This document shows positions 1-64,000 of a DNA stretch of 64,000 bases, piece after piece; position 1 is the stretch's first letter, and every line of letters starts with the position of its first letter. The stretch lies in assembly GCA_023078555.1 (NCBI GenBank), contig CM041201.1, forward strand, positions 1,929,713-1,993,712, in the 5' to 3' direction. The stretch comes from Ulva prolifera (taxonomy: Eukaryota; Chlorophyta; Ulvophyceae; Ulvales; Ulvaceae). The position numbers were made by a program, and so were the translations under genes. The notes under the pieces are model-generated. The model was given only the letters and a program-made list of their open reading frames with translations. It was not told the DNA's origin and did no database searches.

Positions 1-3000
1 GAGCTCCTCCAGCCGCGCCCACAAGCCGCTCCGCGCGCCCCCACCCTGTTGCGCGTTCCACCCCTCCATCCCCACGCGCCGCTGCGACTCCCGCCAGCCG
101 GCACCCCCCTCCTCGACCATGGCCCCCCTCGTCATGTCGTTCCCCACCAGCTCCTGTAGCGCAGCGCACAGCTGTGCGGACTCCGGCCGCGGCGGCGCCG
201 CGGCGGCGGCCACACCCCCCAGCTGCTCCCAAACCGCCTCGATCCCGGTGCTCGCACGCCGCTGGTCGCTGAGCGTGGCCGCAGGGGCCGCGGACGACCA
301 TCGCCGCGCCGCCGCGGCCGCGTCGCCCGCGGCGTGGCCGGCGACCGCCCCGCCCGGGAGGTCTGCGAGTACACTCACTGCGTCTGCCCCACCCGCCCGC
401 ACGGCCGCCGCCGCCGCATCCACGACGTCTGGAGACCCGGCATCGGCCCGGGTGCGGAGGCTCGAGTCTGCGAGCGTCAGCCGTGCCCCCGCCCCCGCCG
501 CGCTGGAGTCCATCCATGCATTCAACTCCTGCGCTTGGCGCGCCATCGCGGCGCTGACACTACCGCTCGCCGCGGCGGCGGACGCCCAGGGGGGCTCGAG
601 CTGCAGGCTGCCGGGGATCGAGGCGGCCGGTAGGGTGTAGGGGTTTGATGCCGCGAGGTGGATGAGGGCCGCGCACACGTGGTCCTCGTGCTCCCGCAGC
701 CGTCCGAGCGCCTTGCTGATCTGGCTGCCATGCGCGACGCAGATGGTCGGGAACACCAGGAGGGACACCACCAGGGCGCCAGTTTGCAGCTGCAGCCAGA
801 AGAGGACGTACACCTGCGGCTCAGAGTGCCCCTGTCACCACATAGAGTCTGCGGCGGAATGTAGCTTGGACGCCTCTTCCGGCCCCGGACGTCGGAGTTG
901 TCGACGTCCACATGAACGTGGCTATATAAATCACATCAATACATACATACCGGCAGGGCTGTGGTACAACCTCTTGTGCGGCCTAGCGCCATGAATGAGT
1001 GAGTGGGTTTGGGGTGGCTTCGGAGAACCGGCTCAATGCCCGGGCTCTGTCCTTTGTAAGCACATGCACTCATCTGTCACATGCGCTGGAGGACCATCAG
1101 CACATGAGGCACCTCATGAGCGATCGAATTTCAAATGAACTTAGGGTCTCGTGATCTTCTCGGTATGCTGCCGTTGAAGGCAGCACGCGTGCCTGTCCCT
1201 CCGTCGCTGACGCGGCGGCACCCGCACACGTGTTGAAGCAGGTGCATGACACGCATGCATGCGCACCATGGTGAGCCCCGAGGCCTGCTTGAACTGGAGG
1301 TGCTGGAAGTCGAAGATGTGGCGACTGCGGTAGGGTGCGTCGGGGTGCGGAGGGAGCGTGCGGACGCTGCAGCCCGGGGCGCCGCCCCCCCGGCCCACAA
1401 ACTGGTTCTCTGCCGCGGCGGTGCCGAGCTGTGGCGGCCGCCACCTCCGCACTGCAGCAACATCCCACACATCAGCGGCTGCCATCAAACGGCGAAGCAG
1501 CAGTGCGCATCATAGGGTCACATCGTTGTACAGATCTCAGACAGATTTGGGGGGGGGGGGGGGGGGGGGGGGGCTGAATCAGATCTGGGGCTGGATCTGG
1601 GGGTCAGGCTGCAGGATGAAATGCTGAATTGAAACAATTCTCAGGAGTTTCTTTCATTGTGGGTGTGGTGGGGGTGGCATGGGAGACAGGGCTGAGGGTT
1701 TCGGGACGTCAGGGCCACCTGCGCTCACAGCACCTGAGCTACCCACTGGTGGCCGTGGCTTGGGTGGCGTGAGTGTTCCTGTACGTTGTTGGCGGTGCTG
1801 CTTGCCTCCCCGCGTCTATCGTTGTAAGACACAGCACCTGGCATGCAACTGCCAGAGGTACAAGCCTCTACAAGTTCTTCACGGAGTGTTGTGTGAATTG
1901 TCCACAAGCAAATGACAGTGTTGTTTTGACGCTGCTTATATATTTACATCCAGAGGATTACGTATTTGACTACGCACCTGACTACCACAGTTGCCGGTGG
2001 CCAGTGCTTTCGGCCACCCACCCCCACCCCCACCACCACTTCACTGACCACAGTGCATGCAGAACCGACATGGGCAGTATGTGGAATTGCAGATGTTACT
2101 GTCATGTCCTTGGTGCATCTGTCCTAGCCATGACAGTGCACACACTGTTAGAGCACACACTGTCAGGGGTGCCAGGGGTGCGGGGTGCTGGTTGGAGTCA
2201 GGGTGTGTGGACTCTGTGCTCGGCCTGTTCGACTTGTCCTGGGTCAGGCTGCCACGGCTCTGCAGGGGCGCTGCCATCTCAACGGCTTAAAACATGCAAT
2301 GGACAGCGTACGCGTAGGGTCGGCCATGCCCAGAATCGCCGCGGGTGGGTCGGCCGGAAGTAATTGCCGATCTCACACATGCGGGAAATCCCCTGGTGCG
2401 CACCCTGACACACTGACGGCCACTGCACCGTCGCGATGCACCGCCGGCCAACGTCCGGCACCAATTCGCCCGCAGACCACGATCGCCCGCAGACCACGAG
2501 CCCCCCCCCCCCCCCCCCCCCCCCCCAAGACACGATCCACTGAAAGATGGCAGCGTCACCATTTTGTGGAATATTGAAAGGACACGAACTGGCGCGCATG
2601 CACTTGCTATCCAAAAGCGCGAACTCCTGCACTTACGCACATGTGAGCGACACGTGCATACAGCGCCGTCACGTCGACGAATGCATGACGGGAAAGGGCC
2701 TAGCGTGACAAGCGGACGTGGTAATCCTCGACGCGATTCATGTGTGAACCGTCACGACGCATCCGGGGACGCCGCTCGTGCGGACCAATGCACGCTGCGC
2801 AGGGTCGCCGCTGCTGCGGGTCTGTACGACGCATATGCACGCTTACGTACAGGGCCATGAATCACTTGAATCGGCTGGCGGAGGTTGCGTCTCGGTGTGG
2901 TAAGGTGAACCGTGCTTTGTTTGTGACGAATGCTCTGCGCCGGTTGAGTGTGGCGTTGTGCAAGGGGAATGCTCTTGTGCTCCGTGCGGGGCTTCAATCT

Positions 3001-3956
3001 TTGGCTGGCATCACCGGCCGAGCTGTGGTACGTGCTCGTGCCCGGCCTAGTGCCATGACTGCGTGAGTGGATTTGCGTGTGTATTCCTGGCAACGGCTCG
3101 CTGCCCGGCCTCTGTCCTTTGTAACTACGTACAGGGTCATGACATGTAATCAAGCATACACAGAGCGGCTCTGGGGTGAACTGGTCCGTGGGGGCCGCCA
3201 CCACAGGGCACAGCATCTGGCCACCCTGAGTCCCATCTGGCCACCCTGAGCAGCCAAGCCTGGCTAACCAAGACGAGCATGCAAGCGGCAATCACAATCA
3301 CAATCACGACATCCGTACCAGCCAGATGTGACAGAGGTGGGCCACACGCACTCGCGTCCCTAGAGGAACGGGCACGCAGCGGGGGAGTGTGGGGACACCC
3401 CATGGAGCATGGCCTCTGGCCACGCAACAGGCAACAGGGACGCTCTACCGGGGCGGTGGTTGGGGGGGGGGGGGGGGGGGGCATCAGCAGGGGCCTCACA
3501 GCCTCCCCCTCTTGGCACATCTCCAGGGCATGACTACGTGTCCCAGCATCCCAGTCATAGGCATGGAGCCCTGACACAACCTGGTCGCCCCGGCGCAGAC
3601 CCTAACACCAAAGGCCTCCGCTGTGCAGCTGTCCAGCACAAGTATATGGGGGACAACCACCAGTGGTTGTCACCCACGGCAGCACCAACCTGCAGAGGAG
3701 GCAAGGGAGGGGGCTCAGAGGCGGGGGGCGCACGCCAGGGTGCGAACGAGTCCTCGTCAGGGTGGGCTCCGAGAGTGAGCTCCTCCTGCGTGAGAATGTG
3801 GGGATGCACCGCGAGGGCCGGCGTCGAGAGGGGCGTCGCCGACGCAAGCTCCACCTCGACCTTGAACGGCGGCTGCGGTGCCGTGTCCTTGCGCATCGGC
3901 AGCACCCAGCTGAGGGGGGCCTGCGCGATCTGCATCGACAGCCGCTCCGGCAGGTC
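1..3956 (-). CDS. Unrecognised multi-exon membrane protein gene, 3' part off the left edge
   Basis: I do not recognise the family. Three minus-strand exons have good splice signals: 3956-3734 (after TGCAG, ends before GTGCGC), 1428-1267 (after CACAG, ends before GTGCGC) and 813-1 (after CCGCAG, open for 271 codons to the window edge). The 1428-1267 and 813-1 exons join in phase and give ...FKQASGLTM then VYVLFWLQLQTGALVVSLLV, a hydrophobic segment that is probably a membrane helix. It is followed by a charged stretch with REHEDH and a long Ala/Gly-rich region. The 3956 exon ends in phase 1, so at least one exon between it and 1428 is unplaced. The whole 813-bp exon is stop-free and has codon use unlike its other frames. 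Pure C runs (sense strand) lie in the introns at 1549-1573 and 3462-3481. The start codon must lie above 3956. That all three exons belong to one gene is inference. Confidence 0.55.
960..1065 (+). repeat. Dispersed repeat R3 (ggacagaggccgggc family), copy 1
   Basis: About 105 bp ending in CTCTGTCCTTTGTAAG. A second copy lies at 3027-3125, and shorter reverse-oriented copies lie in 8467-8708 and at 9265-9290. Copies share the core GCCCGGCCTCTGTCCTTTGTAA and an upstream AGCTGTGGTAC..CTTGTGC segment. Confidence 0.6.
1549..1573. repeat. Pure G tract, 25 bases
   Basis: Uninterrupted run of 25 G in the inferred intron of the left-edge minus-strand gene. Similar pure tracts occur at 2501-2526 (C26), 3462-3481 (G20), 4307-4335 (C29), 17259-17271 (G13), 25089-25122 (G34), 46629-46670 (C42), 47057-47093 (G37) and 55883-55897 (C15). 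Confidence 0.95.
3027..3125 (+). repeat. Dispersed repeat R3, copy 2
   Basis: Similar over about 100 bp to 960-1065: both run from a GTGGTAC segment through GCCATGA.TG.GTGAGTG to CGGCTC..TGCCCGG..CTCTGTCCTTTGTAA. It directly follows an open reading stretch at 2860-3050 that I could not assign. Confidence 0.6.
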
Positions 3957-4304
3957 CTGCATGCATCAGGGTGTGTCAACTCCTTCATGCACGCGCCTCT
4001 GTGTCCGGGGCCCTCCCGCCACCCGACGCAAGCTCCGCACAGCTGCCGGAAGAGGCGCAGACTCCACCCCGGCACAGGCCGGGTCTCTGCCGTACGGCTT
4101 TGCCGGGTGGATGCAACGACCGCACGATCGGCCGGTGCATGCTCCAGGCTGCGGCGCTGCGCCCAGCGCCACGCTGCCGTGCAACCCTCGACCGCTGCAC
4201 TGACGCTTCTGTGCCATGCACTGAACACGGTGCGACATCCCCACACTCTGCGTACGCTGGACAACCTCCCAAACTCCTCTACCCCCCCTCCCCGTGCCCT
4301 CAAC

Positions 4305-4337
<33 letters not shown>

Positions 4338-4355
4338 AGATCGCAAGGATGCGCA

Positions 4356-7030
4356 GTGTGAACACCACGCTAAGCCGGCGTCTCAGAGCTGCGCCGCCCC
4401 CCCACAGCCCGCAGTGAGCACCGCCACGGAGGCATCCGGCTGCGCAGAGCGCGCATATTCCCACGACACCCGGCACGGCAGCTCTGCAGGCGCCCGCGTG
4501 GTCATCCGTTACAGGAGCGGCAGCGCTGCTGCGGGTGTGGCACACAGTCAGACTACGTACGAGGCGGAGGCGCCTCCGCTGAATCCCCATGTCACATGGC
4601 TAGCAGACAGTGACAGAGAGCCGCGGTGCAGGTGTCACGCCAGCAGCGGCTGTGGCGTGCTGGTGTGGCCAGGCGGCGCTGCAGCTATGTCACACCACGG
4701 TGTGGGCAGGCTAGGCTGCGATGGAAAGAGCACAGACGAGCTAGGACCCCATAGATGGGCAGGCAGCCGGGAGAGGGCAGCCAGGGTGTCAGCGACTGCA
4801 CCGTGGGCAGCGTGGAAGTGGGCTTTTGAGGCCTGCCCTCGTGTGACAGAGTGACATGTAAACGGGGATAGAATGACTGTTTCAAGGGCAGCATAGTGTA
4901 AGTGTGCCTACATCTGCTTGGAGGCTCCACGAAGCCAGCCTCCTACATATCTGCAGTGATATATCATGATAGGCTGTGCATGCTTCACTGTGTCAACCTC
5001 GTCATTGGGGAACTTCTGAAAGGAACATGCTGCAGGCAACATGGAGCAGCACCGCAGTGTGAGGGACTGCGCACAGATTCGCACACGTGTGGATGCAGAT
5101 CATACGCAACTTATCTACAGCAGTTCGTGTGGCAGAACTAGACGCGTGGGCCTGTAGACCGGGCAAGGAGGCCTGGGCACTGGCCAACACATGGTTCTTG
5201 TCAGCTTGCAGTGCGCCTGCTGAATTTTTGACAACATCACCCATATCATGGCCATGGAAAGACAGCACGCATCGCAGGGGTAGTCGCCCGCAAGCAAGGT
5301 GCCGTTGATGCTGCATGAGCCAAGTGGCACGACCTCGCCCTGGCGTCACAGCTGCGACTCCATACGGCGTAAATTGCAGACATCGAGAAGGCAGCTACGT
5401 AAGTTTTGACCCAGAAATCAGTCCCTATGAATTCGCGTGTTTAGATCCATCTCGAGTGCTGTGTGCGTGACAACCACTGGTAGGCGCGACTACAGAAGAA
5501 ATTGATAACTGGTCCCAGAGTCTATTGCAAGACGCAAAAGTTTTTTGCCATCACTGCGGAAACAGGCCAGCGATGTCGACAGTCGGATGCGTTAGGCTTT
5601 CCACACACATTTACACTCTCCCGCGGGAGGAAACTATCGATGTACAGCAGAAGCTCTGAGCAGTGAACGGAACGCACACAGTGTTTATTGATTGCCTGGC
5701 AGCCTGGGCAATGGTAAAATTCAGAAACTTTGCGCAGTGACAGGGCAGCGCGAGCATGTGCGTGTGCTCGCCCTACGCTGCAACTCCAAACGCTTCAGCA
5801 CAATAAAGCAATTCATTGACAGAATAAGCATCGAAAGGTGAACTTGAGCTCACCCGTGCATTGTTACCGCTCGAGTGTGGATCTCGAGACCTCTGCCACC
5901 CCGTCGTCGTTTCGTGGGCATACTGCTCGCCGGGATATCTGACGTATCTGCAGCAAATCCACACTCAGTTTACATCCCAGCATCATCTACATTGCAGAGA
6001 CGTTAGCTCCTATGATGTCGTCGGCGACGGTGTGAACAATCCGCTTGGCCACGCAAGGCAATCGCCGGTTGAAGAGACAACGGAGCCGCACTGCTGCTGG
6101 GCGAAAGCCACATGTGGAAGGTCTGAATCCTGCAGATGTGACGGGATGCGGCCCGTGGAAAGAAGGCTCTGGTAAAGCGTGGAGAAACTGGCCATAGGCA
6201 GGTCACTCCCACCCACTGGTTTTGAATTCGCCGCAACAGCGCGCCCCGAAATTCCCTCTTCGAATCACAACATTGGTAGATTGGATGTTTGTTCAAGGAC
6301 TGCAAGGGCTCCGTGTGCTCGGAGGCGACTTTGCTGCATGCAGCCTTGCATCACGCCGACGCCCGATGCGCTGCACCCAGGTCACTCACCCTCGCGCTGT
6401 GACGGGAATCTCTCGATCTTTCATAGAAGAATCTGTGCGAATGCACCTAGCGCCATCCTACCGTGCGCGAATGGCCACACAGTCTCATATGCGCCTCGAC
6501 GCCCTAGCGCGGAACCTTATTGGCAATGTCGCCGGATGACAGAGATGAACACGTGTTTCCAACACTCCAAGGCACAGCCGGAGCAGAAGCTGACTCATAG
6601 GTCTATGGAGTACTCCGTGGCGCTCCATCGCGCGCACGTAGGCCTGCTCAGGACTCGCTCTAGAGTCGGTTCAGATCTGACCCATCTCATCAACGCACTG
6701 CCAGCATGTGCTCGCATTACTCATTCGGCAGCTGCATGCACGACGACGCGACAATCAGACCACGTCAGGATCGAGCCGAATCCCAACCTTGGAAGTAGTG
6801 CCAACACATAGACGATTGCGCTACGCCCCAGGCTCCCTGTCGTGTTTGAGCACATATCAAGGTAGTACAACAAACAATACAGACGGCCGCGGGCTTCCAA
6901 TTAATTGGCTTAAGCCGTTAATGTCATGCGTGACCATACCAATGGCACCATACCACAGTTGCAACGGGCCAGCAGCGAAGCTCCCTGCGCGTGATCAGTT
7001 CACCTGACGCGATGTAACACCGCGGCCGGC
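4356..7030. other. Gene-free stretch
   Basis: No exon with convincing splice sites, codon bias or family motif was found on either strand. The longer open frames here overlap one another and have no recognisable composition. I see no clear repeat apart from the C29 tract just before it. Confidence 0.5.
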
Positions 7031-7199
7031 CAGGTTCAGTGACGTTACTCTGGCGCGGGGCCGAAGGCACGACCATGTGAGGCGCTGTGTAAAGTAAAGT
7101 AAATCTGATCATGAATCTGTGTGACCCGGGGCTGCCGGGCTGAGGCGTGCACGTTGCTGCAGCTGCAGTTTTGCCGTGTACGTGTGTACGTGTGGCTGT

Positions 7200-8160
7200 T
7201 GGTTCGGAAGAGATGCTGATTGTCGCGTTTGTCTATTCCCGTCCACTCTACTGTAGGTGACATACGTGTGAGGCTGTGCCATGCATATGGTTCCACAGGC
7301 GCACATGCACTGCCAGAGAACGCACACGATACATCGAACACGCGTGAGCAAAGGTTGCGGTACGATGCGGGCATGGAGGACGCAATCCTGCCGGACTGAG
7401 GTGTGGGCGCGGCTGTTGTGTGATCGTGTGTGTTACAAGGACACATGCGCATGCGACGGTGGCGACTCGGATGCGGGCAGCACCGCGAAAGAAGCAAGCT
7501 TAAGCGGAGCAAGCAAGGCAGGTGATGATCGTGTATGTGGTTGATGTTGATTCGGATGAGATTCTGTTGTCGTGTTCGTCTTCTCCCGTTCACTCTTTTG
7601 TAACACGATACAGCGAACACACACATCGAAATCGGCGCAGTCGCCGTGAGCTTCACCACGCACGCATGCGCAGCCATGTTGCGCGAATCCGCGGCGCGAG
7701 TGTCTGATCTGATCTGGCCGCAACCTGTAGATTTGTACGCGTATGTTACAGAAGAGTAAACGGGAGGAGACAAATACCACAACAGGATCTCATCCGAACC
7801 AACAGCCACATAGATTTGTGCAGCTGGCTGGTTCACATGTGCGTCCGCAAGGCGCTGCTGCAGCATGCATGTGCTGCCAGTGGGGGCTGCATCCGTCCTC
7901 GAGGTGGCATGCATATTGGGGTACCCGGGCCCGGCCTGGCACAAGGACAAAGCATGCAAGGCAGGTAGCACCGCGCGCAGCAACCAAAGCAACCGCGCAC
8001 CCACGCAACCAGCCACACGCAGCACACACCAACACACCCACGTTAACGCCAGAACACGCGTGTTCTTACAATTTAAAAGAGTGAACGGGAGTACTCGTAT
8101 ACGTAATCAAGCCCCAATTGCAATTGCAATTTAAAACCGAATCTCATCCGAATCAACACT
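7200..8160. repeat. Cluster of dispersed repeats R1 and R2
   Basis: R1 (core AAAGAGTGAACGGGAG, then GACAAACAC, then a distal GAATCTCATCCGAATCAACA) occurs here at about 7205-7260 (-), 7545-7602 (-), 7743-7805 (+) and 8070-8160 (+). R2 (core ACAAGGACAAAGCAAGC, then GGCAGGTAGCACCGC and a CACACGCAGCACACACCAAC tail) occurs at about 7436-7525 and 7940-8045 (+). The long minus-strand open frame across 7045-8037 is made largely of these repeats and I do not regard it as a gene. Confidence 0.7.
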
Positions 8161-8259
8161 GTGGCAATCCAGTGATATGGCCGCTATACTACTGGATCCT
8201 TGCACGTCGCGACTTGCAAGGATCCAGTGCTATAGCGGCCATATCACTGGATTGCCACA
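8160..8259. mobile_element. Fold-back element, about 100 bp near-perfect inverted repeat
   Basis: Two arms of about 50 bp, starting TGTGGCAATCCAGTGATATG and ending in its reverse complement, with only a few mismatches and almost no loop (centre near 8209). It sits directly behind the distal ATCCGAATCAACA end of an R1 repeat, so it may have inserted there. A diverged relative lies at 16738-16850. The structure fits a small fold-back transposon or MITE. No protein is encoded and I could not define a target duplication. Confidence 0.75.
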
Positions 8260-8466
8260 AACACCAACACACGTGTAGCTGGTACCAGCTAGCGTCACGC
8301 TACACACGGTGTGGACTCACTAGCGATGATGACTCGGAGGGCCGCACGGCAGCGCACTTGCAATCGCAAAGGGAGTGCAATTAATTAACATATGCAATGG
8401 GAATGCTGCAGATTCAGCAGAATGGTGCTGATAGCCTTCAAGTTGGTTTCAGGCATGTGTTGTCAT

Positions 8467-8708
8467 GTGGACTGGGAGGTGCAGGCGCTTGAGTGTTCCA
8501 TATGTATATATGGCTTAGGTGAAACATGTGTATATAGTTACAAAGGACAGAGGCCGGGCATCGGGCCGTTTCCAGGAATCCACTCATGTGGACTGGGAGG
8601 TGCAGGCGCTTGAGTGTTCCATATATATATATGGCTTAGGTGAAACATGTGTATATAGTTACAAAGGACAGAGGCCGGGCATCGGGCCGTTTCCAGGAAT
8701 CCACTCAT
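8467..8708. repeat. Two-copy tandem duplication, 121-bp unit
   Basis: The unit starting GTGGACTGGGAGGTGCAGGC at 8467 repeats at 8588 with almost no differences (TATGTATATATGG against TATATATATATGG). Each unit contains a reverse-oriented R3 core (ACAAAGGACAGAGGCCGGGC). The near identity suggests a recent duplication. Confidence 0.9.
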
Positions 8709-9264
8709 GATCACAAACCCTCTCATTCATTCACAGGAGTTACAGCAAGTTGGCTCACCAAGGGGTGAGCAACCAGGGTGAGCGACGGGCTGAGGACTTG
8801 TGAATTTGAAGAAACGAGCCCTAAATGGAGCGCGGATTGGCCTCGCAGGTAGTGTAGTTCCTGCTGAATTCATAGATGTCGCTGTGGTGCAGAACGGGCA
8901 TGTTTCGGCAACGTTATGGGTGCGTATGCATATGAGGCATCACGACGAAACATCTGTAGTTTGTCCCATGGTGGCCACGGAGCTCCGCTCTGAGTAGCCT
9001 GAGTTACGTACAAATTCCTCACCGGTGCTCAGATGCGACGAGCCGTTCCATGCGCGCGTGTTCTGGCTGACAGTCGTCTCTGGTGTTTGATAGTGCTCCT
9101 TACAGCGAGCCTTTGTTCCATGTTGTTCACAGCGCATTACGTCAACAGACGGCTTCGTGGACGACTAGATGAGTTTATTTTGCAGTATTGACAGGCTTAA
9201 GCTTGGCTCCGATAGCATCCGGCAAGTCGCTGAATGTGCGTGCTAGTGGCTTCCTGTCTCAGCA

Positions 9265-9290
9265 GTTACAAAGGACAGAGGCCGGGCATG
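9265..9290 (-). repeat. R3 core, short copy
   Basis: The core GTTACAAAGGACAGAGGC and the following CGGGCATG match the units at 8467-8708. The match ends abruptly after GGGCATG. Confidence 0.6.
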
Positions 9291-9839
9291 TAAATATGTA
9301 TATATGGTCCAGAATCCTGCAGAGTACTAGTGCTTTCTTCTCAGGATTGAAAGAGTCCTCTTTGAGCTCTCTAGCAGAGTGGCCCGTGCCTGTGGCTGCG
9401 CTGCGCCTGAACGTTCAGAGCCATATGCATCCACTCAGATGTGGCACAGATCTGCCTAGAAGAGTCCACTAGTACTCGTCCATGATCTCACAGGCACATG
9501 TATCTTGAGATATGCATGATTTCTGTGTTTACAAACACAACATGAGCACAATGCATGCACACATACACACATACTGTGGGGATGAATTTCTGCATCATGA
9601 TGAAAACTTGAACACCTCACACACACTGCACACCCATGTTGCAACATGTGCGCTTCATGTGCTGTCTGTTTGTGCACATATGTGTGCCATGCATGGCTCC
9701 CACAGATCTCCTTCTAGCCTAGTCTGAGAAGGGCAGTATTTGTAGCTGGGGCGGAAGCACTTGTGGGAACTGCTTCCTGTAGCTATTCAGGAGGACTTTT
9801 TGTACCTATGAGCAAAACGTATATACGGCCCGGGCTCGC

Positions 9840-10035
9840 GTGCCAGTGATTACAGAAGTGTGAACGGGAGATCTCCCTTCTAGAAGACAAATATCACAAA
9901 AGAATGTCATCAGAATCAACACACACACGCACACACTATCTCGCTATTGTAAACCATCACAAAAGAGTGAACGGGAGAGGACAAACACTCGCTGTTGTTG
10001 CTCGCGATGCTACCTGCCATGCTTGCTTTGTCCTT
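9840..10035. repeat. R1 and R2 repeat copies
   Basis: R1 cores at about 9848-9930 and 9955-9990 (+), the first with a CTTCTAGAAG insertion after the GAACGGGAG core. An R2 core in reverse orientation (GCTACCTGCCATGCTTGC) follows at about 9985-10035. Confidence 0.65.
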
Positions 10036-10039
10036 CTAT

Positions 10040-13000
10040 CTCTGAGATAACAAACACGTGTGTGTGTGTGTGTTGTGACACACACTCAGTAGGCTATCTC
10101 GAGACACAACCGCGCCCACGCCCTCGTGTAGACAACTCACAAAAACGAAACTCGGAGGCTGGCTGTCATTACGGGACTCGTGCGACTGGATCCGTCGACG
10201 GTGCGTGGCCTGGCGCAAAGGTGACAGCAACACGTAACCGTCCGGCCCGCGCAGCCTCTGTCTGCGGCAGAGCGAACGGCTTCAAGTTGAAACGGACAAG
10301 ACGAATGGTGCAATCATGCATGCGATCAACACGCAGGATTCTCTTGCGAAGCACCTTCACAGTCACGGTGCGCCCTCGCACTACAGTCACACAGCCCCGA
10401 ACGCGCCGACTGCAAGGCCGTCGATACCGGCATATATGGTGCACCATGACCCAGCCGTTTGCTACTATGCACGGCAGGTTTGGGCAATCGGGCCCGATTG
10501 GGGAGAATCCCGAGTCTAATGCCAACATTGTATGGTATACGTACCACTACGCCCATCCGCCCTACCGTAGCATATCACCAGTAACCGGTGAGCCACCGCC
10601 ACGGCATCCGCGTGCTGTGTGGTGACTGCAGCCATTGCAAAGGGCGCGCCGTCGATTGCACGATGCTGCCGGTTGATGGCGCGTGAAGCGTGGTGATCAC
10701 GCCCTCAGTCACGTAGAATTGTGATTCGAACCGACTGACAAGGTGGCCATGTGAACCGTCGGCACGGGTTACGTCGGGTGATGCGTCATGACGGGAGTGC
10801 TACGTGACTGAGGGCAAAATGGAAGCTAACCATCGAGATAAGAATTCGAGTTAGAGCAGATGCTCAGCCTTTTATATGCTTCGCCAATTCTAACAGCATT
10901 CAGTGACGATGTTGAGGTTGTGCTGTGATGCTCATGGCCTGTGGACTCACAAATGCGTGCAATGGGTGTCCGGCCCGAATCTGCAGCACGCATGAATGGC
11001 ATCACATACTAGACATGTAGCAGCTCGGTGCTCGCAGCCCGGAATTGCCCAGCCTTTTGACAAATAGTCACACCTGCTCCTGTCTCTCCACTGTGATGCA
11101 GGTTCGTCTACTCGTGCAAGAATCACAGTAACACCGACATCGACAATCACAGCACTCAGCAATATTTTCACACAGTCAAGCGAGGCACTGCAGCGGCCGC
11201 GATCGCATCAGAATGCAGCAACACGCTATTCCTGCTATGTGCTGAAAGGGTGGCTACAGCCCACCATCTCATGCTCTACAAAGTGCTGTGAAATCGGGGG
11301 CTCGTTTTGCACTTCACTGTTCGTCCGCACCAGCCATCGCTGCAGATCAGGCGTGCCCTCGCAATTTTCACGCGGTGTTTACAAGTTCTCCCCTGCTCTG
11401 TGGTGGCTGGGGGTGCGCTGTGCACGTCTGCTGGCTGCTCTGCTGCTCATTTGCCGCATGCTATGGGATCTCGATGGTTAGCTTCCATTTTGCCCGCACA
11501 TTAGCTGTCCATGCGTCAGCATCCATGCATCATGCCGCACGCCGAAACTCCGCTCAATCGCACAGAGCGCAGAAATATTCAGCTCGGCGCGAGATCAGCT
11601 GCGATGGATTTCACGGAAATGACTGCTGCCTTAGTTGAGATCTGGAGATGCGTCTGTAACTTTTCGCGTAACGAATGAGCGATCAGACAGCATGCGCACG
11701 GAGATGAGAGATGAATTGATGGGATCACGGGAATTGGGGATGCGAGGTGATAAATGTGCCGATTGACAGGACATGAAACACATATGCTGGTGGTGTTGGC
11801 AGAGGCTGCACATCCCAGAACCGACATTGCTGCAGCGCCACAACCGCCTGAAATTATCAGACAAGTGCAGTGGGCGCAATCGTGGCGGGCATGAGTGCCC
11901 AGCAGTTTCTTGCTGAGGCTCAATAGGCCATTTTGGACCTCACCTTTGGCACAAACACACAAAACATGCCTCAACTTCAAGGCTCCAGCCTTTCACAGTC
12001 ACAAATCAACCGTATTGGCTGCCGCTTTTTGCCGCCAGGTGGCCATGTATCTCACACAGTAATCAATCACTCTCTCTCAAAGTCGGCCTTCACACGGCTA
12101 CTGTAATTCAGAGGGACAGTTGTATGAGCTTCGACTTTCGCTCGCCCCTGGCCACGCGTGGCCACGTGCGCTAGCGCTGCAGCACGTGCTGCTCGAAACT
12201 GCGTCGCAACTGCGTGCAGAGCTCGCCTGTAGCCACATATGTGAGCCGTGCGCAGCTGCGAGGATAATCGGAGCAGTATGGCAGATTGGGAACTTCGTGT
12301 ATGCGGCCTTCGTGTATTGCAGGGTCGTGCGGCTGCATGCGGCGCTGCAGTGGCCATGGACCCTGCTTCGGTTTTAAGGTGCAGACTTTAGCTTGCAATG
12401 AATACATTCATTTCAATTGGAATGGCAATGGCAATGGGAATGGTGCCAGTCCCCCTGCACATATGCACATGCAGGGGGTCTGAGCGCTGGCAACCGGTTG
12501 CATATGCTGAGCACAGGTTTCGAAAGTGCAGTGCTCAGCATGTGCAGCAGCAGCAGCAGCAACCGAACGATGCTGATATCAGCAGCCTGCAGCAGCAGTA
12601 GCTGTCCTGAGTGTCTGTATGCATATGCCACACATGCGTGGGCTCTGCATCACTGCCAGCTACAGCTAGCAAGCTAGCTCTGGAACATCATCAAGTTGCT
12701 GTAGTTGCTGTATCATGATCAACCAGTTGATGTTCTGGATCGTCCTGGCCTAGATAGCTATAGCAGTGATTCAGAGTCCTATATATGCATGCATCACGGT
12801 GTGGCCACTAAGGCCACTCAGGCCTGGCCACTCAGCCGTGGACATGGAACGCACATGAACATATGCATATGCTCTCCTCCTGGCCGGCCTTTTGGGACGC
12901 TTTGACCTGTTGGCACCCACGCTGCGTATGCGCAGCTGGACAGCATGCTGCTGCTCCTGTTTGCGCAGGACTCCTCGGAGGCGCGCTGCAGATCATGAGT

Positions 13001-13600
13001 GCCGCGGCGGCGCCGCAGCTAGCTCGGCTAGCGCTAGTGGGCCCCCTTGAGTATGAATTCCCAAGGGTGCTCCACAGGTGCACACTTGTGGACACATATT
13101 GATCGGCGCCTGCAGCCATGGCCACCTGGTATATATGCATATATGAGCATGCATGACCGCGGCAGGCCGCACCGCTTTGCCTGCTGCGCACATGCTACGT
13201 AGCAGGGTACCCGCCTTTGCCCACCGCCTTCCAACGGTGTTGCAAATATGGCTCTACCCGGCACACGTACGAGCCGATCTGTGGCATGCTAGCTGTGTGT
13301 TGCTGCCGCTGACAATACTATTAGGCGTTCAAACGAGTGCCACCCTGAGAGGCAGATCTAGACCTTGAATGCCGACGCGTGGCGAAGGCTCTAAATTGCG
13401 CGGCGAGCGGGCCCCGGTCCCCGGAGGGCAGTGCGGGCGAGAGTCTCCCGCATCCAGCTGCTTCTGATAAATTCAACATAACTACTAGTGCCAGTGGGTG
13501 CACATGGCCATGGGGTGGGGACCGATTACAGAATCGCCGGGCGGCGGCCCCCTGCAGTACTAGTTGAGCGCCCCAGCCCGGCGCCGTCGCGGCTGTTTCT
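10040..13600. other. Gene-free stretch
   Basis: No supported exon. It contains short inverted repeats, for example the CCCCTGCACATATGCACATG hairpin near 12450, a CAG run near 12545-12560, and low-complexity TATATGCAT patches. The minus-strand frame at 10169-10528 has a protein-like composition but no splice or family support. Confidence 0.45.
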
Positions 13601-13739
13601 GGTGTGTTTGGGCACTACTAGTGTAGTACTGCACGTGTTGTAGTGTTTGGAGCGTGTGGGTGGGTGTGTGCGCAGGGTTGTGGTCCGGTGTGTGCATGCA
13701 CGCTACAGTTGCAGGGATCCTCGACACCGTTGGGCCTCG

Positions 13740-14310
13740 AGGGGCAGGTAGCCTCGAGGGGCAGCACTGCGAGCAACAACCAGAGGAAGCGCACATCCAC
13801 GCGACCAGCCACACGCAGCACGTGGGTCACAGGTGTACACACATATTCTTACAGCCTCCTGGGAGTTGTGGCCCCCGACAGTCGAGGCGGCGGGCAGCCC
13901 GCCCCGGCCGGGGCCTGGCAATTTCAGGTGGGGCATAGGCCTAGGCTCAGGCGCGGCAATGGTGCCAAGCGTGTTACACGGATAAAGATGGCCACATGGG
14001 TGTGTTCGTGGTTGGGTGTGCTGAGGTGTTTGTGTGGGAGTGTGTGTGTGTGTGTGCTACAAGGAAAAAGCCGGTACTACCGCCAGGGCAATGAATAGCC
14101 AGGGTAACGAACAGTCGGTAACACTGCCAGGAAAACGAACAACAGGTGTTTGTGTGTCACACGTGGGCAGGTGTGGTTCAGGGATAGAGGCGGCGAGGCG
14201 GGCAGCACTGCAAATTTGAACCAGCAAGGAGGTCTGTGTGTTGGGATGTTGGTGTTTGTGTGTCACAAGGTCAAAGCCGGAGAGGCGGCTAGCACCTCAG
14301 AAACACAATG
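13740..14310 (+). repeat. R2 repeat copies, three in a row
   Basis: Diverged R2 units at about 13740-13835, 14055-14090 and 14262-14305. They are recognised by GGCAGGTAGC or GGCAGCACTGC, GCAACAACCAG and the ACAAGG.AAAGCC core. The intervening sequence is GTGT-rich. Confidence 0.5.
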
Positions 14311-14399
14311 TTTGTGTGCGTCGGGGGCCATGTGTATGAGCTGGTTCCTGTTTGTGCGGGGCATTACGAGATTGCTTCAGCAGGGCTAGCTTGTGCCGG

Positions 14400-16730
14400 G
14401 GGCGTTGGTCGGCTGCTCAAGTGTTCTGTGGGCTAATTCTATCCTAGCTGACTTTGGCCTGGGGGTGTTGTGCTGAAATAAAGAACACAATGGGTGTGCA
14501 CAATGGGTGTGGCTCGTGTGTGTTGTGTGCCGGGTGGGTGACCTTCTGAATCAGCTGCTCGCTTCGTCTGCGGTGCCATCTGCGCCTCCATTTGTGATCC
14601 TGCAACACACGTATTCGTGCCCAGTTCTGCCACTTCAAGCACATGCATGTGTAGATCTATAGAACCGATGAGCATGCCGCACACAGGAACATGGCCAACA
14701 GCGCGCTGCAACGTTTCGACGTCCTCCGACGGCCCTTCAAATCTGGAAGACGGTTCGGCGCGCATCGATATGTCATCCATCGCGAACCAGTTGCAGCTGC
14801 GCATGCTGCACCGCCTCGGCAGCGCCGCACGCGGCTCTTCTCTACAGGTATGCGTGCTGGTGCGCTGATTCACCCGCATCTGTGCTCCTCCAGTCCCACT
14901 TACAGTGCTGTTCATGACGAACGGCTTTATTTGAAAATGGCTGACCGCATGTACATGCTGCCAGCCGTGAGTCGCTTGATGAGATGGTCGGTGTGAGATG
15001 TGTGTCCATCGGCAACGATGATAGTCACAACAGTTTTTTTTTTTCCTCCATGTGTTACATGGAGACATTGATATGCATGAACATCTACCACATCAAGTGG
15101 TCCTTTGCCTGTTCTCACGAATTGCTCGGAGCGTCGATGTTTTGCATTGACTCGGGAGTGGGCTGATATCTGCCGCATTTCAAGGCCATGCCCTGATATT
15201 CGATGCTTGAATAGCTTTTGGATTTGCCTGTGATCGGGATGGCCTTGCAAAGTAGCCAATAGTCTCCTCGCAGGTATGCTTCTGTGTTCCCGTCGCCCCA
15301 CAGGTCCCATGCTCGCAGGTATGCCTGCTCATATGCTGAAACCGAGAGAGGTCTCGAGACTCAGCTAGCTTTACATAGACAGAAGTGCTTGGCATAAGAC
15401 GGTCCGATGTGCTGTGTGAACATCTTTGCGTTCTGTAATGGCTAGCTCGGCCTATGCCAAAGCCGAGCCTCGCTGCCTTTCAGCTAGCGCTTTTCCCCGT
15501 CAATCTTCCATATACGCCTGTAATTTGGCTGCACGTCACTCACTTGGCTGTGTAATAGATGTCAGAAGCCCTCCACTCCCGCTGCACTGCGGACACCAGG
15601 TAGCCTTTTGCCTGCTTTGGGCTTGTCCTGTGATTGCTCTCATCGCCGGCCTTGCGACCATCTTGATGCTGTTTGTGCCGTTATCGTGTCGCTATGCCTT
15701 GACTGTTCGACCCGTTGTGGGTCGCGGTGGTTTCGGGCCTGGAAGGGATGCAAGAATTGGATGACATCAAACCCAGTCCGAAGCACGATCAATGCTGCAT
15801 TGCATGACTGCCACAGCCGAATACGCACTGTGCAGTTGTGGGAATTGTCGAGGTTTATAGACAGAGCAGAACTCACGAATGCTGTCCATGCTGTCCACGT
15901 GTACTGTTGGATGCCAATGTGTCCAGTGATCCAGTCTATGCGGCAGGTTGCAAATGGGGAACCACACAGTTCTCAGCCCCGCACACTCCCGACACCACAG
16001 CCATCGCCTCATGCAGCTCAACACTGTTGTGTGCAGCTGTGACACGTGTTGTGCGTAACGGGTGATGCGATGAAGTCTGTCTTGGATCTGCCAAGCCATG
16101 AGCTACTGAAATTTGTTGACCATTGCTACCTGGGGCTCACCATTTTGTGTTGAATGCTATTAACGTCTCTGGCAACGAATTTGAGATGGCGCAGCTCAAT
16201 TCCAAAGTTTTGCTATCACCTGCTGTTGTTTCAAGTTGTTCACTGGCAGGCATGTTGCCATGTGACAATTGACCCTTGGCAGCATTTTCGGACATGTCTC
16301 GGTTGCTATGCCTACAAATGATGCACATGAGATGCACACTCAACAGAATGGCCGAAGAACACTGCATCGGCCTCGGGATCGTCAGGCACATCAGCAAAAG
16401 TCCTGGTCTGAAACCTGGCTCCTGTGCAGCGCGAGGAACTTGGAACAGCACGTGCATGGATTGCAGAGTGTGATGCAGGCACAACAAACGTACAAACATC
16501 TGGGCGCGGGCGAACGCAGAATTCCTCCTGCAGGCCTCCGACGTCCACAGCTGTTCTATCCACGCTGCCCCGACACCACCCAGGCGTGCAGCTGGCGTGC
16601 ACATGGTTTACGATGCCTTGACAAACTGCATGTGGCGTTTTCGTCGAGCGAGCGCATCGTGTGTACCGTTAGTGCGGCCGGGTACATTGCGTCGGTAGTG
16701 CGCACAGCTGCAGCGCGTGCAAGCATTCGT
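14400..16730. other. Gene-free stretch
   Basis: No supported exon or recognisable repeat beyond short hairpins. Open frames here lack splice signals and conserved motifs. Confidence 0.4.
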
Positions 16731-16737
16731 CCACTAT

Positions 16738-16850
16738 TGTCAGGTGTGGCAATCCCGTGTTATGGCCGCTATACCACCGGACCTTTGCCCGTCAAAGGAT
16801 TGGGAGGGGCAAGGATCCAGTGGTGTAGCGGCCATATCACTTGTGTTTCT
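16738..16850. mobile_element. Diverged second copy of the fold-back element
   Basis: Shares GTGGCAATCC, ATGGCCGCTATAC and, in the other arm, GCAAGGATCCAGTG and TAGCGGCCATATCAC with the element at 8160-8259. The arms have drifted apart, so pairing is weaker, and the left half has lost the GGATCC. Confidence 0.65.
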
Positions 16851-17446
16851 GTGTGGAATCCTGAGGTGGTGTAACCCTCCTATTTGACTGCACCCTTGCA
16901 ACACATTGCACAGGTTCCCTGTTGCACATGTCACAGTGACATGCATCGCGTCGACAAGCATGCACGTGGCCAGGTCTTGCGCGATCGAGCCCGTCATGAG
17001 ATGTCATGTCGAGATTTCTGCGAGGGCACGCTGGCGTGTGTGACGTCGAAGGCTGGTCACCTTCCAAGCGGTGTGGCCATGTGCTTGTTCACGCCGTCGC
17101 CGTCTGCAGAGCGCGTGTGTGTTACCACGATAGATGGAGAGTCTGAAGTACAACTACAACAAATTCCTACATCAACAGGATCCTACAGTGGCATGTTTTA
17201 CTACAGCACACGCAGGCTACCACCATCAACACTCCATACAGAACAACTCCAGACATGTGGGGGGGGGGGGGATGTGCTCGTCCACCACCCTGTGCTCACC
17301 AGCATCTCCACGTGCCCACACACACACACAGGAAGCTTGTCAAGCCACCCACACTGGTGGGCCCATATTCATATGCACACACCCCACATCACATCGAGAC
17401 AGTATTCCAGCAGACCTCAACTCACCTCACGCACACATGCGGCCTG

Positions 17447-17580
17447 TGTGTTACAAGGACAAAGCAAGCGAGGCAGGTAGCACCGCAAGCAAGAACCAGG
17501 GGAACCGCAAACCACGCAGCAAGCCACACGAAGCGCACACCAAAACACCCACGCAACGTTAACGGCAGCACCCGCGCCGG
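17447..17580 (+). repeat. Full R2 repeat copy
   Basis: One of the longest R2 copies: GTGTTACAAGGACAAAGC, GAGGCAGGTAGCACCGC, CAGGGGAACCGCAAACCACG, then AGCGCACACCAAAACACCC. It is followed by a C/A-rich region to about 17900 whose long minus-strand frame (17417-17956) I read as repeat-derived. Confidence 0.7.
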
Positions 17581-18763
17581 ACACAGCCACACAGCCACAC
17601 ACACGCCCACGCCCACACGCCCACCCCCACCCGAATGTTACCCCGCCCACCAGCCAGGCGCACAAGCCCCGGAAGCACAAGCAGCCAAGGCCGCCCAGCA
17701 AGCAAACAGCGAGACCGCAACAACAACCCCCAGCCCTGGGAGGCCCCCGCCTCCCCCAGCACAACCCCCCAAGCCCAGCCCTCGCACACCACCCCGCCCG
17801 CCCGCGAACCCACACCCGTAACCCCCAAAGTCCAACCCAACCCGCCCAAACTACCCGGCTGCGCCCCAACGGCGGGCCACACGCAAGCGCACGGGGAAGA
17901 CACCAGCGAAACGCGGCACGCCTGAGCCGCCACCACAACAAAGCGGATGAGGCCACGAGCGCACACGCAGCGGCGACCGCCCACCATGCAGCCTGTGCGG
18001 CCTCTCACCAACACACACCACTGGGCCCAGTCGCTGGCAACCACCATGAAAGCAGAGTCAGCCCGGGGGGCCCCAGCACCCATACCCAAACACGTCCCCC
18101 CAGAGGCGCATTGGTTTGCCGGGCCCATCGTATGTACCAATTCTGAATATTCAGGCCTAATTTCTGGGTGGCAGCCCAGGAAATGCTGAAAGCGACCTAA
18201 TACTGCCCCAGAGGCCTAGGCGTGTGTTGTCAGGCTGCGTGCCGAAGTGGCTTGGGTGCATTCGGAAGCGACGGTGGCGCGCCGTGTACAGCAATTCAAC
18301 GAGCGGCTCCGGCGCCAGTGGCGCCACCGCTAGTTGTGCCACTCTCCGTCTGCCTCCGTCTCCGTGTCCTTCCACACAACAGCGTGGCGTGCATGGCCGG
18401 ATGTCCCCTTGCACGCTGCTGGGCGCGGACCCTGGAAACGCATCCGACCTCTGGCCAGCGACAGCCGGCAACGGGGCCCCGTTGTTAGTGCTGCACCAGC
18501 ATCGGGGTGATCGGTTGGTGCAGACCACGGCTGTTGTGTCGGCTGTGTGCTTCTCTTGCTGTGTGTGTCTGTGCCCGTTCCCTCTTCTGTTGTCAATGGC
18601 ATTAGCAGCATTGGTGTGTCTGCCCGCGCCCAACACAGGCCACTGACAAGCTGGACTGGCGAGCGCGCGCCAGTTGTCGCCCACGCCGTTGTGCGCCCCA
18701 ATGTGCCACATTCATAAATTTATTATTTGATCAATTGAGTGTGATTGTGGGTGTGGGGTATGG

Positions 18764-18827
18764 GGGCTTGTGTGTGTCTGTGTGTATGGGTGTGTACACA
18801 CCCATACACACAGACACACACAAGCCC
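18764..18827. repeat. Perfect 64-bp palindrome
   Basis: GGGCTTGTGTGTGTCTGTGT and 11 further bases read into a central TA and then exactly back as the reverse complement, giving 31-bp arms with no loop. It lies beside a reverse R2 copy (18850-18955). Confidence 0.95.
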
Positions 18828-18849
18828 AGACACATGTGGCTGTGGCCAG

Positions 18850-18955
18850 CGCGGGTGCTGGTATGTGCGGCTTTTGGCTTGTTGCGTGGTGTGCGGTTCC
18901 CCTGGTTGTTGCTCGCGGTGCTACCTGCCTCGCTTGCTTTGCCCTTGCGCCACAT
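18850..18955 (-). repeat. R2 repeat copy, reverse orientation
   Basis: Reverse complement of the 17447 copy over about 105 bp: TTGTTGCGTGGTGTGCGGTT, CCCCTGGTTGTTGCTCGC, GGTGCTACCTGCCTCGCTTG. Confidence 0.75.
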
Positions 18956-19100
18956 ACATTTAGCACACATTGTGCCACAGTGGCCAATCTGGTGGCTACG
19001 TCACGTCTGATGATCAAACGGCCATGGCAACATTGTAGCTTTTGTCACTGTCACCTGAAACACTGGATACGGATCCTATCTTCATCACATGTATGTCCTA

Positions 19101-21791
19101 TAGGGCTGGCCCCAAGGGGTATATTGGGTTCCATATACCGGTATAAGGGTATATATTTAGGGCTGGCCCCAAGGGGTATATTGGGTTCCATATACCGGTA
19201 TAAGGGTATATATTCTTATACCCAGGGTATACAGGTATAAGATAAAGGTATAATGAACGTTTTCGAGTATAGAGACGCGATGAAACATCTGATCACAGAA
19301 ACAATTAGGTATTCAGAAAGCCCTTGTTCTTGTGATATCTGCTGATACTGAAAGTAATCATTTCAGGTTTAATGGTGCTGTGTAGGCATTGTTGAGTGTT
19401 TCAGGTTAGGGTGGAAAAACACGTGTTTTTCCACCCTACACGTGTGAGTACGTACTCAATGCCTTACTCACTTTCCAAGATTGACTGCAATTCGCTCAGA
19501 AAGTTACAGAGCAAGCTTTTTATATTGTTGGAATCAACGTAAACAGTACTTTCCGATGATATAAGTCACATAATTAACGGATGATGTGGGTGATGGCCAA
19601 GATGGTTTCCCAGCAGACCCTGTTTTCAGCACCTCTCAGCTCGTTCATAGCCCAAGCACACCCCGTTTGCAACCCATTTACAGCCCGTTCAGCCGAATCA
19701 TCTATTCTTGCTCTACAGTGCTCAGCAACAAGTCGAAGTCTTCCATGCTAACTTGATGAGCACGTGAATTGAAGCAATACGTTATCATTTTTCTAGCTCG
19801 CTCAAGGGACATGCCATTCCTAGCAGCAGTATGTATACATATCGGGACTATAGCAGTATATATATACATACTGAGAGTATGGCAAGATATATGTGTCCGA
19901 TCTAGATCTGTGCGTGTCGAACACTCAGCTCCACTACAAGAACGACTTGACCCGAGACTCACACCCGAAGCGCGATTTGAGGGGGGGTATCTCGGGTGCG
20001 CGCAGCCGAATGAGTGCCACGCAAACAGAGTCTGTGGAAAGCATTTTGCTTCGGAGATCGCGATGAAGTCTCCCATCATATCCCCGTAGATGGTCTGCGT
20101 GCGCCGGTCTGTTCCTGGAGATGCATGTCGGGCTCTCTGGTCGGTTGTTTGTGCTTGCATGAGATACAGGTAGACGGCTGGTTAGCGCATTTCGCCGCTG
20201 TTGTCGTGTCAGATGACACAGAAGCGATACATTGGAACAATCGGTCGCGTTGCAGTAAATACGTGGCCATTCGACATCCACCTGTCATGTACTCCATGCT
20301 GCTGCTTGCCAGATGTGCTATGTCTGGTCTACGTATTGCTACGATCAGCCTAGTACGGGCGGCGTAATATCAAATAGAATGTATATTTCTTCGCCGGAGC
20401 GTGTCAATGGTGCGAATGGTCCCGGCCTCCGTAGCTGGCGCGCAGTGAGGATTTGTAGTGCCGGCCGGCCGCGGGGCGCAAGCGGTGTCCCCGGGTGTCT
20501 GGTATCAATCAGACGCCGGGCTGTTTCAAAGTGCCACGCACTCCAACGTATAATATAATCAACTAATTCCCCAGGAGCAGTCGGAGTTTGATGTATCGGG
20601 CAGGTGTGGACTCCTCTCCCACGACAGGGCACCCGCTGCACTCAGATCAAACTGTCACGGGCAATCGCTGGGGAAGCCACGAGTCGATGGACCCGAATCA
20701 GCACACCCGCGACTGTATCACGGGTGCAGCCGTCCACCCGAGACAAGTCACGGGTGCCGGTCGCTCTTGTAGTGCTCGCTCTGGACAGCGCACCATGCGA
20801 TCGATGCTACTGGCCGTAGTTCACGTACACAACATTCAGAAGCACACAAATGGCATACTTCGTTACAATTAACGCACGAGGGCTCACTTGACTTCGCAGC
20901 TGCTCTTTTAACCTGAGCTGCGCGACGCGTGCCCGAGTGTGTGGTCATTCGCTTGACACTTCGACAGGCTGCCGAGCTGACAACCTTGCCCACATGACTG
21001 CATACTAAATTGCACGCGTGTGTGCGGACACTTGGGACCTCTACAACGCTCAGCCTGGTCCAAGCCGATCCAGGCTTCGCTTTGGACGACAGGACTTTCA
21101 GTATGTTACGCACAACTTACGAAGACGACAAAGCCACATTGTTGAACTGAATTGCGGACCGCGGACCGTTTTCAGTCGCCTCTGTGCATCCCTGACGACT
21201 AGAACGGATGTTTATCGTGCCTGATGTCACAGTAACGCATGTAGTCGCCTCCAGCACACATCCACACATATATATTTAATACACTGCCAGTGGTAGGCTA
21301 CGTAGTCCCACTATACCCCCGTTGCTGTGGGAATAATGTTCTGCAAGGGTATATCACAGCCTGAATATACCCCTCTCAAGGGTATACCGACATATCGAGA
21401 TTATACCCCTTATTCTAGACTGTACATCCCACGTGGGATACGATGTTGCTAGACGGAGACACAGAGACAGAGTGACAGGCAGAGACTCGGGGGAACTAAG
21501 CTTCATTCTAGTTACACACGTAGGCTTGGAAATCACACACAGACAGACGTCTCACGAGGAATAACTATAGCTCTAGTACTGGGGCGGCTCCCTGGGCAGG
21601 ACAGGGCAGTACACAGCACAAAGCATAGATCTCCGGTGCAGGCTGCACCCTGGTAGACACAAACACAGTGGCTACGGGAGACCTCCTGATGGCTGACAGT
21701 TCATATTCTGCTGATTTTGAACTTATACCGGTATATATACCCTATACCCATATACCGGTATAAACCCTTATACCGGTATAGGCCAGCCCTA
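19101..21791. mobile_element. Probable hAT-like DNA transposon, about 2.7 kb
   Basis: The left end starts TAGGGCTGGCC and the right end finishes GGCCAGCCCTA, an exact 11-bp terminal inverted repeat. Both ends carry subterminal TATACCGGTATAAGGG repeats. The left end is tandemly duplicated with a 57-bp period (19101 and 19158). TAGGGCTGG-type ends with subterminal repeats are usual for hAT elements. No matching 8-bp target duplication flanks it (ATGTCCTA left, ATCATGTA right). That could mean rearranged ends, as the tandem duplication also suggests, or that the two ends are separate insertions. A 32-bp perfect palindrome lies at 19407-19438. Confidence 0.55.
19702..19830 (-). pseudogene. Possible C-terminal remnant of a hAT transposase
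   Basis: The end of the minus-strand frame reads ARNGMSLERARKMITYCFNS, then MEDFDLLLSTVEQE and a stop. The RNGMSLERARKMI piece resembles the region after the dimerisation motif near the C terminus of hAT transposases. The upstream part of the same frame (to 20160) has no recognisable motif, and no DDE catalytic region or BED zinc finger was seen elsewhere in the element. The position inside the terminal repeats supports the reading, but the resemblance is weak. Confidence 0.3.
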
Positions 21792-21799
21792 ATCATGTA

Positions 21800-23180
21800 C
21801 GATACTGGAGACGTACTGTTCTCCGAGTCAGGTCGCGATTCGTTTTCTCCGCGTCTCGTCCTGTCCGAGATTTGGCCAATTTAGACAGAAGTCTGTGGAC
21901 TGCGAGAGCATTGCTTGCAATTATGCAGGTGCCTGCAGCAGTGCGCCCCTGCCATGGTTCTTGTAGGGGTGAGACTGCCGTCATTTGTGATCATGATCAA
22001 TCTGAGCTGCCACAATGTGCACTCCATATGGATTGTATCATGGCTTTAGTAGACTGTATAGCCTAACTGTAAGCACCTATAAAAGGAGGCCTCTTGAAGG
22101 GCTGAGCAGCTTCCATGCCCTGAAATGGCACCACCAGCTTGGCATGAGTGCGTTAACGCACTCATGATCATGCATGCACATCATGATGTTGCGCTGCACC
22201 AGCACGCCCTCCACATGGAGTGGCCGGGCGCTGACGTGTCTGCTGACGTGTGTACGGTTTCATGGGTGTGTTGTGCTGCGTGGGTGTGAGGTTCCCCGGA
22301 CTGTTGCCCGCGGTGCTACCTGCCTCGCGCGCTTTGGTTTTGGTATTGGACACGAGAATGGGTGTGGACAAACAAAACACAAAGACCTCTTACAACCACC
22401 TGCCGCACGCCCAGAGCATCTCGATCTGGCTGGATGGTACAGAACACGGACTAAAGGAACTCGAGCATGCACCTGTAGAGCGCCTTGCGGATGCCATCCG
22501 ATCCCATCATGCATGCATGCATTCTCCGGTTGGTTGCGGCGTTGGCGCTGTAGCTGTGTGCGTGAGGTGATATTACAGAACAGACCATGTTGCCGCATTC
22601 GGCCACGCCCGTTTGCTACTCTTCATCATCATGTTCAGGTGGTTGCAGCGCTGTGCACAGCACATGACTGCCACCGCTGTGGCGTGGGTGCAGCAAAGAC
22701 GGTTCGCATGGACTGGTTGGCTCCTCGGCTGACGGCAGCACCGATGGGCCGAATGCGTGAATCATGCATAGTACAGCAGTCATGGCTGACACGAGCCCAA
22801 GGGAACGGGCCATTGCATGGCGTGGCGCCAGAACATGCTACCAGGCATTGCGGGCAGAGGCAGAGGCGGGGATCCGAAGACGTCCGCAGTCATGCACGCA
22901 TGCCCACCATGGACGAGGATGGACACCACGCCCTGCCATGTGATATCTCACCTGCCCCCAGCAGCATATGCACCCCTGATGGTCCCTGCGACAGCATGTA
23001 CTCGAGCCACCAGACATGAACAGAACCTGGAGCCAGCTGTCAGGGACATCGGGCTGGTAAACATGCGGGTGAACATAACAGCCAAGCTGTCCAAGGCACC
23101 CTGAACAACCATCGGCATATGTGGTCCCGTTAACTCGGAGTTGTCAATGTCCAATAGGATACGGCCCAGTAAATTCAAAT
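21800..23180. other. Gene-free stretch with an R2 copy
   Basis: A reverse R2 copy lies at about 22240-22350 (GGTGCTACCTGCCTCGCGCG). An R4 repeat lies at 23128-23186 (GTGGTCCCGTT, CGGAGTTGTCAATGTCC, GGATACGG, TTACTTGACT). No exon could be supported on either strand. Confidence 0.45.
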
Positions 23181-23938
23181 TTACTTGACTTTACCATCAT
23201 TCAGAACGCATGTGCAACTCTGGCACCCCTCACTCGGTTCGCCCTCCCACCTGAACCGCGGGGTGACACACGCCGTACCACACATTTTTGACCCATGTAG
23301 CCACCACCCTCGGCACCCAGCCCGCGAGCCCTGCTTGAAGTCCACCCCGGCCGTTGCCGTGATATGAAAACATCCTTGGGCACGCTGGCAACAGGGACCC
23401 CAGCACAGGCACCCCCGATGGCCGGGCGGCCACGCCTGCGACGGCACAGCTGACCCTGACCCTGACCCTGAGGCATCCCGGCGCTACTCCACAGCACACA
23501 CGCAATCTGCATGCTCCTGCGGATCAACCGCGGCCGCTCGCACCGGCCCGCCCCCACAGCACGCCCGCAGCCCAGCGGCACACGCATGGAGCTCATGCAT
23601 AACGCCCCTACCCAGCCGGAACCCAACGTTCTGCGGCAGGCCAGGACGGCGATGACCGCACCCCCCCATGCACTGCACAGCGCCCAAGTGGCCGCCTCTG
23701 CTCGGGCAAGCCTGCTCCACCTCAGCGGCCGCGACCGCCGGGAGCACCCGACACCCATGGCCGCAGCCCCCGCTTGCGCCACCACAATGGCAGCGCCACA
23801 GGCCACGCCACGCAGCACGCCGCACCCCCGGGCCACGCGCAGCGGGCGCAGCAGGCCGCGGCAATGCAGGCCACGCACCGGGCGGCTCCGGCCGGCGTGC
23901 CGCGCACATCCAGCCCTATGCATGGCGCACGCCTGCAC

Positions 23939-25086
23939 GCTGTTTGTCGGCGCTTGCGGCGGCTCCGCGGCGCCGCCGCCGCGGCCGCCCCCGCCAGTCT
24001 TCTGCTTCTCACCGCTTGCCACCGCCCCGTCCCCACCCCCTGAGCCCACCTCCTTCGGCCTCCGCTGCCGCGGCGCCCGCCGCCGCTGACCTGGCGAGCC
24101 ATTCTGCCCCTGCTTGCCCCCGCCGCGCCCCTTGACCTGGCCGCGCCCTCCCGCGCCGCGGCCCCGCCCTTCATCCCCCCGCCCTTCCTGCAGAGCAGCC
24201 GCCAGCCCCGGCCCGAACGCCGACTCCACAAACGCATGCACCGCGGCGGCGTCCGGCAGCGACTCGAGCTGCTTTGCAGTGCGCTCAAACGCGCCACACA
24301 CGCGCCGCAGCGCCGGCGCGTCGACCGCCGCCCCGAGGCTGCGCGCTGTATTGTCCTCCGAGTCGAACGGGTCCGGCACAAGAGCAGCGTAGTCCCGCGC
24401 AAACGGCGTCGGCACGAGGGCGCCGTCGTACGCACACGCGGCCACCCCCGCCCCGCTCGCGCCACGCCATGCGCGCGACACAACCATGAACCGCACCACG
24501 AACCCCGCAAACAGCTCCGCCGCGTGCGCGGGGTTGTCGGCGCCGAAGCGGCGCAGCGCGGCGCACGTCGCGGCGGCCTCCTCCGACGCCGCGCCGATGC
24601 GCTCCGCCGCGTCCTCCGGCAGCGCGCTGAGGCTCTGGGGGGCCACAGCGGGCTGGCCGCGCTGCGCGCGCTGCGCGTGCTGCGCGCCGCCGGCCAGCAG
24701 GTCCTTCGGCAGCAGCAGCGCGAGCGGCGGCATGACCTGCGGGGAGGCGCACTGCAGGTGCAGGAGGATCATGAGGGTGAGGGCGAAGGAGTTGAAGGTG
24801 GCGTTAGTGGCGTCGTTGATGCCCTGGTGCCGCGCCCATGCCTTCACCTGCACCCACCCGGCCTCCATTCACCGCTCCGCCAGCTGGCCCCACCGCAGGG
24901 GCGCCGCGCATGCCGAGACACCAGTGATGACACATGCGGCGGCGCAACCCCTGGGCACATATGCATGGCACGCATGCATAGGGCTTCATGCTCGCCCGCA
25001 GCCGGCATTCTCAGCCCCGGACCCCACAGCAGCGCTGTGACGAGACACTGGCGGGTGTGGTAACACACAGGAGAGGCGGTGCAGGG

Positions 25087-25122
<36 letters not shown>

Positions 25123-26877
25123 CGCACGAGGCGGACGACGTCCACGAAGCGGCTGTCGAGGCCCCCGAGGCGCTTCACAAAGTCGCTCTTGACGACGGAG
25201 AGGTCGTTGCAGACCGTGAGGTCGCACTTCACGCCGGTCGCGGCCTCCGTGAACTTCACGACGGGAACCCGCGCCTGCACGATCTCGAGCACCGGGCCGG
25301 CGGTGCCACCCTGTGCGCGGAGGGTGTCGGCCGCGGCCTTCAGCACCCGCTTCTGAACCGCCAGCGTCGCGTCGCGCTGCATGCGCGAGGGGCCTGCTCA
25401 ACGTTCGACACCGGGAGTACACCACGCGAGCCAGGGTTTCGCGTGCTGGTGTGAGCACGCAAAGCAGCGCGCAAGAAGCTGAAGCAGATCCGCGTTTCGG
25501 GTGTTTGTTGACATGTGGCCCCCACCGGAGGGCGGCGTTGCAGGTCACCGCCGCTGATTGCGGATACTTATCTGAGCGCTGATAGAGCGGGGGCAGAGCA
25601 GGATATGTGCACATCTTGTAGAGAGTGGTGGAGGGGTTCCAGCTCGTAGGGCCGACAGGGCGAGGTGGTGTGGGTGGCGTGGGCCTACATGTGTGTCGGA
25701 GCTGTGTGCATGAGAACTTGGCCCACACCAGATGTTACTGTGGCATGAACAGGACCATGTGAGTCAGGTGGTACTGTGGCATGAACAGGACCATGCGAGT
25801 CAGGTGGTACTGTGGCATGAACAGGACCATGCGAGTCAGGTGTTACTGTGGCATGAACAGGACCATGCGAGTCAGGTGGTACTGTGGCATGAACAGGACT
25901 ATGCGAGTCAGGTGCATGTCTGCATCTACTGCCACTCTGTTGTTTGCAGCGGTCATGGAGCTTTGCACCAGGCCAGGAACGATCGAGGAACTCTAGCACA
26001 GAGGATTCTCACCAGCGGTGCCACTCAGACACAGGATCAAGCGGGCGAGCTGCAACTGCATGGGGTACAGCTTGCCACACAGGGCAGCTTGAGCTGAGTA
26101 CCCTCTGAGCTATAAGCATACAGCTGCTCAGGCCAGCGGTAAATTCAGGGCCGTGTAGCAACTCCATGTTTGCTGGGTACATGCCATGAGTGCTGATCTA
26201 TGCCATGTGTGCTGGTCTACGGACAGCATTGTCGCTGCTGGCTCTCTTGCCTTTGACCATACGCGCACGCTGACTTTATATACCTATGGTCAACATAATT
26301 AACACGCTCTCGCACATGCTTCCCGTGCATGTGTACAGAGGCCATCAACGGAATGACGGTACGCACACAGAGACACAGATGTGGGTGGGAGTTTGAGCCA
26401 TGGCCCCTTGGCATGATCTTGCGGAGCAGCTCAATGTGTCTTGTAAGATTGAAGCTATGCTGCAAGTCGTGGTGACCACAGGAAGACCACACTGCAAACA
26501 GTGCCCAGGCTAGAGTGTTGGGATGCGGCGTACCAAATGTATCTGCCGCGGTGGTTTGCCTGTGGCGTACTTGTGCTTGTTCCTTGGAATAATCGTTAGC
26601 ATTCCAGTCAGAGAGAGGTCCATGTCGCTGTCAGGAACGTCGGTGTTCGTGCAGCAGGAGCCAAACACCTGAATACAGGATGTGCAGTGTTCCCTTGTCC
26701 AGGAACAATGTGGCCCTGCAGGACAGCCCTGTTGCAGGGACATACCTCCAGACTGCACTCCGCGGAGATAGACATTCCTTGTAGTGTGCATACGAGCTCT
26801 GTCTCGTCGAGCACCAGAGACAGGTTGAGCATGGCCGTGTCCCTTGCAGCCTGTTGCTTCTTGGTCGGCGTCAATTC
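23939..26877 (-). CDS. Non-canonical poly(A) polymerase / terminal uridylyltransferase (Cid1-like)
   Basis: Four minus-strand exons join in phase 0: 26877-26746, 26668-26534, 25376-25128 and 24847-23939. They encode a nucleotidyltransferase that would add untemplated A or U to RNA 3' ends. The first gives ELTPTKKQQAARD. The second carries the core motif VFGSC..TDVPDSDMDLSL, with the GS pair and two metal-binding aspartates. The third has VPVVKFTEAATGVKCDLTVC, whose CDL Asp is the likely third carboxylate, and ends FVDVVRL. The fourth continues VKAWARHQGINDATNATFNS, then the PAP-associated pattern PDPFDSEDNTARSL, and ends in a long RG/GR-rich tail typical of RNA-binding C termini. The 5' exon(s) with the start codon are not placed. 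The 3' end is uncertain: a GTGCAG site follows codon 303 of the last exon, but the frame stays open to 23201. Intron 2-3 holds a 36-bp minisatellite, and the third exon's 5' splice site abuts a C34 run. Confidence 0.85.
25089..25122. repeat. Pure G tract, 34 bases (C on the coding strand)
   Basis: Begins five bases inside the poly(A)-polymerase intron, right behind its GTGCG 5' splice site. Replication slippage here could change intron length but not coding sequence. Confidence 0.95.
25734..25918. repeat. 36-bp minisatellite, five units
   Basis: Unit core TGTGGCATGAACAGGACCAT at 25739, 25775, 25811, 25847 and 25883, with few differences between units. Because 36 is a multiple of three, it keeps frames open on both strands (12-residue repeats such as DSHGPVHATVPP). 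It lies in an inferred intron. Confidence 0.95.
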
Positions 26878-26899
26878 CTGACAATCGCGCAACTGAAAG

Positions 26900-27860
26900 T
26901 GACTGTCATGGCGCTAAAATTGGAATGTACACGTACAGTCGACCCACTGTGCGCCATTGAGCATGGTGGACAGTTGCAATACTGCCGCAGGGTCAGCGGC
27001 ATTGCGATCACACCTTCACCAGTGCGTCGAATGCGCTGGTAACAGCAGCTTTGTCCCATCTTCGATTCTTGGCGTGCTCGTCGCAGATGAAGTCTGCCAC
27101 CTGTGAAATCTGTGTCGCAGCATCCTCAAGCGAGGACGAGTACATGATACACGCTAGACACAGTCGTATTCGCCACTGTCAGCGCCCACTACTGAGCAAC
27201 AAACACAGGATGACTTGCAGGTAACAAATCTGTAGCGATGTTTGCAACGGCTTTGTCGTGCGACCAAACTTTGCTCAAAGCTGCCTACTGGCTGCATATG
27301 ACCTCCACAGCTGCGCCCTCGATCGAGCTGTGCAGACGACAGTAGTAGCAATCAGTGCCGCAGGTCCTTCCAGGACACACATATTGTCACTCAATACTGC
27401 GTGTGCCCGGCCTCCTACCCGAAACGCCCAGGCATGGCGCGCTTCAATGCAGTTCTGCAGTGCTTGTCGGTGTTTCAGACATGCATGCGCTTCTACACAA
27501 GCTCGGGGCGCAGCTGAGGACCGCTGAGCAGAATCACCACTGACCACCGCCCAGACCTGACTGATGTTCAATGAGTGACGGACGCCTTTGGACCATTGTC
27601 GTGGTGAGCGCTGCGTGCCCGCCTCTGTCCATACCGTCGTGTGCCCGCCTCCAGCGCATTTTCCCTTGATCTAGTGAGCGGCACTGCACCCGTGTCCTTC
27701 GCCAACATCTGCTTGTCCATAACATTCTTTGCCTCTCTCGAACATCGGTGTAGCTGCTGCTCCACCTGGATGCACTGGCGTGGTCCTGCACGCCTTCAAT
27801 CAATCAGGATGCACTCCAGCGCTTCTCGCACATCAAACCCATCAAGCACATTCCAGATCA
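26900..27860. promoter_or_regulatory. Head-to-head region between poly(A) polymerase and QTRT2
   Basis: The two genes are transcribed away from each other and their 5' ends must lie within or beside this stretch, so their promoters are probably shared or very close. A minus-strand open stretch at 27757-27568 (VEQQLHRCSREAKNV...) follows a CCAG splice acceptor. It joins in phase to minus-strand sequence above it ending NVLDGFD before GTGCGAG, and may be 5' exons of the polymerase. That upstream piece is antisense to the QTRT2 exon at 27870-27948, so at least one reading could be false. I saw no TATA box or other defined promoter element. Confidence 0.35.
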
Positions 27861-27869
27861 TATCTACAG

Positions 27870-30800
27870 ATGGGGATGCAAGGGCAGGAGTGCTGGCTTC
27901 AGCTGCTGGGGTAGAGCTCGCCACACCAGCGTTGCTGCTGAACACCCGGTATGGGCACTGCCCTCGGTCAGACAACAGCTCCATCGACACCTGGAGCGCT
28001 TCCTTCGGGCAGCTCGCAGTTGCCATCAGCTCCTTGCAGATGTGCGCCCGTACCTCTCGACCTCTGCTGTTGGCCAGCCCGCTGGCCTGCCTGACATACT
28101 GCCCAGTGCCAGAAAGCAGGTGCCCATTGCAGACAGACAGGCGGGCATCCTCACGAACGCCCTGACCGCGTGCAGACACTGCGGCAAGACTCCTGTGAAG
28201 ACTGTCGCGAACATCGGAGGCGCCAGCAAGTTTTTCAACCTCTCGGATGCCGTGACTGTTGCAAAGCTACGGTGCGGGATCTGCCCCACATGAGGCTGTT
28301 CTTTCAGGCAACACCCGCCCACGTCACAATCGCCTGATGAGAGCCCTGCAGGGCAACAACTCGGACATCCCTCCTATCCACGTCAATACTCCGCACTGGA
28401 TTTTCTGTTCTGGTGAGCCACGCTGGCCTACCATGCGAATCATTGGGGAGAGCCAGCAGAAACAACTCCATGCCGGGGTAGCATCCTGTCTTGACTCCTT
28501 GTGGTCCACCCCCGCAATGCATGGGCATTCACGCATGCATGACGGCACGCATGCCCACCTCCGCGCCACGCCATGCTGCTGCCGTGTCAAGCCCGCACCA
28601 GGCAGCCGCCCCACCACCGCCTGCCCCACATGCATCTCTCATGGCAGGCCCCGGCTCTCTGATGCCGATCGACACCGGCGGCGTGCCGAATCAGCAGCCG
28701 GCCCCCGTCACAGTCGACAACATCCCGCCTGGATGACGACCAGCCCTTCGCCCTGATCTGGTCTCTGGTCTCCTGATACTTATTCACAGATCGGGGCAAA
28801 GAATTGAAAAGCGATCCGTCATTTCTCCTGCCGGACAACGAACGTAGAAGGCTGTCACCTGGTGAGGGCTGACGGTGACCCGCACAGGCAGCGACCCGGC
28901 AGCGGGGTGCAGGGACTGCCAGGCGTTCGAGTTTGACCACGCGCCGGCGCGGAATGTCGGGGTGCACTTCTCGGCGGTCACGGGCGCGCAGGTGATCACC
29001 CCCGCGGCGGCGGCCGCCGCCGCCGCCGCGCTGCGCGCGGACTACACCTTCACCCTCGCCGACGAGACCACCGCGCACCTCTCAAAGCGCCGCGCCGAGA
29101 ACTCCGCGAAGCGCACCGCGAGGTGGACCGGCGAGTTCCTCGACGCGCTGCGCGGTGGCGGCGGCGGAGCCGCCGCCGCGGCGGCCGTGGCGGCCGAGCC
29201 GGCAGACGGGGCCCCGTCCGCGAAGCGGCCGCGGTGCGACGCGGGCGCTGACGCAGACGCAGCAGCAGCGCCGCGTGGCGGAGACGCTGCGGCGGAACGG
29301 GACGGGGTCGGGGCGGGTGGGGCCGGGGAGCTCGCGGTGGCTGCGGTGGTGGGGTCGATTCCGGGGCATGCGATCCCGCACCGGGGCCGGGCGGTGGCTG
29401 CGGAGGTGGTGAAGCACGACGCGGACTTCTGCGGTGCGCCCTGCCGTGCTGTGCTGCGCTTGCGATCACACGTGGCCAGCATACGCAGACCTGAAGTGGC
29501 CAGCGTGCAGCACAGTCTCATCAGACGCCAAGCAGGAGGCTCTTTAAGTAGCAGATATGATGCATCGGTACATGCCTGGCCGTCCCTGGCCGGGATGCTC
29601 TACGTCAATCCAGAGCATCGCAGCAAATGCACATGCAGCGCCTGTGCAGCGCGCGTCGAAGCATGCTGCGGATTGAACACGCTGACCAGGACAGAGCAGC
29701 GCGGGCAAGCATGCATGCTGTGGCCCTCTGGGGGTGCCCGAGATGTGCAGGTGGTTCAGCCCAGCGGCATGAGGTCCCGTTCATGCGGAGTCATCAATGG
29801 CCTCTTACGGATACTGCTCAGTCGATGTAGATTCAGCTTACCTGAGGTGGTGCTGATAGGGCATGCACCACCTCCTGTGTGGGCACTGCCTCCTCTCCCC
29901 CTGCCTGCGCATCACGCCTCAGGAGCCCTGAAGCCACAAAGATCTGCCTACGCCCACGCCTTACATGAGCACCCCCACCCTGGAACGCAATGCTCAGGCC
30001 ATGCCCCTTTCAGTCGCTTCAGACGTATGCCAACAGATTGCTGCTATGCAGGCTACTACATCGCCGGCCAGGGCCTCGGGGAGTCGGCGCAGGAGTGGCG
30101 GGACATCGTGGCGACGGCGAAGCTGGACCTGCCGCCGGCGCGGCCGCTATTTGTATGCGGCGCGCCGACGCCCGCGGCCGTGCTGGAGCAGCTGCGGCTC
30201 GGCTTCGACGTCATCGAGTCGAGGTGCGGTCGTGCCCAGCGGCGCTGACTGGGCCGGGGCCGCGCAGCGCGCGGGACGGTGTGTTTGCCGCGGGCAGGCA
30301 CGGGGACATGCATGCAGTCTCAACCTGATTGCAATGTAGACCCAGACCAAAGCAGGTTACTTCACTTCCCTGCCCATCAATCTCTACGTGATCATGGTCA
30401 GAATCAAGGTGTACCCTTTTGGCTGTGACGCCTGGTTTTAATTCATCTATCTACGCGAGCAATTATCTACTTCTATTTATGAATCTGGACTTCTTTTACG
30501 CACTATGCCACCACGTGTGGACTGGCATGCAGATGCGCGATGGACGCAACAGATGCGGGACTCGCTCTGTCCTTCACCTGGCCGGGCTCGCCACTCAAGG
30601 CCACAGACACGGCCGCTGCCCCGTCCCCGCCGCCGCCGGGCTGCGTGGACGTGAATGACAAGGCCCACAAACTGGACAGTGGGGCGCTGGTGCGGGGGTG
30701 CACATGCATGGCGTGCACGAGACACACACGGTGCGGCCGCCACGCTGTGCCTGCTGCGCATGCTGTGGGCGCCCTGCGGCGGTCATCCTGGGGCGTGCGG

Positions 30801-31319
30801 GACGCAGCTGCGTGGCCGGGCGCGGTCGCCTGACAATCTCAGCCAGAATAGTCCGATTGCTCTGTGTGACCGGGCCCGGCGGCCCAATTTTGTCCTTCAG
30901 ACCTCCCAGGCAGGTGCGACCGCTTGCAGCGCTCTCGGGAGGTAGCAGCAGATCCTGCATGCGCCATCGGCATGTGGTCCTATGGTCTCAGAGTCATCAG
31001 TGTCCTGCACAGGAAATGGCTACGTGAATCGTAATGTACTTGACTGCATTGCCTGACCCTTGGCGGAGTGAGAGTCCACGCCCACGACAGTGGGTTGCCG
31101 GAGTGCAGGGCGTATGTGCACCATCTGCTGGACGCGAAGGAGATGCTGGCCTGGGCGTTGCTGGAGGCCCACAATGTGCACCACATGCAGTCGTTCATGG
31201 CCGCGGCGCGGGCCGCCATCGCGCGGGGGGGGCTCGCCGACTTTGCGGATGGCGTGGAGGCCGCACAGCCGCTGGCGGCCGCGCCGTGCCCGGGCAAGGC
31301 ACCCGCCGGCGATGCGTAG
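27870..31319 (+). CDS. QTRT2: Queuine tRNA-ribosyltransferase accessory subunit 2
   Basis: QTRT2 pairs with catalytic QTRT1 to exchange queuine for guanine at the wobble base of GUN-anticodon tRNAs. Four plus-strand exons chain in exact phase: 28913-29433, 30052-30223, 30533-30730 and 31109-31319 (stop TAG). They give a TGT-type barrel: VHFSAVTGAQVITP, ADETTAHLSKRRAENSAKRT, GYYIAGQGLGESAQEW, VLEQLRLGFDVIES, then the zinc site GCTCMACTRHTRAYVHHLL and EMLAWALLEAHN. Where QTRT1 has its catalytic Asp-Cys after the GxDLF segment, this protein has Glu-Ser, as expected for the non-catalytic subunit. The 27870-27948 exon (ARAGVL..LATPALLLNTR) matches the family N terminus. The 28308-28412 exon (LMRALQ..PPIHVNTPHW) is plausible, but I could not join it in phase, so the 5' half is incomplete. 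The start codon is unplaced. Confidence 0.88.
29785..29855 (+). repeat. R4 dispersed repeat in QTRT2 intron
   Basis: A diverged R4 copy: GAGGTCCCGTT, GCGGAGTCATCAATGGCC, ACGGATACTG. Compare the copies at 23128-23186, 30990-31062, 41945-42015 and 42180-42245. Confidence 0.4.
30990..31062 (+). repeat. R4 dispersed repeat in the last QTRT2 intron
   Basis: Copy of the R4 pattern: GTGGTCC..GTCTCAGAGTCATC, AGTGTCC, ATGGCTACGTGAATC, GTACTTGACTGCATTGCCTGA. The same intron position in block C also carries it (42180-42245). Confidence 0.6.
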
Positions 31320-32810
31320 CCGTGTGGGGAGAGAGAGAGATACAGACTCTGTACCTCTGTATCACAGAAAGAGACCTTGTGGGTGAGCGTGGCGGTGGCG
31401 AGAGAGGTGCCGCTGGAACACGCGCTGATGAGTGAGGGTGGCTGCTGGTGCAGTGGCGAGTGAGTGCAGGATGTAGGGGACGATGGTCGGTCGAGGGCAT
31501 CACCAGCCGACAGCTTGGCCGGGGCATCAGAAGCTTCTTCTCCCGTCTTGAGGCGAGAGAGGTGCCTCCCAATCCTCATGCACACCAGCTGTTGCTGCGG
31601 CGTCTGTGCAGGGTTGGGCCATCGACCCCCTTCACATAGCACAATTTCGAATAATCAGCTCTAATTTCTGGGTGGTAGCCCTGGAAATGCTTCTGCGTCG
31701 TCACTCTTGAAGGGTGTGCCGCATTTGTCACAACGCAGGCCTGGTCTTCTCACTCGCAGCACAAATCTCGGCGCGTTGCCATTGCTGCTTTAGCTCGCAC
31801 TGTAAAGCCTGTGTACAGAAGCGGGCTTGTAGAGGCTGCCCTGTCCAGCCTCCACCTCATGCGTCAAATTGCGTGTCGAGGTAGCCGGCGTTGCTGTGCT
31901 GTGTGCCGAAGGTAATGGGCTAGCTCTGTGATCACTGCAAAAACTAAATAAGACATTGTTTTGAAGTCATAAAGATGTGTACTGTCGTTCGGTGGACAGC
32001 TTGCGAATACACAATGCATGTGAGACTTCGCAAGCACTGCTGTGGGCTGTTCTGGTCACACTGTTACGAGACCCAAACAGGAACGGGCGTGGCCGCAGTA
32101 AAGCCCACAGTACATGCAGTACTTGTCAAGGACACCAAGCACTTCTTCCATAGGAACTGAAATCAACCTCATGAGCACATTGCTTGAAAGCGTTTGGGTC
32201 GCTAACAACCACAGCCCGCGCGCCACATTGTAAAAAAAAAAAAAAACACCACATTGTTTCACTCTGCTACGGTTCATGACCATCTTTTCACACTGCCAAG
32301 GTCCTCTCTGGCAACCAAAGCACTGTAGCGTGATCTTAAAGGAGATCTACAGGTGTTAAGGCAGATTACAAAAGGTCGGGCCATTGTGGCAGAGCACCAG
32401 CACAAACAGCAACACATTGCCATCAAAGCCATCAACGGAAGGCGAGTCATTCGGTCTCACTGTGCAAAGCACAGAGCAGCTTCAGCATACAGGCACTCTG
32501 CAGCTGCATCATACATGCACACAACACACGCACCCGCTACTTCTCAAACTTTCTGGCAGGACTAGGGCCTATCCAGGCTAGTGCATCCCGATTGGGCTTT
32601 GGCAAAGATGGTTAGATTTGGGCACATCCCATGGCCGGCGCAGCCGGCACCGGATATTCTGATGCGGATCCACCGCACCCCTGCCCAGACCTCTGGGAAC
32701 GTAGTCCAATCCCGCAGAATTGTATGCAAAGGTTTGACGACTCCCGGTGAAAATGCAAATTACATCGGGATGTCCTATGGGAATCAGGTGGCCGATTGAA
32801 ACCTACACCT
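31320..32810. other. QTRT2 3' flank and downstream sequence of block A
   Basis: No exon supported. It starts with a GAGAGAGAGA run after the QTRT2 stop, shared with the flanks at 42508 and 47200. The segment CGTTTGGGTCGCTAACAACC (32190) recurs in block B at 36590. Confidence 0.6.
32223..32257. other. Poly(A) patch between 9-bp direct repeats
   Basis: A run of 15 A (32232-32246) is flanked on both sides by CCACATTGT (32223-32231 and 32249-32257). The equivalent site in block B near 36620 has a single CCACATT and no poly(A). This looks like a tiny insertion with a target duplication, for example a 5'-truncated retrocopy reduced to its tail, though strand slippage cannot be excluded. Confidence 0.45.
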
Positions 32811-32817
32811 GTACATG

Positions 32818-33288
32818 TCAGCTGAAGTGCCTTGTAGGTTCGACTTGCCCAGTCGAACACACGAACAACAATGCGCCGAAACACATACTGGGCCCACCAA
32901 TACCCCAAGCGACACTGCATACTGCATCATCGAACTTTTGGCACGTCGTCATAATGCTTGACGCCATAAACAGAAGTGCTCCTATAGTGGTGAACGTTGA
33001 AGGCAGCATTGTCTTCGCAAACACCAAAGGCTTTGACCGATCCCACGTGAAGTCCCTCTCGACTTCAATGTTCTTGTATCGACTGAGTACAAAACCCAGA
33101 CCGGCAATGGAAAAACCAAAGGCGTCAATGTTGATCATGAGACACGCGCTCCACATGCCGCCGTACCAACGTCGCTCGCTAGCGTCAAGGTGGCTCACGT
33201 CGCTGGTGAGAGCTGTCATGCAAGCTGAAACGATAAGAGCACTGACCAGCGCAAACGTCTGCCACAGGCTCTTCAGGTGCTCATGCAT
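32818..33288 (-). CDS. Four-helix membrane protein, family copy A
   Basis: Function unknown and I do not recognise the family. The 156-residue frame starts MHEHLKSLWQTFALVSALIV and has four hydrophobic stretches (about residues 10-27, 40-69, 95-112 and 120-143), so it is probably a small integral membrane protein with both ends on the same side. Conserved blocks shared with copies B, C and D are HEHLKSLWQTF, the Asn-Ile-Asp of ACLMINIDA, GLGFVLSRY, the acidic loop EVERDFTWDR, and AKTMLPS. It has no intron. Upstream, copies B and D read in frame through GEESRRD into MHEHL. Copy A has lost one base in that segment, so its ancestral start (M at 33473) is out of frame and only the inner Met can be used. 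It may therefore be shortened or on the way to a pseudogene. Confidence 0.6.
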   Translation of the reverse strand: MHEHLKSLWQTFALVSALIVSACMTALTSDVSHLDASERRWYGGMWSACLMINIDAFGFSIAGLGFVLSRYKNIEVERDFTWDRSKPLVFAKTMLPSTFTTIGALLFMASSIMTTCQKFDDAVCSVAWGIGGPSMCFGALLFVCSTGQVEPTRHFS

Positions 33289-33719
33289 GTCCCTGCGGCT
33301 TCTTCGCCCCGTTCGTCCCCACCATGTTGTTGTGCAACATGTCCTTCACCCTGTTGAACCCCACCCGGTACTGCTTCACCCTGTGGTCGGTCTTCAACCG
33401 GTGGATCCTCACCATGTTGTCGTCCTGCACCCTGTTGAACCCTACCCTGTACTTCCAGACCCTGTACGACCATGCTGCCTTCGCTCTGCACAAAGAGGGG
33501 GCATGTTCGCGGATGACATGCGGCATTAACATCTCGAGACATGTCGTCCCAGTCGTCCGGACTTGCAATTGTCAATACATGTCCCGAAATCATGTGGCTG
33601 AAGATCTACTTCACTGTACAATGTGTATTGTTCTGCCCCGTCGCGCTCCCATGGCGGGCCACATGCCAACGCATGGCTGACAGCATCATCGCGGCATGAC
33701 AATTGACTTAATTAAGTGC

Positions 33720-34460
33720 AAGGCCGGCCATCTCGGCGAATGGCACAGCGATTGCCGGCACCGCCACGCAGCGGACGGGGCCACGCGCGCGGGCAAGTAG
33801 TGACCACCGCCAACACCGAACCAGGCAGGCAGCCAGGGCAGGGGCGAGCCGCCGCTCGGGTCGGGTGGCCCGTGTGCGGCGTGAGGTCATCGGTCGGGAC
33901 CGACATGTCGCTGCAGCCCCGTCGGAACTGCCTTGCTGCCCGAATGGCATGCCATTAGCGGGGCAGCGGCATGCACCTGCCAAGCCACCGCACGGCATAC
34001 AGAATGTGTATGTGTTCACAGTACACATGTTCACGGGCCTGTGTGCAGTTTGTACATGCACATGCATGCATGTGTATTCATACAGTCACCACAGACTCAT
34101 GTGCATCGCTATAGCTGGTGCCATCACCATTGCTGGGTGTTGAGTGATGTGCATGGGATCACACCCACAGGCGGTATCCCGGACGGCGTCACACGGTGCT
34201 GCAAGCGTGCAGTACGTACTAGCTCACGCAATTGCGGTCCACCTTCGCGAAGCTTCGTGACCGAAACTCTGCGCGTCGGCGCTGGCTGACCTCGTGTGTT
34301 CTGCCCGGCTCAAGCGAAACTGCGCACAAACCGTCATCATGGACATCTGATTCAGTGCTGAAGCACCTGTGCAAACTAATCTTGATCCGTGCTATCCGCG
34401 CGGATAGCACGCGCACCACGCGACGGGACTCCCGTCGTCACGGGAGTCTGGCCGCTATCT
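33720..34460. other. Conserved non-genic segment of block A
   Basis: Similar to 43980-44700 in block C, to 38040-38660 in block B and, in part, to 48590-48840 in block D. Open frames differ between copies and carry stops and frameshifts, so I see no conserved protein. Confidence 0.6.
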
Positions 34461-34474
34461 CAGAGGTTCGAGAT

Positions 34475-35021
34475 CAGAGAATATGTACAAAATATTTTTG
34501 TTTGTCCCGGGCTGTCAGAGCCTCTCTCAATTTCACATCTGAGTACCCGCTCTGACTTTTCAATTTGCCCGGGGTGTCAGGTGCACTTTTTTTTGGTGCG
34601 CGGAGTGAGGGGCTCCTCGTCGCTTACCATACACGGACGAAAGGCTTTCACATGCAACAACACTCGGAAAAAGCAAAATGCATATGCTTAAACCTTACTT
34701 GACTCTACGCGCGGTGTATCACACTCCTTTTGCAAGCAGTCCAGTCAACCGGTCCACTCCAGCCTCCATCTCAGCCCTACTGGCACATGTCACATCATCC
34801 AGGTTTCTTAAGTGCAAGCCCAAAAAAAAATTCGCACTCCGGGAAGCTTTCTGGGATGGCGCGGAGTACTCCGGTAGAGCTCCTCGCAAACGCGCGGCTC
34901 ACGCCGCGCATTTCCTCGTCGGCCCACCGGAGTACCCCGGCGCCGTCCGGAAAAACTGCCCGGAAATTAAGCAAAAAAAAAATTTTTTTGCCCCGGCTTT
35001 CCGGCGGACTGTAGACCACTG
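34475..35021. mobile_element. hAT-like MITE, 547 bp, block A insertion
   Basis: One end reads CAGAGAATATGTACAAAATA and the other, on the minus strand, CAGTGGTCTACAGTCCGCCG, so both ends start CAG and share a TACA motif. It is flanked by TTCGAGAT (34467-34474) and CTCGAGAT (35022-35029), 8-bp duplications with one mismatch. Blocks B and C lack it at this site. A relative in the opposite orientation lies at 45053-45726. No coding capacity. The CAGTGG ends with 8-bp duplications fit the hAT superfamily. Confidence 0.8.
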
Positions 35022-35029
35022 CTCGAGAT

Positions 35030-35900
35030 AGCGTCGGTCGACGTGATGCCAGATGCCCGATCACTCACTTCAACATCGATTTGAAGCAACCTGCCTTCAA
35101 GCTCTTCAGACTGACGTCGGCCGACTTGGTGATACTCAGGTGTGGTATTCAGACAAGGAGTGTTGGAGGTCGAGAGCAGTTCGGCCGGTGTGCGCACGCT
35201 CACACTGTGAGCCTCACAGTGCAGCTGACAGACGCGTACGGTAACGGTACTCGCGAGATCAAAATCAGTACTGGTACAGCACATACATGAGTCCCACTGA
35301 ATGGCGCGTAGGACTATGGGCAGGTGCAGGTTCTTATACTCTATGCCAGTGGCCACGGCATGCCGTATGCAGTCTGTCAGTACAGTTCAACGCTTTTCAT
35401 GACAACGAAATCTCCCTCGTGGCTACAGGCGGTCATGATGCTCGTCTCCGGTCATGCATGATGCAGAAGCAAGCACGGTCCAGTCAACATCTCAGCGTCC
35501 AACATGGGGGTTGCGTACTCCCGCTGGAGATGTAGAGCATGATCAAAATCGGCCGCGAGACGATCGAATTTTCAAGCGCACGCCAACCGTTGAGTCAGGC
35601 TGCGAATGAAGATGATGGTGGCACTATGGTGCTGCAGTGCGCAATGTGATTCACGCAACCACGCGCTGATTACGACGCGTCGTATGAGGCATTCCTCGCG
35701 GTCGGATGCGTGCGAAGTTCGACCACGAATAATAATTATGGTCTTCGCAGACCGGCCATGCGGTAGCGCAGGATGCCAGAACGACAATGACAGCTACAAG
35801 AAGGGTTTTTGTACGGAACGCGGGCTTGGCACATCAGGATACGAATTTGAAGATCTTCAAAGGGTATCCAACGGCAAGCAACGTGCGGTCTGCCATGGCC
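35030..35900 (+). pseudogene. Decayed coding fragments of an unknown secreted-type protein (block A)
   Basis: Short translated pieces are conserved among blocks but interrupted. FKLFRLTSADLVIL and LTVQLTDAYGNGTRE (35090-35260) match block B (LTVQMTDAYGDG at 38790) and block C (LTVQMTDAYGNGTRE at 44850). VQFNAFHDNEISLVAT (35380-35430) matches VQFNAFHDNKITFVAT in block B. The DAYGDG pattern is common in extracellular beta-sandwich domains, so this may once have been a secreted protein. No copy keeps a full frame. Confidence 0.4.
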
Positions 35901-36239
35901 ACATCATGATGGTGCACAAACAATTGAATGTCTACAGGTGCGCATGTCCGTGAGTCTTGCGGAACAGCAAGCTTATGCACCGCAGAAGTTGCCATTCTAC
36001 ATGCCTGGTCGTCCGTGGTCCGCACAATCCATGGCCATATCAATCAAGAAAACAGCACACGGTATTGCGTCGGCTGCATGCAGCCTGTACAGCAATGATG
36101 CATCACCTCCGAGCGCTGGCTGGCCCGGTCCCATCCCTGCGCACCACTGATGGCAATGGCATGCATCACGTTTAGGGAGTTGTGGAGGCAGAACCCTGCT
36201 CGGATCCGTCGACCCACACGTACCCCACTGCGGAACACA

Positions 36240-36500
36240 CAGCGTGCACGCCCCACACGAGCCCTCCGCCCTGATCATGAAGGCCGATGCTCAGATCACG
36301 CACCCGACGGTCGCAGCAATCGTACATGCCATGCACGATTGCATGGCAGGTGCATCCTATATATTCAGCGAATAGAATGCACCTACACAGGTGTTTTCCT
36401 CGCCGGTCACGGCCTCAGGGGATTGGCACGGGATTGACGGCCCTTGTGGCAACGGCTCAGCTGGACTTGCCGCCGGAGCGGCCACAGCCTATGGACTCCC
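36240..36500 (+). pseudogene. QTRT2 fragment, block B (intron 2 end and exon 3)
   Basis: Similar to QTRT2 30052-30150: an acceptor CACAG at 36386-36390, then GTGTTTTCCTCGCCGG..., ...CTGGACTTGCCGCCGGAGCG. The codon for Trp in GESAQEW is TGA here, and further shifts follow. The sequence before it (ATGCTCAGATCACG) matches the 3' end of QTRT2 intron 2 near 29990. Exons 4 and 5 are not found in this block. Confidence 0.7.
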
Positions 36501-37357
36501 ACACGGCCTAGTACGAGTCCATGGCAGTGCAGGCAGTGAGACTGCCGTAGGAACTGAAATTAACATCATGAGCTGATTGAATCGAAACGTTTGGGTCGCC
36601 AACACCCACATCCCGCGAACCACATTATTTAGCTCTGCGCTACGGGTCGATCACGTATACGACAAGTTTTCCAAACTGTCAGCGCCCACGGGAGTGCACG
36701 TGCGGCAGTGCGCGCACCGTTGTAACGCTGCCAAAGCGATGTCTCCTTGCAGGAGCGTGACGAATTCCTTAAGGCATACCACCGTGTGACAGTAGTTGGG
36801 ACCGTTGTGGCGAGTACTAGCTGCAGCATGAACGGTATATATATGTTGCCGTCAACAACAATGGCACAGGCGAGTTGTTGGGTGTGACTACGCAAATTAC
36901 ATGCCATACAACGGTTCACGGCGATATGTTGCCGTTCATGCTGCATGTGTACAGAGTAGGCTCGACCGTCCCGCAGGCCGTGACACACAGGCACACTACA
37001 CATCCATCATACGTGCAAACCCCACCCCGCTAAAGCTTTCCAGTGAGCCCGGGGCCTGTGCATCCCGATCGGGCTGTGGCAAAAGATGGCCATGGCCAGG
37101 TCTGAGCACATCCCATATATATGGGATGCATGACCGGCACAGCCGGCGGCGGAAATCCTGATGCGGCTCCATGGCACCCCCGTCCAGACCTCTGGGAACG
37201 TGCTATAATAATGTATTCCCACAGAATGACATGCAAAGGATTGAACACTCCTGGTGAAAATGCAAAAGTTACATCGGGATGCCGCATTGCATGGAATGAA
37301 CTTAAGTACCACGTGGCGTGTATTCAAATGTACTATAGGAACTTGACTCCTCACACG
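36500..37357. other. Block B sequence between the QTRT2 fragment and gene B
   Basis: Matches block A 32150-32800. Shared pieces include CGTTTGGGTCGCCAACA, GATGCGGCTCCATGGCACCC, CAGACCTCTGGGAACGT and GGTGAAAATGCAAA. No exon supported. Confidence 0.6.
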
Positions 37358-37873
37358 TCAGCCAAGGTGCCCAGTTGGGTCTTTTTGCGAGGTCACCAAT
37401 GCAAACAACAGCGCACCAACGACCATACTCGGCACACCAATACAGAAAGCGACACTGCCTACTACTCGTCCGAACTTTTGGAACATTGTCATAATGCTCG
37501 CGGCCATAAATACAAGAGCCCCTATGGTAGTGAACAGTGAAGGGAGCATTGTCTTCCAGAACAAGCCACGTTCTGCACGATCCCAGCTGAAGTCTCTTTC
37601 GACTTCAGCGTTGGTGTATCGACTCAGTACAAAACCCAGGCCAGCAATGGAAAACCCAAAAGCGTCTATGTTGAGCATCAAACACACGCTCCACAAGCCG
37701 CCGTACCAACACTGCGCGCGGGGCGTAAGGTTGCTCACGTCGCTGTTAAGCGCAGACATGCACGCTGACACGATAAGAGCACTAACGATCCCAAACGTCT
37801 GCCACAGGGTCTTCAGGTGCTCATGCATGTCTCTGCGGCTCACCTCGCCCTGTTGTGCCTCGAGTACATCCAT
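37358..37873 (-). CDS. Four-helix membrane protein, family copy B
   Basis: Function unknown. A 171-residue intronless frame with an intact N terminus: MDVLEAQQGEVSRRDMHEHL, then LKTLWQTFGIVSALIV. It has the same four hydrophobic stretches as copy A, the NIDAFGF and GLGFVLSRYTN segments, the acidic loop EVERDFSWDRAE and KTMLPSLFTTIGALV. It ends TSQKDPTGHLG. The start at 37873 is the Met conserved at the same alignment position in copies C and D. It is closest to copy A by eye (both have FGFSIAGLGFVLSRY where C and D have FSVVGLG.VLRRYSN). With no frameshift or stop it looks like a functional gene. Confidence 0.72.
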   Translation of the reverse strand: MDVLEAQQGEVSRRDMHEHLKTLWQTFGIVSALIVSACMSALNSDVSNLTPRAQCWYGGLWSVCLMLNIDAFGFSIAGLGFVLSRYTNAEVERDFSWDRAERGLFWKTMLPSLFTTIGALVFMAASIMTMFQKFGRVVGSVAFCIGVPSMVVGALLFALVTSQKDPTGHLG

Positions 37874-38079
37874 GCTGAGGTTACCTCACTCTGCACAGCA
37901 AAAGAGTACGCTCGTGCATGTGGTGCCTATGCGGCTTGGCCGCCAAGCCCATATGGGGGGCTATCACAAATGCATTATCTGGAGTTGCCAATATACACAT
38001 GTAGCACAGGGTCTGGTCCTGTATGCAAACTGCATGTGGCACATGCATGAATTCACACACAGAACGTTGTCGTCACGTT

Positions 38080-38206
38080 AACCATGGCTGCAGACGCGCA
38101 TGCATAGCTTAAAGAAGAGCGAACGGGAGAAAACAAACACTGAAATCGAATCTCTTCCGAATCAACAGCAACATACAACCATGGCTGCAGACGCGCATGC
38201 ATAGCT
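38080..38206 (+). mobile_element. R1 insertion flanked by a 30-bp direct repeat
   Basis: An R1 unit (38110-38176, core GAAGAGCGAACGGGAG, distal TTCCGAATCAACAGCAACAT) lies between two identical 30-bp copies starting AACCATGGCTGCAGACGCGC (38080-38109 and 38177-38206). In block D the related GCATGCATAGCTGA stretch occurs once, without R1. The repeat is longer than a normal target duplication, so the mechanism is unclear. Confidence 0.7.
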
Positions 38207-38743
38207 GAGTCTGGGTGTACAAAGGTGTGCATGGGAACATCATGATCATATACATCGATATGTGATGCCGGTACCGGTATACCGGTACGTACCGGTCTGC
38301 GATTCGCGATCGAGACGAGTCGTCGTACGTGATTTGGCATCAAGGAGTGAACGTTCACCTCGGTGCACGGGTTCACACCTACAGACCGTGTCTCGGCGCG
38401 CCGGACGGTGTGTTGCAACTGAAAGCGTGCAGTACGTACTAGCAGCTGGCACGCAGTGACAGTCCACCGACGCGCGCGCGGATCCTCGAGCTAAGCTCTG
38501 CGTGTCCTCGCCGGCTCCTCTCTTGTGTTCTATCCGGTTCAAGCTGCACTGCGCACAAACCGTCATCATGGGCGTCAAATTCGGTAATAAAGCACCGGCC
38601 GCGGTGCAAATCATGACCGTGCTATCCGCGTACCACACGACGGGAGTGTGCACATGTGGCCTCAACCGATATCGAGATCCCGGCGTGTTTTGTCTTCTTC
38701 CGTTAGCTCTTTTGTGATATGTCCCTGAGATGTCGACGAAGGA

Positions 38744-39031
38744 GTGTTGGCGGTCGAGAGCAGTTCGGCCGGCGTGCACACGCTCACAGTGCAGATGACA
38801 GACGCGTACGGTGACGGTATACTCGCGAGATCAGAATCAGCAGAACTGGTACACCACATATCCGAGTGGTACAGAATAGAGCGGAAGGAAGAAGGGAAGG
38901 TGCAGGCCTTTTTAAAGTCCTTAAATTTGGCATTTGAGCCACATGCAGCCTACCTCCTCGAGATAACAGTACAGTTCAACGCTTTTCATGACAACAAAAT
39001 CACCTTCGTGGCTACAAGCGGTCCAATCTAA
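38744..39031 (+). pseudogene. Best-preserved copy of the block's secreted-type fragment (block B)
   Basis: A 95-codon open frame reading VHTLTVQMTDAYGDG, then SEWYRIERKEEGKVQAF, then LLEITVQFNAFHDNKITFVA and a stop. Blocks A and C have the same segments but broken. The order, a DAYGDG strand and then a VQFNAFHDN strand, suggests part of a beta-rich extracellular domain. I found no splice sites or upstream exons that complete it, so I treat it as a remnant. It could be a short real exon. Confidence 0.35.
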
Positions 39032-39419
39032 ATGCTCGTCTCCATGCATGATGCAGTAGCAATCGCGGTCAACATCTCAGCGTCGGACATGGGGGTTGTG
39101 TGCTCCCGCTGGACATGTATGAGATACAGCACATAAACAAAATCGGCCGCGAATCGTAGTTTCAGGCGCACGCTGACCGTTGATTCAGGCTGCGAATGCA
39201 TATGCTGCTGGCACTAGCCTATGGTGCTGCAGTGCGCAATGTGATTCACGCAACCACGCGCTGATGTCAACGCGCCGTATGGGGCGATCCTCGCGGTCGT
39301 ATGCAGTGCTCTACATCCCGCCGGGATTCCCGCCAAAACAAAGCTTTTGTATGGACATCCCGCAACGGGTGAGCTTGGGGCAGCGGGATCGCCCGCTGGA
39401 AACGGGCCGTTAGAGCAGA

Positions 39420-41940
39420 TGTCAGCGGGCTTAGCCCGCTGGCAGCTGTTCTACTCTTTATAATGACGCCCGCGGGCTTTCCCGCTGGAGTATGCATCAC
39501 ACGAGGCCAGCGAGCGGGATGTTGTGACCGCAAGTGAAGCGAGCGCGCTAGCTTGGGCAGGTCCACAACATGCAGTGCACAGTGTCCGTACGGGCCCACT
39601 GCACTACGACTTCGACTGGAGTGGGCAGTGCTCCACTGGGCACCCGGAGGGCTGAAAACCGGGGTTTTCCGGGTGCTCGAAAAAGACTTCAGCGCCACGC
39701 GAACGGTGTTCTTGACAGTGACTAGCTGATCGACAATGGGAGAAAAGGTGCTGCCCGCCTTGCTGCCTTTGTCCTTGAAAACATTCTTTGTGGCATCTCC
39801 GGTTGATCGGCGTGCGCTTGCGCGGTGCTGCCGTGCGTAATATGTGTGTGAGTTTGTCCGTGCATGCAGCGGTGTGGAGTGCATGTGTATCACGTCTGGC
39901 TGCGGTCGCTGTGCTTGACGACTGAGGAAGTCTCTACTACCTGACTGCAGTGTTTTCTGATCGTCTCGCTGACAGCCGATTCGTGCACGGGGTCAACTGG
40001 TCTCGAGCTCGGTGTATCTTGTGCGTTCTGAAGTTGCAAGTGCGGGTGATCAAGCGTGCTCCTTGCAACTGATGGTCTTCGTGTCGTATGTTGAATCTTT
40101 TCTGGGCCTTCTGGCTGGTTTGGGGACCACGTCGGCTGTAGGTGTCTGTTGTGAGTTGGGACTGTACATGTGTGTAGCGCGCGGTGGGCCAACTGTCACG
40201 AGTCGCTAGCACAGTGCTGCAAACATGCCATTGATATACCAGGCTATCCAAAGCTTCATTGTTCCGGGGGATTTCATCGTTGTTCCTGTAGCTGTTCGGT
40301 GGTACCGACGTCGAAGGAGTGTGGTGCAAGGTGATTGCCCCCTCCCCAGATAGTATACCGTTGGCGATGATTAGGCTGCGCGTAGTCAATGTACTGCGTT
40401 GATAATGTGTTGTGGCTTTCTCGTTGGGAGCGCATTCCTGACAGGTGTCTCCCAGCCTGCCTTGTTGAGTGTCGTCAGCCGCACCTGCTAACGCGACCAC
40501 CAGCGTGCAATGCTGGTTGCGACCCGGACCGCACTGGTAACGACGCACAATATACTAATACGATGAATGGATGCTTACGTACCTCGTTTAAGCCTGGAAT
40601 ATGCGCGTTTACGATGGATCGCGTTACCCGGAAGTGGGCTACTCCGGGCGTAGCAAGGTATTTTGCCGGGTGAACACTTTCCGGGTGATACGATAAGCAT
40701 CCAGAAATCACGCATGAGCGGTGTATCGGTTGGCATGTATGGCAAGTGGAAACATTACAGCATTGTCACATCGCCTTGGCGCCACGGTCGCCGTGCTGTA
40801 CCAGCGCTGGCATCGGGCACCCAAATGCAGGACTGCGCCGTGCACACGATTCAACACGACACAACAAAAAATACTGGCGACTGTGCTCCTTCCTCTGCTT
40901 TGCATCTGGTGTGAGCCGCAGTCGCTCGAGGCTGGATGGTGACTCCTCCATTGGTGAGCCGTCTCCAGCCTGCACTTGGGATACTTTTACAGTAGGCGCA
41001 GTAAAAGCGGGCCATCGTGCTCATCTGAGCGCACAACTGCTGAAATTCGAATCACAGAGAAGACGAATACTCACCTTGCGGTGCTTGTGTCAGGTCAGTG
41101 GTTGTTGCACCTGCGAAGTTGAATTGGTCTCGATTGCCATAGACTGCACAAGTGCTTAGACACTCTGGTCGTTGCCCTGCACCAATGTTCACATACGAAA
41201 CAGCATGTAATGTCAGCCTCATGTCAGTGCCACCGTTGGCTGCCTGCAACACATCACTTGCAGAAGCATACCTAGTATCTCATGCTGATATGTCAGATCT
41301 GCCTTAGGCTGGGTCTCATGCTGAAGCAAAAGCTGATCATCCGGGGAGGCACCTGTACGTATCAGCAAGAGTGAATGCAATAGCTAGCCCAGAACCTGGC
41401 TTGTTGCTCCAACCTGTGGAGGTTCAGGAGATTGCTGAGGCGTTTGTGCAATCTGTTGTTGATAAGGCACACCTACGCTGAAGTATCAGCAGCTTCATGT
41501 TGCCTCAATCAGGCAAAACATCTGCATGCTGGACCCCCCTGCACGCTTGACCTCGCCAAACGGTCTAGCCTGATCTCATGGTCAGCTTCCACAGAGTGGA
41601 GGAGCGCTCTCCGGCCGATCCTTTATCATAATCATCATGATGCATTTTCAACGAGACCAGACAGCTGGCAACGTCCTCACGATACACGTCTTCGGAAGAA
41701 AGCATGTAGAAATCAATGTTGATTGCATCAACGGAGATGCCCCATCAATCGGCCTAGTTCTTCTCATCCTGAGGCGTCGCGCCGGTTCAACAACGATCGC
41801 TTCGACAAACTGACATGACGATTACACAGCTACATCTTGCGACAGTCGTTCCGCAGGAAGCAGCTGTTGTTGGTATGGTTCAACATCGTGGTACTCTTTG
41901 CGGGGCTCGAAATTGCAGCACTGCAGCTGGTGATCACCTA
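39420..41940. other. Non-duplicated stretch between blocks B and C
   Basis: No supported exon. It contains short perfect hairpins (CAGCGGGCTTAGCCCGCTG at 39423-39441, AACCGGGGTT near 39658) and a reverse R2 fragment near 39735-39790. Confidence 0.45.
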
Positions 41941-42296
41941 CGGTGCCAGAATTGTCAGTGTCCGGCTCAGGATACGGCTAAGTGAATTCAATTGTACTTG
42001 ACTGCGTCGCCTGAAATCTCAGCCGGAACAGTCCAATTGCTCGGTGTGGTCGGGCCTGCCAGCCCCGCATTCTGTCCTTCAGGCCTCGCGGGCAGTGCGG
42101 GCGCAGGCAGTCGCGGGATGGCCCCTACGACCACACGCCGGGGGATGTGACAGCAAACCCGGCATGCGCCAATGGCACGTGGTCCTCCGGTCTCAGAATT
42201 GTCAATGTCCTGCCGAGGATATGGCTAAGTTGACTGCATCGCCTGAGCTTGGCAGAGCTCGCGCCCGGGACACGACAGCGGGGTTCCGGTGTGCAG

Positions 42297-42507
42297 GGCG
42301 TACGTGCATCATCTACTGGACGCGAAGGAGATGCTGGCCTGGGCGCTGCTGGAGGCCCACAACGTGCACCACATGCAGTCGTTCATGGCCGCGGCGCGGG
42401 CCGCCGCCGCGCGGGGGGGGCTCGCCGCCTTTGCGGATGGCGTGGAGGATGCGCAGCCGCTGGTGGCCACGCCGTGCGCGGCCAAGGCACCCGCCGGCGA
42501 TGAGTAG
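42297..42507 (+). pseudogene. Intact copy of QTRT2 exon 5 (block C)
   Basis: 211 bp, exactly the length of QTRT2 exon 5, following a GTGCAG acceptor and ending in TAG. It translates to AYVHHLLDAKEMLAWALLEA and continues to KAPAGDE with only a few substitutions from the QTRT2 exon (for example AAAARGG for AAIARGG). The other QTRT2 exons are missing upstream, so it cannot make the enzyme on its own. A transcript reading through from QTRT2 could in principle splice to it. Confidence 0.75.
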
Positions 42508-43028
42508 CCGTGTGTACAGAGAGAGACAGACAGGGAGGACTGGTAGGAGGCTCTGGCGGTGGCGAGGGAGGTTGGGAGCCGACGGCAGTGAGTGACGGAT
42601 GCGATCAGTGCGAGAGGGAGGGAGGGCACGCTGCCGGCGGTTGGATTGATGTGCGGTCGACCGCGTGAGGAGCTGGCAGTCGTTCCGTGTCGTAGGAGTT
42701 CACATGTTAAAGCGAGGCCGTGCCAGGCTTGCTGCAGCGAGAGAGCATGCGCAATGAGAGGATGGTGTGAGAGCAGGACAGCACATGGTGGCTCTTTGGC
42801 AACGGGTGCGTGGTCAAGGAGGTCAGGTGACCTGAGGTTGCAACATGTGCAGGTTCATGCTCCACACACACATCGCCCGAGCCACAAAAGGCTGGCCTCA
42901 ACGATGTGTACATGCCAGTGCCACATGCTTTGGCTTACATTCAATGTCGATCTCCGACCATGTATGAGTTGCCTAACCATGGGCTGGCGAGCTCTACGAA
43001 ACATGCGACGGAGACTTGTGCAAGGCGC
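42508..43028. other. Flank between the QTRT2 exon copy and gene C
   Basis: Starts with the GAGAGAGACAGACAG run seen after the QTRT2 stop. No exon supported. Open frames here are short and unsupported. Confidence 0.5.
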
Positions 43029-43685
43029 TCAGTCCGACCCCGGCCCAGGGCACGCACACCGGCGCACAGCTGCAACACAGGACTGCACAGCTGCAACACA
43101 GGATTTCCATTTCTCTGTGTTCCGGATTTTCGTGGTCACACCAAAAAAAATTGCCGTGCCAAAAATCATACTTGGCACACCGATACCACCACAGACCCAG
43201 CATGCTGCTTTACCGAATTTGTAACATGCTGTCAGGATGCTTGCTGCCGCAAACAAAAGCGATCCTACTGTAGTGAAAGCTGATGGGAGCAGTGTTTTCG
43301 CAAATTTCAGAGATTCTGCGCGATTCCAGCTGAAGTCCGCCATCACCTCAGCATTGCTGTACCGCCTGAGTACGAACCCCAGACCAACAACAGAAAAGGC
43401 AAGAGCGTCGATGTTGATCATGAGGCATGTGCCCCACAAGCAGCCAAACGCTGATTGCTGGCCACTACTGAGGCCGCCCACGTCGCTGTTCAGAGCTGTG
43501 ATACAAGCTGATACAATCAGTGCATTGACAAGAGCAAATGTCTGCCACAGGCTCTTCAGGTGCTCATACTCATCCCTGCGGCTTTCTTCGCCCCGGCGTG
43601 CGTCTCCATTATGTGGTTGCCCACCCTGACTTTGGTTTAAATCCTGCTCTCCGCCTCCCCATCCGTCGACACTGTTTACGTTCAT
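43029..43685 (-). CDS. Four-helix membrane protein, family copy C (longest)
   Basis: Function unknown. From the conserved Met at 43685 (MNVNSVDGWGGGEQDLNQSQ) there is a longer, polar N-terminal extension before RRGEESRRDEYEHLKSLWQT, where HEHL has become YEHL. The four hydrophobic stretches are present, with CLMINIDALAFSVVGLGFVL, the acidic loop EVMADFSWNRAE and AKTLLPSAFTTVGSL. The C terminus runs past the point where copies A, B and D stop and ends with a short duplicated SCVAAVQ / SCVAAVR segment and CPGPGSD. The frame is open and intronless. An upstream in-frame extension to 43934 exists, but its sequence matches non-coding upstream sequence in block A, so I prefer 43685. Confidence 0.7.
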   Translation of the reverse strand: MNVNSVDGWGGGEQDLNQSQGGQPHNGDARRGEESRRDEYEHLKSLWQTFALVNALIVSACITALNSDVGGLSSGQQSAFGCLWGTCLMINIDALAFSVVGLGFVLRRYSNAEVMADFSWNRAESLKFAKTLLPSAFTTVGSLLFAAASILTACYKFGKAACWVCGGIGVPSMIFGTAIFFGVTTKIRNTEKWKSCVAAVQSCVAAVRRCACPGPGSD

Positions 43686-43979
43686 GCTGACTTTGCTCTG
43701 CACAAAGAGGGGGCACGTTCGTGGACGACACATACGCGGGAGGTCTTGGGACATGCCGTCCTGGTCGTCCGGACTTGCAATTGTCAATACATGCTCAGGA
43801 AACATATGGCTGAAGATCTGCTTCACTGTGAAATGTGTAGCATATGCATCTGGTCCCGTCTCGCTTCCACGGCGGGCCACATGGCCAGATCCGAATACAT
43901 GTGCGCATGCGCATATAGCCAGATCTGTGCACACAGTCGATCGACTGACGGCATCTCAAGAAAAGCTTTGCGGCATGCC

Positions 43980-44700
43980 GAGCGCAAGGCCGGCCATCTC
44001 GGCGAACGCCACAGCAAGTGCCGCCACCGCCACACAGCGGACGAGGCCACTCAGGCGAGTAGCGACCGCCACCAACAGGCAGCCAGGGCATGCATGGGCG
44101 TGCCTTCGCTCAGGTTGGGTGGCTCGTGAGCGGCGTGAGGTCATTGGACGGGACCAACAGCCCCACCAAAAGTGCCTTGCCGCCCGCATGGCGTGCCATC
44201 AGCGGGGTAGCGGCTTGCACCTGCCGAGCTACCGCACGGCCTACACGATGTGTCATGCATGTGTGCTCGGTACACAAGTTCACAGGCCTGTGTGAACGAT
44301 TTGTGCATGCACGTGCACATGCATGAATTCACACAGTCACTAGAGACTCACGTAGCTACGTAGATAGCTATAGCTGATGCTGGGTTTTAGTGAGGTGCAT
44401 GGGAACACACCTACAGACGGTGTCCCGGACCGTGCGGTGCAAGCGTGCAGTACGTAAACAGCCGTAAACGTACTAGGTAGCTAGCTAGCTCACGTAATAT
44501 TCGCAGTCGACCTTCGCGAAGCTTCGCCACCGACTCTCCGCCCGGCCTCGCTGGCTGACCCCTTGCGTCCTGCTGTCCTACTCAAGCTGCACTGCGTACG
44601 CACCGCCGTCATGGATATCCGATTCAATGCTGTAGCACCTGTGCAGATCTTTGTCCGTGCTATCCGCGCATCACACGACGGGAGCCTGGCCACTATACGT
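43980..44700. other. Conserved non-genic segment of block C
   Basis: Counterpart of 33720-34460. Frames are not conserved between the two. It contains a GTAGCTAGCTAGCTCACG patch absent from block A. Confidence 0.6.
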
Positions 44701-45050
44701 GATGCCAGATGCCCGATCTCTCACTTCAACATCGATGTGAAGCATCCTACCTTCAAGCTCTTCATACCGACGTCACCGGACTTGGTGATACACAGGTGTG
44801 GTGCTCAGGCAAGCGCTGTCAGAGGTCGAGATCGGTGTGCACACGCTCACAGTGCAGATGACAGACGCGTACGGTAACGGCACTCGCGAGTGCAGAAGCA
44901 GCGTGCACTGGTACACCACATATGCGAGTGGCATACTGAACGGGGCGAAGGGCAGCGGCAGGCCTTCTATAGTCTGTGGCATGTGTGCCATATGCTAACA
45001 GTGCATTTCAACGCTTTTCAGGACAATACATCACCTGGGTGGCTACAGGC
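44700..45050 (+). pseudogene. Decayed secreted-type fragment, block C
   Basis: Carries HFNIDVKHPTFKLFI (44720-44765) and VHTLTVQMTDAYGNGTRE (44840-44895) in different frames. The VQFNAFHDN piece has mutated to FQRFSGQYITWVATGG and is cut by a MITE at 45053. Confidence 0.4.
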
Positions 45051-45052
45051 GG

Positions 45053-45726
45053 CATGAGTCTACAGTCCGCCGGAAAGTCAGAGCCAAAAAATATTTCATT
45101 GCAAACTCCGGGCAGCTTTCTGGGACGGCGCCGGTGTTTCGGTGGACCGACGAGGAAATGCGCGGCGTGAGCCGCGGGTTTGCTAGGAGATCCACCGCCG
45201 GCGGAGTACTCCGCACCATCCCAGAAAACTGCCCGGAGTGCGATTTTAAATTTTTTCCTGGCTTCGAGTTGCACCAGTAAGTCTGGATGATGCGACATGT
45301 GCCAGTAGGGCTGAGATGGAGGCTGAAGTGGACCGGTTGACTGAATTGCTTGCAAAAGGAGTGTGATCATCGATGCACCGCGCGAAGACTTGGTGTAAGG
45401 TTTAAGCAATCGAATTTTGCTTTTTCCGAGTGCTGTTGCGTGTGATAGCCTTTCTTCCGTGTAAGGTAAGCGACGAGCGAATGCGAGGAGCCGGTAAGGG
45501 ACGAGCGCGCGCCAAAAAAGAGCCCAGGGGCCAAAAAGAGCCCCTCATGTGAGGGCCCTCACGTGAGGGGCTCTTTCCTGGCGCGCGCGGAGTGCCACTC
45601 CGCGCGCGCACCAAAAAAAAGTGCACCTGACACCCCGGGCAAATTGAAAAGTCAGAGCAGATACTCCGATGCGAAATTCAGAGTGGCCCTGACAGCCGGG
45701 GGGAAAAAATAGTTTGTACACCACTG
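45053..45726. mobile_element. hAT-like MITE, 674 bp, block C insertion, inverted
   Basis: Exactly flanked by ACAGGCGG at 45045-45052 and 45727-45734, an 8-bp target duplication. Block A has the same site uninterrupted near 35429 (GGCTACAGGCGGTCATGATG). The ends read CATGAGTCTACAGTCCGCCG and, on the other strand, CAGTGGTGTACAAACTAT. It is the inverse of the 34475-35021 element plus an internal palindromic stretch (near 45545-45600, CCCTCATGTGAGGGCCCTCA). No coding capacity. Confidence 0.85.
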
Positions 45727-46623
45727 ACAGGCGGTCTTAATTCTGTTTATGGTATTTGGCTTCTCCCGTTCTCTCTTCTGCAACATATTCTGCTCGTCTT
45801 CCTGCTGATCTGGTCATGCATGATGCAGTAGCAAGCACGGGCAGCATCTCAGTGCTCAACACGGCCGTGCACGGGGGACTGTGTATTCCTGCTGGACATG
45901 TAGAGCATGAGCAAAATCGGCTGCGAAACGATCGAATATTCGAAATGTCAGGCGCACGCCGACCGGTACCTTTAATTCAGGCGAATGTATATGCTGGTGG
46001 CACTATGGTGCTGCACAATGTGATTCACGCAACCACGCGCTGATGACGAGTCGTCATTGACGCGTCGTATAGGGCAATCCTCGCGGTCGTATGCGTGCGA
46101 AGTTCGACTACGAACAAACAATCAGTATCAATCACGGTCTTTACAGACCAGCCATGCAGTAGCGCAAGATGCCAGGACGACAATGACAGCTAACAGGTGA
46201 GATTTTGTGCGGAATGCAGGTCTGGCACATCAGGAATTGTAGCTGAAGGTAAGCAACGTGCGGTCTGCCACAGACAATTGCAATCATGAATGTCCACCGG
46301 TGCGCGTGTCCGTGTGTCTCGAGGAACAGGAAGCTTATGCACCGGTTCTGCGGAAGTTGCCGTTATAAATGCCTGGTCGTCCCAGGTCCACAAAATCAAT
46401 CAACACAACAACACAGGGTGTTGCTTCGGCTGCATGACGCCTCCGAGCGCTGGCCCGTTAAAATTTCCATCCCTTCGAAGGGAATTCGCACCACGCATCA
46501 TGTCTATAGGGACTCCCTACTAGCTATAGTACTCGGAGTTGGCGCAACTCGGTCCGGCGGCGATATCAGAACCCTGCTCGGACCCACACCTCACTGCGGA
46601 ACACCTCACGCACGCAACCCACA

Positions 46624-46628
<5 letters not shown>

Positions 46629-46670
<42 letters not shown>
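46629..46670. repeat. Pure C tract, 42 bases
   Basis: The longest homopolymer in the window. It lies in the block D copy of the QTRT2 intron 2 region. The matching place in block B (CACGAGCCCTCCGCC, near 36257) has no expanded tract. Confidence 0.95.
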
Positions 46671-46672
<2 letters not shown>

Positions 46673-46773
46673 CCCGCCCTGGAGGCCAATGCTCAGATCA
46701 CGCCCCCTGCAGTCGCGGCAATCGTGCATAAATAGAATATTCATGAATATATATACTATATACACCTGCACAG

Positions 46774-47055
46774 GCAATTACCTCGCCGGCCACGGCCGTG
46801 GGGAATTGGCACAGGAGTGACGAGGCATTGTGGCGACGGCGCATCTGGACCTACCGCCGGCGCGGCTGCTGCCTGTGTGCGGCGCAAGCGCCCGCAGCCT
46901 AGCTACCTAGTTCGAGTCTAGGCAGAGCATGAGACCTGCTGTGTGAGGTGGAAGCGAAGGAGATGCTGGCCAGGGCGCTACTAGAGGCCCACAGCAAGCC
47001 CCACGTGCGGGCGCTCGAGCGTGATCACGGCCGCGGCATGGGCCGCCGTCGCGCG

Positions 47056-47093
<38 letters not shown>

Positions 47094-47199
47094 CTTAAGC
47101 AATTGCCGACCTCGCGGACGGCGTGGAGGCTGCGCAGCCGCTGGTGGCAACCCCATGCGCGGCCAAGGCACCCGCTGCCGCATGGCGGCCGATGAGTAG
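46774..47199 (+). pseudogene. QTRT2 fragments, block D (exon 3 and exon 5 remnants)
   Basis: After CACAG at 46769-46773, exon 3 reads NYLAGHGRGELAQE and then TGA at the Trp codon of GESAQEW, the same nonsense change as in block B. It goes on to DLPPARLLPVCGA. Exon 4 is absent. Exon 5 remnants follow from 46945 (EAKEMLARALLEAHS), diverge, are split by a run of 37 G (47057-47093), and end near GGCCAAGGCACCC..GATGAGTAG. It cannot encode a functional protein. Confidence 0.8.
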
Positions 47200-47670
47200 C
47201 CGTGTGGGGAGAGCGATAGGCTGAGAGAGTTGCAATTGCAACTCTGGTCGGAGGCTGGGGCGGTGGCGAGGGATCGATCCGGAGATTGGGCGGGAGCAGT
47301 CGCTGGTTAGTCATGGCTTCGAGCGGTGCCGGGGTCACTGTGGTGCAAGAGCGAGTGAGCGCAAGCTGCTGTCGGCGGGGACGATGTGCGGTCGACGCTG
47401 TGAGCCTCTGGCAGGCATGCACATGCCACATGGTACTGGGTGTCATATCATATAACTTATATGTAATTACATTGAATGCCGCTCTTCCACAGCTTGGTCA
47501 ATTGGGAAGCTGCCTGTGAAGTGGCCAGTGAACTCCGCATCCATGGTTTGCAATCGTGACGCACAGCTTGTGAAGACTTCACAGGAATTCTTAACCTCAA
47601 TTCCGGCGATGTGGCCAACTGCAGGCTTGCACATAGCTCGGCGTACAGCTGCAACACAGATGCCCAGTGT
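47200..47670. other. Flank between the QTRT2 remnant and gene D
   Basis: Begins with the same GTAGCCGTGTGGGGAGAG as the QTRT2 3' flank. No exon supported. Confidence 0.5.
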
Positions 47671-48183
47671 TCATCTGAATGGCGCCACCTGCGCGGACAC
47701 ACAGACAAACAACACCAGGCCAAACAACGTACTTGGCACACCAACAACGCTGGCGACAATGCATGCTTCAGTACCAAATTTCAGGCACGCTGTCAAGATG
47801 CTTGCTGCCATGAACAGAAGTGCTCCTAGAGAAGTGAAAATTGATGGGAGCATCGTCTTTGTGTAACGCCAGGGTTTTGCATGCTCCCAACTGAACTCCT
47901 GCGTCACCTCGGAATTGCTGTACCGCCTCAAGACGAGTCCCAGCCCGACGACAGAAAAACCAAGGGCATCGATGTTGACCATGAGACATGCGTTCCACAT
48001 GCAGCCAAACGCTCTGCGCTCGCGACTGCTAAGCTCGCTCATGTCACTGTTCAGAGCTGTGATGCAAGCTGATAGCATCAGTGCACTGACCAGCCCAAAC
48101 GTCTGCCACAGGCTCTTCAGGTGCTCATGCATGTCCCTGCGGCTTTCCTCGCCCTGTCGTTCCATGCTGACCTCTTTCTGCAC
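47671..48183 (-). CDS. Four-helix membrane protein, family copy D
   Basis: Function unknown. A 170-residue frame, MQKEVSMERQGEESRRDMHE, then HLKSLWQTFGLVSALMLSAC. The conserved start may be the inner Met (SMERQ, 48165), which aligns with the starts of B and C. The four hydrophobic stretches, NIDALGFSVVGLGLVLRRYS, the acidic loop EVTQEFSWEHAK and TKTMLPSIFTSLGALLF are all present, and it ends SAQVAPFR. No intron, stop or frameshift. It groups with copy C by eye (LRRYSN, TACxKFG). Confidence 0.72.
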   Translation of the reverse strand: MQKEVSMERQGEESRRDMHEHLKSLWQTFGLVSALMLSACITALNSDMSELSSRERRAFGCMWNACLMVNIDALGFSVVGLGLVLRRYSNSEVTQEFSWEHAKPWRYTKTMLPSIFTSLGALLFMAASILTACLKFGTEACIVASVVGVPSTLFGLVLFVCVSAQVAPFR

Positions 48184-48768
48184 AAAGATGGGGCCCCGTC
48201 ACGCATGACATATGCAGCACGTAGCACGACGCCAGGCATGTTGGCCAAGGGAACGTTGTTACATTGCAATGATATCATTACGGACATCGATGTCCGTAAT
48301 TGCCAATTTCCCAATGGATATGGCTAAGCAAGTCCACATGAAATGTACTCTACAGGTGTGCACACAACATACACGTGACTTGGCCCTGAGTTTGACGGAT
48401 TAGAGGTGGTTGCCGCTGGTTGCCGCGCGTGCTTTGGGTTCAACCCACAAGTTGTTCGTGCACTTCCTCGATGTCCTGGCGGTGCTACCGGCTCTCCGGC
48501 TTTTTCCTTGTAACACAACATACACGTGCACACGATCCTGGCCTGGCCCGTATGCACTTTGTACATAGGCTATGTAACATATATATAGCGCATGCATGAA
48601 TTGACAGAGTCACCAGACACGCATGCATAGCTGAGGCTGGGTGCGGAGCGGTGTGCACGCACCGGAACACACCCACAGGCAACGGCTTCTGCACAAATGC
48701 CTTGGACCTTCGGGACTCAATTGCTGCGCTTCCTCGCTCGCTGATCCCGTGTTGTCTGTCGAGCTCAA

Positions 48769-48818
48769 GCTACACTTGTTTGTTTCCTCCCGTTCACTCT
48801 TTTGTAACAGCTACACTT
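48769..48818 (-). mobile_element. R1 insertion with 9-bp direct repeats
   Basis: GCTACACTT at 48769-48777 and again at 48810-48818 flanks a 32-bp R1 core (GTTTGTTTCCTCCCGTTCAC..., reverse orientation). Blocks A, B and C have an uninterrupted CAAG...ACTGCG..CACCGTCATC or similar sequence at the same place. This is direct evidence that R1 is, or was carried by, a mobile unit. Confidence 0.75.
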
Positions 48819-48837
48819 CATACACACCGTCATCATA

Positions 48838-49090
48838 TATCATAAGTATTATATTCAGCATCACTGTATCATAAGTATTATATTCAGCATCACTGTATCA
48901 TAAGTATTATATTCAGCATCACTGTATGTATCATAAGTATTATATTCAGCATCACTGTATGTATCTATCATAAGTATTATATTCAGCATCACTGTATCAT
49001 AAGTATTATATTCAGCATCACTGTATGTATCTATCATAAGTATTATATTCAGCATCACTGTATCATAAGTATTATATTCAGCATCACTGT
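48838..49090. repeat. 29-bp tandem repeat, eight units
   Basis: Unit core CATAAGTATTATATTCAGCA then TCACTG, in eight copies, some separated by extra TATG or TATGTATC. Left edge of the satellite block. Confidence 0.95.
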
Positions 49091-49099
49091 ATCTATCTA

Positions 49100-52000
49100 T
49101 CTATCGATTGTCCGGCGGCTACTCCATTCCGGCTTCGCCTCCGCGTCGGGGCTTCGGCGTCGGCTTCGCATCGGTGCATCTGCATCCAAAAACACCGCGA
49201 CGCAGGTCGCTTCGCGTTCGCGTCGTTCCTCTGCAGCGCTGTAGGGCGCCGAAGTTGCGCTGCACCTCTGGCCACGCGCCTTTCAGCGGCGCTCCGCCAC
49301 GGATGCGTCCGCTTCTGGCGCAGCCGAGGCGTCACATATTCTAATTAAATAATGTACTTCATATCTAATACATCAGAAACGATTCGCATCGAACTTCGAG
49401 CATGACGCATCGAGCAGCAGAGCGCTGCACCTCTGGCCACGCTGGCTGCAGCGCTCCGCCACGGATGCGACCGCTTCGGAGCCAGCCGAGGCGTCACAGC
49501 ATTTGACTGTAACATTTGCATCGTCCTCAGGGTGTCTGGCATCACTCGCAGCGGCTTCACGCATCGCTCTCTCCAAGCGTCGAAGACCGACAGGCCCCCC
49601 TTCAGGCCCCCCTTCGGGCCACGTGTTACACGTGACGTGTACTGGCTGTCGAGCTTTTCAGCGGCGGAGCGCCACGGACGCGGCCGCTTCGAGCGCTGCT
49701 ATAACAAAACATATTCTGATCATAACTTATGCATTATATTTACCGCGACAGAAATCGCTTGCATTGAGCGTCGAGCACCGCGCATCGAGCAGCAGAGCGC
49801 CGCAGCTGCGATGCACCTCTGGCCACGTTGGCTGCAGCGCTCCGCCAGCATCGAGCTTCATGCTTCAGCTTCGAGCATCAAAGCGCAAGAGCCCCCCGAA
49901 GGGGGGCTCGTCGCTTGTGTATCTATCTATGTATCCGTTGTCCGGCGGCTGCTCCGTTCCGGCCTCGCCTCCGCGTCGGGGCCTCGGCGTCGGCTTCGCA
50001 TCGGTGCATCTGCTTCCAGAAACACCGCGACGCAGGTCGCTTCGCGTTCGCGTCGTGCGTCTGCGGCGCTGTAGGGCGCCGAAGTTGCGCTGCACCTCTG
50101 GCCACGCGCCTTTCAGCGGCGCTCCGCCACGGACGCGGCCGCTTCTGGCGCAGCCGAACCATCGCATATTCTAATTAAATTATATACTTCATATCTATCG
50201 CATCAGAAACGAATCGCATCGAGCTTCGAGCATGACGCATCGCGCAGCAGAGCGCTGCACCTCTGGCCACGCTGGCTGCAGCGCTCCGCCACGGATGCGA
50301 CCGCTTCGGAGCCAGCCGAGGCGTCACAGGACTTATGTGCAACGTATGTATTGTTTTCAGCGTGTCTGAAATCACTTGCATTGGCTGCGAGCATCGGTCT
50401 TCTCTAGTGTCGAGGACCGACAGGCCCCCCGTCGGGCCCCCCTTCGGGCCACGTGTACTGGCTGTCGAGCTTTTCAGCGGCGCTCCGCCACGGACGCGGC
50501 CGCTTCGAGCGCTGCTGAAACATCACATATTCTAATCGTCACTTATGCATTATTATTACCTCGACAGAAATCGCTTGCGTCGAGCGTCGAGCGCCGTGCA
50601 TCGAGCAGCAGGGCGCCGCAGCTGCGATGCACCTCTGGCCACGTTGGCTGCAGCGCTCCGCCAGCATCGAGCTTCATGCTTCAGCTTCGAGCATCAAAGC
50701 GCAAGAGCCCCCCGAAGGGGGGCTCGTCGCTTGTCTATCTATCTATCTATGTATCCGTTGTCCGGCGGCTGCTCCGTTCCGGCCTCGCCTCCGCGTCGGG
50801 GCCTCGGCGTCGGCTTCGCGTCTGTGCGTCTGCTTCCGGAAACACCGCGACGCAGGTCGCTTCGCGTTCGCGTCGTGCGTCTGCGGCGCTGTAGGGCGCC
50901 GAAGTTGCGCTGCACCTCTGGCCACGCGCCTTTCAGCGGCGCTCCGCCACGGACGCGGCCGCTTCTGGCGCAGCCGAGGCATCGCATATTTTAAAAAATT
51001 TATATACTTCATATCTAATGTATCAGAAACGAATTGCATCGAGCTTCGAGCATGACGCATCGCGCGGCAGAGCGCTGCACCTCTGGCCACGCTGGCTGCA
51101 GCGCTCCGCCACGGATGCGACCGCTCCGGAGCCAGCCGAGGCATCACAGCATTTATCTGTAGCGTTTGCATTGTTTTCAGCGTGTCAGTCATCAATTGCG
51201 TCGGCTTCGAGCATCGGTTTTCTCTGGCGTCGAGGACCGACAGGCCCCCCGTCGGGCCCCCCTTCGGGCCACGTGTACTGGCTGTCGAGCTTTTCAGCGG
51301 CGCTCCGCCACGGACGCGGCCGCTTCTGGCGCAGCCGAGGCATCGCATATTTTAAATAATTTATATACTTCATATCTAATGTATCAGAAACGAATTGCAT
51401 CGAGCTTCGAGCATGACGCATCGCGCGGCAGAGCGCTGCACCTCTGGCCACGCTGGCTGCAGCGCTCCGAAGCGGTCGCATCCGTGGCCGCTTCGATCAC
51501 ATGTTCTGAACATGCATTATATTTACTGCGACAGAAATCGCTCGCATTTAGCGTCGAGCACCGTGCATCCAGCAGCAGAGCGCTGCGGCTGCGATGCACC
51601 TCTGGCCACGCTGGCTGCAGCGCTCCGCCCGCATCGAGCTTCATGCTTCAGCTTCGAGTATCAAAGCGTAAGAGCCCCCCGAAGGGGGGCTCGTCGCTTG
51701 TCTATCTATCTATCTATGTATCCGTTGTCCGGCGGCTGCTCCCTTCCGGCCTCGCCTCCGCGTCGGGGCCTCGGCGTCGGCTTCGCGTCTGTGCGTCTGC
51801 GTCCGGAAACACCGCGACGCAGGTCGCTTCGCGTTCGCGTCGTGCGTCTGCGGCGCTGTAGGGCTCCGAAGTTGCGCTGCACCTCTGGCCACGCGCCTTT
51901 CAGCGGCGCTCCGCCACGGACGCGGCCGCTTCTGGCGCAGCCGAACCATCGCATATTCTAATTAAATTATTTACTTCATATCTATTGCATCAGAAACGAT

Positions 52001-53698
52001 TCGCATCGAGCTTCGAGCATGACGCATCGCGCGGCGGAGCGCTGCACCTCTGGCCACGCTGGCTGCAGCGCTCCGCCACGGACGCGGCCGCTTCGGAGCC
52101 AGCCGAGGCGTCACAGCACTTATGTGTAGCATTTGCATTGTTTTCAGCGTGTCAGGCATCACTTGCGTCGGCGTCGAGCATCGGTCTTCTGAAGCGTCGA
52201 GGACCGACAGGCCCCCCTTCGGGCCCCCCTTCGGGCCACGTGTACTGGCTGTCGAGCCTTCCAGCGGCGCTCCGCCACGGATGCGGGCGCTTCGAGCCCT
52301 GCTGAAATATCACATATTCTAATCGTAACTTATGCATTATATTTACCGTGACAGAAATCGATTGCATTGAGCGTCGAGCACCGTGCATCGAGCAGCAGGG
52401 CGCCGCAGCTGCGATGCACCTTTGGCCACGCTGGCTGCAGCGCTCCGGCAGTATCGAGCTTCATGCTTCAGCTTCGAGCATCAAAGCGCAAGAGCCCCCC
52501 GAAGGGGGGCTCGTCGCTTGTCTATCTATCTATCTATCTATGTATCCGTTGTCCGGCGGCTGCTCCGTTCCGGCCTCGCCTCCGCGTCGGGGCCTCGGCG
52601 TCGGCTTCGCGTCTGTGCGTCTGCTTCCGGAAACACCGCGACGCAGGTCGCTTCGCGTTCGCGTCGTGCGTCTGCGGCGCTGTAGGGCGCCGAAGTTGCG
52701 CTGCACCTCTGGCCACGCGCCTTTCAGCGGCGCTCCGCCACGGACGCGGCCGCTTCTGGCGCAGCCGAACCATCGCATATTCTAATTAAATTATTTACTT
52801 CATATCTATTGCATCAGAAACGATTCGCATCGAGCTTCGAGCATGACGCATCGCGCGGCGGAGCGCTGCACCTCTGGCCACGCTGGCTGCAGCGCTCCGC
52901 CACGGACGCGGCCGCTTCGGAGCCAGCCGAGGCGTCACAGCACATATGTGTAGCATTTGCATCGTTTTCAGCGTGTCAGGCATCACTCGCATCGGCTGCG
53001 AGCATCGCTCTTCTCGAGCGTCGAGGACCGACAGGCCCCCCGTCGGGCCCCCCTTCGGGCCAAGTGTACTGGCTGTCTACATTTTCAGCGGCGCTCCGCC
53101 ACGGATGCGGCCGCTTCTGGCGCAGCCGAGGCATCGCATATTCTAATTAAATTATATACTTCATATCTAATGTATCATAAACGAATTGCATCGAGCTTCG
53201 AGCATGACGCATCGCGCAGCAGAGCGCTGCACCTCTGGCCACGCTGGCTGCAGCGCTCCGCCACGGATGCGACCGCTTCGGAGCCAGCTTAAGCATCACA
53301 GCACTTACGTGTAGCATTTGCAATGTTTTCAGCGTATCAGGCATCACTTGCATTGGCTTCGAGCATCGGTTTTTTCAAGCGTTGAGGACCGACAGGCCCC
53401 CCTTCGGCCCCCCTTCGGGCCACGTCTACTGGCTGTCGAGCTTTTCAGCGGCGCTCCGCCACGGATGCGGCCACTTCGAGCACTGCTGGAACATCACATA
53501 TTCTGATCATGATCTTTGCATTATAATGCGACAGAAAGCGCTTACAATGAGCGTCGAGCACCGTGCATCGAGCAGCAGGGCGCCGCAACTGCGATGCACC
53601 TCTGGCCACGCTGGTTTCAGCGCTCCGCCAGCATCGAGCTTCATGCTTCAGCTTCGAGTATCAAAGCGTAAGAGCCCCCCGAAGGGGGGCTCTTCGCT

Positions 53699-53733
<35 letters not shown>
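49100..53733. repeat. Five-unit satellite array, about 0.82-1.15 kb per unit
   Basis: The marker TCCGGCGGCT begins units at 49111, 49941, 50761, 51728 and 52552. Each unit contains CTGCACCTCTGGCCACGC several times, a GACCGACAGGCCCCCC..CGGGCC segment and CTTCATATCTA. Units 1-4 end with a hairpin (GAGCCCCCCGAAGGGGGGCTC at 49890, 50706, 51673 and 52494) followed by a TCTATCTATC run that leads into the next. Unit 5 is longer and ends with the same hairpin at 53680 and a pure TA run (53701-53733). Long open frames occur in all six frames and repeat from unit to unit, so I read it as non-coding. Confidence 0.9.
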
Positions 53734-53736
<3 letters not shown>

Positions 53737-53741
53737 ATGCA

Positions 53742-53815
53742 TTATAACAAAAGAGTGAACGGAAGAAGGCAAACGGTAAAACCGAATCTCATCCGAATCA
53801 ACAGCAACACACACA
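53742..53815 (+). repeat. R1 repeat copy, full length
   Basis: AACAAAAGAGTGAACGGAAG, GAAGGCAAACGG, then CCGAATCTCATCCGAATC and AACAGCAACACACAC. It lies at the right edge of the satellite. Confidence 0.75.
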
Positions 53816-54500
53816 CGATCACACTACAACCGCGAGCTTGATCCGCACGATCCGCGCGTCACGAGACGGCAGTCTGGCCGCTATGATGGTACATGACGGA
53901 CCCCTCAGTTCAACGTCCAGACAGAGGAAATTACCTTCAAGCTCTGCAAATTGATGTCGGCCGGCTGGGTGGTACTTGCGATGTGCAAATCAGGTAAAGG
54001 GGGCCATGTTATCCCGCTATAGCTAGCGCTGTAGATATCATATGGTGAGCAAATCGGCTGCGGATCTGAAGATGGCGATTTTTCGGGCTTACACCAATCG
54101 GCGAGCCATGGCGCCAGGCTGCGGATGCATATGCTGCTGCTGTCATGCGCCGTGTGATGAACGCAGGAATGCGTTGACGCGTTGGTTGGGGAAACCTCGT
54201 ATGCGTGCGAAGTTCAACTCGAATTCGTTACTGTCTGCATGCGGACCACGACACAGGCCATGCATATGCAGCCAGGCAGCCTACAATGCCAGACGAAGCT
54301 GATAGACGAAGAGCGTATGTATGGGGGACTCGCTTAGCCCATCAGCAAGCGCATTTGACGGTGGGCAACATGGGGTCTGACACGGACCATGAAATGTCTA
54401 CCGGTGCGCGTGGCCGTGTGTTTCTCGAGATGCAGCGTGCCTGCGCAACAGCTCTGCGGCAGTCGCAGTTCAGACATGCAAGTCTACAAACAACCTATCC
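53816..54500. repeat. Segmental duplication, block D (3' part)
   Basis: Resumes the block after the satellite: GATCCGCACGATCCGCGCGT, AGTCTGGCCGCTATGATG, then ACCTTCAAGCTCTGCAAATT (as in 35094), GTGAGCAAATCGGCTGCGGA (as in 45909), ATGCGTGCGAAGTTCAAC (as in 35707) and a diverged CGCAGGAATGCGTTGACGCG. The TDAYGNG and VQFNAFHDN parts are missing. Confidence 0.65.
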
Positions 54501-54824
54501 TGTGTATGATACATAGAAGCGTGTAGATGTATGGGTAAGTGTATGCCTTGGAGCGCTTTGGTGTTCTCTGCGTTGCTTGAGATGATTGTTTCAACGCGCG
54601 GTTTGCATGTTTCAGCATTGTCGCACATCGTGGTAAGTCCCAGTAAGGCAAGCCGCCGCAGAGACACATTGAATCGACGTGAGTCCACAAAGGTATGGTC
54701 GCGCGCTGTCGTAAGGCTGTTTGCTGCGTGCGCCATGCCACGTTCGTCTGACACTCTGCTGGCTGAGAGCGCAGGGCATCCACCGCAATAGCAATTTCAA
54801 ACTCCCATCTTTATATTCAATACG

Positions 54825-55316
54825 CTACTTGCGTTCCTGCGCCAGTGTACTGCATGCCATGATGATGACCCATCGTTTGCGCGATACAATCAGGTGCATG
54901 AACCACACTGACCCACGTTCGGGGACAGCAGTGACTTCAATCTGCACGGATCGGCACAGCAAACGAAACCAGTTCTGAAGACGTCGCAGATCAGCTTTCT
55001 TGTGAACATTCTCTGCGCCTGGCAATGTACCAATGAATGGAACATCCTTTCCACCCCACCACGGGCCAGGCATTGTCCTCGCAGGAAAATGACCTCTTGA
55101 CTCATGCTTGCAGATGCTTACACGCAAGTCGGCTATCTCCTGCGCAAGCGCTGATCCAGGGTCAACGAAAGCAGACCCAGTAGAAACCGAAGCCTTGACG
55201 AGCACCTCAGCTGATCCCCTCAACTCCGGCCCCTGCGGCGACCTCCTCTCAGGGGCCTGCTGGGCTAAGCAGGCGTTGTTCGCTGGCATCATTGCTGTGG
55301 GTGTTGCCGCTGCCAT
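54825..55316 (-). CDS. Intronless hypothetical protein, 163 residues
   Basis: Unrecognised. One open frame from MAAATPTAMMPANNACLAQQ to a stop at 54825. The first third is Ala/Ser-rich. The rest is more structured: LAQEIADLRVSICKHESRG, then TMPGPWWGGKDVPFIGTLPG, then KKADLRRLQNWFRLLCRSVQ and a basic VSRKRW near the end. No hydrophobic helix stands out. Codon use in this frame is more protein-like than in the opposite strand, but the opposite strand also has an open stretch with a hydrophobic segment (ALFAGIIAVGVAAAIGVSQA, 55250-55330), so the choice is not secure. It could be one exon of a larger gene. Confidence 0.4.
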   Translation of the reverse strand: MAAATPTAMMPANNACLAQQAPERRSPQGPELRGSAEVLVKASVSTGSAFVDPGSALAQEIADLRVSICKHESRGHFPARTMPGPWWGGKDVPFIGTLPGAENVHKKADLRRLQNWFRLLCRSVQIEVTAVPERGSVWFMHLIVSRKRWVIIMACSTLAQERK

Positions 55317-55660
55317 CGGCGTCTCTCAAGCAGATCGAGTACGGTTCCCAAACAACTCACCGCAAACTGACACTTGACGCTTGCACGCACGGCCTGCAAT
55401 CTGTCTGCTCCTCTACTGGCCAAACTACATCCGCAAATTACCTGCAAGCAACTGCACGTACTTAATGTGATATCTGTGTTTGATCGAGTCAGATCACGAT
55501 CGCGTGTCACTGTAGTTGCTTGGTATGCCAGGCTCGAGATCTCGAAGTGTACAGCCTTCCACACGGCACACTCACTCTGCCACTCCAGCTCGCGTCCCGG
55601 CGGTGCCGGCCACACACACTCTCTCACACTCTCCACGCAATGTAGCGTGTTCCTGTGCAG

Positions 55661-57910
55661 GGCGTGCAGTTCAGCTTCGCGGTCGGGTGCTGCCTGGCGC
55701 TGCTGTGGGAGGCTCCACTGTCGGCCCCAGGCTGGCGGGACGACCCCGGCAAGCTGCTGCGGCTGCTGCGGCCGCAGTCGGCGCTGCTGCTGGCGGTTTG
55801 GTGCAGCTGGGATGGCATCATCTTCCTCGTGCGGCCCCCATGCCTTCAGCGTTCTGCCGTGTCTTCTGCCGCATGCTCAGGACCCCCCCCCCCCCCCACA
55901 CATGCTGGGCATCGTTCAGTTGCAGTTTCTTTCTCCGGCCCGATTAGTCAGTGCTGCTTCGCCCTAGCTGCCCACCCTACCACATTTGTGCACAATCGCT
56001 CTCTCCCCGCATGCTGGCAACACACATCCCATGCACTGTGCAGAGGGAGCAGGTGTACTAATGGCCTGATCGAGTCAAATCCGGAGGCTGATCTGTCAAC
56101 TGGCGAGATATGAATAGTGTACCTGCGCGACAGCTAACACAATTGTGCACCAATCTAGGTGAATTTGCGTTCCTTGCAGGTCGGGGAGGCGCTGTCGCAC
56201 GCCGCCACCGGCACGGCGGCGCCCGGCCTCCTGACGGATCTCGCCGTGCACGTTGTCTCATTGGCCTGACCGCGTCAACCCCGGAGACTGATCTACCGAC
56301 TGGGTGAGCATGTGTATATAGTGTACTTGACTGACAGACATCGCGGTTCTGGACAAGTTTAGTTGAATCTGTATCACGTGCAGATTGGGGAGGCGCTATC
56401 GCACGCCACCACCGGCACGGCGGCTCCTGGAATCCTGCCGGACCTCGCCGTCCACGTCGCCTGGGGCCAGGGCAGCTCGCTCGCCGTCGAGGCCGCCGCC
56501 GCGCTGCTCGGCTTGTGGGCGTATGAGCCCCGCGGCTGGAACGTCTCGATCGCGCGCCTCCCGGGAGGCAAGCACCTCACGCTGCTGCCGCAGGCCATCT
56601 GGCTCGCAGCCTCCCCCGCCTTTGTCGCCCTCTCCCACCTCTCCAGAGCCCTCTCGTGAGCTCCATGGGCGGGCGAGCGTGCGTGGGTCACCTCAGCCAC
56701 GACGGCTGCACGGGCCCATATCGAATAATCAGTCTTTTCCGGCTATCATCGTGGGGTGACAGCCCCGACAAATAGCGGCATCGACCTGAGTCTGCGCCGG
56801 GGGAGGGGCTCTCGGAGAGGGAGAAGGGCGCAATCGCTCTAGTGCGCCACCGCGATGCGTGGCTGGGCTGGATTGCGCTGCTGACACGCACACGCGGCCC
56901 CCGTTGCCCGATGCAGGCGCACACGGTGGGGTTGCCACAACACATATCGTGTGTACACTACACGCCTCCATATATGGCCTCCATACACTCCATGGCCTCG
57001 AGGCATTATAATTGCTGCACGTGCTGGGCACGCCTGGCCAGCACACGGGGGCTGAGAGGACCTCCGGGGCGCGCCTGTCGGGCTGCGGCAGCCGACGGGC
57101 GCGCCCAAGGCTGCACCCTCTCAGCCTGCCATAGGCACATGCATGGGTACTATGCCATGCATGCGTGGCAGCTGCCGGTCGACCCATACTGTGGTGCACC
57201 GGCGCCGCGGGGCGAGTGCTTCAGGGGGTTCTGGTGAAGGGGGCTGTTGAAGTCACTGCAGCCACGAGCGACACATGGCGTCGCGCTGGACGGCGGCAGC
57301 GGACACCCCCCGCAGCTCTCCAGGGTACGAGGGGCGCCATGCTGTGTGCTGCACGTGCTTTGCTCTCGGGCGCAGAGGTCACCTCTGCAGCTGCTCTGCC
57401 GATATGCAGCTCTGACGGGATCCCGGCGCAGGCGGTGGCCAGAAGGGGCTTCACGGGTTTGCGACGGTAGGGTGTGTGTCTATATGGGGCATGCAAAGTA
57501 CACATTGTGTGGGGCCTATACCGCCTGCACATGGGGGGGTGCGGAATGGGCCGCCCGCCATGATTCGCCCAAGCGGCGACTTTGCACAAGTATGGGATCG
57601 CCATGTGGCTGGCCACGTGTGCTGTGGGCTCTGTTGCATGTGCTGTGTGTGCTGTGCCTCTTCGTGCGGGACCACACCGGAAGAGCGCCGACCCTCACGC
57701 ACAACACCTTTGCGGCCGCCAATGCCACAGGCGCGCCGGATATGCTGCCGTCCGGCCGGTCTGCCATGCAATTGCTTGAGCATGTGTACATGTTTGATTT
57801 TCGCGCCCGATGTGATGTGGCCGTGCCGCAGTCTCGCGGTGCTGAGGGGGCGGAGCCTGAATTTACCGGGTATCTACGCCTGTGGGCCAAAGGGGGTCGG
57901 AGGAGAGGCC
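55661..57910 (+). CDS. Unrecognised multi-exon gene with a duplicated exon
   Basis: Family not recognised. Exon 55661-55828 follows TGTGCAG and ends before GTGCGG. It reads GVQFSFAVGCCLALLWEAPL, then LLRPQSALLLAVWCSWDGII, with two hydrophobic stretches. It joins in phase to the exon starting 56384 after GTGCAG: IGEALSHATTGTAAPGILPD, then LAVHVAWGQG, LLGLWAYEPRGWNVSIARLP and LLPQAIWLAASPAFVALSHL. That exon either stops at 56659 or splices at GTGAGC after 56655. A shorter copy of its first 72 bases lies at 56180 (see repeat). Further downstream, 57600-57895 has a coding-like frame (LLHVLCVLCLFVRDHTGRAP, then HVYMFDFRARCDVAVPQSRG and FTGYLRLWAK) that may be a later exon or another gene. Likely a membrane protein. 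Confidence 0.45.
56058..56410 (+). repeat. Tandem duplication of an intron end and exon start, about 205-bp period
   Basis: The segment from TGGCCTGATCGAGTCAAATC through GATCTGTCAACTGG to the acceptor and GGGGAGGCGCTGTCGCACGC (56060-56252) is repeated at 56262-56455 (TGGCCTGACCGCGTCAACCC ... GGGGAGGCGCTATCGCACGC). The upstream exon copy (VGEALSHAATGTAAPGLLTD, then LAVHV) runs straight into the second repeat and a stop, so it is probably skipped. Confidence 0.8.
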
Positions 57911-57919
57911 CTCTCACAC

Positions 57920-58930
57920 GCCTGCGTATGTTGTGTCGGGGCAGCTGCTTCTGGCCATGACTGTTTCAGCCGCTGAACCGCTATTTTGGACGGGCCGCTG
58001 TGTGTGCTGGTGCAACGCGCCAGAGATGCAGCTGGCATGCATGCTGTGCACGCTGCTGTGCTGGGTGGCTCTGGCCGGCCCGAAGAGGGCCCGCTGTGTT
58101 AGGGTCCGATGGGCGTGTGTGATGGGATGTGGCGGAGCAGGGAGCGCGCATGCTGCTCCCCGCAGCCAGTACTAGTAGGTGGTCTGTGAGTGAGCTGCGA
58201 AGTGGGCTGACCTGCTGTGAAACCCTCTCCCATGTCAAGTGCTTGGTTTGTAATTTTAGTACAATGTTAACATTGCAAACGTTTGCATCTGCATCTGAGA
58301 CTATTAGCTGCGTCTGGCCCAGAGCTGTAGGGCACTGCCCACAGCTTGGTCTCCTTTCATACCTGTGCCATGATATCAGTCGCGTCTCTGAGTCAGTGCC
58401 TCTGGGGCGGAGGTGGCACAGCATATCAGCAGGAGAAGGGGTTGTTTCGCGGGACCAGGGGGCCTAGCGATGTTGTTCAGGCACTACCATTTTCCTGGTG
58501 GCGACAACACCCCCTGACGCTACCCGCCTGGCACAGGGGAATCCGTCGCGCTGTGCTGCCAACCTGTGTGGCAAATGAACAGTTCCGAGGATTCTCAAGG
58601 GGAAACACGCAGTCGAGTCGGCAGGACCACTGCCACTGTGTGCTATCGTACACTACATGAGTGAGCAGTGCATATGCGATCGTGCAAAAGACGTCTCAGC
58701 AACTGTGCCTCGTAGTGTACAAGTCGAGCACACTTTTTAATCTGTGCTTATCATGACGATGGCTTGATGAATATGGTGATGTTGTGCTGACGTGCTTTGC
58801 ACGATGCTGGCGAATACAGGTGCGTTGAGACGCACACTCGCCGTCCGGAGTGATCGGAGACCGTTGTGCGCCACTACCTTCATGGCCGCTGATTAAATAT
58901 GATGCTTACTTCTGCATAAATGAACTGGAG
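57920..58930. other. Unassigned stretch between genes
   Basis: A coding-like patch, SGQLLLAMTVSAAEPLFWTG, lies at about 57940-58000 and may be an exon of the preceding gene. Nothing else is supported. Confidence 0.35.
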
Positions 58931-59001
58931 AGAGTTGAGCGGCTGTTGTGATCGTTGGCGTTGCATGGGCCCGCTGCACTGTTGGTGTACTGCGCTTGCA
59001 G

Positions 59002-60149
59002 GCAATTCAGAGCTGCAGCTGGAGCTAGCACCTTCCAGCCTCGCGATGTACTGCCAGTACCTATCAAGATCCTCACAGTTGGGAAACCTTTGCGTGGGCC
59101 AACGCAAGACCTGGCAGGTCGGTCCATCACCTCGATTCCACACAAGACCTGGATGATTCCCACCCCACCAGCTGCTAACATGATTTCATTCGCTGAGGTG
59201 CTGCTGCGCTGAACGTTGCCTTGTGTACGTGCTGCACGTGCAGTCTGATGTTCCACGCGTGATTGTTTGTTGCAGACGAATGGGCTGCAAAGGTGAAGCG
59301 GTATGTTGCGTTTGAGAGCACAAAGCTCAAGGGCAACCCAAAGCGCACCGACGACCCGGAGGTCCAAATCGCTGCAGAGGGCAGTCAGCTGCTGTCGGCA
59401 CTGGACGGACGGGATTTCGTCGTCGCCCTCGACGAACGCGGGCAACAGTACACGTCCCATGACTTTTCCCACCTGATCGCCAAAGCAGGTCCGCAGCTCA
59501 CACAAATGCTGATCCACACGCTAACCACACTCGCCCCTCAACGCTGCACTTTCAATGTAGTAGCACGTACCTGCATGCTGATGCGCTGGCATGGTCAGTC
59601 GAAGTGTGGCCTGTCACACCTCATAGTTTCAGCATTCATACCTGATGCAGTCACAACCCGGATCGGCCTGGCACAATGAGGCAGGTTGCCCTGGAGCAAC
59701 TGGTACAACAGATGTTGTTGTCCTCCTGCTGTATCAAGCAAGCTGTATCAAGCAACTCAACGTCTCTTGTTGTTCCAGCAATCCCAGATGTAGTGCACTT
59801 TGCAAGCCTGTGCCACAATCGACCTGCATCCCTCCTGTGCGATATGAAGCTGCCTCCCAAGCATCAGCAGCGACCACGTGCCCCTCACTCTCTCCTCCTC
59901 TGCACCCCTCACGCCTGCTGTCACCTCACGCCTCACAGCTGAACCAGTGCTGCAGGCGACCAGTGCTCTCGGCGGATCGTGTTCTGCGTCGGCGGCGCGC
60001 ACGGCCTCTCGCCCGACGTCCGGGCGCGGGCGGACGCGGTCGTGAGCCTCTCGAAGTGTGTGCTCAACCACCAGATCGCCAACCTCGTGCTGCTGGAGCA
60101 GCTCTACCGCGCCTGGACCATCATCCGGGGGGAGCCGTACCACCACTGA
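59002..60149 (+). CDS. rlmH: RlmH-type 23S rRNA pseudouridine-N3 methyltransferase, nuclear gene for an organelle
   Basis: SPOUT-class enzyme that in bacteria methylates pseudouridine 1915 in helix 69 of 23S rRNA. Three exons join in exact phase: 59002-59117 (VPIKILTVGKPL, the family's first strand), 59276-59488 (DEWAAKVKRYVAFESTKLKG, then FVVALDERGQQYTSHDFSHL) and 59956-60149. The last carries the SAM-binding knot, FCVGGAHGLSPDVRARADAV, then VSLSKCVLNHQIANLVLLEQ and LYRAWTIIRGEPYHH with the stop. The GGAHGL glycine loop, the EQLYRA motif and the C-terminal PYHH match the family. The first placed exon begins in mid-codon, so a 5' exon, which would hold the start and any transit peptide, is missing. 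As the substrate is a bacterial-type large subunit rRNA, the product should act in the plastid or mitochondrion. That location is inference. Confidence 0.9.
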
Positions 60150-61090
60150 GCCTCAGCAGCCTGTGCTGAGCGCTTCTTTTGTCCATGAAACGATGCAAGT
60201 TTTACCGCAACAGGTCAGGCTGGCCTGTGCTTGGGCGGCATGTGCTTCCAGCGAGCTGTGTGACATGATGGGCGCAGGCCGCAGGTGGAACCTGAAAGTT
60301 TTTGCATCAGTTGTGCCAGTGGTGGTGTTCTGAGCGCTGCAGAGGAAATCGGGACCGATGTTCCATCGGTGCACCAGGAGTGAGCTCTCGCAGACCAGAC
60401 GTGGTGCTGGATGTGCTGGCATCAGTAGCATGCCGTGTTTTGTGTTGCCATGACTTGCTTGAGGCTGCTGTTGTGACTGCTGATGACACAGAAGGAGAAA
60501 TGCCAGAGCAGAATGCCAGGAATCATGGCGGCTGGATCGCCTGGGGCTGTACATGGCCGTCGCTGTGCCCGGCCCCTTTCCGCTGTAATTGCTCACACAG
60601 GCTGATGGCTATCTATGCATGGTGGAGCAGGCTTCCGGATTGGTAGCAGCTGCCCAGCCAAATTGCACACAATTCCCATGCAATGCCACAAGCCGTCCCC
60701 AAAACGTTCATGTGTTCTGCAACAGCACTGATCCTGAGCTGCTGAAGGCATCGCAAACATGATGCTAGGCTGCGTTCTCTGGATTTCTCGTTGATCAGGC
60801 CGTGATTGCTCATAGCCAGGTTGGTACTCCCTCCTGGCCACTGATCGTGCCTCCTCGCCACTGATTGTGCGGGCGAAAAAGCCTAGTTGGCCAGGGCTAC
60901 GGAGGTACGTGAGCTGCATGAGAAAGGATCAGCAGGCCCATGCTGCCACTGTTGCTGCTGCTGTGCTAGATATGGTATTACTTCAAGCGATCTAGCAGCA
61001 TGACTGCCGGTCGTGCAGCAGCCTATAGCCATGATTGTGTGTTCCGTCGGAGCTCGCTGAGCCGGGCTCCAACGTCAACATCTAGATCAT
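60150..61090. other. Intergenic stretch between rlmH and the transporter
   Basis: No exon supported. It should hold the rlmH 3' flank and the transporter promoter, but I see no defined signal. Confidence 0.5.
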
Positions 61091-63020
61091 ATGTGGCCTG
61101 AACTCCCTATAAATGGTATCGCATTGGGTCAGATTCTGTCGCTCTTGGTGACATGCACTAGCTCCATCTCCACCGAACTTGCGTTACGCGGTGCTAGCAT
61201 ACCGTTCACACAGGGGGCTATTCAATACGCTCTGCTGTTCCTAGCATTCTCCGGGCCTCTGCGATTGTTCTGGTGGCGATGGAAGGAATCGGCGTGGAAG
61301 TACATGCTGGTTTCCGGCATCGACGTCCTGTCTACAGGCTGCATCGTGAAAGCATTCAGCCTCACCAGCGTCACGAGCGTGACGCTCCTAGACAGTTGGA
61401 CCATTCCTTGCGTAATACTGCTGACAGCGGTGTTCTTTCGGCAGAGGTACGAACTGATTGAATTGGTCTCCAGTGAAAAATCCGAAGTCCGTGCATATGA
61501 CACCGACGACCCTGACATGCTTGCAGATATACAGCTAGACAGATGTTGTCCGCTATTGTTGCTGTGTCAGGGCTGGCTGTATTGCTTGTCTTCGATGATA
61601 CAAATGAGAGCAGTGCATCTGGAAGGACCTCCGCTTTGATGGGCGATGCGCTTGTGATAGCTGGGGCGACTGGCTATGCCGCGAATAACGTGCTCACTGA
61701 ACACATCCTCAAGACAGGTGATCCTGCAGAGCTTCTGGGTGGCATGGGGTGTTTCGGTGTTATCGCCAGTGCTGTGCTGGTTCCCTTGACTGAAGCCGAA
61801 GCTCTTGCAAACATCACATGGACATGGCCAGTGGTGATCTTGCTGGCTGCGTACGGTGCAGCACTTTTCCTCTTCTCGCTAGGCATGCCAGTTCTGCTTC
61901 ATCGTAGTGGCAGCACGGTGTGTCATCCCTTTCTCTTCTTGCTGATTCATCTGAGTTTGCTTCCTCACTCTTAGTACAGCACACGAATTGAAGCCATAAT
62001 CTGCCCAGCGCAATCATTGAAGCTCTATCTTCGCCTAGTGGTCATACATGGACAGTGCCCTGTGCAACTTTCGCAAGTGTTTACCTAATCTTTCCTTGCC
62101 ACAGCTTTGTGAAATCGGTTGGTGCTCAAAGTTGCCCCCAGGATCGAAGACGATGCTGAGGCGTGCATCACACCTGCCTCTCAGACCACCGGCCGCTCAC
62201 GCCAGAGCATGACCCCACCTGTGCACTCTGCTGATCCACTCTCCATCCCATGCGAAACCCCGTCTCGTTGCCGCCATTGTTGCCATCAACATGGTGTGGT
62301 GTATGTGTCGTAGTCAGAAAGTCTGTGCTCACCACGCTGGCATGGTTGCAGGTCTTCAATCTTTCGCTGCTCACCAGCGACTTCTACGCCTTTGCCGTGC
62401 GTGGCGTGTTTTTCGAGGGCTTCTCTCGACAGTCCCTCGGGGTGTACCTCCTCAGCTGCGCTGCGGTCGTGTGCGGCCTCGTGGTCTACTTCACGTGTCC
62501 AGACGCTGCGCAGCACGCCCATGCTCACGCAGCAACCCACCCAGCAACCCACCCAGCCCAGTACGCAGCGGTCGACCTGTATGATACATACACAACACCT
62601 GAAGACCGCCCGTCGTGTGCCTCCGAGCAGGGAGGAGGTGAGGGCCGGATGAGGCGGAGTGACGATGGTGGGTCCGGCGAGCGTCGTGCGGCTGAAGGTA
62701 GTTATGTGACTGTGAGCTGTAAGGAATGTGGCCCATCCTCTGCTTCACTGGGCAAACAGGGCACAGGGGCAGGGGGCATGCATGGGGCGTGCTCCATGAT
62801 TGGTGGACCTGTGCTGAGTGGGGGTGCATCGGGGGTGGTCGGGGAGCACAGCAGCTGTGGCGGGGATATGCATGATGGTCTGCAGATGACGACCTCCGGG
62901 GTGCAGGTTGCGTGGGAATACGAGGATACCGGGGATGCCGGTGACCCCACAACTGGGACAAGCTCTGCAGTGCAGATTGGCTGTAGGGATGGTGCTGTGA
63001 TCGCCCTAGATGATGCTTGA
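61091..63020 (+). CDS. SLC35F-type (DUF914) multi-pass solute transporter
   Basis: A complete gene: ATG at 61091, exons 61091-61446, 61527-61917 and 62352-63020, total 1416 bp for 471 residues. Introns start GTACGA and GTGTGT and end TTGCAG and TTGCAG, and phases join exactly (RQRYTARQMLSAIV and HRSGSTVFNLSLLT). The protein has about ten hydrophobic helices in the drug/metabolite transporter fold. Family signatures are GQILSLLVTCTSS near the start, SLTSVTSVTLLDSWTIPCVI, the helix pair around GDALVIAGATGYAANNVLTE, and FNLSLLTSDFYAFAVRGVFF. Relatives lie in internal membranes, and their substrates are mostly unproven. After the last helix (VVCGLVVYFTC) comes a hydrophilic tail of about 170 residues, rich in Gly, Ser and acidic residues with a His/Ala/Thr repeat (AHAHAATHPATHPA), which is unusually long. 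No signs of decay. Confidence 0.9.
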
Positions 63021-63810
63021 TGCCACCCTCGCCACTGTGGCAGCTTCAGCCAGGATTCAGAAAGGGCTGGCGTAGATTTTCGATCGAGTGACTTGTATTT
63101 CTCTCGATGTTGATGTGATTCTGAAAGTTCTGGTGTTCATCTCCATGATTTGGACACATATAATTCGCAATAAACTGATGAGTCAGTGTTTGGAACATCG
63201 CTTTTTTCAATCGGGATCAGGACGGGCACGTCTGCCCCCACATGTATGGACACACATCAGAGCAATAACCACGCTGTGCCAGTGACACACGTGCCACACC
63301 CGTCAGCATTGTATAGCCATCGCAGCTGGACTGACGCTTCTTTACGGGGTTGCATTTGAGCATCGTCTGCTGAGGTCCACGCCAGTGAGTGCACAGAACG
63401 AGGGTTCACGAGCCCGCCAGCAAGCCATACATGACCTCTCCAGCCCCCTCCTCCTTCTTCATACACTGCAGCCTTGAGTATTGGCTGCGCAATAGTCTCC
63501 CAATCATGCAGGGGCTTGGTTGCATTCATCACAGTCCTCGTGGTTGCACCTACACCACCACTCCACAACTTGAGAGTTTTACATTCCGGCTGCTTGAGAA
63601 GTACCGCCGTGTTGGCTGGAACGGCACCACGTGTGACGGCTAATGCAACACCTCACACCTTGTCGTTGGCCCTTGTTCCTGCCTCTGACTTGTGCTCTGC
63701 AGCATGGCGGTCTACAAGTCGCTGCGTGCATTGTTGTGGAGCTGAGGCAGGCGCATCCACTCCGTGGTAAAAGTTCGGATATAGGTTAGTTTGAGTACAT
63801 ACATCTTATT
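63021..63810. other. Intergenic stretch before the Nudix gene
   Basis: A minus-strand frame at 63257-63568 (MNATKPLHDWETIAQPILKA...) looks mildly protein-like but has no splice or family support. Nothing else seen. Confidence 0.4.
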
Positions 63811-63898
63811 ATGAGCGTGGACGAGTATTTTGATCTCGTTGACGAACATAACAAGCCCACTGGAGAGCAGAAGCATCGAAAGCTCGTGCACCAAGACG
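63811..63898 (+). CDS. Nudix hydrolase, first exon, cut by the window edge
   Basis: ATG at 63811 opens MSVDEYFDLVDEHNKPTGEQ, then KHRKLVHQDG, and the exon ends in phase 1 at a GTGTGTG donor (63899). The pattern of an aromatic-D-hydrophobic-VDE start, PTG, and KHR.LVH is the N-terminal strand and helix of Nudix hydrolases related to isopentenyl-diphosphate isomerase and the YfcD-like group. The Nudix box itself (GX5EX7REUXEEXGU) would be in later exons beyond 64000. The substrate cannot be told from this exon. Confidence 0.65.
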
Positions 63899-64000
63899 GT
63901 GTGTGACAGCAGCTCGACCGAGCTTCGACTTTATCGGCGTCCGCAGATAAGCTGACTGCATCGACTGTCCATGATCGTGCAACGTGATACAGGCGATTGG

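Follow-up and report, generated by a model that had tools for sequence, protein, structure and literature searches.

A four-unit tandem array beside QTRT2 in Ulva prolifera: a constrained open frame with a genealogy unlike that of its flanks

Introduction

QTRT2 is the non-catalytic subunit of the eukaryotic tRNA-guanine transglycosylase (TGT). Tandem segmental duplication with a truncated neighbour gives direct-repeat units, in which a 3' piece of the neighbouring gene lies beside the next unit and such pieces decay. Next to QTRT2 of Ulva prolifera, an initial annotation described four blocks of gene and flank, in which a membrane protein gene would have been kept while QTRT2 pieces degenerated. 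How did this array grow, which of its parts were held by selection, and do gene and flanks share one history? We addressed these questions in a window of 64,000 nucleotides (contig CM041201.1, positions 1,929,713 to 1,993,712), to which all coordinates refer.

Results

Four collinear units follow QTRT2

Self-BLAST and a sliding scan revealed four collinear units, A to D, in the same orientation at about 30.8-54.5 kb. Each unit contains a 3' QTRT2 piece on the plus strand, an open frame designated M, which lies on the minus strand tail to tail with QTRT2, and downstream sequence.

30825..36140 (right end approximate), plus strand: unit A (self-BLAST, sliding scan, junction control)
36190..39309 (left end approximate), plus strand: unit B (QTRT2 internal-exon piece at ~36400-36500, M gene, right flank)
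39310..41936, no strand: B-C spacer (2169 of its 2627 bases recur elsewhere in the genome)
41937..46442 (right end approximate), plus strand: unit C (self-BLAST, sliding scan)
46560..48830 (left end approximate), plus strand: unit D, left part (QTRT2 pieces and M gene)
48831..53738, no strand: minisatellite (48831-49101) and satellite-like array, splitting unit D
53740..54480, plus strand: unit D, right part, past the repeat array (C 46225-46364 versus 54337-54470; A 35044-35136 versus 53884-53976)

The order and orientation originally proposed for the blocks are borne out by same-strand self-BLAST diagonals, as in a dot plot, which link A with B (32581-33313/37058-37854, E 6e-130; 35155-35713/38739-39309, E 4e-119), A with C (33465-34401/43677-44669, E 2e-141; 30825-31345/42006-42533, E 1e-125) and C with D (43158-43599/47719-48160, E 5e-87; 46225-46364/54337-54470, E 6e-10). 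In the 160-bp window scan, with scores recorded from 75 upwards, shared parts reach 284, as compared to a maximum of 42 in shuffled windows (n=60). The block extents require correction: four units there are, but the B-C spacer is mostly genome-repeated sequence and a repeat array at 48.8-53.7 kb interrupts unit D. Likewise, three short landmark identities thought to be common to all four blocks are exact in two (A, C), three (A, B, C) and two (A, B) of them.

Repeats are also found inside the units:

33636..33997, plus strand: dispersed repeat with genome matches, common to A and C (C 43855-43887 and 43981-44240)
34484..35022, plus strand: dispersed repeat in A, with a copy in C (45058-45720)
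A 35213..35504, B 38783-39084, C 44846-45057 and 45809-45861, plus strand: LTR-like fragment

At E 1e-3, neither B nor D matches the first repeat. The second lies at different sites and in opposite orientation in A and C and thus probably represents separate insertions. The LTR-like fragment is old and shares 68% identity with the terminal repeats (311 bp) of an LTR-like element elsewhere. The satellite-like part of the array in unit D has matches on several other contigs.

QTRT2 pieces have decayed in B and D, and the last exon is retained in C

28914..31319, plus strand: parental QTRT2, 3' half (PF01702 matches, PDB match)
42297..42507, plus strand: copy of the last QTRT2 exon in C (acceptor AG and reading frame conserved, with a stop at the position homologous to the parental one)
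46736..47200, plus strand: decayed QTRT2 pieces in D (TGG->TGA in the internal exon, intron mostly gone)

In the parental gene, matches to the TGT family (PF01702) cover 28914-29156 (25.1 bits, slightly below the cut-off of 26.3), 30045-30221 and 31107-31256, and the exon ending at 30730 would be spliced to the last exon at 31109-31319. Joined in this way, the two exons match QTRT2 chains best in the PDB (57.7 bits, E 1.2e-14); in this search, which covered the C-terminal 126 residues only, the top four distinct sequences are QTRT2, QTRT1 chains being weaker. Another TGT gene with stronger matches is located on contig C1.

As compared to complete QTRT2, the array copies are 3' fragments only. 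A piece is indeed present in every unit, as initially described, but its content differs from unit to unit. Unit B partly keeps the internal exon, with a TGG->TGA change, and has no recognisable last exon. Unit C begins within the last intron, its homology to A starting at 30825, and carries the last exon only. In unit D, the last exon is interrupted and a poly-G tract occupies 47057-47093. The proposed decay of the QTRT2 pieces therefore applies to B and D, which both have TGG->TGA and an absent or interrupted last exon, but not in this simple form to C, whose exon keeps acceptor and frame. The latter scores 47.0 bits versus 48.2 for the parent, from which its conserved core differs by five synonymous and no nonsynonymous changes (dN 0, dS 0.23; dS 0.15 for the whole exon), while its tail gives a dN/dS of 1.8 on few sites. 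Ratios for A-D are 0.42 and 0.53, both non-significant and involving A, which is itself constrained; C-D gives 1.25 on 20 codons, also non-significant. These comparisons do not show the dN/dS near 1 predicted for the QTRT2 copies.

M is constrained in all four units

32818..33288, minus strand: M gene A, starting at an internal ATG (33288)
37358..37873, minus strand: M gene B, ATG 37873
43029..43685, minus strand: M gene C, ATG 43685
47671..48165, minus strand: M gene D, ATG 48165

M is an open frame of ~160 codons, one per unit, predicted to specify a four-helix membrane protein. Hydropathy analysis indicates four hydrophobic regions, and a structure model of low confidence (pLDDT 65) likewise has four helices; the frame is presumably translated, and its product may reside in the membrane. 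No Pfam family reaches its cut-off: Peptidase_M48_N (CAAX protease N-terminal) scores 21.6, 17.2 and 13.9 bits for copies A, B and D against a cut-off of 27, with no match in copy C, and MscS_TM for copy B and Orai-1 for copy D also remain below theirs. The fold search against the PDB gave no match at E<=0.001, tblastn with copy C found no relatives in plasmids, and in IMG/VR 79 stretches fitted a pattern, none of which was confirmed. When copies D, A and C were used as queries against the 88.9-Mb genome, four strong matches were obtained, all at the locus. Two weak candidates for a fifth copy, C6:2165734 (E 0.023, 34% over query 62-125, two stops) and C1:3082301 (E 0.6, one stop), were put aside as presumed chance matches or relics.

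Codon comparisons covered 158 codons, gapped columns excluded, the first five of which lie upstream of the sole usable in-frame ATG of copy A. In the six pairs, dN/dS is 0.25-0.46 (NG86), 0.20-0.55 (YN00) or 0.24-0.56 (ML), and pN is smaller than pS in all six (two-sided Fisher p 2.5e-4 to 1.8e-11). M is under purifying selection, and the expectation that the membrane genes stay open with dN/dS well below 1 holds in every pair. Could the copies nevertheless be relics with frames open by chance? Copy A has its ATG out of frame at the position where the other copies start (33473), copy C lacks the internal ATG and extends beyond the stop position of the others, and Pfam offers no family above cut-off. 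However, the four open frames and the uniform excess of pS over pN make this explanation extremely improbable, as do the ratios in alternative reading frames: of five such frames four were tested, and three of these gave 0.70-1.85, although the remaining one, antisense, was at 0.45-0.61.

The A/B and C/D joins are homologous

Sequence around the A/B join, at 36000-36520, can be aligned with that around the C/D join, at 46360-46905 (436 aligned bases, p 0.18). In the shuffle control, none of 300 shuffles equalled the score of the right-flank side, of the left side or of the 100 bases spanning the join; the middle alone (36140-36192) is non-significant, its score being reached by 20 of 300, so that the junction is placed approximately. 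Since homology between the two junctions extends to either side of this poorly aligned ~50-base middle, the pair A-B was probably duplicated to give C-D. Shared markers are TGG->TGA in the QTRT2 exon of B and D and the repeat in A and C. The initial picture of four equal blocks missed this probable pair duplication as well as the conflict between flank and M genealogies described below.

M and its flanks have different genealogies

In the flanks, A groups with C. The flank genealogy relies on triplets, B and D flanks aligning too little for full quartets. Sites of A, C and D in three segments on both sides of M give AC 172, AD 42 and CD 41 (42:14:21 in the left segment including the QTRT2 last exon), and A, B and C in the right flank give AC 75, AB 49 and BC 34. 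In contrast, M yields 47:61:63 for the former triplet (versus flanks, Fisher 1e-11; third positions 4e-8) and AB 84, AC 48, BC 33 for the latter. Quartets in the gap-free codon alignment of M support AB|CD 28, AC|BD 5 and AD|BC 8 (28:5:6 in three alignment windows over M), with an AU p of 0.001 against both alternatives and 2000 of 2000 codon bootstraps. Along unit A, windows are C-like at 30780-31420, B-like at starts 32060-32140 and 32460-33100, and C-like from 33420. Thus, M has a genealogy unlike both flanks.

One might argue that plain tandem duplication without exchange suffices, the conflict reflecting poor alignment, unequal rates or selection on M. The flanks are gappy, with little left in B and D, and were compared by triplets instead of quartets; sites in the constrained M could agree by convergence; and A windows starting at 35180-35500 score higher with B than with C (e.g. 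164 versus 84 at 35340). There, C is split by a repeat insertion, and once this is omitted the triplets favour A+C. Moreover, the AB|CD signal peaks at third positions (17:2:3) and is ahead in every third of M (10:1:2, 14:4:3, 4:0:3), the A+C signal appears on both sides of M, and the joins and the shared repeat tie A to C independently. We therefore regard duplication without exchange as quite unlikely.

At silent sites, fourfold differences in M exceed flank differences for A-C (22/48 versus 198/898, p 4e-4) and A-B (24/49 versus 138/627, p 8e-5; versus the M 3' flank, 75/287, p 0.002), with 45-49 fourfold sites per pair; C-D shows no excess (11/48, JC 0.27, versus flank JC 0.26-0.62). Flank sequence that can be aligned gives a biased sample (gap columns make up roughly 8-40%, depending on segment and pair, and large parts are unalignable), so that ascertainment, flank constraint or local rates could account for the higher silent divergence of M. 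The tree conflict together with the silent excess in A-B and A-C suggests that the units are mosaics, which most likely arose through gene conversion.

Conversely, M could have been homogenised within the pairs A/B and C/D after the pair duplication, its silent sites mutating faster than the flanks. M does group by neighbours, the C-D fourfold distance is low, and A and B share M 3' flank (parts of 32060-32860) that is unrecognisable in C and D. This scenario requires, however, silent sites in M to evolve at least twice as fast as the flanks on both sides, and the A-C dS of the QTRT2 exon given above resembles the flanks (JC 0.11-0.26 in six segments); we consider it unlikely but deserving of some weight. 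As M dS within pairs (0.52-0.66) is higher than A-C flank divergence, homogenisation of the flanks is tentatively the preferred version.

Discussion

From the observed units, their four constrained M copies, the two-sided join homology and the genealogy conflict, the following history may be reconstructed. A segment that took in the 3' half of QTRT2, the convergent M and several kb beyond would have been tandemly duplicated, giving A and B; the stretch from the last QTRT2 intron to the end of B would then have been duplicated as a pair, giving C and D. M would have been kept as a protein in four units, while the QTRT2 pieces degenerated in B and D and repeats entered units at different times. 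After copying, sequence may have passed between units through gene conversion or unequal crossing-over, leaving M with a genealogy (AB|CD) that differs from that of the flanks (A with C) and looks older. That flanks were homogenised more than M coding sequences is the best reading of the pattern. The account as a whole, comprising tandem duplication, pair duplication and later exchange, appears likely to us; the order of events, the conversion mechanism and the choice of converted segments are what we infer within it.

The closest precedent that we have read is the gibbon L/M opsin pair. There, the tandem duplicates show synonymous and nonsynonymous coding divergence above non-coding divergence, nonsynonymous not exceeding synonymous, and conflicting coding and non-coding trees, from which the authors infer intron gene conversion and purifying selection against it in exons (PMC3213168). 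Both cases share tandem copies, a coding/non-coding tree conflict and a nonsynonymous divergence no higher than the synonymous one; they differ in that introns are concerned there and flanks here, that here only synonymous divergence is set against flanks, and that two genes with population samples compare with four units in one genome (PMC3213168). The neighbouring units, which share one orientation and remain collinear outside the gene, are otherwise those of general tandem segmental duplication, from which the locus departs in the probable two-step pair duplication and the undecayed core of the C exon.

The locus is of an ordinary kind and serves as a worked case. It is a compact record of tandem family growth, with a probable two-step duplication and shared and unshared repeat insertions, and it pairs a selected gene with decaying neighbour pieces, the gene's genealogy being at odds with both flanks. 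It offers a case in which one can test whether selection resists gene conversion, and it cautions that a duplication order inferred from coding sequence alone would mislead here.

A more far-reaching idea, which we deem improbable, is that the C exon is in use and that the four M functions have diverged, selection shielding M coding sequences from homogenisation while the flanks homogenise. The exon might then act, e.g., as an alternative terminal exon, reached by a long splice from the parent over units A and B, or as antisense partner to M transcripts, and the array would be functionally tied to QTRT2. That a host gene between B and C feeds this exon is unlikely given the repeated nature of the spacer; of five spacer ORFs compared with Pfam, four had no match at E<=1 and one matched TC1 below cut-off (13.6 bits). 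With three of the four copies as queries, strong M matches are confined to the locus; the repeats inside the units are dispersed.

A tandem array adjoining QTRT2

The genome searched is an 88.9-Mb assembly of 44 contigs, and the 64-kb window on contig C6 has a GC content of 57%. Self-BLAST of the window revealed same-strand collinear diagonals linking four units, each composed of a 3' piece of the tRNA-modification gene QTRT2, a gene for a predicted four-helix membrane protein (M, ~160 codons) and downstream sequence. Their limits come from local alignment in sliding windows, controlled with shuffled sequence.

Units of the array (sliding scan) and TGT-family matches of the parental QTRT2 gene
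about 30.8-36.1 kb: unit A
about 36.2-39.3 kb: unit B
about 41.9-46.4 kb: unit C
about 46.6-48.8 kb plus 53.7-54.5 kb: unit D
28914-29156, plus strand: TGT-family match, just under cut-off
30045-30221, plus strand: TGT-family match
31107-31256, plus strand: TGT-family match

Both approaches bear out the four collinear tandem copies described in the initial annotation. The three short landmarks cited there as common to all blocks, however, have exact occurrences in two, three and two places, and none in four. The locus is of an ordinary kind, a tandem family beside decaying pieces of a neighbour, with an instructive mosaic history.

The three TGT-family matches lie in order, and we infer that an exon ending at 30730 is joined to the last exon (31109-31319). 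A protein from these joined exons had QTRT2 chains as its best PDB matches (57.7 bits, E 1.2e-14). The QTRT2 gene of the window thus appears to contain introns. Another TGT gene, with stronger matches, resides on contig C1.

M is encoded on the minus strand and lies tail to tail to QTRT2. Each of the four copies has an equivalently placed start codon in CAGCATG context (A 33473, B 37873, C 43685, D 48165); it is in frame for B, C and D but out of frame for A, so that M of A must begin at an internal ATG (33288), unless it is spliced. This internal ATG is also found in B and D, but is missing from C. The upstream part of M in A (33288-33473) is enlarged by imperfect CAGGGTG-like repeats and, read from the start codon common to all copies, falls in a different frame. 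M of C reads beyond the stop position of the other copies, and its extension also matches D past the stop of D. Hydropathy analysis indicates four hydrophobic regions, and an AlphaFold model has four helices at low confidence (pLDDT 65); no fold match was obtained in PDB at E 0.001 and no Pfam family scored over its own cut-off. Searches of the 88.9-Mb genome with M of D, A and C each returned the identical four strong matches and no further convincing ones.

Selection on M and the fate of the QTRT2 pieces

Over 158 gap-free codons, dN/dS of M was well below 1 in all six pairs, as anticipated, whichever method was used (NG86 0.25-0.46; YN00 0.20-0.55; ML 0.24-0.56), and pS exceeded pN at two-sided Fisher p 2.5e-4 to 1.8e-11. 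Four of the five alternative frames served as control: two shifted same-strand frames and one antisense frame gave ratios of 0.70-1.85, while the other antisense frame was low (0.45-0.61), yet over M's own NG86 ratio in each pair.

The proposal that M is kept while the QTRT2 pieces decay was largely right, given the low dN/dS of M and the broken pieces in B and D, but does not simply hold for the last exon in C. B and D have in common a TGG to TGA change in the internal-exon piece; the last exon of D is broken by insertions, a poly-G tract among them, and none is recognisable in B. The D piece gave a dN/dS of 1.25 against C over 20 codons and hence appears unconstrained, albeit on few sites. 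The C copy of the last exon retains acceptor AG, frame and stop position, and scores 47.0 bits with the TGT model versus 48.2 bits for the parent. A and C differ by five synonymous and no nonsynonymous changes in its first 36 codons (S 25, N 83 sites; Fisher 5e-4), and by two and nine, respectively, in the final 33 codons. The C exon copy has not decayed in the expected way. Since the silent divergence of this core (0.23, from few sites) is near the JC distance of the adjacent intron (0.26), no very recent copying over from the parent need be assumed.

Conflicting genealogies of M and its flanks

For units A, C and D, triplet sites in the flanks on both sides of M, the left segment including the last exon of QTRT2, favour A+C by 172:42:41, as compared to 47:61:63 inside M (Fisher versus flanks 1e-11). 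For A, B and C, the right flank favours A+C (75 versus 49 and 34), whereas M favours A+B (84 versus 48 and 33). Full quartets in M likewise support AB|CD (28 versus 5 and 8; third positions 17:2:3). This grouping is ahead in each third of M and was favoured in 2000/2000 codon bootstraps, and the AU test rejected the others at p 0.001. Scanning unit A in windows gave C-like sequence at 30780-31420, B-like sequence in windows starting at 32060-32140 and 32460-33100, near-equal scores at 33180-33260 and C-like sequence again from 33420. Contrary windows at 35180-35500, scoring higher to B than to C, lie opposite a repeat insertion in C; with the insertion excluded, triplets favour A+C.

Fourfold sites of M differ more often than flank sites for A-C (22/48 versus 198/898, p 4e-4) and A-B (24/49 versus 138/627, p 8e-5; versus 75/287 in the flank 3' to M, p 0.002), the alignable flank being a biased sample; C-D is an exception, without excess (11/48). 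M thus looks older than its own flanks for A-C and A-B. Sequence exchange among units is needed in whichever order the events took place. Were M homogenised within pairs, its distances in excess of those of the flanks would be left unexplained, unless M had a faster mutation rate at silent sites. Were the flanks homogenised, with the M coding sequence exempt, trees and distances would both be accounted for. We see a parallel in the gibbon L/M opsin genes, for which a similar combination of trees and distances is reported, with exons and introns in the place of M and flanks; the authors of that study infer gene conversion, opposed by purifying selection in the exons (PMC3213168).

Duplication history and repeats

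Units [C,D] probably arose through duplication of [A,B] as a pair. This is suggested by the alignment of the joins, the start of C, the stop that B shares with D, and the presence of one dispersed repeat in both A and C. The A/B join region aligns to that of C/D over 436 bases (p 0.18); both sides of the join (right flank and left), as well as the 100 bases spanning it, each exceeded 300/300 shuffles. The score of the gappy middle (36140-36192) alone was attained by 20/300 shuffles, so that the junction is placed only approximately. C begins differently, its homology to A opening inside the last intron of QTRT2. A repeat at 34484-35022 in A was probably inserted later, because its C copy is inverted and at another site.

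Units A, B and C each carry in their right flank an old fragment that resembles the terminal repeats of an LTR-like element of about 3 kb on contig C10 (C10:1408900-1414000; 975-1285 and 3628-3937 of that stretch). These 311-bp direct repeats are 98.7% identical and 2.65 kb apart, with no stop-to-stop frame >150 residues between them. Unit D is split at 48831-53738 by a minisatellite followed by a satellite-like array of about 820-bp units with internal repeats; a 1573-bp piece of it has at least 89 matches on nine contigs, its own array included, some in tandem. D also carries, on the plus strand and within about 470 bases, a 42-base poly-C (46629-46670) and a 37-base poly-G tract (47057-47093), which could pair as an inverted repeat. 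Part of the B-C spacer (40968-41556) belongs to a repeat family with at least 24 near-full-length matches at 68-71% identity. Outside the array, an open frame at 62250-63020 scores 24 bits, over the Pfam cut-off of 21, in a match to the C-terminal end of the SLC35F family of solute carriers.
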